From NCBI GenBank assembly GCA_964036665.1, contig OZ038530.1, positions 1,426,001 through 1,490,000 on the forward strand: DNA of 64,000 nucleotides, in the 5' to 3' direction. Position 1 is the first letter of the stretch. Each line of letters opens with the position of its first letter. Shown here one piece after another: positions 1 to 64,000 of this stretch. The notes beneath the pieces were generated by a model. The model saw only the letters and a program-made list of their open reading frames with translations, had not been told where the DNA came from and did no database searches. Source of the DNA: Gordius sp. MW1. Taxonomy: Eukaryota; Nematomorpha; Gordioida; Gordea; Gordiidae. The position numbers were made by a program, and so were the translations under genes.

Positions 1-1511
1 TTGTCCGTCCGTTGTCCGTCCGTTGTCCGTCTGATGTCCTTCCGTTGTCCTTCCGTTGTCCTTCCGTTGTCCTTCCGTTGTCCTTCCGTTGTACGTCCGT
101 TGTCCGTCTGATGTCATTTTGTTGTCCGTCCGTTGTCCGCCCGTTGTCCATCCGTTGTCCTTCCGTTGTCCTTCCGTTGTCCTTCCGTTGTCCGTCCGTT
201 GTCCGTCCGTTGTCCTTCCGTTGTCCGTCCGTTGTCCGTCCGTTGTCCTTCCGTTGTCCGTCAGATGTCCTTTTGTTGTCTGTCCGTTGTCCGTTCGTTG
301 TCCGTTCGTTGTCCGCCCGTTGTCCTTCCGTTGTCCTTCCGTTGTCCGTCCGTTGTCCGTCCGTTGTCCTTCCGTTGTCCGTCTGATGTCCTTTTGTTGT
401 CTGTCCGTTGTCCGTTCGTTGTCCGTTCGTTGTCCGTCCGTTGTCCGTCCGTTGTCCTTCCGTTGTCCTTCCGTTGTCCTTCCGTTGTCCGTCCGTTGTC
501 CGTCTGATGTCATTTTGTTGTCCGTCCGTTGTCCGTCCGTTGTCCGTTCGTTGTCCGTCCGTTGTCCGTCTGATGTCCTTTTGTTGTCTATCCGTTGTCC
601 GTTCGTTGTCCGTTCGTTGTCCGTTCGTTGTCCGTTCGTTGTCCGTCTGATGTCCTTTTGTTGTCCTTCCGTTGTCCGTCCGTTGTCCGTTTGATGTCCT
701 TTTGTTGTCCGTCCGTTGTCCGTCCGTTGTCCGTCCGTTGTCCGTCCGTTGTCCTTCCGTTGTCCGTCTGATGTCCTTTTGTTGTCTGTCCGTTGTCCGT
801 TCGTTGTCCGTTCGTTGTCCGTCCGTTGTCCGTCCGTTGTCCTTCCGTTGTCCTTCCGTTGTCCTTCCGTTGTCCGTCCGTTGTCCGTCCGTTGTCCTTC
901 CGTTGTCCGTCAGATGTCCTTTTGTTGTCTGTCCGTTGTCCGTTCGTTGTCCGTTCGTTGTCCGCCCGTTGTCCTTCCGTTGTCCTTCCGTTGTCCGTCC
1001 GTTGTCCGTCCCTTGTCCGTCTGATGTCCTTCCGTTGTCCGTCTGATGTCCTTCCGTTGTCCGTCCGTTGTCCGTCCGTTGTCCGCCCGTTGTCTATCCG
1101 TTGTCCTTCCGTTGTCCGTCCGTTGTCCGTCTGATGTCTATCCGTTGTCCGTCCGTTGTCCGTCCGTTGTCCGTCCGTTGTCCGTCCGTTGTCCTTCCGT
1201 TGTCCGTCCGTTGTCCGTCTGATGTCCTTTTGTTGTCCGTCCGTTGTCCGTCCGTTGTCCGTTCGTTGTCCGTCCCTTGTCCGTCTGATGTCCTTTTGTT
1301 GTCCGTCCGTTGTCCGTCTGTTGTCCGTCCGTTGTCCGTCCTTTGTCCGTTCGTTGTCCGTTCGTTGTCCTTCCGTTGTCCTTCCGTTGTCCGTCCGTTG
1401 TCCGTCTGATGTCCTTCCGTTGTCCGTCCGTTGTCCGTCCGTTGTCCGCCCGTTGTCCTTCCGTTGTCCGTCCGTTGTCCGTCCGTTGTCCGTCTGATGT
1501 CCTTCCGTTGT
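1..1511. repeat. Segment duplicated at 6821-8331
   Basis: The variant order of this block recurs 6820 bp (620 monomers) downstream. The rare GTACG variant at 91 reappears at 6911, and the agreement continues to about 1511/8331 where the two diverge. Parts of the same block recur again near 10187-11150 with a different offset. The left limit is unknown because the block starts at the window edge. Confidence 0.85.
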
Positions 1512-2812
1512 CCTTCCGTTGTCCGTCCGTTGTGCGTCTGATGTCATTTTGTTGTCCGTCCGTTGTCCGTCCGTTGTCCGTTTGTTGTCCGTCCGTTGTC
1601 CGTCTGATGTCCTTTTGTTGTCTATCCGTTGTCCGTTCGTTGTCCGTTCGTTGTCCGTTCGTTGTCCGTTCGTTGTCCGTCTGATGTCCTTTTGTTGTCC
1701 TTCCGTTGTCCGTCCGTTGTCCGTTTGATGTCCTTTTGTTGTCCGTCCGTTGTCCGTCCGTTGTCCTTTTGTTGTCCTTCCGTTGTCCGTCCGTTGTCCG
1801 TCTGATGTCCTTCCGTTGTCCGTCCGTTGTCCGCCCGTTGTCATTCCGTTGTCCTTCCGTTGTCCGTCCGTTGTCCGCCCGTTGTCCTTCCGTTGTCCTT
1901 CCGTTGTCCGTCCGTTGTCCGTCCGTTGTCCGTCTGATGTCCTTCCGTTGTCCGTCCGTTGTCCGTCCGTTGTCCTTCCGTTGTCCTTCCGTTGTCCTTC
2001 CGTTGTCCGTCCGTTGTGCGTCTGATGTCATTTTGTTGTCCGTCCGTTGTCCGTCCGTTGTCCGTTTGTTGTCCGTCCGTTGTCCGTCTGATGTCCTTTT
2101 GTTGTCTATCCGTTGTCCGTTCGTTGTCCGTTCGTTGTCCGTTCGTTGTCCGTTCGTTGTCCGTCTGATGTCCTTTTGTTGTCCTTCCGTTGTCCGTCCG
2201 TTGTCCGTTTGATGTCCTTTTGTTGTCCGTCCGTTGTCCGTCCGTTGTCCTTTTGTTGTCCTTCCGTTGTCCGTCCGTTGTCCGTCTGATGTCCTTCCGT
2301 TGTCCGTCCGTTGTCCGCCCGTTGTCATTCCGTTGTCCTTCCGTTGTCCGTCCGTTGTCCGCCCGTTGTCCTTCCGTTGTCCGTCCGTTGTCCTTCCGTT
2401 GTCCGTCCGTTGTCCGTCTGATGTCCTTCCGTTGTCCGTCCGTTGTCCGTCCGTTGTCCTTCCGTTGTCCTTCCGTTGTCCTTCCGTTGTCCGTCCGTTG
2501 TGCGTCTGATGTCATTTTGTTGTCCGTCCGTTGTCCGTCCGTTGTCCGTTTGTTGTCCGTCCGTTGTCCGTCTGATGTCCTTTTGTTGTCTATCCGTTGT
2601 CCGTTCGTTGTCCGTTCGTTGTCCGTTCGTTGTCCGTTCGTTGTCCGTCTGATGTCCTTTTGTTGTCCTTCCGTTGTCCGTCCGTTGTCCGTTTGATGTC
2701 CTTTTGTTGTCCGTCCGTTGTCCGTCCGTTGTCCTTTTGTTGTCCTTCCGTTGTCCGTCCGTTGTCCGTCTGATGTCCTTCCGTTGTCCGTCCGTTGTCC
2801 GCCCGTTGTCAT
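1490..2812. repeat. 484-bp higher-order repeat in the 11-bp array
   Basis: A run of 44 monomers (484 bp) is repeated about 2.7 times. A diagnostic rare variant, TGTGCGTCTGATGTCATTTT, sits at 1531, 2015 and 2499, exactly 484 bp apart, and the surrounding variant order is the same in each unit with small differences. A related fragment with the same marker recurs near 4603. This is the pattern left by unequal crossing over or replication slippage of multi-monomer blocks. Confidence 0.9.
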
Positions 2813-5800
2813 TCCGTTGTCCTTCCGTTGTCCGTCCGTTGTCCGCCCGTTGTCCTTCCGTTGTCCTTCCGTTGTCCGTCCGTTGTCCGTCTGATGTCCT
2901 TTTGTTGTCCGTCTGATGTCCTTCCGTTGTCCGTCCGTTGTCCGCCCGTTGTCCTTCCGTTGTCCTTCCGTTGTCCTTCCGTTGTCCTTCCGTTGTCCGT
3001 CCGTTGTCCGTCTGATGTCATTTTGTTGTCCGTCCGTTGTCCGCCCGTTGTCCGTCCGTTGTCCGCCCGTTGTCCTTCCGTTGTCCTTCCGTTGTCCGTC
3101 CGTTGTCCTTTCGTTGTCCGTCCGTTGTCCGTCCGTTGTCCGTTCGTTGTCCGTTCGTTGTCCGCCCGTTGTCCGTCTGATGTCCTTCCGTTATCCGTCC
3201 GTTGTCCGTCCGTTGTCCGTCTGATGTCCTTCCGTTGTCCGTCCGTTGTCCGCCCGTTGTCCTTCCGTTGTCCGTCCGTTGTCCGTCCGTTGTCCGTCTG
3301 ATGTCCTTTTGTTGTCCGTCCGTTGTCCGCCCGTTGTCCATCCGTTGTCCGCCCGTTGTCCGTCCGTTGTCCGTCCGTTGTCCGCCCGTTGTCCTTCCGT
3401 TGTCCTTCCGTTGTCCTTCCGTTGTCCGCCCGTTGTCCGCCCGTTGTCCTTCCGTTGTCCGCCCATTGTCCGTCCGTTGTCCGTCCGTTGTCCGTCCGTT
3501 GTCCGTCCGTTGTCCTTTCGTTGTCCGTCCGTTGTCCGCCCGTTGTCCTTCCGTTGTCCGCCCGTTGTCCGTCCGTTGTCCGTCCGTTGTCCGCCCGTTG
3601 TCCTTCCGTTGTCCTTCCGTTGTCATTCCGTTGTCCGTCCGTTGTCCGTCCGTTGTCCTTCCGTTGTCACTCCGTTGTCCGCCCGTTGTCCGCCCGTTGT
3701 CCGTCCGTTGTCCGCCCGTTGTCCTTCCGTTGTCCGCCCATTGTCCGTCCGTTGTCCGTCCGTTGTCCGTCCGTTGTCCGTCTGTTGTCCTTTCGTTGTC
3801 CGCCCGTTGTCCGTCCGTTGTCCGTCCGTTGTCCGTCCGTTGTCCGTCCATTGTCCGCCCGTTGTCCTTCCGTTGTCCGTTCGTTGTCCGTTCGTTGTCC
3901 GTTCGTTGTCCGTCTGATGTCCTTTTGTTGTCCTTCCGTTGTCCGTCCGTTGTCCGTCTGATGTCCTTCCGTTGTCCGTCCGTTGTCCGCCCGTTGTCAT
4001 TCCGTTGTCCTTCCGTTGTCCGTCCGTTGTCCGCCCGTTGTCCTTCCGTTGTCCTTCCGTTGTCCGTCCGTTGTCCTTCCGTTGTCCGTCCGTTGTCCGT
4101 CTGATGTCCTTCCGTTGTCCGTCCGTTGTCCGCCCGTTGTCCTTCCGTTGTCCTTCCGTTGTCCTTCCGTTGTCCTTCCGTTGTCCTTCCGTTGTACGTC
4201 CGTTGTCCGTCTGATGTCATTTTGTTGTCCGTCCGTTGTCCGCCCGTTGTCCATCCGTTGTCCTTCCGTTGTCCTTCCGTTGTCCTTCCGTTGTCCGTCC
4301 GTTGTCCGTCCGTTGTCCTTCCGTTGTCCGTCCGTTGTCCGTCCGTTTTCCTTCCGTTGTCCGTCAGATGTCCTTTTGTTGTCTGTCCGTTGTCCGTTCG
4401 TTGTCCGTTCGTTGTCCGCCCGTTGTCCTTCCGTTGTCCTTCCGTTGTCCGTCCGTTGTCCGTCCGTTGTCCTTCCGTTGTCCGTCTGATGTCCTTTTGT
4501 TGTCTGTCCGTTGTCCGTTCGTTGTCCGTTCGTTGTCTGTCCGTTGTCCGTCCGTTGTCCTTCCGTTGTCCTTCCGTTGTCCTTCCGTTGTCCGTCCGTT
4601 GTGCGTCTGATGTCATTTTGTTGTCCGTCCGTTGTCCGTCCGTTGTCCGTTTGTTGTCCGTCCGTTGTCCGTCTGATGTCCTTTTGTTGTCTATCCGTTG
4701 TCCGTTCGTTGTCCGTTCGTTGTCCGTTCGTTGTCCGTTCGTTGTCCGTCTGATGTCCTTTTGTTGTCCTTCCGTTGTCCGTCCGTTGTCCGTTTGATGT
4801 CCTTTTGTTGTCCGTCCGTTGTCCGTCCGTTGTCCTTGCGTTGTCCTTCCGTTGTCCGCCCGTTGTCCGTTCGTTGTCCGTCCGTTGTCCTTTCGTTGTC
4901 CGCCCGTTGTCCGTCCGTTGTCCGTCCGTTGTCCGTCCGTTGTCCGCCCGTTGTCCTTCCGTTGTCCTTCCGTTGTCCGTCTGTTGTCCTTTCGTTGTCC
5001 GCCCGTTGTCCGTCCGTTGTCCGTCCGTTGTCCGTCCGTTGTCCGTCCGTTGTCCGCCCGTTGTCCTTCCGTTGTCCGTCCGTTGTCCTTCCGTTGTCCG
5101 TCCGTTGTCCGTTTGATGTCCTTTTGTTGTCCGTCCGTTGTCCGTCCGTTGTCCTTCCGTTGTCCGCCCGTTGTCCGTTCGTTGTCCGTTCGTTGTCCGT
5201 CTGATGTCCTTTTGTTGTCCTTCCGTTGTCCGTCTGATGTCCTTCCGTTGTCCGTCCGTTGTCCGCCCGTTGTCATTCCGTTGTCCTTCCGTTGTCCGTC
5301 CGTTGTCCGCCCGTTGTCCTTCCGTTGTCCGTCCGTTGTCCTTCCGTTGTCCGTCCGTTGTCCGTCTGATGTCCTTCCGTTGTCCGTCCGTTGTCCGCCC
5401 GTTGTCCTTCCGTTGTCCTTCCGTTGTCCTTCCGTTGTCCTTCCGTTGTCCTTCCGTTGTCCGTCCGTTGTCCGTCTGATGTCATTTTGTTGTCCGTCCG
5501 TTGTCCGCCCGTTGTCCATCCGTTGTCCTTCCTTTGTCCTTCCGTTGTCCTTCCGTTGTCCGTCCGTTGTCCGCCCGTTGTCCATCCGTTGTCCGCCCGT
5601 TGTCCGTCCGTTGTCCGTCCGTTGTCCGCCCGTTGTCCTTCCGTTGTCCTTCCGTTGTCCTTCCGTTGTCCGCCCGTTGTCCGCCCGTTGTCCTTCCGTT
5701 GTCCGCCCATTGTCCGTCCGTTGTCCTTCCGTTGTCCGTCTGATGTCCTTCCGTTGTCCGTCCGTTGTCCGCCCGTTGTCATTCCGTTGTCCTTCCGTTG

Positions 5801-6820
5801 TCCGTCCGTTGTCCGCCCGTTGTCCTTCCGTTGTCCTTCCGTTGTCCGTCCGTTGTCCTTCCGTTGTCCGTCCGTTGTCCGTCTGATGTCCTTCCGTTGT
5901 CCGTCCGTTGTCCGCCCGTTGTCCTTCCGTTGTCCTTCCGTTGTCCTTCCGTTGTCCTTCCGTTGTCCTTCCGTTGTCCGTCCGTTGTCCGTCTGATGTC
6001 ATTTTGTTGTCCGTCCGTTGTCCGCCCGTTGTCCATCCGTTGTCCTTCCGTTGTCCTTCCGTTGTCCTTCCGTTGTCCGTCCGTTGTCCGCCCGTTGTCC
6101 TTCCGTTGTCCTTCCGTTGTCCGTCCGTTGTCCGTCAGATGTCCTTTTGTTGTCTGTCCGTTGTCCGTTCGTTGTCCGTTCGTTGTCCGTCCGTTGTCCG
6201 CCCGTTGTCCTTCCGTTGTCCTTCCGTTGTCCGTCCGTTGTCCGTCCGTTGTCCTTCCGTTGTCCGTCAGATGTCCTTTTGTTGTCTGTCCGTTGTCCGT
6301 TTGTTGTCCGTTCGTTGTCCGTCCGTTGTCCTTCCGTTGTCCTTCCGTTGTCCGTTCGTTGTCCGTCCGTTGTCCGTCCGTTGTCCTTCCGTTGTCCGTC
6401 CGTTGTCCGTCCGTTGTCCGTCCGTTGTCCGTCCGTTGTCCGTCTGATGTCCTTCCGTTGTCCGTCCGTTGTCCGCCCGTTGTCCTTCCGTTGTCCTTCC
6501 GTTGTCCTTCCGTTGTCCTTCCGTTGTCCTTCCGTTGTACGTCCGTTGTCCGTCTGATGTCATTTTGTTGTCCGTCCGTTGTCCGCCCGTTGTCCGTCCG
6601 TTGTCCGTCCGTTGTCCGTTCGTTGTCCGTTCGTTGTCCTTCCGTTGTCCTTCCGTTGTCCTTCCGTTGTCCGTCCGTTGTCCGTCTGATGTCCTTCCGT
6701 TGTCCGTCCGTTGTCCGTCCGTTGTCCGCCCGTTGTCCTTCCGTTGTCCGTCCGTTGTCCGTCCGTTGTCCGTCTGATGTCCTTCCGTTGTCCGTCCGTT
6801 GTCCTTCCGTTGTCCGTCCG

Positions 6821-8331
6821 TTGTCCGTCCGTTGTCCGTCCGTTGTCCGTCTGATGTCCTTCCGTTGTCCTTCCGTTGTCCTTCCGTTGTCCTTCCGTTG
6901 TCCTTCCGTTGTACGTCCGTTGTCCGTCTGATGTCATTTTGTTGTCCGTCCGTTGTCCGCCCGTTGTCCATCCGTTGTCCTTCCGTTGTCCTTCCGTTGT
7001 CCTTCCGTTGTCCGTCCGTTGTCCGTCCGTTGTCCTTCCGTTGTCCGTCCGTTGTCCGTCCGTTGTCCTTCCGTTGTCCGTCAGATGTCCTTTTGTTGTC
7101 TGTCCGTTGTCCGTTCGTTGTCCGTTCGTTGTCCGCCCGTTGTCCTTCCGTTGTCCTTCCGTTGTCCGTCCGTTGTCCGTCCGTTGTCCTTCCGTTGTCC
7201 GTCTGATGTCCTTTTGTTGTCTGTCCGTTGTCCGTTCGTTGTCCGTTCGTTGTCCGTCCGTTGTCCGTCCGTTGTCCTTCCGTTGTCCTTCCGTTGTCCT
7301 TCCGTTGTCCGTCCGTTGTCCGTCTGATGTCATTTTGTTGTCCGTCCGTTGTCCGTCCGTTGTCCGTTCGTTGTCCGTCCGTTGTCCGTCTGATGTCCTT
7401 TTGTTGTCTATCCGTTGTCCGTTCGTTGTCCGTTCGTTGTCCGTTCGTTGTCCGTTCGTTGTCCGTCTGATGTCCTTTTGTTGTCCTTCCGTTGTCCGTC
7501 CGTTGTCCGTTTGATGTCCTTTTGTTGTCCGTCCGTTGTCCGTCCGTTGTCCGTCCGTTGTCCGTCCGTTGTCCTTCCGTTGTCCGTCTGATGTCCTTTT
7601 GTTGTCTGTCCGTTGTCCGTTCGTTGTCCGTTCGTTGTCCGTCCGTTGTCCGTCCGTTGTCCTTCCGTTGTCCTTCCGTTGTCCTTCCGTTGTCCGTCCG
7701 TTGTCCGTCCGTTGTCCTTCCGTTGTCCGTCAGATGTCCTTTTGTTGTCTGTCCGTTGTCCGTTCGTTGTCCGTTCGTTGTCCGCCCGTTGTCCTTCCGT
7801 TGTCCTTCCGTTGTCCGTCCGTTGTCCGTCCCTTGTCCGTCTGATGTCCTTCCGTTGTCCGTCTGATGTCCTTCCGTTGTCCGTCCGTTGTCCGTCCGTT
7901 GTCCGCCCGTTGTCTATCCGTTGTCCTTCCGTTGTCCGTCCGTTGTCCGTCTGATGTCTATCCGTTGTCCGTCCGTTGTCCGTCCGTTGTCCGTCCGTTG
8001 TCCGTCCGTTGTCCTTCCGTTGTCCGTCCGTTGTCCGTCTGATGTCCTTTTGTTGTCCGTCCGTTGTCCGTCCGTTGTCCGTTCGTTGTCCGTCCCTTGT
8101 CCGTCTGATGTCCTTTTGTTGTCCGTCCGTTGTCCGTCTGTTGTCCGTCCGTTGTCCGTCCTTTGTCCGTTCGTTGTCCGTTCGTTGTCCTTCCGTTGTC
8201 CTTCCGTTGTCCGTCCGTTGTCCGTCTGATGTCCTTCCGTTGTCCGTCCGTTGTCCGTCCGTTGTCCGCCCGTTGTCCTTCCGTTGTCCGTCCGTTGTCC
8301 GTCCGTTGTCCGTCTGATGTCCTTCCGTTGT
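6821..8331. repeat. Second copy of the 1-1511 satellite block
   Basis: Same monomer-variant order as 1-1511 at a fixed offset of 6820 bp. It lies inside the continuous 11-bp array with no non-satellite boundary, so the duplication moved satellite only. Confidence 0.85.
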
Positions 8332-11300
8332 CCGTCCGTTGTCCTTCCGTTGTCCGTCCGTTGTCCGTCCGTTGTCCGTCCGTTGTCCGCCCGTTGTCCT
8401 TCCGTTGTCCTTCCGTTGTCCTTCCGTTGTCCGTCCGTTGTCCTTCCGTTGTCCGTCCGTTGTCCGTCCGTTGTCCGTCTGATGTCCTTTTGTTGTCCTT
8501 CCGTTGTCCGTCCGTTGTCCGTCTGATGTCCTTCCGTTGTCCATCCGTTGTCCGTCCCTTGTCCGTCTGATGTCCTTCCGTTGTCCGTCCGTTGTCCGTC
8601 CCTTGTCCGTCTGATGTCCTTCCGTTGTCCGTCCGTTGTCCGTCCGTTGTCCGCCCGTTGTCTATCCGTTGTCCTTCCGTTGTCCGTCCGTTGTCCGTCT
8701 GATGTCCTTCCGTTGTCCGTCCGTTGTCCGTCCGTTGTCCGCCCGTTGTCTATCCGTTGTCCTTCCGTTGTCCGTCCGTTGTCCGTCTGATGTCCTTCCG
8801 TTGTCCGTCCGTTGTCCGTCCGTTGTCCGTCCGTTGTCCGTCCGTTGTCCGTCCGTTGTCCGTCCGTTGTCCTTCCGTTGTCCGTCCGTTGTCCTTCCGT
8901 TGTCCGTCCGTTGTCCGTCTGATGTCCTTTTGTTGTCCGTCCGTTGTCCGTCCGTTGTCCGTTCGTTGTCCGTCCCTTGTCCGTCTGATGTCCTTTTGTT
9001 GTCCGCCCGTTGTCCGTCTGTTGTCCGTCCGTTGTCCGTCCTTTGTCCGTTCGTTGTCCGTTCGTTGTCCTTCCGTTGTCCTTCCGTTGTCCTTTTGTTG
9101 TCCGTCCGTTGTCCGTCTGATGTCCTTCCGTTGTCCGTCCGTTGTCCGTCCGTTGTCCGTCCGTTGTCCTTCCGTTGTCCGTCCGTTGTCCGTCCGTTGT
9201 CCGTCTGATGTCCTTCCGTTGTCCGTCCGTTGTCCGTCCGTTGTCCGTCTGATGTCCTTCCGTTGTCCGTCCGTTGTCCTTCCGTTGTCCGTCCGTTGTC
9301 CGTCCGTTGTCCGTCCGTTGTCCGCCCGTTGTCCTTCCGTTGTCCTTTTGTTGTCCGCCCGTTGTCCGTCCGTTGTCCTTCCGTTGTCCGTCCGTTGTCC
9401 GTCCGTTGTCCGTCTGATGTCCTTTTGTTGTCCTTCCGTTGTCCGTCCGTTGTCCGTCTGATGTCCTTCCGTTGTCCGTCCGTTGTCCGTCCGTTGTCCG
9501 CCCGTTGTCCTTCCGTTGTCCGTCCGTTGTCCGTCCGTTGTCCGTCTGATGTCCTTCCGTTGTCCGTCCGTTGTCCTTCCGTTGTCCGTCCCTTGTCCGT
9601 CTGATGTCCTTCCGTTGTCCGTCCGTTGTCCGTCCGTTGTCCGCCCGTTGTCTATCCGTTGTCCTTCCGTTGTCCGTCCGTTGTCCGTCCGTTGTCCGTC
9701 TGATGTCCTTTTGTTGTCCTTCCGTTGTCCGTCCGTTGTCCGTCTGATGTCCTTCCGTTGTCCATCCGTTGTCCGTCCCTTGTCCGTCTGATGTCCTTCC
9801 GTTGTCCGTCCGTTGTCCGTCCGTTGTCCGTCCGTTGTCCGTCCGTTGTCCGTCCGTTGTCCGTCCGTTGTCCGTCCGTTGTCCGTCCGTTGTCCGTCCG
9901 TTGTCCGTCCGTTGTCCTTCCGTTGTCCGTCCGTTGTCCGTCTGATGTCCTTTTGTTGTCCGTCCGTTGTCCGTCCGTTGTCCGTCCGTTGTCCGTCTGT
10001 TGTCCTTCCGTTGTCCGTACGTTGTCCGTCCGTTGTCCGCCCGTTGTCCTTCCGTTGTCCTTCCGTTGTCCGTTCGTTGTCCGTTCGTTGTCCGCCCGTT
10101 GTCCTTCCGTTGTCCTTCCGTTGTCCGTCCGTTGTCCGTCCGTTGTCCTTCCGTTGTCCGTCTGATGTCCTTTTGTTGTCTGTCCGTTGTCCGTTCGTTG
10201 TCCGTTCGTTGTCCGTCCGTTGTCCGTCCGTTGTCCTTCCGTTGTCCTTCCGTTGTCCTTCCGTTGTCCGTCCGTTGTCCGTCTGATGTCATTTTGTTGT
10301 CCGTCCGTTGTCCGTCCGTTGTCCGTTCGTTGTCCGTCCGTTGTCCGTCTGATGTCCTTTTGTTGTCTATCCGTTGTCCGTTCGTTGTCCGTTCGTTGTC
10401 CGTTCGTTGTCCGTTCGTTGTCCGTCTGATGTCCTTTTGTTGTCCTTCCGTTGTCCGTCCGTTGTCCGTTTGATGTCCTTTTGTTGTCCGTCCGTTGTCC
10501 GTCCGTTGTCCGTCCGTTGTCCGTCCGTTGTCCTTCCGTTGTCCGTCTGATGTCCTTTTGTTGTCTGTCCGTTGTCCGTTCGTTGTCCGTTCGTTGTCCG
10601 TCCGTTGTCCTTCCGTTGTCCTTCCGTTGTCCTTCCGTTGTCCGTCCGTTGTCCGTCCGTTGTCCTTCCGTTGTCCGTCAGATGTCCTTTTGTTGTCTGT
10701 CCGTTGTCCGTTCGTTGTCCGTTCGTTGTCCGCCCGTTGTCCTTCCGTTGTCCTTCCGTTGTCCGTCCGTTGTCCGTCCCTTGTCCGTCTGATGTCCTTC
10801 CGTTGTCCGTCTGATGTCCTTCCGTTGTCCGTCCGTTGTCCGTCCGTTGTCCGCCCGTTGTCTATCCGTTGTCCTTCCGTTGTCCGTCCGTTGTCCGTCT
10901 GATGTCTATCCGTTGTCCGTCCGTTGTCCGTCCGTTGTCCGTCCGTTGTCCGTCCGTTGTCCTTCCGTTGTCCGTCCGTTGTCCGTCTGATGTCCTTTTG
11001 TTGTCCGTCCGTTGTCCGTCCGTTGTCCGTTCGTTGTCCGTCCCTTGTCCGTCTGATGTCCTTTTGTTGTCCGTCCGTTGTCCGTCTGTTGTCCGTCCGT
11101 TGTCCGTCCTTTGTCCGTTCGTTGTCCGTTCGTTGTCCTTCCGTTGTCCTTCCGTTGTCCTTCCGTTGTCCTTTTGTTGTCCGTCCGTTGTCCGTCTGAT
11201 GTCCTTCCGTTGTCCGTCCGTTGTCCGTCCGTTGTCCGTCCGTTGTCCTTCCGTTGTCCGTCCGTTGTCCGTCCGTTGTCCGTCTGATGTCCTTCCGTTG

Positions 11301-14300
11301 TCCGTCCGTTGTCCGTCCGTTGTCCGTCTGATGTCCTTCCGTTGTCCGTCCGTTGTCCTTCCGTTGTCCGTCCGTTGTCCGTCCGTTGTCCGTCCGTTGT
11401 CCGCCCGTTGTCCTTCCGTTGTCCTTTTGTTGTCCGCCCGTTGTCCGTCCGTTGTCCTTCCGTTGTCCGTCCGTTGTCCGTCCGTTGTCCGTCTGATGTC
11501 CTTTTGTTGTCCTTCCGTTGTCCGTCCGTTGTCCGTCTGATGTCCTTCCGTTGTCCGTCCGTTGTCCGTCCGTTGTCCGCCCGTTGTCCTTCCGTTGTCC
11601 GTCCGTTGTCCGTCCGTTGTCCGTCTGATGTCCTTCCGTTGTCCGTCCGTTGTCCTTCCGTTGTCCGTCCCTTGTCCGTCTGATGTCCTTCCGTTGTCCG
11701 TCCGTTGTCCGTCCGTTGTCCGCCCGTTGTCTATCCGTTGTCCTTCCGTTGTCCGTCCGTTGTCCGTCCGTTGTCCGCCCGTTGTCCTTCCGTTGTCCTT
11801 CCGTTGTCCTTCCGTTGTCCGTCCGTTGTCCGTCTGATGTTATTTTGTTGTCCGTCCGTTGTCCGTCTGATGTCCTTTTGTTGTCCGTCCCTTGTCCGTC
11901 TGATGTCCTTTTGTTGTCCGTCCGTTGTCCGTTCGTTGTCCTTCCGTTGTCCGTTCGTTGTCCGTCTGATGTCCTTCCGTTGTCCGTCCGTTGTCCTTCC
12001 GTTGTCCTTCCGTTGTCCGTCCGTTGTCCGTCCGTTGTCCTTCCGTTGTCCGTCAGATGTCCTTTTGTTGTCTGTCCGTTGTCCGTTCGTTGTCCGTTCG
12101 TTGTCCGCCCGTTGTCCTTCCGTTGTCCTTCCGTTGTCCGTCCGTTGTCCGTCCCTTGTCCGTCTGATGTCCTTCCGTTGTCCGTCTGATGTCCTTCCGT
12201 TGTCCGTCCGTTGTCCGTCCGTTGTCCGCCCGTTGTCTATCCGTTGTCCTTCCGTTGTCCGTCCGTTGTCCGTCTGATGTCTATCCGTTGTCCGTCCGTT
12301 GTCCGTCCGTTGTCCGTCCGTTGTCCGTCCGTTGTCCGTCTGATGTCCTTTTGTTGTCCTTCCGTTGTCCGTCCGTTGTCCGTCTGATGTCCTTCCGTTG
12401 TCCATCCGTTGTCCGTCCCTTGTCCGTCTGATGTCCTTCCGTTGTCCGTCCGTTGTCCGTCCCTTGTCCGTCTGATGTCCTTCCGTTGTCCGTCCGTTGT
12501 CCGTCCGTTGTCCGCCCGTTGTCTATCCGTTGTCCTTCCGTTGTCCGTCCGTTGTCCGTCTGATGTCCTTCCGTTGTCCGTCCGTTGTCCGTCCGTTGTC
12601 CGCCCGTTGTCTATCCGTTGTCCTTCCGTTGTCCGTCCGTTGTCCGTCTGATGTCCTTCCGTTGTTCGTCCGTTGTCCGTCCGTTGTCCGTCCGTTGTCC
12701 GTCCGTTGTCCGTCCGTTGTCCTTCCGTTGTCCGTCCGTTGTCCTTCCGTTGTCCGTCCGTTGTCCGTCTGATGTCCTTTTGTTGTCCGTCCGTTGTCCG
12801 TCCGTTGTCCGTTCGTTGTCCGTCCCTTGTCCGTCTGATGTCCTTTTGTTGTCCGCCCGTTGTCCGTCTGTTGTCCGTCCGTTGTCCGTCCTTTGTCCGT
12901 TCGTTGTCCGTTCGTTGTCCTTCCGTTGTCCTTCCGTTGTCCTTTTGTTGTCCTTTTGTTGTCCGTCCGTTGTCCGTCTGATGTCCTTCCGTTGTCCGTC
13001 CGTTGTCCGTCCGTTGTCCGCCCGTTGTCCTTCCGTTGTCCGTCCGTTGTCCGTCCGTTGTCCGTCTGATGTCCTTCCGTTGTCCGTCCGTTGTCCTTCC
13101 GTTGTCCGTCCGTTGTCCGTCCGTTGTCCGTCCGTTGTCCGCCCGTTGTCCTTCCGTTGTCCTTTTGTTGTCCGCCCGTTGTCCGTCCGTTGTCCTTCCG
13201 TTGTCCGTCCGTTGTCCGTCCGTTGTCCGTCTGATGTCCTTTTGTTGTCCTTCCGTTGTCCGTCCGTTGTCCGTCTGATGTCCTTCCGTTGTCCGTCCGT
13301 TGTCCGTCCGTTGTCCGCCCGTTGTCCTTCCGTTGTCCGTCCGTTGTCCGTCCGTTGTCCGTCTGATGTCCTTCCGTTGTCCGTCCGTTGTCCTTCCGTT
13401 GTCCGTCCCTTGTCCGTCTGATGTCCTTCCGTTGTCCGTCCGTTGTCCGTCCGTTGTCCGCCCGTTGTCTATCCGTTGTCCTTCCGTTGTCCGTCCGTTG
13501 TCCGTCCGTTGTCCGTCTGATGTCCTTTTGTTGTCCTTCCGTTGTCCGTCCGTTGTCCGTCTGATGTCCTTCCGTTGTCCATCCGTTGTCCGTCCCTTGT
13601 CCGTCTGATGTCCTTCCGTTGTCCGTCCGTTGTCCGTCCGTTGTCCGTCCGTTGTCCGTCCGTTGTCCGTCCGTTGTCCGTCCGTTGTCCGTCCGTTGTC
13701 CGTCCGTTGTCCGTCCGTTGTCCGTCCGTTGTCCTTCCGTTGTCCGTCCGTTGTCCGTCTGATGTCCTTTTGTTGTCCGTCCGTTGTCCGTCCGTTGTCC
13801 GTCCGTTGTCCGTCTGTTGTCCTTCCGTTGTCCGTCCGTTGTCCGTCCGTTGTCCGCCCGTTGTCCTTCCGTTGTCCTTCCGTTGTCCTTCCGTTGTCCG
13901 TCCGTTGTCCTTCCGTTGTCCGTCCGTTGTCCGTCCGTTGTCCGTCTGATGTCCTTTTGTTGTCCTTCCGTTGTCCGTCCGTTGTCCGTCTGATGTCCTT
14001 CCGTTGTCCATCCGTTGTCCGTCCCTTGTCCGTCTGATGTCCTTTTGTTGTCCGTCCGTTGTCCGTCCGTTGTCCGTTCGTTGTCCGTCCCTTGTCCGTC
14101 TGATGTCCTTTTGTTGTCCGTCCGTTGTCCGTCTGTTGTCCGTCCGTTGTCCGTTCGTTGTCCGTTCGTTGTCCTTCCGTTGTCCTTCCGTTGTCCGTCC
14201 GTTGTCCGTCCGTATCCTTCCGTTGTCCGTCAGATGTCCTTTTGTTGTCTGTCCGTTGTCCGTTCGTTGTCCGTTCGTTGTCCTTCCGTTGTCCGTCCGT

Positions 14301-17300
14301 TGTCCGTCTGATGTCCTTCCGTTGTCCATCCGTTGTCCGTCCCTTGTCCGTCTGATGTCCTTCCGTTGTCCGTCCGTTGTCCGTCCCTTGTCCGTCTGAT
14401 GTCCTTCCGTTGTCCGTCCGTTGTCCGTCCGTTGTCCGCCCGTTGTCTATCCGTTGTCCTTCCGTTGTCCGTCCGTTGTCCGTCTGATGTCCTTCCGTTG
14501 TCCGTCCGTTGTCCGTCCGTTGTCCGTCCGTTGTCCGTCCGTTGTCCGTCCGTTGTCCGTCCGTTGTCCGTCCGTTGTCCGTCCGTTGTCCGTCCGTTGT
14601 CCGTCCGTTGTCCTTCCGTTGTCCGTCCGTTGTCCTTCCGTTGTCCGTCCGTTGTCCGTCTGATGTCCTTTTGTTGTCCGTCCGTTGTCCGTCCGTTGTC
14701 CGTTCGTTGTCCGTCCCTTGTCCGTCTGATGTCCTTTTGTTGTCCGTCCGTTGTCCGTCTGTTGTCCGTCCGTTGTCTTCCGTTGTCCGTCCGTTGTCCG
14801 TCCGTTGTCCGCCCGTTGTCCTTCCGTTGTCCTTCCGTTGTCTTTCCGTTGTCCTTCCGTTGTCCGTCCGTTGTCCTTCCGTTGTCCGTCCGTTGTCCGT
14901 CCGTTGTCCGTCCGTTGTCCGTCTGATGTCCTTCCGTTGTCCGTCCGTTGTCCTTCCGTTGTCCGTCCGTTGTCCGTCCGTTGTCCGCCCGTTGTCCGTC
15001 CGTTGTCCGTCTGATGTCCTTTTGTTGTCCTTCCGTTGTCCGTCCGTTGTCCGTCTGATGTCCTTCCGTTGTCCATCCGTTGTCCGTCCCTTGTCCGTCT
15101 GATGTCCTTCCGTTGTCCGTCCGTTGTCCGTCCGTTGTCCGTCCGTTGTCCTTCCGTTGTCCGTCCGTTGTCCGTCTGATGTCCTTTTGTTGTCCGCCCG
15201 TTGTCCTTCCGTAGTCCGCCCGTTGTCCGTCCGTTGTCCTTCCGTTGTCCTTCCGTTGTCCGTTCGTTGTCCGTTCGTTGTCCGTCCGTTGTCCGTCTGA
15301 TGTCCTTCCGTTGTCCGTCCGTTGTCCGTCCGTTGTCCGCCCGTTGTCCTTCCGTTGTCCGTCCGTTGTCCGTCCGTTGTCCGTCTGATGTCCTTCCGTT
15401 GTCCGTCCGTTGTCCTTCCGTTGTCCGTCCGTTGTCCGTCCGTTGTCCGCCCGTTGTCCTTCCGTTGTCCTTCCGTTGGACTTCCGTTGTCCGTCCGTTG
15501 TCCTTCCGTTGTCCGTCCGTTGTCCGTCCGTTGTCCGTCTGATGTCCTTTTGTTGTCCTTCCGTTGTCCGTCCGTTGTCCGTCTGATGTCCTTCCGTTGT
15601 CCATCCGTTGTCCGTCCCTTGTCCGTCTGATGTCCTTCCGTTGTCCGTCTGATGTCCTTCCGTTGTCCGTCCGTTGTCCGTCCGTTGTCCGCCCGTTGTC
15701 TATCCGTTGTCCTTCCGTTGTCCGTCCGTTGTCCGTCTGATGTCCTTCCGTTGTCCGTCCGTTGTCCGTCCGTTGTCCGTCCGTTGTCCGTCCGTTGTCC
15801 TTCCGTTGTCCGTCCGTTGTCCGTCTGATGTCCTTTTGTTGTCCGTCCGTTGTCCGTCCGTTGTCCGTTCGTTGTCCGTCCCTTGTCCGTCTGATGTCCT
15901 TTTGTTGTCCGTCCGTGTCCGTCTGTTGTCCGTCCGTTGTCCGTCCTTTGTCCGTTCGTTGTCCGTTCGTTGTCCTTCCGTTGTCCTTCCGTTGTCCGTC
16001 CGTTGTCCGTCTGATGTCCTTCCGTTGTCCGTCCGTTGTCCGTCCGTTGTCCGCCCGTTGTCCTTCCGTTGTCCGTCCGTTGTCCGTCCGTTGTCCGTCT
16101 GATGTCCTTCCGTTGTCCGTCCGTTGTCCTTCCGTTGTCCGTCCGTTGTCCGTCCGTTGTCCGTCCGTTGTCCGCCCGTTGTCCTTCCGTTGTCCTTCCG
16201 TTGTCCTTCCGTTGTCCGTCCGTTGTCCTTCCGTTGTCCGTCCGTTGTCCGTCCGTTGTCCGTCTGATGTCCTTTTGTTGTCCTTCCGTTGTCCGTCCGT
16301 TGTCCGTCTGATGTCCTTCCGTTGTCCGTCCGTTGTCCGTCCGTTGTCCGTCTGATGTCCTTCCGTTGTCCATCCGTTGTCCGTCCCTTGTCCGTCTGAT
16401 GTCCTTTTGTTGTCCGTCCGTTGTCCGTCTTTTGTCCGTCCGTTGTCCGTTCGTTGTCCGTTCGTTGTCCTTCCGTTGTCCTTCCGTTGTCCGTCCGTTG
16501 TCCGTCCGTTGTCCTTCCGTTGTCCGTCAGATGTCCTTTTGTTGTCTGTCCGTTGTCCGTTCGTTGTCCGTTCGTTGTCCTTCCGTTGTCCGTCCGTTGT
16601 CCGTCTGATGTCCTTCCGTTGTCCATCCGTTGTCCGTCCCTTGTCCGTCTGATGTCCTTCCGTTGTCCGTCCGTTGTCCGTCCCTTGTCCGTCTGATGTC
16701 CTTCCGTTGTCCTTCCGTTGTCCGCCCGTTGTCCGCCCGTTGTCCGTCCGTTGTCCTTCCGTTGTCCGTCCGTTGTCCGTCTGATGTCCTTCCGTTGTCC
16801 GTCCGTTGTCCGTCCGTTGTCCGTCCGTTGTCCGTCCGTTGTCCGTCCGTTGTCCGTCCGTTGTCCGTCCGTTGTCCGTCCGTTGTCCTTCCGTTGTCCG
16901 TCCGTTGTCCTTCCGTTGTCCGTCCGTTGTCCGTCCGTTGTCCGTCCGTTGTCCGTCTGATGTCCTTCCGTTGTCCGTCCGTTGTCCGCCCGTTGTCCTT
17001 CCGTTGTCCGTCCGTTGTCCGTCCGTTGTCCGTCCGTTGTCCGTCTGTTGTCCGTCCGTTGTCCGTTCGTTGTCCGTTCGTTGTCCTTCCGTTGTCCTTC
17101 CGTTGTCCGTCCGTTGTCCGTCCGTTGTCCTTCCGTTGTCCGTCAGATGTCCTTTTGTTGTCTGTCCGTTGTCCGTTCGTTGTCCGTTCGTTGTCCTTCC
17201 GTTGTCCGTCCGTTGTCCGTCTGATGTCCTTCCGTTGTCCATCCGTTGTCCGTCCCTTGTCCGTCTGATGTCCTTCCGTTGTCCGTCCGTTGTCCGTCCC

Positions 17301-19457
17301 TTGTCCGTCTGATGTCCTTCCGTTGTCCGTCCGTTGTCCGTCCGTTGTCCGCCCGTTGTCTATCCGTTGTCCTTCCGTTGTCCGTCCGTTGTCCGTCTGA
17401 TGTCCTTCCGTTGTCCGTCCGTTGTCCGTCCGTTGTCCTTCCGTTGTCCGTCAGATGTCCTTTTGTTGTCTGTCCGTTGTCCGTTCGTTGTCCGTTCGTT
17501 GTCCTTCCGTTGTCCGTCCGTTGTCCGTCTGATGTCCTTCCGTTGTCCATCCGTTGTCCGTCCCTTGTCCGTCTGATGTCCTTCCGTTGTCCGTCCGTTG
17601 TCCGTCCCTTGTCCGTCTGATGTCCTTCCGTTGTCCGTCCGTTGTCCGTCCGTTGTCCGCCCGTTGTCTATCCGTTGTCCTTCCGTTGTCCGTCCGTTGT
17701 CCGTCTGATGTCCTTCCGTTGTCCGTCCGTTGTCCGTCCGTTGTCCGTCCGTTGTCCGTCCGTTGTCCGTCCGTTGTCCGTCCGTTGTCCGTCCGTTGTC
17801 CGTCCGTTGTCCTTCCGTTGTCCGTCCGTTGTCCTTCCGTTGTCCGTCCGTTGTCCGTCCGTTGTCCGTCCGTTGTCCGTCTGATGTCCTTCCGTTGTCC
17901 GTCCGTTGTCCGTCCGTTGTCCGCCCGTTGTCCTTCCGTTGTCCGTCCGTTGTCCTTCCTTTGTCCTTCCGTTGTCCTTCCGTTGTCCGCCCGTTGTCCG
18001 CCCGTTGTCCGTCCGTTGTCCGCCCATTGTCCGTCCGTTGTCCGTCCGTTGTCCTTTCGTTGTCCGCCCGGTGTCCGTCCGTTGTCCGTCCGTTGTCCGC
18101 CCGTTGTCCTTCCGTTGTCCTTCCGTTGTCCTTCCGTTGTCCGTCCGTTGTCCGTCTGATGTTATTTTGTTGTCCGTCCGTTGTCCGTCTGATGTCCTTT
18201 TGTTGTCCGTCCCTTGTCCGTCTGATGTCCTTTTGTTGTCCGTCCGTTGTCCGTTCGTTGTCCTTCCGTTGTCCGTTCGTTGTCCGTCTGATGTCCTTCC
18301 GTTGTCCGTCCGTTGTCCTTCCGTTGTCCTTCCGTTGTCCTTCCGTTGTCCGTCCGTTGTCCGTCCGTTGTCCTTCCGTTGTCCGTCAGATGTCCTTTTG
18401 TTGTCTGTCCGTTGTCCGTTCGTTGTCCGTCTGATGTCCGTCCGTTGTCCTTCCGTTGTCCGTCCGTTGTCCGTCCGTTGTCCGTCTGATGTCCTTATGT
18501 TGTCCTTCCGTTGTCCGTCCGTTGTCCGTCTGATGTCCTTCCGTTGTCCATCCGTTGTCCGTCCCTTGTCCGTCTGATGTCCTTCCGTTGTCCGTCCGTT
18601 GTCCTTCCGTTGTCCGTCCCTTGTCCGTCTGATGTCCTTCCGTTGTCCGTCCGTTGTCCTTCCGTTGTCCGTCCGTTGTCCGTCTGATGTCCTTTTGTTG
18701 TCCGTCCGTTGTCCGTCCGTTGTCCGTCCGTTGTCCGTCCGTTGTCCGTCTGTTGTCCTTCCGTTGTCCGTCCGTTGTCCGTCCGTTGTCCGCCCGTTGT
18801 CCTTCCGTTGTCCTTCCGTTGTCCTTCCGTTGTCCGTCCGTTGTCCTTCCGTTGTCCGTCCGTTGTCCGTCCGTTGTCCGTCTGATGTCCTTTTGTTGTC
18901 CTTCCGTTGTCCGTCCGTTGTCCGTCTGATGTCCTTCCGTTGTCCATCCGTTGTCCGTCCCTTGTCCGTCTGATGTCCTTTTGTTGTCCGTCCGTTGTCC
19001 GTCCGTTGTCCGTTCGTTGTCCGTCCCTTGTCCGTCTGATGTCCTTTTGTTGTCCGTCCGTTGTCCGTCTGTTGTCCGTCCGTTGTCCGTTCGTTGTCCG
19101 TTCGTTGTCCTTCCGTTGTCCTTCCGTTGTCCGTCCGTTGTCCGTCCGTTGTCCTTCCGTTGTCCGTCAGATGTCCTTTTGTTGTCTGTCCGTTGTCCGT
19201 TCGTTGTCCGTTCGTTGTCCTTCCGTTGTCCGTCCGTTGTCCGTCTGATGTCCTTCCGTTGTCCATCCGTTGTCCGTCCCTTGTCCGTCTGATGTCCCTG
19301 ATGTCCTTTTGTTGTCCTTCCGTTGTCCGTCCGTTGTCCGTCTGATGTCCTTCCGTTGTCCGTCCGTTGTCCGCCCGTTGTCCTTCCGTTGTCCGCACGT
19401 TGTCCGCCCGTTGTATGTCCGTTGTCCGTCCGTTGTCCGTCCGTTGTCCGCCCGTTG

Positions 19458-19472
19458 CAGGGTTTCTTTCAG
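19458..19472 (+). repeat. Left terminal inverted repeat, hAT copy 1
   Basis: CAGGGTTTCTTTCAG, identical to the left end of copy 2 and the exact reverse complement of the right end of copy 2. The CAGGG start is common in the hAT superfamily. Confidence 0.88.
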
Positions 19473-19895
19473 AGGGGAGCCCGGGGGGGTAATATCCCCC
19501 CCCCGGGGAGTTTCAAATACCCCCCCGGAGAGTTTTGATTGAAGGAAGCATGAACATTAACTGAGGTTCCACCATGAAGTCATAAATTATATTAATAATA
19601 GGCTTAGGCTAAAATTGAAATTCAATAAATTATTTTAATTTGTCAATAAAAAATATAAAATTGGCGAAATTAAATTTTTTTACAGATCAGGTGGAAATCA
19701 TTCATAGACATCATTTTTTAACATCTGTGAACCGTAAATTTACAATCTTGAAAGTTACAAATTATCTTTAATATATCAATAGGTAACTAAACATAAATAA
19801 ATGCTTTTAGAATTATTAAATCACTATCTTACTTATAAACTTAAAAAGAATTATTATAAATAATACATTCTATGTTTTTTTTGAATTGCAGATAG

Positions 19896-20132
19896 ATGTC
19901 TGGTAAATATAAAAGTACTCTTTTACACTACTTTAGTAAAAAGGAAAAGTCTAATAAAAAGGATGGTAAATATGATTTAATTTGGAATAATTTTAATTAT
20001 GCAACAGGTGAAGATATGAATAATTGTTCTGTAGAAAAAACTCTGGTTTGTTCCATTCAATGTTATAATGAAAAGGATGGTATTTATATTTATATTACTA
20101 ACAAAATATTGGTCATTTTAAATGTATATTAA
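19896..20132 (+). pseudogene. hAT transposase N-terminal remnant, copy 1
   Basis: Open frame of 78 codons starting MSGKYKSTLLHYFSKKE. A short basic start with a 'LxxYFxKK' pattern is typical of the first residues of hAT transposases and of domesticated ZMYM/ZNF862-like proteins. A pyrimidine-rich stretch ending in TTGCAG lies just upstream of ATAGATG, which looks like a splice acceptor, so the original gene probably had a 5' non-coding exon. The frame ends early at a TAA after a low-complexity KDGIYIYITNK stretch. The BED zinc finger and RNase H-like catalytic core expected downstream are absent. The same frame is preserved in copy 2. Assignment rests on this start, the C-terminal remnant and the transposon ends together. 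Confidence 0.6.
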
Positions 20133-20480
20133 CTAATTATAATTTGCTTGCAAGCATATAAAAAAGATCTTTTTTGTCTAATCAATTATGTATTATGAAA
20201 AGGTGAGGATAATTCTGTGGAGAAACTGGTTTATTCCATAGATTGTCAAAATAAAAAAGATGGTATTTACATTTATACACACAAAATAATGTTTATAACT
20301 AATGATAATTATCTGTCATGCATTTAAATTCTGATATAGATAAAATATCTTTTTTATCTATTTGATTTTGAATTAGAAATAGGCGAGAAGATATGTTTGG
20401 GGAATACTATGGGTATTTGTGTTTATATAAAATAATAAATAAGGCATGAATATGTTTGTTTGTAATAGGTAAAGATGGGA
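20006..20480 (+). repeat. Diverged internal tandem repeat of the hAT element, copy 1
   Basis: Three to four diverged units begin with AGGTGAAGAT (20006), AGGTGAGGAT (20201), AGGCGAGAAG (20381) and AGGTAAAGAT (about 20467). Units one and two share a TCTGT(A/G)GA(A/G)AAACT...GATGGTATTTA core, and units two and three share a TCTTTTTT(A/G)TCTA core. They fill the place where the transposase core should be, so the centre of the element was replaced or expanded by local duplication. Confidence 0.6.
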
Positions 20481-20523
20481 CTGAATTAAGAAAAACTCTT
20501 GTTTTATCCCTTACTTTAGTGCA

Positions 20524-20691
20524 ATGAACCGAATTATGGTTGCATTAAGAAACAGGCTAGGGGAGATATCTTTAGACCACTGTATGAGAATATCTATAGA
20601 AGGGGCTGACCTTCCTACTGAAGAATATCTAGATATGGCGATGAAGGAGTACGCCTTTAAAAAACAAAGAAGTATTCGGTTACTTTCTTAA
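20524..20691 (+). pseudogene. hAT transposase C-terminal remnant, copy 1
   Basis: A 55-codon open frame starting MNRIMVALRNRLGE and ending ...KKQRSIRLLS then TAA. It contains ISLDHCMRISIEG, which closely resembles the end of the hAT dimerisation domain, where 'MNRIK..LRNRL...L..LMRISIEGP' is the usual form. The methionine is probably internal to the original protein and not a start. It lies about 390 bp after the end of the N-terminal remnant, with repeats between them, so the element is an internally deleted derivative. Copy 2 keeps the same frame at 23746-23913. It has no catalytic residues of its own. Confidence 0.75.
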
Positions 20692-20857
20692 AAGAACACT
20701 TGCCCGTTAAAATATTACATGTATTTATTTAATGATTATGCGTGTATGTATCAATTTATATATCACTTATATCACCAATAAAAATTAGTAAATATTATAC
20801 AAAATGGTTTAGCAATTAAAAAAATTTTTACCCCCCCGGAAGTTGAAAATACCCCAC

Positions 20858-22677
20858 CCGTTGTCCGTTCGTTGTCCGTCCGTTGTCCGTCCGTTGTCCT
20901 TCCGTTGTCCGTCCGTTGTCCGTCCGTTGTCCGTCCGTTGTCCGTCCGTTGTCCGTCCGTTGTCCGTCGGTTGTCCGTCTGATGTCCTTCCGTCGTCCGT
21001 CCGTTGTCCTTCCGTTGTCCTTCCGTTGTCCGCCCGTTGTCCGTCCGTTGTCCGTCTGATTTCCTTTTGTTGTCCGTCCGTTGTCCGTCCGTTGTCCGTC
21101 CGTTGTCCGTCTGATGTCCTTTTGTTGTCTGTCCGTTGTCCTTCCGTTGTCCGTCCGTTGTCCGTCCGTTGTCCGTCCGTTGTCCGTTCGTTGTCCGTTC
21201 GTTGTCCTTCCGTTGTCCTTCCGTTGTCCTTCCGTTGTCCTTCCGTTGTCCGCCCGTTGTCCGCCCGTTGTCCGTTCGTTGTCCGTTCGTTGTCCGTCCG
21301 TTGTCCGCCCGTTGTCCTTCCGTTGTCCTTCCGTTGTCCGTCCGTTGTCCGTCCGTTGTCCGCCCGTTGTCCTTCCGTTGTCCTTCCGTTGTCCGTCCGT
21401 TGTCCTTCCGTTGTCCGTCCGTTGTCCGTCCGTTGTCCGTTCGTTGTCCGTTCGTTGTCCTTCCGTTGTCCTTCCGTTGTCCGTCCATTGTCCTTCCGTT
21501 GTCCGTCCGTTGTCCGTCTGATGTCCTTTTGTTGTCCGTCCGTTGTCCGTCTGATGTCCTTTTGTTGTCCTTCCGTTGTCCGTCCGTTGTCCGTCTGATG
21601 TCCTTCCGTTGTCCATCCGTTGTCCGTCCCTTGTCCGTCTGATGTCCTTCCGTTGTCCGTCCGTTGTCCGTCCCTTGTCCGTCTGATGTCCTTCCGTTGT
21701 CCGTCCGTTGTCCGTCCGTTGTCCGCCCGTTGTCCTTCCGTTGTCCTTCCGTTGTCCGTCCGTTGTCCGTCTGATGTCCTTCCGTTGTCCGTCCGTTGTC
21801 CGTCCGTTGTCCGTCCGTTGTCCGTCCGTTGTCCTTCCGTTGTCCGTCCGTTGTCCTTCCGTTGTCGGTCCGTTGTCCGTCTGATGTCCTTTTGTTGTCC
21901 GTCCGTTGTCCGTCCGTTGTCCGTCCCTTGTCCGTCTGATGTCCTTTTGTTGTCCGTCCGTTGTCCGTTCGTTGTCCGTTCGTTGTCCGTTCGTTGTCCT
22001 TTCGTTGTCCGTTTGTTGTCCGTCTGATGTACTTTTGTTGTCCTTCCGTTGTCCGTCCGTTGTCCGTCTGATGTCCTTCCGTTGTCCGTCCGTTGTCCGC
22101 CCGTTGTATGTCCGTTGTCCGTCCGTTGTCCGTCCTTTGTCCGCCCGTTGTCCGTCCGTTGTCCGTCTGATGTCCTTTTGTTGTCCGCCCGTTGTCCGTC
22201 CGTTGTCCGTTCGTTGTCCGTCCGTTGTCCGTCTGATGTCCTTTTGTTGTCCGCCCGTTGTCCTTCCGTAGTCCGCCCGTTGTCCGTCCGTTGTCCTTCC
22301 CTGTCCTTCCGTGATCCGTTCGTTGTCCGTTCGTTGTCCGTCCGTTGTCCGTCCGTTGTCCGCCCGTTGTCCGTTCGTTGTACGTCCGTTGACCGTGTGA
22401 TGTCCTTTTGTTGTCTGTCCGTTGTCCGTTCGTTGTCCGTTCGTTGTCCGTTCGTTGTCCGTTCGTTGTCCGTCTGATGTCCTTTTGTTGTCCTTCCGTT
22501 GTCCGTCCGTTGTCCGTCTGATGTCCTTCCGTTGTCCGTCCGTTGTCCGCCCGTTGTCCTTCCGTTGTCCGCACGTTGTCCGCCCGTTGTATGTCCGTTG
22601 TCCGTCCGTTGTCCGTCCGTTGTCCGTCCGTTGTCCGTCCGTTGTCCGTCCGTTGTCCGTCCGTTGTCCGCCCGTTG
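20858..22677. repeat. 11-bp satellite array II, between the hAT copies
   Basis: About 1.8 kb of the same 11-bp satellite as array I with the same variant set. Its right part (about 22410-22677) repeats the satellite that precedes copy 1, including units with GTATG and GCACG, which supports duplication of the transposon together with its left flank. A few units are irregular, for example near 22304-22318. No gene seen. Confidence 0.95.
22670..22677 (+). other. Left 8-bp target-site duplication of hAT copy 2
   Basis: GCCCGTTG directly before the left terminal repeat. The identical octamer follows the right terminal repeat at 24108-24115. Chance matching is a concern inside a satellite, but the eight bases adjoin the element ends exactly. 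Confidence 0.8.
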
Positions 22678-23117
22678 CAGGGTTTCTTTCAGGGGGGAGC
22701 CCGGGGGGGTAATACCTCCCCGTGGAGTTTCAAATACCCCCCCCCCCCGGAGAGTTTTGACTGAAGGAAGCATGAACATGAACTGAGGTTCCACCATGAA
22801 GTCATAAATTATATTAATAATAGGCTTAGGCTAAAATTGAAATTCAATAAAATATTTTAATTTGTCAATAAAAAATATAAAATTGGCGAAATTAAATTTG
22901 TTTACAGATCAGGTGGAAATCATTCATAGACATCATTTTTTAACATCTGTGAACCGTAAATTTACAATCTTGAAAGTTACAAATTATCTTTAATATATCA
23001 ATAGGTAACTAAACATAAATAAATGCTTTTAGAATTATTAAATCACTATCTTACTTATAAACTTAAAAAGAATTATTATAAATAATACATTCTATGTTTT
23101 TTTTGAATTGCAGATAG

Positions 23118-23354
23118 ATGTCTGGTAAATATAAAAGTACTCTTTTACACTACTTTAGTAAAAAGGAAAAGTCTAATAAAAAGGATGGTAAATATGATTT
23201 AATTTGGAATAATTTTAATTATGCAACAGGTGAAGATATGAATAATTGTTCTGTAGAAAAAACTCTGGTTTGTTCCATTCAATGTTATAATGAAAAGGAT
23301 GGTATTTATATTTATATTACTAACAAAATATTGGTCATTTTAAATGTATATTAA
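23118..23354 (+). pseudogene. hAT transposase N-terminal remnant, copy 2
   Basis: Same 78-codon frame as 19896-20132 with the same predicted protein. The upstream pyrimidine tract and TTGCAG acceptor-like site are also kept. The lack of differences shows that the duplication is recent. It does not show that the frame is under selection. Confidence 0.6.
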
Positions 23355-23745
23355 CTAATTATAATTTGCTTGCAAGCATATAAAAAAGATCTTTTTTGTC
23401 TAATCAATTATGTATTATGAAAAGGTGAGGATAATTCTGTGGAGAAACTGGTTTATTCCATAGATTGTCAAAATAAAAAAGATGGTATTTACATTTATAC
23501 ACACAAAATAATGTTTATAACTAATGATAATTATCTGTCATGCATTTAAATTCTGATATAGATAAAATATCTTTTTTATCTATTTGATTTTGATTTAGAA
23601 ATAGGCGAGAAGATATGTTTGGGGAATACTATGGGTATTTGTGTTTATATAAAATAATAAATAAGGCATGAATATGTTTGTTTGTAATAGGTAAAGATGG
23701 GACTGAATTAAGAAAAACTCTTGTTTTATCCCTTACTTTAGTGCA

Positions 23746-23913
23746 ATGAACCGAATTATGGTTGCATTAAGAAACAGGCTAGGGGAGATATCTTTAGACC
23801 ACTGTATGAGAATATCTATAGAAGGGGCTGACCTTCCTACTGAAGAATATCTAGATATGGCGATGAAGGAGTACGCCTTTAAAAAACAAAGAAGTATTCG
23901 GTTACTTTCTTAA
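23746..23913 (+). pseudogene. hAT transposase C-terminal remnant, copy 2
   Basis: Same 55-codon frame as 20524-20691, with the ISLDHCMRISIEG signature of the end of the hAT dimerisation domain and a TAA stop at 23911. The transposase core that should precede it is missing. Confidence 0.75.
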
Positions 23914-24092
23914 AAGAACACTTGCCCGTTAAAATATTACATGTATTTATTTAATGATTATGCGTGTATGTATCAATTTATATATCACTTATATCACCAA
24001 TAAAAATTAGTAAATATTATACAAAATGGTTTAGCAATTAAAAAAATTTTTACCCCCCCGGAAGTTGAAAATACCCCCCCGGAGCATTTTTT

Positions 24093-24107
24093 CTGAAAGA
24101 AACCCTG
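24093..24107 (-). repeat. Right terminal inverted repeat, hAT copy 2
   Basis: CTGAAAGAAACCCTG, the exact reverse complement of the left end at 22678-22692. It is followed at once by the octamer GCCCGTTG that also precedes the left end. This end is missing from copy 1. Confidence 0.9.
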
Positions 24108-25281
24108 GCCCGTTGTCCGTCCGTTGTCCGTCCGTTCGTTGTCCGTTCGTTGTCCGTTCGTTGTCCGTCTGATGTCCTTTTGTTGTCCTTCCGTTGTCCG
24201 TTCGTTGTCCGTCTGATGTCCTTCCGTTGTCCGTCCGTTGTCCGCCCGTTGTCCTTCCGTTGTCCTTCCGTTGTCCGTCCGTTGTCCTTCCGTTGTCCGT
24301 CAGATGTCCTTTTGTTGTCTGTCCGTTGTCCGTTCGTTGTCCGTTCGTTGTCCTTCCGTTGTCCTTCCGTTGTCCGTCCGTTGTCCGTCCGTTGTCCTTC
24401 CGTTGTCCGTCTGATGTCCGTCCGTTGTCCTTCCGTTGTCCGTCCGTTGTCCGTCCGTTGTCCTTCCGTTGTCCGTCAGATGTCCTTTTGTTGTCTGTCC
24501 GTTGTCCGTTTGTTGTCCGTTCGTTGTCCGCCCGTTGTCCTTCCGTTGTCCTTCCGTTGTCCGTCCGTTGTCCGTCCGTTGTCCGTCCGTTGTCCTTCCG
24601 TTGTCCTTCCGTTGTCCTTCCGTTGTCCTTCCGTTGTCCGTCCGTTGTCCGTCTGATGTCATTTTGTTGTCCGTCCGTTGTCCGTCCGTTGTCCGTCCGT
24701 TGTCCGTTCGTTGTCCGTCCGTTGTCCGTCTGATGTCCTTTTGTTGTCTGTCCGTTGTCCGTTCGTTGTCCGTTCGTTGTCCGTTCGTTGTCCGTTCGTT
24801 GTCCGTTCGTTGTCCGTCTGATGTCCTTTTGTTGTCCTTCCGTTGTCCGTCCGTTGTCCGTCTGATGTCCGCCCGTTGTCCTTCCGTCGTCCGTCCGTTG
24901 TCCGCCCGTTGTCCTTCCGTTGTCCTTCCGTTGTCCGTCCGTTGTCCTTCCGTTGTCCGTCCGTTGTCCGTTCGTTGTCCGTTCGTTGTCCGCCCGTTGT
25001 CCTTCCGTTGTCCTTCCGTTGTCCGTCCGTTGTCCTTCCGTTGTCCGTCCGTTGTCCGTCTGATGTCCTTTTGTTGTCCGTCCGTTGTCCGTCTGATGTC
25101 CTTTTGTTGTCCTTCCGTTGTCCGTCCGTTGTCCGTCTGATGTCCTTCCGTTGTCCATCCGTTGTCCGTCCCTTGTCCATCTGATGTCCTTCCGTTGTCC
25201 GTCCGTTGTCCGTCTGATGTCCTTCCGTTGTCCGTCCGTTGTCCGTCCCTTGTCCGTCTGATGTCCTTCCGTTGTCCGTCC
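24108..25281. repeat. 11-bp satellite array III
   Basis: Same satellite family as array I, continuing after the hAT insertion in the same orientation. One irregular unit lies near 24130, where a GTCCGTCCGTTC unit shifts phase. It ends at the AT-rich block. No gene seen. Confidence 0.95.
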
Positions 25282-25865
25282 GTTGTCTATCAGGAGGCTA
25301 CAAGTTTGAATCCCGGAGAGTATTCTGTTCTTGTTAATAACATTGATAATATGACTTTTTAGCCGTCCGCTGAAATTTTCACGAAGCCTATATGGTTGAA
25401 CAAAAAAATTTAAAAAATTTTCAAGTCGAAAATTTTTTTTTTTTTCGGAATTCACCTCTGATATCGAAAATTTTCATGAGGCCTATATGGTGTTACAAAA
25501 AAATTGAAAAAATTTTGAGGTCGAAAAAATATTTTCTGATCAAAAAAATTTTTTTTACGGAATTCACTTCTGATATCAAAAATTTTCATGAGGCCTATAT
25601 GGTTGAACAAAAAAATGGAAAAAAATTTGAGGTCGGAAAAAATATTTTTTGATAAAAAAAATTTAATAAATTGCATAGCACGGAGGGACGACGGAGGGAC
25701 GACGGACGGACGACGGAGGGACGACGGACGGACGACGGAGAGACGACGGAGGGAGGACGGACGGACAACGGAGGGACGACGGACCGTCCGTTGTCCGTCA
25801 GGAGGCAACAAGTTTGAATCCGTGAGAGTATTCTGTTGATAATATGACTTTTTGGCCGTCCGCTG
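25282..25865. repeat. AT-rich insert with about three 108-bp repeats and flanking direct repeats
   Basis: An AT-rich island between 11-bp arrays. The core (about 25374-25664) holds two full units and one part unit of roughly 108 bp, each with AATTTTCATGAGGCCTATAT, a GGTTGAACAAAAAAA-type run and GGAATTCAC(C/T)TCTGATAT. The core is bracketed by two related segments, 25282-25373 and 25789-25865, each running from GTTGTC(T/C)(A/G)TCAGGAGGC through CAAGTTTGAATCC and GATAATATGACTTTTT to GCCGTCCGCTG; the second lacks 15 bp. Between core and second flank, 25676-25787 is a degenerate GGACGACGGAGG-type satellite in the reverse sense. No coding region is recognisable. The bracketing direct repeats could be a diverged element's ends. 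Confidence 0.75.
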
Positions 25866-26190
25866 GCTACGTCCGTTGTCCGTCCGTTGTCCGCCCGTTG
25901 TCCGTCTGTTGTCCGTCCGTTGTCCGTCCTTTGTCCGTTCGTTGTCCGTTCGTTGTCCTTCCGTTGTTCTTCCGTTGTCCTTCCGTTGTCCGTCCGTTGT
26001 CCGTCTGATGTCCTTCCGTTGTCCGTCCGTTGTCCGTCCGTTGTCCGCCCGTTGTCCTTCCGTTGTCCGTCCGTTGTCCTTCCGTTGTCCGTCCGTTGTC
26101 CTTCCGTTGTCCGTCCGTTGTCCTTCCGTTGTCCGTCCGTTGTCCGTCCGTTGTCCGTCTGATGTCCTTTTGTTGTCCTTCCGTTGTCCG
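25866..26190. repeat. 11-bp satellite array IV and its junction with the 10-bp satellite
   Basis: Last block of 11-bp units, in the same orientation as array I. At about 26190 the sequence passes without a break from ...GTTGTCCGTCC to GTGACCATCC/GTGACCGTCC units of 10 bp. The two unit types share the core CCGTCCGT, so the junction looks like a switch between related monomers. Confidence 0.9.
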
Positions 26191-29100
26191 TCCGTGACCA
26201 TCCGTGACCGTCTGTGACCATCCGTGACCGTCCGTGACCATACGTGACCGTCCGTGACCATACGTGACCGTCCGTGACCATCCGTGATAGTCCGTGACCA
26301 TCCGTGACCATCCGTGACCGTCCGTGACCGTCCGTGACCATCCGTGACCGTCCGCGACCGTCCGTGACAGCCCGTGACCATTCATGACCATCCGTGACCG
26401 TCAGTGTCCGTCCGTCCTTCCAACGTAAATAATGCTTAGATAGATATCAAATTAAAGCCAAATTATTTATTTTTTAATTGCTATGCAATTTATGTGTTTC
26501 GCTTTTTGTTGTCCGTCTGTGACCGTCCGTGACCATCCGTGACCGTCCGTGTTCGTCCGTTGTCCGTCCGTCCTTCCAACGTAAAAAATGCTTAGATAGA
26601 TGTCAAATTAAAGCCAAATTATTTATTTTTTAAATGCTATGCAATTTATGGGCTCGCTTTTTATTGTCCGTCCGTTGTCCGTCCGTGACCATCCGTGACC
26701 GTCCGTTTCCGTCCGTGTTCATCCGTGTCCGTCCGTTGTCCGTCCATCCTTCCAACGTAAATAATGCTTAGATATTAAATTAAAGCCAAAATATTTATTT
26801 TTTAATTGCTATGCAATTTATGGGCTCGCTTTTTGTTGTCCGTCCGTTGTGCGTCCGTGTCCGTCAGTTGTCCGTCCGTGTCCGTCCGTTGTCCGTCCGT
26901 GACCGTCCGTGTCCGTCCGTCCTGCCCAACGTAAATAATGCTTAGATAGATATCAAATTAAAGCCAAATTATTTATTTTTTAATTGCTATGCAATTTTTG
27001 GGTCTCGCTTTTTGTTGTCCGTCCGTTGTCCGTCCGTGACCATCCGTGACCATCCGTGACCGTCCGTGACCGTCCGTGACCGTCCGTGACCATCCGTGAC
27101 CGTCCGTGATAGTTCGTGACTATCCGTGATAGTCCGTGACCATCCGTGATAGTCCGTGACCATCCGTGACCATCCGTGACCATCCGTGACCATCCGTGAC
27201 CATCCGTGACCATCCGTGACCGTCCGTAACCGTCCGTGTCCGTCCGTCCTTCCAACGTAAATAATGCTTAGATAGCAAATTAAAGCCAAATTATTTATTT
27301 TTTAATTGCTATGCAATTTATGGGCTCGCTTTTTGTTGTCCGTCCGTGAACATCCGTGACCATCCGTGACCGTCCGTGACCATCCGTGACCGTCCGTGAC
27401 CATCCGTGACCATCCGTGACCGTCCGTGACCATCCGTGACCCTCCGTGACCGTCCGTGACCATCCGTGACCGTCCGTGGCCATACGTGACCGTCCGTGAC
27501 AATCCGTGACCATCCGTGACCGTACGTCCTTCCAACGTAAATAATGCTTAGATAGCAAATTAAAGCCAAATTATTTATTTTTTAATTGCTATGCAATTTA
27601 TGGGCTCGCTTTTTGTTGTCCGTCCGTTGTGCGTCCGTGTCCGTCAGTTGTCCGTCCGTGTCCGTCCGTGACCGTCCGTGTCTGTCCGTCCTGCCCAACG
27701 TAAATAATGCTTAGATAGATATCAAATTAAAGCCAAATTATTTATTTTTTAATTGCTATGCAATTTTTGGGTCTCGCTTTTTGTTGTCCGTCCGTTGTCC
27801 GTCCGTGACCATCCGTGACCATCCGTGATAGTCCGTGACCATCCGTGATAGTCCGTGACCATCCGTGACCATCCGTGACCATCCGTGACCATCCGTGACT
27901 ATCCGTGACCGTCCGTGACCAGCCGTGACCGTCCATGACCATCCGTGACCGTCCGTGACCGTCCGTGACCATCCGTGACCGTCCGTGACTATCCGTGACG
28001 GTCCGTCCTTCCAACGTAAATAATGCTTAGATAGCAAATTAAAGCCAAATTATTTATTTTTTAATTGCTATGCAATTTATGGGCTCGCTTTTTGTTGTCC
28101 GTCCGTTGTCCGTCCGTGACCATCCGTGACCATCCGTGACCGTCTGTGACCATCCGTGACCGTCTGTGACCATCCGTGACCGTCCGTGACCATACGTGAC
28201 CGTCCGTGACCATCCGTGACTATCCGTGACCGTCCGTGACCATCCGTGATAGTCCGTGACCATCCGTGACCATCCGTGACCGTCCGTGACCGTCCGTGAC
28301 CATCCGTGACCGTCCGCGACCGTCCGTGACAGCCCGTGACCATTCATGACCATCCGTGACCGTCAGTGTCCGTCCGTCCTTCCAACGTAAATAATGCTTA
28401 GATAGATATCAAATTAAAGCCAAATTATTTATTTTTTAATTGCTATGCAATTTATGTGTTTCGCTTTTTGTTGTCCGTCTGTGACCGTCCGTGACCATCC
28501 GTGACCGTCCGTGTTCGTCCGTTGTCCGTCCGTCCTTCCAACGTAAAAAATGCTTAGATAGATGTCAAATTAAAGCCAAATTATTTATTTTTTAAATGCT
28601 ATGCAATTTATGGGCTCGCTTTTTATTGTCCGTCCGTTGTCCGTCCGTGACCATCCGTGACCGTCCGTTTCCGTCCGTGTTCATCCGTGTCCGTCCGTTG
28701 TCCGTCCATCCTTCCAACGTAAATAATGCTTAGATATTAAATTAAAGCCAAAATATTTATTTTTTAATTGCTATGCAATTTATGGGCTCGCTTTTTGTTG
28801 TCCGTCCGTTGTGCGTCCGTGTCCGTCAGTTGTCCGTCCGTGTCCGTCCGTTGTCCGTCCGTGACCGTCCGTGTCCGTCCGTCCTGCCCAACGTAAATAA
28901 TGCTTAGATAGATATCAAATTAAAGCCAAATTATTTATTTTTTAATTGCTATGCAATTTTTGGGTCTTGCTTTTTGTTGTCCGTCCGTTGTCCGTCCGTG
29001 ACCATCCGTGACCATCCGTGACCGTCCGTGACCATCCGTGACCGTCCGTGACCGTCCGTGACCATCCGTGACCGTCCGTGATAGTCCGTGACCATCCGTG

Positions 29101-31200
29101 ATAGTCCGTGACCATCCGTGATAGTCCGTGACCATCCGTGACCATCCGTGACCATCCGTGACCGTCCGTGACCATCCGTGACCATCTGTGACCGTCCGTA
29201 ACCGTCCGTGTCCGTCCGTCCTTCCAACGTAAATAATGCTTAGATAGCAAATTAAAGCCAAATTATTTATTTTTTAATTGCTATGCAATTTATGTGTCTC
29301 GCTTTTTATTGTCCGTCCGTTGTCCGTCCGTGACCATCCGTGACCGTCCGTGTCCGTCCGTGTCCATCCGTGTCCATCCGTGACCGTCCGTTGTCCGTCT
29401 GTCCTTCCAACGTAAATAATGCTTAGATATCAAATTAAAGCCAAATTATTTATTTTTTAATTGCTATGCAATTTATGGGCTCGCTTTTTGTTGTCCGTCC
29501 GTTGTGCGTCCGTGTCCGTCAGTTGTCCGTCCATGTCCGTCCGATGTCCGTCCGTGACCGTCCGTGTCCGTCCGTGTCCGTCCGATGTCCGTCCGTGACC
29601 GTCCGTGTCCGTCCGTCCTGCCCAACGTAAATAATGCTTAGATAGATATCAAATTAAAGCCAAATTATTTTTTTTTTAAATTTTTGGGTCTCGCTTTTTG
29701 TTGTCCGTCTGTGACCGTCCGTGACCATCCGCGACCGTCCGTTGTCCGTCCATCCTTCCAACGTGAATAATGATTAGATATCAAATTAAAGTCAAATTAT
29801 TTATTTTTTAATTGCTATGCAATTTATGTGTTTCGCTTTTTGTTGTCCGTCTGTGACCGTCCGTGACCGTCCGTGACCATCCGTGACCGTCCGTGTTCGT
29901 CCGTTGTCCGTCCGTCCTTCCAACGTAAAAAATGCTTAGATAGATATCAAATTAAAGCCAAATTATTTATTTTTTAAATGCTATGCAATTTATGGGCTCG
30001 CTTTTTATTGTCCGTCCGTTGTCCGTCCGTGACCATCCGTGACCGTCCGTGTCCATCCGTGTCCGTCCGTGTCCGTCCGTGTCCATCCGTGACCGTCCGT
30101 TGTCCGTTCGTCCTTCCAACGTAAATAATGCTTAGATAGCAAATTAAAGCCAAATTATTTATTTTTTAATTGCTATGCAATTTTTGGGTCTCGCATTTTG
30201 TTGTCCGTCCGTTGTCCGTCCGTGTCCGTCCGTGACCGTCCGTGTCCGTTCGTGTCCGTCCGTGTCCGTTCGTTGTCCGTCCATCCTTCCAACGTAAATA
30301 ATGCTTAGATATTAAATTAAATCCAAATTATTTATTTTTTAATTGCTATGCAATTTATGGGCTCGCTTTTTGTTGTCCGTCCGTTGTGCGTCCGTGTCCG
30401 TCAGTTGTCCGTCCGTGTCCGTCGGTTGTCCGTCCGTGACCGTCCGTGACCATCCACGACCATCCGTGACCGTCCGTGACCGTCCGTGACCGTCCGTGAC
30501 CATCCGTGACCGTCCGTGACCATCCGTGACCATCCGTGACCGTCCGTGACCGTCCGTGTCCGTCCGTGTCCGTCCGTCCTTCCAACGTAAATAATGCTTA
30601 GATCGCAAATTAAAGCCAAATTATTTATTTTTTAATTGCTATGCAATTTATGGGCTCGCTTTTTGTTGTCCGTCCGTGACCATCCGTGACCATCCGTGAC
30701 CATCCGTGACCATCCGTGACAGTCCGTGACCATCCGTGACTATCCGTGACCGTCCGTGACCATCCGTGACCATCCGTGACCGTCCGTGACCATCCGTAAC
30801 CGTCCGTGTCCGTCCGTTGTCCGTCCGTGACCATACGTGACCGTCCGTGACCATCTGTGATAGTTCGTGACCAGCCGTGACCATCCGTGACCGTCCGTGA
30901 CCGTCCGTGACCATCCGTGACCGTCCGTCCTTCCAACGTAAATAATGCTTAGATAGCAAATTAAAGCCAAATTATTTATTTTTTAATTGCTATGCAATTT
31001 ATGGGCTCGCTTTTTGTTGTCCGTCCGTTGTCCGTCCGTGACCATCCGTGACCGTCCGTGACCATCCGTGACCGTCCGTGACCATCCGTGACCATCCGTG
31101 ACCGTCCGTGACCATACGTGACCGTCCGTGACCATCCTTGACTATCCGTGACCGTCCGTGACCATCCGTGATAGTCCGTGACCATCCGTGACCATCCGTG
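26191..31200 (+). repeat. Composite satellite arm A (10-bp arrays plus AT-rich modules)
   Basis: Short arrays of 10-bp units (GTGACCATCC, GTGACCGTCC, less often GTGATAGTCC, GTGTCCGTCC) alternate with about 21 copies of a roughly 90-bp AT-rich module. The module runs from CTTCCAACGTAAATAATGCT through AAATTAAAGCCAAATTATTT to GGGCTCGCTTTTTGTTGTCC. A block of about 1.96 kb is duplicated in tandem, as shown by matching variant strings ending near 26391 and 28353. All open frames here are translations of the repeat with a 30-bp period. No gene is seen. Confidence 0.95.
27529..27620 (+). repeat. Representative AT-rich module of the composite satellite
   Basis: About 92 bp, typical of roughly 115 copies in the window. 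It contains the palindrome AATTGCTATGCAATT. Variants differ in a central GATAGATATCAAA / GATAGCAAA / GATATCAAA indel and in the exit motif TGGGCTCGC / TGTGTCTCGC / TTGGGTCTCGC / TGTGTTTCGC. Variant types recur with particular flanking 10-bp strings, so module plus array is copied as one unit. I recognise no tRNA, promoter or transposon end in it. Confidence 0.85.
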
Positions 31201-31526
31201 ACTAAAGTTATTAAAAGCATGGCTGGACCAAAAGTCATGAAAGGGTGAGCGATTATCAGGCTCATGCAAAGATGTATTAAAATATGACCGCTTGTAATAT
31301 TCGCTGAGAGCCGTAAGGCCAAAGTAATAGGCCGGATTAACGTAGAAACAAGCTCAATGATAAACAAAAAAGGAACTAGCACTGTAGGCGATCCCGATGG
31401 GATAAATATGTACAGTTTTAAACCTGTTAAAAAGTATACTGCTGAAGGGGTAAACAATGCTAAAGATAGTGAAAGAATGATAGCTGTTCTAGATGTTAAT
31501 GTGTATGTATAGTTAAACCCAGGTAA
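31201..31526 (-). pseudogene. atp6: atp6 fragment (NUMT copy 1)
   Basis: About 108 codons of ATP synthase subunit a, the membrane subunit that forms the proton path of mitochondrial ATP synthase. The frame runs LPGFNYTYTLTS at its start, then through PSGSPTVLVPFLFIIE, and the diagnostic LIRPITLALRLSANITSGH, which contains the conserved arginine of the proton channel. One frame is open throughout under the invertebrate code. Both ends are missing: upstream it meets palindromic sequence at about 31526 and downstream it runs into satellite at 31200. A complete gene has about 220 codons, so roughly half is present. Confidence 0.88.
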
Positions 31527-31868
31527 TTATATGACAAAATAGCTGAGAAAATAGATATAGAAACTGAAACACCCACTCTTCCTACCATAAAGGTCTTAAT
31601 AGTATCAGAGCTCATACTATTAAGCCCTTTTTGGTAGGAAGAGTGGGTGTTTCAGTTTCTATATCTATTTTCTCAGCTACAGCCATTTTGTCATATAATT
31701 AGTATCCAACCTGATATGACAAAATAGCTGAGAAAATAGATATAGAAACTGAAACACCCGTAAGGATCAAAAGAGGAGAATAAATTTATTATCATAAATT
31801 AAAATGTGATAAGACATATAGAAACTGAAACACCCACTCTTCCTACCATAAAGGGCTTAATAGTATCA
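31527..31868. repeat. Nested palindromes between atp8 and atp6 fragments, copy 1
   Basis: The segment 31525-31698 is a large inverted repeat with arms of about 85 bp meeting near GTATCAGAGCTCATACT at 31603-31619. A third and a fourth partial copy of the same segment follow in direct orientation (31718-31760 and about 31818-31868). A second, near-perfect palindrome, TATCAGAGGCCCTCTGATA, spans 31864-31882 and joins it to atp8. On the minus strand the repeated segment is open under the mitochondrial code and includes MVGSVGVSVSMSIFSA, which I do not recognise. The pattern suggests template switching or fold-back repair at a break. Confidence 0.8.
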
Positions 31869-31869
31869 G

Positions 31870-31965
31870 AGGCCCTCTGATAGACAGAACAGATGATGTA
31901 AAAATTAATAATAAAATTAGAAATGTGACAACTGATGCTATTATAGGAAAGGTTTGTGGGATGAT
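31870..31965 (-). pseudogene. atp8: atp8 fragment (NUMT copy 1)
   Basis: About 31 codons of the small ATP synthase subunit 8. The frame begins at an ATC next to the end of trnD and reads IIPQTFPMMASVVTFLILLL, i.e. the usual 'MPQ..P' start followed by a single hydrophobic membrane segment. It stops being atp8 at the palindrome near 31870. Complete atp8 usually has 50-55 codons and overlaps atp6, so the basic C-terminus and the start of atp6 were lost. Identification rests on the 'PQ' start, hydrophobicity and position after trnK-trnD, since atp8 sequence is poorly conserved. Confidence 0.72.
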
Positions 31966-32016
31966 GGGGATCCTAATACCTAGGTTTATCACCTTGACAA
32001 AGTGATATAACCCCCA
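31964..32016 (-). tRNA. trnD: trnD(GTC)-like, lacking a D-arm, NUMT copy 1
   Basis: Folds with a 7-bp acceptor stem (TGGGGGT with ATCCCCA, one G-T pair), anticodon stem TCACT/GGTGA around the loop TTGTCAA (anticodon GTC, aspartate), and a CCTA/TAGG T-stem. Only TATA separates the acceptor stem from the anticodon stem, so there is no D-arm. The length is 53 nt. It lies between trnK and atp8, its place in arthropods. Either the source mitochondrion has a D-armless tRNA-Asp or the arm was deleted. Both NUMT copies show the same form. Confidence 0.68.
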
Positions 32017-32019
32017 AAG

Positions 32020-32085
32020 GCAGGTAAAGTTACTAATAACTTCTTCAACTTAAGAGGTTGATGCTTCCTAAAAGCTTTTTAACTG
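32020..32085 (-). tRNA. trnK: trnK(CTT), NUMT copy 1
   Basis: A cloverleaf of 66 nt. The acceptor stem CAGTTAA/TTACCTG has one mismatch. The D-stem is GCTT/AAGC. The anticodon stem TCAAC/GTTGA holds the loop CTCTTAA with anticodon CTT (lysine), the usual arthropod form. The T-stem is AGTTA/TAACT. It begins two bases after the cox2 stop and is followed directly by the trnD-like sequence. In the nucleus it would not be expected to be expressed as a mitochondrial tRNA. Confidence 0.85.
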
Positions 32086-32087
32086 TA

Positions 32088-32535
32088 TTACTTTGTTGTT
32101 ACTCAGTTCAAAAAATTACTAGTAGATAAAGCTTCTAAACAAATAGGCATAAAAGTCTTCTTGTTGTGTTATATACGAATCGAAGTTTAAATTCTCAAAA
32201 TCAGAGTACTCATAGTTTCAGTATCACTGAGCTTCTATTACTTTTACAGTAAAATCAGGTCAGTGAGCATCTTCGTTAGAGTATAAAATTTTTACTGTAG
32301 GCAAAGCTATAGCTATTAAAATTACTATGGGTAAAACCGTTCAAATAAATTCTGTTAGATTTATATGTGCAGGTTTTAGAGTGTAGCTTTTTGGTGTGAT
32401 AATAGTAAAAAATATAAATATAACCATTATTGTAATAGCAATGATGTAAGCTATAGCAAACTCGTGTAAGAGTAGAAGGTATTCTGATGAAGAGGATGCT
32501 ATATCATTTAAAAAAACCAAATGTCAGGGGTTCAT
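32088..32535 (-). pseudogene. cox2: cox2 with internal deletion (NUMT copy 1)
   Basis: Cytochrome c oxidase subunit II takes electrons from cytochrome c through its CuA centre. The frame starts MNPWHLVFLNDMASSSSEYL and covers the two membrane helices and the start of the outer domain (EAQWYWNYEYSDFENL, DSYMTQQED), about 127 codons. At about 32150-32156 it jumps, out of frame, to the last 20 codons (MPICLEALSTSNFLNW...) and a TAA stop. Some 75 residues are missing. They include the Cys/His/Met region that holds most CuA ligands. The true gene is about 225-230 codons. The order cox1-cox2-trnK is intact around it, with 18 bp between the cox1 stop and the cox2 ATG. Confidence 0.92.
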
Positions 32536-32553
32536 TACAATCAGGTTGGATTG

Positions 32554-34082
<1,529 letters not shown>

Positions 34083-34084
34083 AT

Positions 34085-34164
34085 TTTTAACATTTTTATT
34101 GTCGCGGAGACATTCACAGCCAGATTTGGCTGTGAATGTCTCCGCGACAATAAAAATGTTAAAA
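34085..34164. repeat. Perfect 38-bp hairpin just upstream of cox1, copy 1
   Basis: Left arm 34085-34122 and right arm 34127-34164 are exact reverse complements (TTTTAACATTTTTATTGTCG... ...CGACAATAAAAATGTTAAAA) with a 4-base loop GATT. It begins 3 bp from the cox1 start codon. In copy 2 the loop is one base and the arms are 36 bp. Perfect arms in a decayed region suggest a young fold-back event. A short AAGGGG/CCCCTT hairpin follows at 34164-34184. Confidence 0.92.
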
Positions 34165-34264
34165 GGGGCAAGCCCCTTTAAGGGGGTATGGGTGGGTGGG
34201 AGTATTAGTTAGTATTAGTTAGTATTCTGTATTAAGATTCTAATATGTGTATTTACACCTTCAG

Positions 34265-34380
34265 ATTTGGTCCTTTTCGAATTTGTACTGAGCCAAGCAT
34301 CTTTATTAGTAAGAATATCGTTTTTTGCGCTTCTTGAGCGAAGGATGCTTGGCTGAGTACAAATTCGTAAAGGACCAAAT
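34265..34380. repeat. Inverted repeat with LSU-rRNA-like arms, copy 1
   Basis: Arms of 37 bp at 34265-34301 and 34344-34380 match at 35 positions and enclose a 42-bp loop. Each arm, in one orientation, contains GAGTAC...CGAAAAGGACC or close to it, which resembles the sarcin-ricin loop near the 3' end of mitochondrial large-subunit rRNA (AGTACGAAAGGACC). The rRNA origin is a weak inference from about 15 bases. The inverted repeat itself is clear. It sits between the cox1 hairpin and the right satellite arm. Confidence 0.7.
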
Positions 34381-34390
34381 AAAGTACTGA

Positions 34391-37300
34391 TGGTCACGGA
34401 CGGTCACGGATGGTCACGGACGGTCACGGATGGTCACGGATGATCACGGACGGACAACGGACGGACAACAAAAAGCGAGCCCATAAATTGCATAGCAATT
34501 AAAAAATAAATAATTTGGCTTTAATTTGCTATCTAAGCATTATTTAAGTTGGAAGAACGGACGGTCACGGATGGTCACGGATCGTCACGGACGGACATCG
34601 GACGGACAACAAAAAGCGAGCCCATAAATTGCATAGCAATTAAAAAATAAATAATTTGGCTTTAATTTGATATCTATCTAAGCATTATTTACGTTAGAAG
34701 GACGGACGGACACGGACGGTCACGTATGGTCACGGACGGTCACGGACGGTGACGGATAGTAACGAATGATTACGGACGGTCACGGACGGTCACGGATGGT
34801 CACGGATGGTCACGGACGGTCACGGATGGTCACGGATGGTCACAGATGGTCACGGACGGTCACGGATGGTCACGGACGGACACGGACAGACACGGACGGT
34901 CACGGATGGTCACGGACGGTCACGGCTGGTCACGGATGGTCACGGATGGTCACGGATGGTCACGGATGGTCACGGATAGTCACGGATGGTCACGGACGGT
35001 AACGGACGGTCACGGAACGACACGGACGGACACGGACGGACAGGGACGGACACAAGCGAGCCCATATATTGCAGAGCAATTAAAAAATAAATCATTTTGG
35101 CTCTAATTTGATATGTATCTAAGCATTATTTACGTTGGGCAGGACGGACGGACACGGACGGACAACGTACGGACAACAAAAAGCGAGCCCATAAATTGCA
35201 TAGCAATTAAAAAATAAATAATTTGGCTTTAATTTGCTATCTAAGCATTATTTAGGTTGGAAGGACGGACGGTAACGGATCGTCACTGATCGTCACGGAC
35301 GGACAACGGACGGACAACAAAAAGCGAGCCCATAAATTGCATAGCAATTAAAAAATAAATAATTTGGCTTTAATTTGCTATCTAAGCATTATTTACGTTG
35401 GAAGGACGGACGGTCACGGATGGTCACGGATTGTCACGGACGGTCACGTATGGTCACGGATGGTCACGGACGGTCACGGATGGTCACGGACGGTCACGGA
35501 TAGTCACGGACGGTCACGGATGGTCACGGACGGTCACGGACGGTCACGGATGGTCACGGACGGTCACGGATGGTCACGGACGGTCACAGATGGCACGGAC
35601 GGTCACGGATGGTCACGGATGGTCACGGACGGACAACAAAAAGCGAGCCCATAAATTGCATAGCAATTAAAAAATAAATAATTCGGCTTTAATTTGCTAT
35701 CTAAGCATTATTTACGTTGGAAGGACGGACGAACACGGACGGACACGGATGGTCACGGACGGTCACGGATGGTCACGGACGGTCACAGATGGTCACGGAC
35801 GGTCACAGATGGACACGGACGGTCACAGACTATCACGGATAGTCACGGACGGTCACGGATGGTCACGGACGGTCACGGATGGTCACGGATGGTCACGGAC
35901 GGTCACGGATGGTCACGGATGGTCACGGACGGTCACGGACGGACACGGACGGTCACGGACGGACACGGACGGACACGGACGGACACGGACGGACAATGGA
36001 CGGACAACAAAAAGCGAGACCCAAAAATTGCATAGCAATTAAAAATTAAATAATGTGGCTTTAATTTGCTATCTAAGCATTATTTACGTTGGAAGGACGG
36101 ACGGACAACGGCCGGTCACGGATGGACACGGACGGACACGGACGGTCACGGAAGGTTACGGATGGTCACGGACGGACAACGGACGGACAACAAAAAGCGA
36201 GCCCATAAATTGCATAGCTATTAAAAAAATAAATAATTTGGCTTTAATTTGATATCTATCTAAGCATTATTTACGTTGGAAGGACGGACGGACAACGGAC
36301 GGACACGGACCGTCACGGATGGTCACGGATCGTCACGGATGGTCACGGATGGTCACGGACGGTCACGAACGGACACGGACGGACACAGACGGTCACGGAC
36401 GGACACGGACGGACACGGACGGTCACGGACGGACACGGACGGACAACGGACGGACAACAAAAAGCGAGACCCAAAAAATAAATAATTTGGCTTTAATTTG
36501 CTATCTAAGCATTATTTACGTTGGAAGGACAGACGGACAACGGACGGTCACGGATGGACACGGATGGACACGGACGGACACGGACGGTCACGGATGGTCA
36601 CGGACGGACAACGGACGGACAATAAAAAGCGAGACACATAAATTGCATAGCAATTAAAAAATAAATAATTTGGCTTTAATTTGATATCTATCTAAGCATT
36701 ATTTACGTTGAAAGGACGGACGGAAAACGGACGGTCACGGATGTTTACGGATAGTCACGGATGGTCACGGACGGTCACGGATGGTCACGGACGGTCACGG
36801 ACGGTCACGGATGGTCACGGATGGTCACGGATGGTCACGGATGGTCACGGACGGTCACGGATGGTCACGGACGGTCACGGACGGACACGGACAGACACGG
36901 ACGGTCACGGACGGTCACGGAAGGACACGGACGGTCACGGACGGACACGGACGGACAATGGACGGACAACAAAAAGCGAGACCCAAAAATTGCATAGCAA
37001 TTAAAAAATAAATAATGTGGCTTTAATTTGCTATCTAAGCATTATTTACGTTGGAAGGACGGACGGACAACGGCCGGTCACGGATGGACACGGACGGACA
37101 CGGACGGTCACGGAAGGTTACGGATGGTCACGGACGGACAACGGACGGACAACAAAAAGCGAGCCCATAAATTGCATAGCTATTAAAAAAATAAATAATT
37201 TGGCTTTAATTTGATATCTATCTAAGCATTATTTACGTTGGAAGGACGGACGGACAACGGACGGACACGGACCGTCACGGATGGTCACGGACGGTCACGG

Positions 37301-40300
37301 ACGGTGACGGATAGTAACGAATGATTACGGACGGTCACGGACGGTCACGGATGGTCACGGATGGTCACGGACGGTCACGGATGGTCACGGACAGTCACGG
37401 ACGGTCACGGACGGTCACGGATGGTCACGGACGGTTACGAACGGTCACGAACGGTCACGGACGGTCACGGACGGTCACGGACGGACAACGGACGGACAAC
37501 AAAAAGCGAGACACATAAATTGCATAGCAATTAAAAAATAAATAATTTGGCTTTAATTTGATATCTATCTAAGCATTATTTACGTTAGAAGGACGGACGG
37601 ACAACGGACGGACACGGACGGTCACTAGTCACGGACGGTCACGGATGGTCACGGACGGTCACGGACGGGTAGGGATGGTCACGGATGGTCACGGACGGTC
37701 ACGGATGGTCACGGACTATCACGGATGGTCACGAACGGTCACGGATGGTCACGGACGGTCACGGACGGTCACGGATAGTCACGGACGGTCACGGATGGTC
37801 ATGGACGGTCACGGATGGTCACGGATGGTCACGGACGGACAACGGACGGACATCAAAAAGCGAGCCCATAAATTGCATATCAATTAAAAAATAATTAATT
37901 TGGCTTTAATTTGCTATCTAAGCATTATTTACGTTGGAAGGACCGACGGTCACGGATCGTCACGGACGGACAACGGACGGACAACAAAAAGCGAGCCCAT
38001 AAATTGCATAGCAATTAAAAAATAAATAGTTTGGCTTTAATTTGCTATCTAAGCATTATTTACGGACGGTCACGGAAGGTCCTGGACGGTCACAGATGGT
38101 CACGGATGGTCACGGACGGACAACGAACGGACAACAAAAAGCGAGACACATAAATTGCATAGCAATTAAAAAATAAATAATTTGGCTTTAATTTGATATC
38201 TATCTAAGCATTATTTACGTTGGAAGGACGGACTGACAACGGACGGACACGGACGGTCACGGATGGTCACGGATGGTCACGGATGGTCACGGACGGTCAC
38301 GGATGGTCACGGACGGACAACGGATGGACAACAAAAAGCGAGCCCATAAATTGCATAGCAATTAAAAAATAAATAATGTGGCTTTAATTTGCTATCTAGG
38401 CATTATTTACGTTGAAAGAACGGACGGACAACGAACGGTCACGGACAGACACGGACGAACAACTGACGGACACGGACGCACAACGGACGGACAACAAAAA
38501 GCGAGCCCATAAATTGCATAGCAATTAAAAAAATAAATAATTTGGCTTTAATTTGATATCTATCTAAGCATTATTTACGTTGGAAGGACGGACGGACAAC
38601 GGACGGACACGGACCGTCACGGATGGTCACGGATCGTCACGGACGGTTACGGATGGTCACGGATCGTCACGGACGGACACGGACAGACACGGACGGTCAC
38701 ATATGGTCACGGACGGTCACGGCTGGTCACGGATGGTCACGGATGGTCACGGATGGTCACGGATGGTCACGGATAGTCACGGATGGTCACGGACGGTAAC
38801 GGACGGTCACGAAACGACACGGACGGACAGGGACGGACACAAGCGAGCCCATATATTGCAGAGCAATTAAAAAATAAATCATTTTGGCTCTAATTTGATA
38901 TGTATCTAAGCATTATTTACGTTGGGCAGGACGGACGGACACGGACGGACAACGTACGGACAACAAAAAGCGAGCCCATAAATTGCATAGCAATTAAAAA
39001 ATAAATAATTTGGCTTTAATTTGCTATCTAAGCATTATTTAGGTTGGAAGGACGGACGGTCACGGATCGTCACTGATCGTCACGGACGGACAACGGACGG
39101 ACAACAAAAAGCGAGCCCATAAATTGCATAGCAATTAAAAAATAAATAATTTGGCTTTAATTTGCTATCTAAACATTATTTACGTTGGAAGGACGGACGG
39201 TCACGGATGGTCACGGACGGTCACGTATGGTCACGGATGGTCACGGACGGTCACGGATGGTCACGGACGGTCACGGATAGTCACGGACGGTCACGGATGG
39301 TCACGGACGGTCACGGACGGTCACGGATGGTCACGGACGGTCACGGATGGTCACGGATGGTCACGGACGGTCACGGATGGCACGGACGGTCACGGATGGT
39401 CACGGATGGTCACGGATGGTCACGGACGGACAACAAAAAGCGAGCCCATAAATTGCATAGCAATTAAAAAATAAATAATTCGGCTTTAATTTGCTATCTA
39501 AGCATTATTTACGTTGGAAGGACGGACGAACACGGACGGACACGGATGGTCAGGGACGGTCACGGATGGTCACGGACGGTCACAGATGGTCACGGACGGT
39601 CACAGATGGTCACGGACGGTCACGGACTATCACGGATGGTCACGGACGGTCACGGATGGTCACGGACGGTCACGGATGGTCACGGATGGTCACGGACTAT
39701 CACGGATGGTCACGGACGGTCACGGACGGTCACGGATGGTCACGGACGGTCACGGACGGACACGGACGGTCACGGACGGACATGGACGGACAACGGACGG
39801 ACAACAAAAAGCGAGACCCAAAAAATAAATAATTTGGCTTTAATTTGCTATCTAAGCATTATTTACGTTGGAAGGACAGACGGACAACGGATGGTCACGG
39901 ATGGACACGGATGGACACGGACGGACACGGACGGTCACGGATGGTCACGGACGGACAACGGACGGACAATAAAAAGCGAGACACATAAATTGCATAGCAA
40001 TTAAAAAATAAATAATTTGGCTTTAATTTGATATCTATCTAAGCATTATTTACGTTGGAAGGACGGACGGACAACGGACGGTCACGGATGTTCACGGATA
40101 GTCACGGATGGTCACGGACGGTCACGGATGGTCACGGACGGTCACGGACGGTCACGGACGGTCACGGATGGTCACGGACGGACAACGGATGGACAACAAA
40201 AAGCGAGCCCATAAATTGCATAACAATTAAAAAATAAATAATGTGGCTTTAATTTGCTATCTAAGCATTATTTACGTTGGAAGGACGGACGGACAACGGA

Positions 40301-43300
40301 CGGTCACGGATGGACACTGACGGACACGGACGGTCACGGAAGGTTACGGATGGTCACGGACGGACAACGGACGGACAACAAAAAGCGAGACACATAAATT
40401 GCATAGCAATTAAAAAATAAATAATGTGGCTTTAATTTGCTATCTAAGCATTATTTACGTTGGAAGAACGGACGGACAACGAACGGTCACGGACAGACAC
40501 GGACGAACAACTGACGGACACGGACGCACAACGGACGGACAACAAAAAGCGAGACCCAAAAATTGCATAGCAATTAAAAAATAAATAATTTGGCTTTAAT
40601 TTGCTATCTAAGCATTATTTACGTTGGAAGGACGGACGGACAACGGACGGACACGGATAGTCACGGATGGTCACGGATGGTCACGGACGGTCACGGACGG
40701 TCACGGATAGTCACGGATGGTCACGGACTGTCACGGAAGGTCACGGATGGTCACGGATGGACACGGACGGTCACGGATGGTCACGGAAGGTCACGGATGG
40801 TCACGGATGGTCACGGACGGTCACGGATGGTCACGGACGGTCACGGATGGTCACGGACGGTCACGGATGGTCACGGATAGTCACGGATGGTCACGGACGG
40901 TAACGGACGGTCACGGAACGACACGGACGGACACGGACGGACAGGGACGGACACAAGCGAGCCAATATATTGCAGAGCAATTAAAAAATAAATCATTTTA
41001 TCTTTAATTTGATATGTATCTAAGCATTATTTACGTTGGGCAGGACGGACGGACACGGACGGACAACGTACGGACAACATAAAGCGAGCCCCTAAATTGC
41101 ATAGCAATTAAAAAATAAATAATTAGGCTTTAATTTGCTATCTAAGCATTATTTAGGTTGGAAGGACGGACGGTCACGGATCGTCACGGACGGACAACGG
41201 ACGGACAACAAAAAGCGAGCCCATAAATTGCATAGCAATTAAAAAATAAATAATTTGGCTTTAATTTGCTATCTAAGCATTATTTACGTTGGAAGGACGG
41301 ACGGTCACGGATGGTCACGGATAGTCACGGACGGTCACGGACGGTCACGGACGGTCACGGGATGGTCACGGACGGTCACGGATGGTCACGGATGTTCACG
41401 GTAGGACAACAAAAAGCGAGCCCATAAATTGCATAGCAATTAAAAAATAAATAATTTGGCTTTAATTTGCTATCTAAGCATTATTTACGTTGGAAGGACG
41501 GACGGACACGGGACACGGACGGTCACGAATGGTCACGGACGATCACGGATGGTCACGGATTGTCACGGACTATCACGGATGGTCACGGACGGTCACGGAC
41601 GCTCACGGATGGTCACGGACGGTCACGGACGGTCACGGATGGTCACGGACGGTCACGGATGGTCACGGATGGTCACGGACGGACAACGGACGGACAACAA
41701 AAAGCAAGACCCAAAAATTGCATAGCAATTAAAAAATAAATAATTTGGCTTTAATTTGATATCTATCTAAGCATTATTTACGTTGGGCAGGACGGACGGA
41801 CACGGACAAACAACGGACGGTCACGGATGGACACGGACGGACACGGACGGTCACGGAGGGTTACGGACGGTCACGGACGGACACGGACGGACACGGATGG
41901 ACACGGACGGTCACGGACGGTCACGGACGGTCACGGACGGTCACGGACGGACAACAAAAAGCGAGATCCAAAAATTGCATAGCAATTAAAAAATAAATAA
42001 TTTGGCTTTAATTTGCTATCTAAGCATTATTTAGGTTGGAAGGACGGACGGACAACAGACGGTCACGGACAGACACGGACGGACACGAACGGTCACGGAC
42101 GGTTACGGACGGACACGGACGGACACGGATGGACACGGACGGTCACGGACGGACACGGACGGACACGGACGGTCACGGACGGTCACGGACGGTCACGGAC
42201 GGACACGGACGGACACGGATGGACACGGACGGTCACGGACGGTCACGGACGGTCACGGACGGTCACGGACGGTCACGGACGGACAACGGACGGACAACAA
42301 AAAGCGAGCCCATAAATTGCAGAGCAATTAAAAAAATAAATAATTTGGCTTTAATTTGATATCTATCTAAGCATTATTTAACGGACAACAAAAAGCGAGA
42401 CACATAAATTGCATAGCAATTAAAAAATAAATAGTGTGGCTTTAATTTGCTATCTAAGCATTATTTACGTTGGAAGGACGGACGGACAACGGACGGTGAC
42501 GGACGGACACGGACGGTCACGGACGGACAACAAAAAGCGAGCCCATAAATTGAGTAGCAATTAAAAAAATTAAAAATTTGGCTTTAATTTGATATCTATC
42601 TAAGTATTATTTACGTTGGAAGGACGGACGGACAACGGACGGACACGGACCGTCACGGATGGTCACGGACGGTCACGGATGGTCACGGATGGTCACGGAC
42701 GGTCACGGACGGACACGGACGGACACGAACGGTCACGGACAGTCACGGACGGACACGGACGGACACGGACGGACACGGACGGTCACGGACGGTCACGGAC
42801 GGACAACGGACGGACAACAAAAAGCGAGATCCAAAAATTGCATAGCAATTAAAAAATAAATAATTTGGCTTTAATTTGCTATCTAAGCATTATTTACGTT
42901 GGAAGGACGGACGGACAACAGACGGTCACGGACAGACACGGACGGACAACTGACGGACACGGACGCACAACTGACGGACAACAAAAAGCGAGACCCAAAA
43001 TTGCCAAGCAATTAAAAAATAAATAATTTGGCTTTAATTTGCTATCTAAGCATTATTTACGTTGGAAGGACGGACGGACAACGGACGGACACGGATAGTC
43101 ACGGATGGTCACGGATGGTCACGGACGGTCACGGATAGTCACGGATGGTCACGGACGGTCACGGACGGTCACGGATGGTCACGGATGGACACGGACGGTC
43201 ACGGATGGTCACGGAAGGTCACGGATGGTCACGGATGGTCACGGACGGTCACGGATGGTCACGGACGGTCACGGACGGTCACGGACGGTCACGGAACGAC

Positions 43301-46300
43301 ACGGACGGACACGGACGGACAGGGACGGACACAAGCGAGATCATATATTGCAGAGCAATTAAAAAATAAATCATTTTGGCTTTAATTTTATATGTATCTA
43401 AGCATTATTTACGTTGGGCAGGACGGACGGACACGGACGCACAACTGACGGACAACAAAAAGCGAGACCCAAAAATTGCCAAGCAATTAAAAAATAAATA
43501 ATTTGGCTTTAATTTGCTATCTAAGCATTATTTACGTTGGAAGGACGGACGGACAACGGACGGACACGGATAGTCACGGATGGTCACGGATGGTCACGGA
43601 CGGTCACGGACGGTCACGGATAGTCACGGATGGTCACGGACGGTCACGGATGGTTACGGATGGTCACGGATGGTCACGGACGGTCACGGACGGTCACGGA
43701 CGGTCACGGATGGTCACGGACGGTCACGGACGGACACGGACGGACACGGACGGACACGGACGGTCACGGACGGTCACGGACGGACACGGACGAACACGGA
43801 CGAACACGGACGGACAACGGACGGACAACAAAAAGCGAGACCCAAAAATTGCATAGCAATTAAAAAATAAATAATGTGGCTTTAATTTGCTATCTAAGCA
43901 TTATTTACGTTGGAAGGACGGACGGACAACGGACGGTCACGGATGGACACGGACGGACACGGACGGTCACGGAAGGTTACGGATGGTCACGGACGGACAA
44001 CGGACGGACAACAAAAAGCGAGACACATAAATTGCATAGCAATTAAAAAATAAATAATGTGGCTTTAATTTGCTATCTAAGCATTATTTACGTTGGAAGA
44101 ACGGACGGACAACGAACGGTCACGGACAGACACGGACGAACAACTGACGGACACGGACGCACAACGGACGGACAACAAAAAGCGAGACCCAAAAATTGCA
44201 TAGCAATTAAAAAATAAATAATTTGGCTTTAATTTGCTATCTAAGCATTATTTACGTTTGAAGGACGGACGGACAACGGCACGGATAGTCACGGATGGTC
44301 ACAGATAGTCACGGATGGTCACGGACTGTCACGGAAGGTTACGGATGGTCACGGATGGACACGGACGGTCACGGATGGTCACGGAAGGTCACGGATGGTC
44401 ACGGATGGTCACGTACGGTCACGGATGGTCACGGACGGTCACGGATGGTCACGGATGGTCACGGATAGTTACGGATGGTCACGGACGGTAACGGACGGTC
44501 ACGGAACGACACGGACGGACACGGACGGACAGGGACGGACACAAGCGAGCCCATATATTGCAGAGCAATTAAAAAATAAATCATTTTGGCTTTAATTTGA
44601 TATGTATCTAAGCATTATTTACGTTGGGCAGGACGGACGGACACGGACGGACAACGTACGGACAACATAAAGCGAGCCCATAAATTGCATAGCAATTAAA
44701 AAATAAATAATTTGGCTTTAATTTGCTATCTAAGCATTATTTAGGTTGGAAGGACGGATGGTCACGGATGGTCAGTGACTATCACGGATGGTCACGGACG
44801 CTCACGGATGGTCACGGACGGTCACGGACGGTCACGGATGGTCACGGACGGTCACGGATGGTCACGGATGGTCACGGACGGACAACGGACGGACAACAAA
44901 AAGCAAGACCCAAAAATTGCATAGCAATTAAAAAATAAATAATTTGGCTTTAATTTGATATCTATCTAAGCATTATTTACGTTGGGCAGGACGGACGGAC
45001 ACGGACAAACAACGGACGGTCACGTATGGTCACGGATGGTCACGGACTATCACGGATGGTCACGGACGGTCACGGACGCTCACGGATGGTCACGGACGGT
45101 CACGGATGGTCACGGACGGTCACGGAGGGTTACGGATGGTCACGGACGGACAACGGACGGACAACAAAAAGCGAGACACATAAATTGCATAGCAATTAAA
45201 AAATAAATAATGTGGCTTTAATTTGCTATCTAAGCATTATTTACGTTGGAAGGACGGACGGACAACGGACGGTCACGGACAGACACGGACGGACAACTGA
45301 CGGACACGGACGCACAACGGACGGACAACAAAAAGCGAGCCCACAAATTGCAGAGCAATTAAAAAAATAAATAATTTGGCTTTAATTTGATATCTATCTA
45401 AGCATTATTTAACGGACAACAAAAAGCGAGACACATAAATTGCATAGCAATTAAAAAATAAATAGTGTGGCTTTAATTTGCTATCTAAGCATTATTTACG
45501 TTATAAGGACGGACGGACAACGGACGGTCACGGACGGACACGGACGGTCACGGACGGACAACAAAAAGCGAGCCCATAAATTGAGTAGCAATTAAAAAAA
45601 TTAAAAATTTGGCTTTAATTTGATATCTATCTAAGCATTATTTACGTTGGAAGGACGGACGGACAACGGACGGACACGGACCGTCACGGATGGTCACGGA
45701 TCGTCACGGACGGTCACGGATGGTCACGGATGGTCACGGACGGTCACGGACGGACACGGACGGACACGAACGGTCACGGACGGTCACGGACGGACACGGA
45801 CGGACACGGACGGTCACGGACGGTCACGGACGGTCACGGACGGACAACGGACGGACAACAAAAAGCGAGCCCATAAATTGCATAGCAATTAAAAAATAAA
45901 TAATTCGGCTTTAATTTGCTATCTAAGCATTATTTACGTTGGAAGGACGGACGAACACGGACGGACACGGATGGTCATGGACGGTCACGGATGGTCACGG
46001 ACGGTCACGGACTATCACGGATGGTCACGGATGGTCACGGACGGTCACGGATGGTCACGGACGGTCACGGATGGTCACGGATGGTCACGGACTATCACGG
46101 ATGGTCACGGATGGTCACGGACGGTCACGGACGGTCACGGATGGTCACGGACGGTCACGGACGGTCACGGATGGTCACGGACGGTCACGGACGGTCACGG
46201 ACGGACACGGACGGACACGGACGGACACGGACGGACACGGACGGACAACGGACGGACAACAAAAAGCGAGACCCAAAAATTGCATAGCAATTAAAAAATA

Positions 46301-46968
46301 AATAATGTGGCTTTAATTTGCTATCTAAGCATTATTTACGTTGGAAGGACGGACGGTCACGGATGGTCACGGATGGTCACGGATGGTCACGGATGGACAA
46401 CGGACGGACAACAAAAAGCGAGCCCATAAATTGCATAGCAATTAAAAAATAAACAATTTGGCTTTAATTTGCTATTTAAGCATTATTTAGGTTGGAAGGA
46501 CGGACGGTCACGGATCGTCACGGACGGACAACGGACGGACAACAAAAAGCGAGCCCATAAATTGCATAGCAATTAAAAAATAAATAATTTGGCTTTAATT
46601 TGCTATCTAAGCATTATTTACGTTGGAAAGACGGACGGACAACGGACGGTCATGGACGGACAACGGACGGACAACAAAAAGCGAGACACATAAATTGCAT
46701 AGCAATTAAAAAATAAATAATTTGGCTTTAATTTGATATCTATCTAAGCATTATTTACGTTGGAAGGACGGACGGACACTGACGGTCACGGATGGTCACG
46801 GAGGGTCACGGATGGTCACGGATGGTCACGGACGGTCACGGATGGTTACGGATGGTCACGAACTATCACGGATGGTCACGCACTATCACGGATGGTCACG
46901 GACGGTCACCGATAGTCACGGATGGTCACGGACGGTCACGTATGGTCACGGACGGTCACATATGGTCT
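34391..46968 (-). repeat. Composite satellite arm B, opposite orientation to arm A
   Basis: About 12.6 kb of the same composite satellite as 26191-31200 but reverse-complemented: units read GGTCACGGAC/GGTCACGGAT and about 55 AT-rich modules read GCGAGCCCATAAATTGCATA ... CATTATTTACGTTGGAAGG. Large internal duplications are visible. The rare string GGTGACGGATAGTAACGAAT occurs at 34748 and 37301, and a GGGCAGGACGGACGG plus AACGTACGG string occurs near 35138, 38925 and 41037. Some modules are truncated (42370, 45410). Open frames are repeat translations only. Confidence 0.95.
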
Positions 46969-49900
46969 AGATATCAAATTAAAGCCAAATTATTTATTTT
47001 TTAATTGCTATGCAATATATTGGCTCGCTTTTTGTTGTCCGTCCGTTGTCCGTCCGTGACCATCCGGGACCGTCCGTGACCGTTCGTGACCATCCGTGAC
47101 CGTCCGTGACCATCCGTGACCATCCGTGACTATCCGTGACCGTCCGTGACCATCTGTGATAGTCCGTGACCAGCCGTGACCGTCCGTGACCATCCGTGAC
47201 CGTCCGTGACTATCCGTGACCGTCCGTGACCATCCGTAATAGTCCGTGACCATCCGTGACCATCCGTGACCGTCCGTGACCGTCCGTGACCATCCGTGAC
47301 CGTCCGTGACCATCCGTGACAATCCGTGACAATCCGTGACCGTCCGTGACCGTCCGTGTCCGCCCGTTGTCCGTCAGTCCTTCCAACGTAAATAATGCTT
47401 AAGATATCAAATTAAAGCCAAATTATTTATTTTTTAATTGCTATGAAATTTATCTGTCTCGCTTTTTGTTGTCCGTCCGTTGTCCGTTCGTGACCGTCCG
47501 TGACCGTCCGTGACCATCCGTGACCGTCCGTGACCATCCGTGACCGTCCGTAAATAATGCTTAGATAGCAAATTAAAGCCAAATTATTTATTTTTTAATT
47601 GCTATGCAATTTATGGGCTCGCTTTTTGTTGTCCGTCCGTTGTCCGTCCGTGACGATCCGTGACCGTCCGTCCTTCCAACGTAAATAATGCTTAGATAGC
47701 AAATTAAAGCCAAATTATTTATTTTTTAATTGCTATGCAATTTATGGGCTCGCTTTTTGTTGTCCGTCCGTGACGATCCGTGACGATCCGTGACCGTCCG
47801 TCCTTCCAACCTAAATAATGCTTAGATAGCAAATTAAAGCCAAATTATTTATTTTTTAATTGCTATGCAATTTATGTGCTCGCTTTTTTAGTCCGTCCGT
47901 TGTCCGTCCGTGTCCGTCCGTCCTGCCCAACGTAAATAATGCTTAGATACATATCAAATTAAACCCAAAATGATTTATTTTTTAATTGCTCTGCAATATA
48001 TGGGCTCGCTTGTGTCCGTCCCTGTCCGTCCGTGTCCGTCCGTGTCGTTCCGTGACCGTCCGTTACCGTCCGTGACCATCCGTGACTATCCGTGACCATC
48101 CGTCACCATCCGTGACCGTCCGTGACCATCCGTGACCGTCCGTGACCATCCCTAACCGTCCGTGACCATCCGTGACCATCCGTGACCGTCCGTGACCATC
48201 CGTGACCGTCCGTGACCATCCGTGACCGTCCGTGTCCATCCGTGACCATCCGTGACCGTCCATGACCCTCCGTGACCATCCGTGACCGTCCGTGACCGTC
48301 CGTGTCCATCTGTGACCGTCCGTGACCGTCCGTGACCATTCGTGACTATCCGTGACCGTCCGTGACCGTCCGTGACCATCCGTGACCGTCCGTTGTCCGT
48401 CCGTCCTTCCAACGTAAATAATGCTTAGATAGATATCAAATTAAAGCCAAATTTTTTATTTTTTAATTGCTATGCAATTTATGGGCTCGCTTTTTGTTGT
48501 CCGTCCGTTGTCCGTCCGTGTCCATCTGTGACCGTCCGTGACCGTCCGTGACCATTCGTGACTATCCGTGACCGTCCGTGACCATCTGTGACCGTCCGTG
48601 ACCATCCGTGACTATCCGTGACCGTCCGTGACCATCCGTGATAGTCCGTGACCATCCGTGACCGTCCGTGACGATCCGTGACCGTCCGTCACCGTCCGTG
48701 ACCATCCGTGACCGTCCGTCCTTCCAACGTAAATAATGCTTAGATAGATATCAAATTAAAGCCAAATTATTTATTTTTTAATAGCTATGCAATTTAGGGG
48801 CTCGCTTTTTGTTGTCCGTCCGTGACCATCCGTGACCGTCCGTGACCGTCCGTGACCGTCCGTGACCATCCGTGACCGTCCGTGACCATCCGTGACCGTC
48901 CGTGACCATCCGTGACCGTCCGTGAGCGTCCGTGACCATATGTGACCGTCCGTGACAATCCGTGACCATCCGTGACCGTCCGTCCTTCCAACGTAAATAA
49001 TGCTTAGATAGCAAATTAAAGCCAAATTATTTATTTTTTAATTGCTATGCAATTTATGGGCTCGCTTTTTGTTGTCCGTCCGTTGTCCGTCCGTGACCAT
49101 CCGTGACCAGCCGTGACCGTCCGTGACTATCCGTGACCGTCCGTGACCGTCCGTGACCAGCCGTGACCGTCCGTCCTTCCAACGTAAATAATGCTTAGAT
49201 AGATATCAAATTAAAGCCAAATTACTTATTTTTTAATTACTATGCAATTTATGTGTCTCGCTTTTTATTGTCCGTCCGTTGTCCGTCCGTGACCATCCGT
49301 GACCGTCCGTGTCCGTCCGTGTCCATCCGTGACCATCCGTTGTCCGTCCGTCCTTCCAACGTAAATAATGCTTAGATAGCAAATTAAAGACAAATTATTT
49401 ATTTTTTAATTGGTATGCAATTTTTGGGTCTCGCTTTTTGTTGTCCGTCCGTTGTCCGTCTGTGTCCGTCCCTAACCGTCCGTAACCGTCCGTGTCCATC
49501 CGTGTCCTTCCGTGTCCGTCCGTGACCGTCCGTGACCATCCGTGACCGTCTGTGTCCGTCCGTTGTCCGTCCGTGACCGTCCGTGACCATACGTGACTAT
49601 CCGTGACCGTCCGTGACCATCCGTGATAGTCCGTGATCAGCCGTGACCGTCCGTGAATGTCCGTGACCGTCCGTGACCGTCCGTGACCATCCGTGACCAT
49701 ACGTGACCGTCCGTCCTTCCAACGTAAATAATGCTTAGATAGATATCAAATTAAAGCCAAATTATTTATTTTTTAATTGCTATGCAATTTATGGGCTCGC
49801 TTTTTGTTGTCCGTCCGTTGTCCGTCCGTGACCATCCGTGACCATCCGTGACCGTCTGTGACCATCCGTGACCGTCCGTGACCATACGTGACCGTCCGTG

Positions 49901-52900
49901 ACCATCCGTGACTATCCGTGACCGTCCGTGACCATCCGTGATAGTCCGTGACCATCCGTGACCATCCGTGACCGTCCGTGACCGTCCGTGACCATCCGTG
50001 ACCGTCCGCGACCGTCCGTGACAGCCCGTGACCATTCATGACCATCCGTGACCGTCAGTGTCCGTCCGTCCTTCCAACGTAAATAATGCTTAGATAGATA
50101 TCAAATTAAAGCCAAATTATTTATTTTTTAATTGCTATGCAATTTATGTGTTTCGCTTTTTGTTGTCCGTCTGTGACCGTCCGTGACCATCCGTGACCGT
50201 CCGTGTTCGTCCGTTGTCCGTCCGTCCTTCCAACGTAAAAAATGCTTAGATAGATGTCAAATTAAAGCCAAATTATTTATTTTTTAAATGCTATGCAATT
50301 TATGGGCTCGCTTTTTATTGTCCGTCCGTTGTCCGTCCGTGACCATCCGTGACCGTCCGTTTCCGTCCGTGTTCATCCGTGTCCGTCCGTTGTCCGTCCA
50401 TCCTTCCAACGTAAATAATGCTTAGATATTAAATTAAAGCCAAAATATTTATTTTTTAATTGCTATGCAATTTATGGGCTCGCTTTTTGTTGTCCGTCCG
50501 TTGTGCGTCCGTGTCCGTCAGTTGTCCGTCCGTTGTCCGTCCGTGACCGTCCGTGTCCGTCCGTCCTGCCCAACGTAAATAATGCTTAGATAGATATCAA
50601 ATTAAAGCCAAATTATTTATTTTTTAATTGCTATGCAATTTTTGGGTCTCTTTTTGTTGTCCGTCCGTTGTCCGTCCGTGACCATCCGTGACCATCCGTG
50701 ACCGTCCGTGACCGTCCGTGACCGTCCGTGACCATCCGTGACCGTCCGTGATAGTCCGTGACTATCCGTGATAGTCCGTGACCATCCGTGATAGTCCGTG
50801 ACCATCCGTGACCATCCGTGACCATCCGTGACCATCCGTGACCGTCCGTGACCATCCGTGACCATCCGTGACCGTCCGTAACCGTCCGTGTCCGTCCGTC
50901 CTTCCAACGTAAATAATGCTTAGATAGCAAATTAAAGCCAAATTATTTATTTTTTAATTGCTATGCAATTTATGGGCTCGCTTTTTGTTGTCCGTCCGTT
51001 GTGCGTCCGTGTCCGTCAGTTGTCCGTCCGTTGTCCGTCCGTGACCGTCCGTGTCCGTCCGTCCTGCCCAACGTAAATAATGCTTAGATAGATATCAAAT
51101 TAAAGCCAAATTATTTATTTTTTAATTGCTATGCAATTTTTGGGTCTCGCTTTTTGTTGTCCGTCCGTTGTCCGTCCGTGACCATCCGTGACCATCCGTG
51201 ACCGTCCGTGACCATCCGTGACCGTCCGTGACCGTCCGTGACCATCCGTGACCGTCCGTGATAGTCCGTGACCATCCGTGACCATCCGTGACCATCCGTG
51301 ACCATCCGTGACCGTCCGTGACCATCCGTGACCATCCGTGACCGTCCGTAACCGTCCGTGTCCGTCCGTCCGACCAACGTAAATAATGCTTAGATAGCAA
51401 ATTAAAGCCAAATTATTTATTTTTTAATTGCTATGCAATTTATGGGCTCGCTTTTTGTTGTCCGTCCGTGAACATCCGTGACCATCCGTGACCATCCGTG
51501 ACCGTCCGTGATCATCCGTGACCGTCCGTGACCAGCCGTGACCCTCCGTGACCGTCCGTGACCATCCGTGACCGTCCGTGGCCATACGTGACCGTCCGTG
51601 ACAATCCGTGACCATCCGTGACCGTACGTCCTTCCAACGTAAATAATGCTTAGATAGCAAATTAAAGCCAAAATATTTATTTTTTAATTGCTATGCAATT
51701 TATGGGCTCGCTTTTTGTTGTCCGTCCGTTGTGCGTCCGTGTCCGTCAGTTGTCCGTCCGTGTCCGTCCGTGACCGTCCGTGTCTGTCCGTCCTGCCCAA
51801 CGTAAATAATGCTTAGATAGATATCAAATTAAAGCCAAATTATTTATTTTTTAATTGCTATGCAATTTTTGGGTCTCGCTTTTTGTTGTCCGTCCGTTGT
51901 CCGTCCGTGACCATCCGTGACCATCCGTGACCGTCCGTGATTATCCGTGACCGTCCGTGACCGTCCGTGACCATCCGTGACCGTCCGTGATAGTCCGTGA
52001 CCATCCGTGATAGTCCGTGACCATCCGTGATAGTCCGTGACCATCCGTGACCATCCGTGACCATCCGTGACCGTCCGTGACCATCCGTGACCATCCGTGA
52101 CCGTCCGTAACCGTCCGTGTCCGTCCGTCCTTCCAACGTAAATAATCCTTAGATAGCAAATTAAAGCCAAATTATTTATTTTTTAATTGCTATGCAATTT
52201 ATGTGTCTCGCTTTTTATTGTCCGTCCGTTGTCCGTCTGTGACCATCCGTGACCGTCCGTGTCCGTCCGTGTCCATCCGTGTCCATCCGTGACCGTCCGT
52301 TGTCCGTCTGTCCTTCCAACGTAAATAATGCTTAGATATCAAATTAAAGCCAAATTATTTATTTTTTAATTGCTATGCAATTTATGGGCTCGCTTTTTGT
52401 TGTCCGTCCGTTGTGCGTCCGTGTCCGTCAGTTGTCCGTCCATGTCCGTCCGATGTCCGTCCGTGACCGTCCGAGTCCGTCCGTGTCCGTCCGATGTCCG
52501 TCCGTGACCGTCCGTGTCCGTCCGTCCTGCCCAACGTAAATAATGCTTAGATAGATATGAAATTAAAGCCAAATTATTTTTTTTTTAAATTTTTGGGTCT
52601 CGCTTTTTGTTGTCCGTCTGTGACCGTCCGTGACCATCCGCGACCGTCCGTTGTGCGTCCATCCTTCCAACGTGAATAATGATTAGATATCAAATTAAAG
52701 TCAAATTATTTATTTTTTAATTGCTATGCAATTTATGTGTTTCGCTTTTTGTTGTCCGTCTGTGACCGTCCGTGACCGTCCGTGACCATCCGTGACCGTC
52801 CGTGTTCGTCCGTTGTCCGTCCGTCCTTCCAACGTAAAAAATGCTTAGATAGATATCAAATTAAAGCCAAATTATTTATTTTTTAAATGCTATGCAATTT

Positions 52901-53766
52901 ATGGGCTCGCTTTTTATTGTCCGTCCGTTGTCCGTCCGTGACCGTCCGTGTCCATCCGTGTCCGTCCGTGTCCGTCCGTGTCCATCCGTGACCGTCCGTT
53001 GTCCGTTCGTCCTTCCAACGTAAATAATGCTTAGATAGCAAATTAAAGCCAAATTATTTATTTTTTAATTGCTATGCAATTTTTGGGTCTCGCATTTTGT
53101 TGTCCGTCCGTTGTCCCTCCGTGTCCGTCCGTGACCGTCCGTGTCCGTTCGTGTCCGTCCGTGTCCGTTTGTTGTCCGTCCATCCTTCCAACGTAAATAA
53201 TGCTTAGATATTAAATTAAATCCAAATTATTTATTTTTTAATTGCTATGCAATTTATGGGCTCGCTTTTTGTTGTCCGTCCGTGACCATCCGTGACCATC
53301 CGTGACCGTCCGTGACCATCCGTGACAGTCCGTGACCATCCGTGACTATCCGTGACCGTCCGTGACCATCCGTGACCGTCCGTGACCATCCGTAACCGTC
53401 CGTGTCCGTCCGTTGTCCGTCCGTGACCATACGTGACCGTCCGTGACCATCTGTGATAGTTCGTGACCAGCCGTGACCATCCGTGACCGTCCGTGACCGT
53501 CCGTGACCATCCGTGACCGTCCGTCCTTCCAACGTAAATAATGCTTAGATAGCAAATTAAAGCCAAATTATTTATTTTTTAATTGCTATGCAATTTATGG
53601 GCTCGCTTTTTGTTGTCCGTCCGTTGTCCGTCCGTGACCATCCGTGACCGTCCGTGACCATCCGTGACCGTCCGTGACCATACGTGACCGTCCGTGACCA
53701 TCCTTGACTATCCGTGACCGTCCGTGACCATCCGTGATAGTCCGTGACCATCCGTGACCATCCGTG
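46969..53766 (+). repeat. Composite satellite arm A', second copy
   Basis: About 6.8 kb in the same orientation as arm A, with about 29 AT-rich modules. It starts abruptly: at 46969 an opposite-orientation 10-bp array meets a module that lacks its first part (TCTAGATATCAAATTAAAGC). From about 49740 to 53766 the variant order follows arm A (for example 28060-28380 matches 49779-50070), with deletions and insertions of whole units. It ends at the second NUMT with the same junction, TCCGTGACTAAAG, as the first. Confidence 0.93.
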
Positions 53767-54091
53767 ACTAAAGTTATTAAAAGCATGGCTGGACCAAAAG
53801 TCATGAAAGGGTGAGCGATTATCAGGCTCATGCAAAGATGTATTAAAATATGACCGCTTGTAATATTCGCTGAGAGCCGTAAGGCCAAAGTAATAGGCCG
53901 GATTAACGTAGAAACAAGCTCAATGATAAACAAAAAAGGAACTAGCACTGTAGGCGATCCCGATGGGATAAATATGTACAGTTTTAAACCTGTTAAAAAG
54001 TATACTGCTGAAGGGGTAAACAATGCTAAAGAAAGTGAAAGAATGATAGCTGTTCTAGATGTTAATGTGTATGTATAGTTAAACCCAGGTA
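53767..54091 (-). pseudogene. atp6: atp6 fragment (NUMT copy 2)
   Basis: Same stretch of ATP synthase subunit a as in copy 1, with LIRPITLALRLSANITSGH and the conserved arginine, and the same truncations at the satellite and at the palindrome. The two fragments differ by one or two bases (GATAGTG versus GAAAGTG near 54031). No new stop is seen. Confidence 0.88.
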
Positions 54092-54436
54092 ATTATATGA
54101 CAAAATAGCTGAGAAAATAGATATAGAAACTGAAACACCCACTCTTCCTACCATAAAGGGCTTAATAGTATCAGAGCTCTGATACTATTAAGCCCTTTTT
54201 GGTAGGAAGAGTGGGTGTTTCAGTTTCTATATCTATTTTCTCAGCTACAGCTATTTTGTCATATAATTAGTATCCAACCTGATATGACAAAATAGCTGAG
54301 AAAATAGATATAGAAACTGAAACACCCGTAAGGATCAAAAGAGGAGAATAAATTTATTATCATAAATTAAAATGTGATAAGACATATAGAAACTGAAACA
54401 CCCACTCTTCCTACCATAAAGGGCTTAATAGTATCA
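54092..54436. repeat. Nested palindromes between atp8 and atp6 fragments, copy 2
   Basis: Same arrangement as in copy 1 but with a perfect centre: AGTATCAGAGCTCTGATACT at 54167-54186, axis between 54176 and 54177. Arms of about 85 bp extend on both sides with a small ACAG insertion in the right arm. Copy 1 lacks two bases at the centre. Partial direct copies follow at about 54280-54326 and 54385-54436. Confidence 0.8.
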
Positions 54437-54437
54437 G

Positions 54438-54533
54438 AGGCCCTCTGATAGACAGAACAGATGATGTAAAAATTAATAATAAAATTAGAAATGTGACAAC
54501 TGATGCTATTATAGGAAAGGTTTGTGGGATGAT
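54438..54533 (-). pseudogene. atp8: atp8 fragment (NUMT copy 2)
   Basis: Same 31-codon piece of ATP synthase subunit 8 as in copy 1, starting next to trnD with IIPQTFPMM and ending in the same palindromic junction. No difference from copy 1 was noticed. Confidence 0.72.
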
Positions 54534-54584
54534 GGGGATCCTAATACCTAGGTTTATCACCTTGACAAAGTGATATAACCCCCA
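54532..54584 (-). tRNA. trnD: trnD(GTC)-like, lacking a D-arm, NUMT copy 2
   Basis: Same 53-nt form as in copy 1: intact acceptor, anticodon (GTC) and T-stems, with only four bases where the D-arm should be. Confidence 0.66.
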
Positions 54585-54587
54585 AAG

Positions 54588-54653
54588 GCAGGTAAAGTTA
54601 CTAATAACTTCTTCAACTTAAGAGGTTGATGCTTCCTAAAAGCTTTTTAACTG
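54588..54653 (-). tRNA. trnK: trnK(CTT), NUMT copy 2
   Basis: Same 66-nt cloverleaf as copy 1 with anticodon CTT in a CTCTTAA loop, placed between the cox2 stop and the trnD-like sequence. Confidence 0.85.
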
Positions 54654-54655
54654 TA

Positions 54656-55103
54656 TTACTTTGTTGTTACTCAGTTCAAAAAATTACTAGTAGATAAAGC
54701 TTCTAAACAAATAGGCATAAAAGTCTTCTTGTTGTGTTATATACGAATCGAAGTTTAAATTCTCAAAATCAGAGTACTCATAGTTTCAGTATCACTGAGC
54801 TTCTATTACTTTTACAGTAAAATCAGGTCAGTGAGCATCTTCGTTAGAGTATAAAATTTTTACTGTAGGCAAAGCTATAGCTATTAAAATTACTATGGGT
54901 AAAACCGTTCAAATAAATTCTGTTAGATTTATATGTGCAGGTTTTAGAGTGTAGCTTTTTGGTGTGATAATAGTAAAAAATATAAATATAACCATTATTG
55001 TAATAGCAATGATGTAAGCTATAGCAAACTCGTGTAAGAGTAGAAGGTATTCTGATGAAGAGGTAGCTATATCATTTAAAAAAACCAAATGTCAGGGGTT
55101 CAT
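54656..55103 (-). pseudogene. cox2: cox2 with internal deletion (NUMT copy 2)
   Basis: Carries the same out-of-frame deletion of the CuA-region codons as copy 1, at the same place (after DSYMTQQED). One dinucleotide difference near 55065 (GGTAGC here, GGATGC in copy 1) changes residues near the N-terminus. The shared deletion shows descent from one damaged ancestor. Confidence 0.92.
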
Positions 55104-55399
55104 TACAATCAGGTTGGATTGTTAAATAGATAAAGAGGTGATTTCGTTGTAAGTATGTGTACTAGGAGGAAAACCTAAAATAAACTCAGGGTGAGTTCTA
55201 GCAGGCATAAATCTCATAGTCTTGCGTTTTATAGAAAAAATATCTCATAAAACTCAAATAAATAGAATAAGAGATAGAGTAGATAAGGTAGACCCTAAAG
55301 AAGAAATAGTATTTCAAAAAGTAAATCTATCAGGATAGTCTGTATACCGACGAGGTATTCCGGCTAAGCCTAAAAAATGGTGAGGAAAGAATGTCAGAT

Positions 55400-55404
55400 T
55401 CACC
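55400..55404 (+). other. Left target-site duplication of the LTR insert
   Basis: TCACC here and TCACC at 59670-59674, immediately inside the cox1 flanks. Five-base duplications are usual for LTR retrotransposons. A 4-bp CACC reading is possible if the LTR ends in T. Confidence 0.78.
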
Positions 55405-55891
55405 TATCGTGTACCCATACACGAAGATATTATCCGGAGATACGAGTATACAAAGACAAAGCCAGATGTTTACTTTGTTTGTAAAAGGTATAGACGCCGC
55501 CGCCACACGTCTCTCCTTTTCTAATTAAGTTTAGTACGCATATTAAATCCCCCCCCCGACGCGCTGATATTATTTATTTTATCCCCATATATGATTGTGT
55601 ATCACTGATAATATGCCTGAGTCATTATGATAGTACGGGGATATCTTTTAGATATAAATTAATTTATTCTTGGTTGTATTTGTGTAATAGAAATAAAGTT
55701 TATACACGAGAGAGATTTTAGTTTAATAAAACGACATTTTACCGGGGAGAAGGTTGGTTTTCCCCGGCCCCCTATCATCCAGTAAAATCTCCCCAATATA
55801 TCTCTAAAAACTCCCCAATATATCCTAAATGACCTATCCCCCTTTTCAACAAGTTTTTAATCATATCACATAAAAATGCCTGGATATGAAA
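55405..55891 (+). repeat. LTR 1
   Basis: Begins TATCGTGTACCCATACACG and ends GGATATGAAA, without canonical TG...CA ends. It contains a C-run before GACGCGCTG, a tandem-like CTCCCCAATATATC pair and an AATAAA signal in AATAGAAATAAAGTTT (about 55689-55704). The purine tract expected before it is absent because it is the outer left LTR. Confidence 0.85.
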
Positions 55892-55926
55892 TTGGCGCCG
55901 GAAAGGTGGAATCGAACCACTTCGCC
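55892..55926 (+). other. Primer-binding site extended into a tRNA-like T-arm
   Basis: Starts TTGGCGCCGG, complementary to a tRNA 3' end with CCA. Complementarity to a tRNA appears to continue beyond the usual 18 bases. Read in reverse complement the segment ends in GCGCCA, preceded by the full B-box GGTTCGATTCC inside a GTGG/CCAC stem. Next comes an inverted LTR piece. In the other two internal regions only TGGCGCCGGATT and a decayed AATCGAACC remain. Confidence 0.6.
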
Positions 55927-56384
55927 AACCAAGAATAAATTAATTAATTTCTAAAAGATATCCCCGTACTATCATAATGACTCAGGCATATTATCAGTGA
56001 TACACAATCATATATGGGGATAAAATAAATAATATCAGCGCGTCGGGGGGGGGATTTAATATGCGTACTAAACTTAATTAGAAAAGGAGAGACGTGTGGC
56101 GGCGGCGTCTATACCTTTTACAAACAAAGTAAACATCTGGCTTTGTCTTTGTATACTCGTATCTCCGGATAATATCTTCGTGTATGGGTACACGATATCT
56201 TTCCCTTTACCAAACTTGTATGCTCCCTCTGGGTGATGGGGGGGGGGTGTGAAAAATTTTCCGGTCTTAACATTAAAAATATCAAACTAACTTCTATGAA
56301 TTTACGCAGTATTTTCTTTTGAAGAATCCATGGCCAACGGGATTTACCTCATTTATGGCTTGTGGGACTTTTCATGTTCTTTTT
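55927..56384 (-). mobile_element. Inverted fragment: 5' half of an LTR plus internal 3' end
   Basis: Reverse-complement copy of the first 270 bp or so of an LTR (55927-56197, ending CACGATA), then the reversed purine tract TCTTTCCCTTT and the last 175 bp of an internal region up to TTCATGTTCTTTTT. It meets LTR 2 head to head at 56385. The LTR piece carries the AATTAATTAATT variant seen in LTRs 2 and 3, not the ATATAAATTAATT variant of LTR 1. Confidence 0.85.
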
Positions 56385-56919
56385 TATCGTGTACCCATAC
56401 ACGAAGATATTATCCGGAGATACGAGTATACAAAGACAAAGCCAGATGTTTACTTTGTTTGTAAAAGGTATAGACGCCGCCGCCACACGTCTCTCCTTTT
56501 CTAATTAAGTTTAGTACGCATATTAAATCCCCCCCCCGACGCGCTGATATTATTTATTTTATCCCCATATATGATTGTGTATCACTGATAATATGCCTGA
56601 GTCATTATGATAGTACGGGGATATCTTTTAGAAATTAATTAATTTATTCTTGGTTGTATTTGTGTAATAGAAATAAAGTTTATACACGAGAGAGATTTTA
56701 GTTTAATAATACGACATTTTACCGGGGAGAAGGTTGGTTTTCCCCGGCCCCCTATCATCCAGTAAAATCTCCCCAATATATCTCTAAAGACTCCCCAATA
56801 TATCCTAAATGACCTATCCCCCTTTTCATTAATTTAATCCTACCACGAATATTCTTCCCAAGTTATTCTGGGTCCAACAAGTTTTTAATCATATCACATA
56901 AAGTTGATTGGATATGAAA
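56385..56919 (+). repeat. LTR 2 (with a 48-bp extra segment)
   Basis: Full LTR of 535 bp. Compared with the others it has an additional segment near 56829-56876 (ATTAATTTAATCCTACCACG...TTCTGGGTCC) before CAACAAGTTTTTAATC. The other LTRs may have lost it, since CA flanks it. The end GGATATGAAA is followed by TTGGCGCCGG. Confidence 0.85.
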
Positions 56920-57629
56920 TTGGCGCCGGATTAAAAAAAGTAATCGAACCATCCCCATCATAAATTAGACCAAAAGAGATGTACCCACGCCAAGAAAAAC
57001 AATTTCTTTAAAAAAAAATGAAATACCCCCGGAAAACAATTCGGTAAAAAACAAATTACCCCTACTATTCGGAATTGAAAAATCATTCTAGACAAATTAC
57101 CCCTACTATTCTGAATTGAGAAATCATTCTAAGAAATTACTCCTGAAATTCCCCTTCATTCAAACCTTCTTTTTAGTATTATTCTCATTTTTCAGGATAT
57201 AACAGAAGTTCAAAATTCACACCCTCGGATATTCCTATTCAGCATATATAAAATCGCATCCTGTACAAATCTAAATTTCATCTGGTTAAAGAAATCAGGA
57301 ATTATTCAACCAGGAAATAATTAATACGATGCATCATAGGACAAGAGTTTCCGATAACAGATGGCAACACGCACTGCAAGAAAATGATTAGGATTCATAG
57401 AGCAGGGATTAGTTTACCACAATTTAAAGAGCGGGGAAAAAGAACATGAAAAGTCCCACAAGCCATAAATGAGGTAAATCCCGTTGGCCATGGATTCTTC
57501 AAAAGAAAATACTGCGTAAATTCATTGAAGTTAGTTTGATATTTTTAATGTTAAGACCGGAAAATTTTTCACACCCCCCCCCCCCCCCCATCACCCAGAG
57601 GGAGCATACAAGTTTGGTAAAGGGAAAGA
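56920..57629 (+). mobile_element. Internal region 1 of the LTR element, non-coding
   Basis: 710 bp from TTGGCGCCGG to the purine tract AAAGGGAAAGA at 57619-57629. It contains a direct repeat (ACAAATTACCCCTACTATTC twice near 57050-57115) and a run of 16 C near 57574-57589. Open frames are under about 60 codons and show no retroelement motif. Short length and lack of coding capacity fit a TRIM-like element. Confidence 0.82.
57619..57629 (+). promoter_or_regulatory. Polypurine tract before LTR 3
   Basis: AAAGGGAAAGA lies directly before the LTR start TATCGTG, the expected site of plus-strand priming. The same tract precedes LTR 5 at 59173-59183. Confidence 0.75.
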
Positions 57630-58115
57630 TATCGTGTACCCATACACGAAGATATTATCCGGAGATACGAGTATACAAAGACAAAGCCAGATGTTTACTT
57701 TGTTTGTAAAAGGTATAGACGCCGCCGCCACACGTCTCTCCTTTTCTAATTAAGTTTAGTACGCATATTAAATCCCCCCCCGACGCGCTGATATTATTTA
57801 TTTTATCCCCATATATGATTGTGTATCACTGATAATATGCCTGAGTCATTATGATAGTACGGGGATATCTTTTAGAAATTAATTAATTTATTCTTGGTTG
57901 TATTTGTGTAATAGAAATAAAGTTTATACACGAGAGAGATTTTAGTTTAATAATACGACATTTTACCGGGGAGAAGGTTGGTTTTCCCCGGCCCCCTATC
58001 ATCCAGTAAAATCTCCCCAATATATCTCTAAAAACTCCCCAATATATCCTAAATGACCTATCCCCCTTTTCAACAAGTTTTTAATCATATCACATAAAAA
58101 TGCCTGGATATGAAA
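57630..58115 (+). repeat. LTR 3
   Basis: Full LTR of 486 bp, TATCGTG to GATATGAAA. Instead of a primer-binding site it is followed by TTCGCCGCCGCCACACG, the middle of another LTR, so two LTRs are joined in tandem. Confidence 0.85.
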
Positions 58116-58515
58116 TTCGCCGCCGCCACACGTCTCTCCTTTTCTAATTAAGTTTAGTACGCATATTAAATCCCCCCCCCCGACGCGCTGATATTATTTA
58201 TTTTATCCCCATATATGATTGTGTATCACTGATAATATGCCTGAGTCATTATGATAGTACGGGGATATCTTTTAGATATAAATTAATTTATTCTTGGTTG
58301 TATTTGTGTAATAGAAATAAAGTTTATACACGAGAGAGATTTTAGTTTAATAATACGACATTTTACCGGGGAGAAGGTTGGTTTTCCCCGGCCCCCTATC
58401 ATCCAGTAAAATCTCCCCAATATATCTCTAAAAACTCCCCAATATATCCTAAATGACCTATCCCCCTTTTCAACAAGTTTTTAATCATATCACATAAAAA
58501 TGCTGGGATATGAAA
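58116..58515 (+). repeat. 5'-truncated LTR 4
   Basis: Lacks about the first 90 bp and begins within the CGCCGCCGCCACACG motif, then continues to GATATGAAA. The junction with LTR 3 shares only one or two bases, so it looks like a recombination or template-switch join. Confidence 0.82.
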
Positions 58516-59183
58516 TTGGCGCCGGATTAAAAAAGTAATCGAACCATCCCCATCATAAATTAGACCAAAAGAGATGTACCCACGCCAAGAAAAACAATTT
58601 CTTTAAAAAAAAATGAAATACCCCCGGAAAACAATTCGGTAAAAAACAAATTACCCCTACTATTCGGAATTGAAAAATCATTCTAGACAAATTACCCCTA
58701 CTATTCTGAATTGAGAAATCATTCTAAGAAATTACTCCTGAAATTCCCCTTCATTCAAACCTTAGTTCAAAATTCACACCCTCGGATATTCCTATTCAGC
58801 ATATATAAAATCGCATCCTGTACAAATCTAAATTTCATCTGGTTAAAGAAATCAGGAATTATTCAACCAGGAAATAATTAATACGATGCATCATAGGACA
58901 AGAGTATCCGATAACCGATGGCAACACGCACTGCAAGAAAATGTTTAGGATTCATAGAGCAGGGATTAGTTTACCACAATTTAAAGAGCGGGGAAAAAGA
59001 ACATGAAAATTCCCACAAGCCATAAATGAGGTAAATCCCGTTGGCCATGGATTCTTCAAAAGAAAATACTGCGTAAATTCATTGAAGTTAGTTTGATATT
59101 TTTAATGTTAAGACCGGAAAATTTTTCACACCCCCCCCCCCCCATCACCCAGAGGGAGCATACAAGTTTGGTAAAGGGAAAGA
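58516..59183 (+). mobile_element. Internal region 2 of the LTR element, non-coding
   Basis: 668 bp, very similar to internal region 1 but lacking about 38 bp (the CTTTTTAGTATTATTCTC...CAGGATATAACAG stretch). It ends with the purine tract at 59173-59183. No coding frame is recognisable. Confidence 0.82.
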
Positions 59184-59669
59184 TATCGTGTACCCATACA
59201 CGAAGATATTATCCGGAGATACGAGTATACAAAGACAAAGCCAGATGTTTACTTTGTTTGTAAAAGGTATAGACGCCGCCGCCACACGTCTCTCCTTTTC
59301 TAATTAAGTTTAGTACGCATATTAAATCCCCCCCCGACGCGCTGATATTATTTATTTTATCCCCATATATGATTGTGTATCACTGATAATATGCCTGAGT
59401 CATTATGATAGTACGGGGATATCTTTTAGATATAAATTAATTTATTCTTGGTTGTATTTGTGTAATAGAAATAAAGTTTATACACGAGAGAGATTTTAGT
59501 TTAATAATACGACATTTTACCGGGGAGAAGGTTGGTTTTCCCCGGCCCCCTATCATCCAGTAAAATCTCCCCAATATATCTCTAAAAACTCCCCAATATA
59601 TCCTAAATGACCTATCCCCCTTTTCAACAAGTTTTTAATCATATCACATAAAAATGCCTGGATATGAAA
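59184..59669 (+). repeat. LTR 5, outer right LTR
   Basis: Full LTR of 486 bp preceded by the purine tract and followed by the target duplication TCACC and cox1. It carries the ATATAAATTAATT variant also found in LTR 1, so the outer LTRs resemble each other more than the inner ones at this site. Confidence 0.85.
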
Positions 59670-59967
59670 TCACCCCAATAAAAGTTAGTAGAAACTGAGG
59701 AAGACTGATTTTTATTGATATATTTAGTCCACTAATTAGAGGCATGTAATGAGTTACCCCTGCAAAAATGGAAAAGACAGCTCCTATTGAAAGAACGTAG
59801 TGAAAATGTGCTACAACATAATAAGTGTCGTGAAGTGTAATGTCTAGGGAAGATGAGCTTAAAATAATACCTGTTAGTCCTCCTACTGTAAATAGAAATA
59901 AGAACCCTATCGCTCATATTTGAGAGATAGAAAAATTATTAGGAGAACCTGATATAGTGGCTAGTCA

Positions 59968-60138
<171 letters not shown>

Positions 60139-60922
60139 TTATTTGCATTATCTGCTAGAACGTGAGAAATTAAACCGAAACCGGGTAAGATTAAGATGTA
60201 TACTTCAGGATGTCCAAAGAACCAAAACAAATGTTGAAATAAAACAGGATCGCCTCCTCCGATAGGATCGAAAAAAGAAGTATTAATATTACGATCCAAG
60301 ATTAGTATTGTTAGAGCACCTGCTAATACAGGAAGTCTTAAAAGTAATAGGAAAGCAGTAATTAATGAAGACCATAAAAAAAGCGATAGTTTTTCTATAG
60401 GGAATCCTGCGGGTCGTAAAGTGATGATTGTAGTAATAAAGTTTATTGATCCTAAAAGAGAGCTAATCCCGGCAATATGAAGAGATAGGATTGCTAAATC
60501 AGTAGAAGGTGAGGGATGGCCAATTAAACCAGATAAGGGTGGATAGATTGTCCATCCTGTAGCACACCCTGACTCTGTTAGGCTACTAGTTAGTAGAAGA
60601 ATTAATCTAAGGGGTAATAATCAAAAAGATAGATTGTTTATACGAGGAAAGGCTATGTCCGGGGATGACAGCATAGACGGGATTAGTCAATTTCCAAACC
60701 CTCCTACCAGAATAAGTATAATAGCAAAAAAAATTATTACTAGGGCATGGGCAGTAATAATTATATTATAGGTGGACCCTCTTTTAATAAGTGAACCTAA
60801 GTGGGAGAGCTCGATTCGGATAATTACTCTTAAAGCAGTTCCTAAAAAAGCTGCTCAAAATCCGAATAGAAAGTATAGAATGCCAATATCCCTGTGTGAA
60901 GTTGTTGTTAATCATCGCATAT

Positions 60923-60995
60923 TTTTAACATTTTTATTGTCGCGGAGACATTCACAGCGGCTGTGAATGTCTCCGCGACAATAAAAATGTTAAAA
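60923..60995. repeat. Perfect 36-bp hairpin just upstream of cox1, copy 2
   Basis: Arms 60923-60958 and 60960-60995 are exact reverse complements with a single G between them. Copy 1 has a 38-bp stem and a 4-base loop; this copy has lost about 7 bp at the tip. Confidence 0.92.
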
Positions 60996-61095
60996 GGGGC
61001 AAGCCCCTTTAAGGGGGTATGGGTGGGTGGGAGTATTAGTTAGTATTAGTTAGTATTCTGTATTAAGATTCTAATATGTGTATTTACACCTTCAG

Positions 61096-61211
61096 ATTTG
61101 GTCCTTTTCGAATTTGTACTGAGCCAAGCATCTTTATTAGTAAGAATATCGTTTTTTGCGCTTCTTGAGCGAAGGATGCTTGGCTGAGTACAAATTCGTA
61201 AAGGACCAAAT
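61096..61211. repeat. Inverted repeat with LSU-rRNA-like arms, copy 2
   Basis: Arms at 61096-61132 and 61175-61211, matching the structure at 34265-34380 with the same two arm mismatches. It is followed by AAAGTACTGATGGTCACGG, the same exit into satellite. Confidence 0.7.
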
Positions 61212-61220
61212 AAAGTACTG

Positions 61221-64000
61221 ATGGTCACGGACGGTCACGGATGGTCACGGACGGTCACGGATGGTCACGGATGATCACGGACGGACAACGGACGGACAAC
61301 AAAAAGCGAGCCCATAAATTGCATAGCAATTAAAAAATAAATAATTTGGCTTTAATTTGCTATCTAAGCATTATTTAAGTTGGAAGAACGGACGGTCACG
61401 GATGGTCACGGATCGTCACGGACGGACATCGGACGGACAACAAAAAGCGAGCCCATAAATTGCATAGCAATTAAAAAATAAATAATTTGGCTTTAATTTG
61501 ATATCTATCTAAGCATTATTTACGTTAGAAGGACGGACGGACACGGACGGTCACGTATGGTCACGGACGGTCACGGACGGTGACGGATAGTAACGAATGA
61601 TTACGGACGGTCACGGACGGTCACGGATGGTCACGGATGGTCACGGACGGTCACGGATGGTCACGGACAGTCACGGACGGTCACGGACGGTCACGGATGG
61701 TCACGGACGGTCACGGACGGTCACGAACGGTCACGAACGGTCACGGACGGTCACGGACGGTCACGGACGGTCACGGACGGACAACGGACGGACAACAAAA
61801 AGCGAGACACATAAATTGCATAGCAATTAAAAAATAAATAATTTGGCTTTAATTTGATATCTATCTAAGCATTATTTACGTTAGAAGGACGGACGGACAA
61901 CGGACGGACACGGACGGTCACTAGTCACGGACGGTCACGGATGGTCACGGACGGTTACGGACGGTCACGGATGGTCACGGATGGTCACGGACGGTCACGG
62001 ATGGTCACGGACTATCACGGATGGTCACGGACGGTCACGGATGGTCACGGACGGTGACGGACGGTCACGGATAGTCACGGACGGTCACGGATGGTCACGG
62101 ACGGTCACGGATGGTCACGGATGGTCACGGACGGACAACGGACGGACATCAAAAAGCGAGCCCATAAATTGCATATCAATTAAAAAATAAATAATTTGGC
62201 TTTAATTTGCTATCTAAGCATTATTTACGTTGGAAGGACCGACGGTCACGGATCGTCACGGACGGACAACGGACGGACAACAAAAAGCGAGCCCATAAAT
62301 TGCATAGCAATTAAAAAATAAATAGTTTGGCTTTAATTTGCTATCTAAGCATTATTTACGGACGGTCACGGAAGGTCACGGACGGTCACAGATGGTCACG
62401 GATGGTCACGGACGGACAACGAACGGACAACAAAAAGCGAGACACATAAATTGCATAGCAATTAAAAAATAAATAATTTGGCTTTAATTTGATATCTATC
62501 TAAGCATTATTTACGTTGGAAGGACGGACGGACAACGGACGGACACGGACGGTCACGGATGGTCACGGATGGTCACGGACGGTCACGGACGGTCACGGAT
62601 GTTCACGGACGGACACGGACAGACACGGACGGTCACGGATGGTCACGGACGGTCACGGCTGGTCACGGATGGTCACGGATGGTCACGGATGGTCACGGAT
62701 GGTCACGGATAGTCACGGATGGTCACGGACGGTAACGGACGGTCACGGAACGACACGGACGGACACGGACGGACAGGGACGGACACAAGCGAGCCCATAT
62801 ATTGCAGAGCAATTAAAAAATAAATCATTTTGGCTCTAATTTGATATGTATCTAAGCATTATTTACGTTGGGCAGGACGGACGGACACGGACGGACAACG
62901 TACGGACAACAAAAAGCGAGCCCATAAATTGCATAGCAATTAAAAAATTAATAATTTGGCTTTAATTTGCTATCTAAGCATTATTTAGGTTGGAAGGACG
63001 GACGGTCACGGATCGTCACTGATCGTCACGGACGGACAACGGACGGACAACAAAAAGCGAGCCCATAAATAGCATAGCAATTAAAAAATAAATAATTTGG
63101 CTTTAATTTGCTATCTAAGCATTATTTACGTTGGAAGGACGGACGGTCACGGATGGTCACGGATTGTCACGGACGGTCACGTATGGTCACGGATGGTCAC
63201 GGACGGTCACGGATGGTCACGGACGGTCACGGATAGTCACGGACGGTCACGGATGGTCACGGACGGTCACGGACGGTCACGGATGGTCACGGACGGTCAC
63301 GGACGGTCACGGATGGTCACGGACGGTCACGGATGGCACGGACGGTCACGGATGGTCACGGATGGTCACGGACGGACAACAAAAAGCGAGCCCATAAATT
63401 GCATAGCAATTAAAAAATAAATAATTCGGCTTTAATTTGCTATCTAAGCATTATTTACGTTGGAAGGACGGACGAACACGGACGGACACGGATGGTCACG
63501 GACGGTCACGGATGGTCACGGACGGTCACAGATGGTCACGGACGGTCACAGATGGACACGGACGGTCACGGACTATCACGGATGGTCACGGACGGTCACG
63601 GACGGTCACGGATGGTCACGGACGGTCACGGATGGTCACGGACGGTCACGGATGGTCACGGATGGTCACGGACGGTCACGGACGGACACGGACGGTCACG
63701 GACGGTCACGGACGGTCACGGACGGACACGGACGGTCACGGACGGACACGGACGGACACGGACGGACAATGGACGGACAACAAAAAGCGAGACCCAAAAA
63801 TTGCATAGCAATTAAAAATTAAATAATGTGGCTTTAATTTGCTATCTAAGCATTATTTACGTTGGAAGGACGGACGGACAACGGCCGGTCACGGATGGAC
63901 ACGGACGGACACGGACGGTCACGGAAGGTTACGGATGGTCACGGACGGACAACGGACGGACAACAAAAAGCGAGCCCATAAATTGCATAGCTATTAAAAA
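61221..64000 (-). repeat. Composite satellite arm B', second copy, runs off the window
   Basis: Same orientation and opening variant order as arm B, with about 12 AT-rich modules in view. After GGTGACGGATAGTAACGAAT (about 61578) it continues like 37301 onward and not like 34750 onward, so about 2.55 kb present in arm B is absent here. Later parts match 38580-39480 and 35690-36250. The right limit is beyond the window. Confidence 0.94.

Follow-up and report, generated by a model that had tools for sequence, protein, structure and literature searches.

Two blocks of mitochondrial DNA lie within satellite DNA in a 64-kb stretch from the hairworm Gordius sp. MW1 (Nematomorpha; GCA_964036665.1, contig OZ038530.1, positions 1,426,001-1,490,000 of the forward strand), and the question is whether organellar DNA has here become the building block of a nuclear higher-order repeat, as the first-pass annotation proposed, or whether one insertion was simply copied. 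The whole 64 kb, hereafter the window, is rich in satellite and contains no N. Its features, in window coordinates, are as follows.

1 to ~26190: mostly an array of the 11-bp unit TTGTCCGTCCG, broken up by some A+T-rich DNA and by a 1.4-kb element present in two copies.
26191-31202, plus: left satellite arm of unit 1, 10-bp repeats (CCGTCCGTGA/TCCGTGACCA) among which a 76-bp A+T-rich element is embedded.
31203-34388, minus: mitochondrial pseudogene core 1, identified by Pfam, ARAGORN -mt, PDB cox1 matches and reading frames in genetic code 5.
34389-46967, minus: right satellite arm of unit 1, the same satellite in reversed orientation.
46968-48390, plus: satellite turn, beginning within a truncated 76-bp element at element base 16; its right end (48390) is approximate, this boundary having been drawn after the arm comparison was seen.
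48391-53768, plus: left satellite arm of unit 2, with block homology to the left arm of unit 1 (e.g., 49835-50999 and 51629-53735).
53769-61219, minus: mitochondrial pseudogene core 2, split by the insert at 55405-59670.
55405-59670, no strand assigned: LTR-retrotransposon-like insert with terminal repeats, a target duplication and a primer-binding-like motif.
61220-64000, minus: right satellite arm of unit 2, continuing past the end of the window.

From ~26191 on, the 10-bp satellite, which is related to the 11-bp array, carries the 76-bp element, and the strand of each of its 117 matches across the window reports the local orientation of the satellite. Element strand and base skew agreed that the satellite runs plus at 26191-31202, minus at 34389-46967, plus at 46968-53768 and minus at 61220-64000. 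The succession of two units, each with a plus satellite, a mitochondrial pseudogene block and a minus satellite, was therefore read correctly in the first-pass annotation. Both switches from plus to minus are occupied by the mitochondrial blocks; the turn from minus back to plus (46967/46968) occurs only once in the window. The entire window gave no Rfam match at gathering thresholds, and a 32-base piece of the A+T-rich element of the satellite gave none against viral contigs. A literature match for the 11-bp unit came from a malaria paper and was, from the portion of that paper available, judged unrelated.

The mitochondrial nature of the cores is evident from several signals. Read on the minus strand, core 1 contains two palindromic segments (34265-34380 and 34085-34164), cox1, the 5′ part of cox2, trnK, trnD, a possible atp8 and a rearranged atp6. 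Pfam detected COX1 twice (1.8e-70 and 1.3e-59), COX2_TM (2.8e-12), COX2 (6.8e-9) and ATP-synt_A (7.6e-16), and PDB matches supported the first part of cox1. The assignment of atp8 is our presumption from its general resemblance; Pfam returned no atp8 match in the core. ARAGORN detected no tRNA in its default mode; in its mitochondrial mode (-mt), it called both trnK and trnD in core 1 and again in the first of the two parts of core 2, with no tRNA in the other. Translated with genetic code 5, in which TGA is read as tryptophan and AGR as serine, cox1 stays open for 266 residues in one stretch and 248 in another, which include TGA and AGR codons. The gene order resembles that of arthropods, for which we take cox1-cox2-trnK-trnD-atp8-atp6 to be typical, and the absence of trnL from the cox1-cox2 boundary would, on the same presumption, suit chelicerates or myriapods more than insects. 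The C-terminal part of cox1 matched nine loci in viral contigs at 44-62% identity, which were not used as relatives.

The block is no longer functional. A frameshift near 33290 splits cox1 over two frames; the 3′ part of cox2 is missing, its frame stopping after position 34 of the 120-position periplasmic Pfam profile; and the atp6 region holds an inverted duplication, seen in core 2 as a palindrome at 54105-54248 with 72-bp arms (≤2 mismatches allowed) and in core 1 in a slightly altered form. Mitochondrial genes on one strand, in mitochondrial order and code, thus lie decayed between satellite, that is, nuclear DNA, on either side, and the cores are a nuclear mitochondrial insertion (NUMT) with pseudogene status, which bears out the earlier reading.

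Whether the two cores go back to one insertion or to two is answered by their likeness. BLAST with core 1 recovered core 2 in two pieces (53766-55403 and 59670-61226; 99.4-99.5% identity) and no third core anywhere in the 64-kb window. Global alignment of the cores gave 8 mismatches in 3173 aligned columns (0.25%), indels of 2 bp and 7 bp, and terminal gaps of a single base, where the core limits had been set by us; at 99.7% over 3.2 kb, chance likeness is not an issue. The strings spanning the left (ACTAAAGTTATTAAAAGCATGG) and right (AAATAAAGTACTGATGGTCACGG) core-satellite junctions each occur exactly twice, and the 120 bases centered on each junction are identical between the copies (120/120, left and right), so that the same satellite junctions do indeed flank both cores. 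By eye, a 6-base TAAAGT is seen at both core edges; a target duplication or microhomology is possible, and we do not count it as evidence. Because the cores are nearly base-identical, both carry the large lesions, which are thus older than the copying; this in turn means one mitochondrial insertion, duplicated afterwards. That mtDNA inserted twice, independently, into this satellite is extremely improbable: repeated insertion into repeats may be possible in principle, but nothing positive speaks for it here, and both copies share breakpoints, internal rearrangements and homologous flanks. With junctions and lesions identical in both cores, this explanation was rejected. The nucleus received the mitochondrial block once, and a later copying event took its satellite flanks along.

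The left edges of the cores are 22,566 bp apart and the right edges 26,831 bp, matching the 22.6 and 26.8 kb given earlier; the latter is larger because of the 4.27-kb insert in core 2. This insert is bounded by LTRs of 488 and 487 bp (486 matches, 1 mismatch, 1 gap) and by a 4-bp target duplication, CACC (55401-55404 and 59671-59674), and directly after the 5′ LTR, at 55893, it carries TGGCGCCGG, which we take to be a primer-binding site. Its interior contains extra LTR copies, direct and inverted, no reading frame longer than 90 amino acids, and, in the pieces 57473-57706 and 57133-57321, no Pfam match up to E=1. The terminal repeats, target duplication and primer-binding site of an LTR retrotransposon are thus present, but a reverse transcriptase coding region is not, and the retrotransposon of the first-pass annotation holds as an LTR-type element, with the qualification that it is internally repeated and devoid of long frames. 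Core 1 has no insert; the insertion therefore probably took place later than the duplication.

The satellite arms were copied as well, but less evenly. Many homologous arm blocks of the two units are 95-100% identical, yet arm lengths and internal order are unequal and the blocks only partly collinear. Across the right core edge, 34160-34759 and 60991-61590 are identical at 600/600 positions, and ~370 bp of the right arm of unit 2 beside the core are identical to unit 1; beyond these follow homologues of the 37.1-38.3 kb and 34.8-36.2 kb blocks, in changed order. The left arm of unit 1 has its own 1.96-kb tandem duplication (26329-26928 and 28291-28890, 100% identical). The term "inverted satellite arms" applies insofar as the arms of a unit have opposite orientation, but they are not mirror copies of each other. 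Inverted matches between opposite arms, among the best eight of each comparison, reach 83-94%, are scattered and out of register (single 400-bp inverted pieces reach 96.0%), and, going outward from the core, the 76-bp elements are spaced differently in left and right arms. A mirror-arm palindrome, as sister fusion would produce, was not supported, given the out-of-register matches and the unequal element spacing.

Four between-unit arm blocks, picked by hand, were pooled for comparison with the cores: 26191-27347 with 49835-50999 (1 mismatch in 1145 gap-free columns), 28709-30797 with 51629-53735 (36/2056), 34811-36227 with 62544-64000 (19/1417) and 37100-38319 with 61388-62615 (24/1206). Together they differ at 80 of 5824 positions (1.37%), compared with 8 of 3173 (0.25%) in the cores (Fisher p = 2.7e-8). 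Two blocks at the core edge, left out of the pool (34391-34946 with 61222-61777, 11/555; 30523-31203 with 53128-53769, 12/641), diverge still more, in the same direction. A higher divergence of arms than of cores is unexpected under a single duplication with uniform rates; it may result from conversion by other satellite copies, from paralogous alignment or from homogenization of the cores.

Homogenization is what a true macrosatellite would lead one to expect, that is, a higher-order repeat with many copies of the mitochondrial core, and besides the closer likeness of the cores than of the pooled arm blocks, this explanation has in its favor two copies that share their orientation and core-satellite junctions at a spacing of 22.6 kb, and a right arm of unit 2 that passes the window end, so that more copies might follow to the right. 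A macrosatellite is nonetheless unlikely, since no third core lies in the 64 kb, the junction between units is not repeated, and the 26 kb that precede unit 1 contain no core and consist largely of another array. Unlikely, too, is the more far-reaching version, an actively amplifying composite repeat with many genome-wide copies (for example, on a centromere, a sex chromosome or a B chromosome) and its mtDNA kept homogeneous, which would attribute the ~5-fold lower divergence of the cores relative to the pooled arm blocks to ongoing homogenization.

The surroundings of the units speak for a duplication rather than an array. Among 130 pieces of 400 bp, the best match of 113 was in the same orientation and that of 17 in the opposite one; five of these 17 are among the six pieces of the turn region (46968-48367), so that the first 1.4 kb past the turn are mostly inverted satellite of the right-arm type. 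Unit 1 is adjoined on its left by the 11-bp array and unit 2 by minus-strand satellite followed by the turn. The outer ends of the duplicated segment are unlike between the units, a point against a single tandem duplication, as are the inverted pieces that reach 96.0%. A repeated unit-unit junction with equivalent neighbors, the hallmark of a higher-order repeat, was not found in the window. Two copies, an unrepeated link and a different left neighbor of unit 1 point to a duplication, not an array, and the proposal of a macrosatellite with an organellar building block was accordingly not borne out within the window. Two copies do not establish a new repeat family.

The single link between the units also bears on whether the duplication exists on the chromosome. 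The assembler might have laid two alleles of one locus in tandem. Substitutions at 0.25%, an LTR insert on one side only and differences in satellite length all resemble heterozygous alleles, the linking junction (46967/46968) occurs once, and the 22.6-kb spacing exceeds the length of typical HiFi reads. Because the window has no N, however, the join lies inside the contig, and because the left flanks are unlike (11-bp array versus inverted satellite of the right-arm type), the supposed alleles would have to differ there, too. We regard such a false duplication as a serious rival, though rather unlikely, and consider it probable that one NUMT at an orientation switch of the satellite underwent a recent tandem segmental duplication.

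The following history would account for this NUMT and its duplication. A fragment of mtDNA would have been captured once in the nucleus where the 10-bp/76-bp satellite flips its orientation, likely during repair of a double-strand break by end joining, with mtDNA serving as filler between facing satellite ends; for primates, the available text of PMC2567098 documents that mtDNA is captured at breaks through end joining. The fragment would then have decayed through the cox1 frameshift, the loss of the cox2 3′ part and the fold-back duplication in atp6. A recent tandem duplication of ~10 kb or more, probably by recombination between satellite repeats, would have copied plus satellite, mitochondrial core and minus satellite together, after which the non-coding LTR element may have inserted into copy 2 and unequal exchange inside the arrays may have reshuffled the arms of both copies. 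Nothing points to a function of the duplicated block.

As far as the accessible parts of the literature go, published precedents exist both for duplication of NUMTs after insertion and for organelle DNA within satellite-rich regions. In the domestic cat, mtDNA likewise moved to the nucleus and was then multiplied in tandem (Lopez et al. 1994, 1996, as cited in the available text of PMC7142097 and PMC8662614), but the tandem repeat of the cat is the mtDNA itself, whereas the block described here is mostly satellite with a mitochondrial core and is seen in two copies. The 641-kb NUMT on Arabidopsis chromosome 2, for which the accessible text of PMC9071559 gives a putative 135-kb tandem duplication after insertion, resembles the present cores in that shared variants reveal nuclear duplication after insertion and divergence; it is, however, far larger and near-identical to its mitochondrial genome, and the duplication, as described there, lies within the NUMT rather than comprising NUMT and satellite arms. 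As in the present cores, organelle DNA located in or close to satellite arrays is also reported, in the parts available, from satellite-rich regions of Allium centromeres (PMC7644871) and from plant B chromosomes, where local amplification after few insertions has been proposed (PMC6210368). These cases are from plants, however, and the same parts describe no sequence-level unit with opposed satellite arms; the latter source adds that, by its time of writing, mitochondrial insertions had not been reported from any animal B chromosome. Human mega-NUMTs resemble the present case as multi-copy, rearranged mtDNA within the nuclear genome, and four of seven lie in repeat or segmental-duplication regions, but according to the available text they are concatenated mtDNA (PMC7142097) and not a satellite-mtDNA composite. 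Among the open-licence titles, abstract openings and passages covered, none describes a composite unit of NUMT and satellite.

What is unusual in the present case is the placement of the NUMT at an orientation switch of the satellite. Since it was copied together with its satellite flanks, it can serve to date both the duplication and satellite turnover. For work on this species, it also means that cox1 barcodes may pick up nuclear copies. Should the copy number turn out to be high, an animal satellite repeat would have organelle DNA as one of its structural components; for this, the literature, in the portions available, offers only looser parallels, from plants.

The array of 11-bp tandem repeats to the left of the first unit holds two copies of a 1.4-kb element (19458-20857 and 22677-24110), which are 3.2 kb apart and differ by 9 mismatches over 1397 aligned bases. 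Inverted ends (CAGGGTTTCTTTCAG and CTGAAAGAAACCCTG) bound the second copy; the first is without the right end. The element resembles a DNA transposon in appearance, but when two short frames from it were compared with Pfam, one returned only two matches, each below its cut-off, and the other returned none.

Within the LTR-retrotransposon-like insert of core 2, the second copy of the mitochondrial pseudogene block, part of the LTR together with adjoining sequence is present as an inverted copy (55926-56384), and positions 56385-56656 are 100% complementary to 55926-56197. The insert has the look of a composite built from nested or template-switched copies.

The atp6 region of core 2 contains a near-perfect palindrome with 72-bp arms (54105-54248), the centre of which is changed in the core 1 counterpart (31524-31701), where there is a 2-bp indel with substitutions close to it. 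Another palindromic segment, of ∼115 bp and without a recognised mitochondrial gene, lies at each core's right edge (34265-34380 in core 1 and 61096-61211 in core 2); a mitochondrial hairpin and a small inverted-repeat element are both possible identities for it.

The 10-bp satellite surrounding the cores is interrupted by a 76-bp A+T-rich element, with 117 matches across 26191-31202, 34389-53768 and 61220-64000. The spacings between these elements, ranging from ∼91 to 482 bp, are irregular yet recurring, and constitute barcodes helpful for tracing rearrangements of the array.
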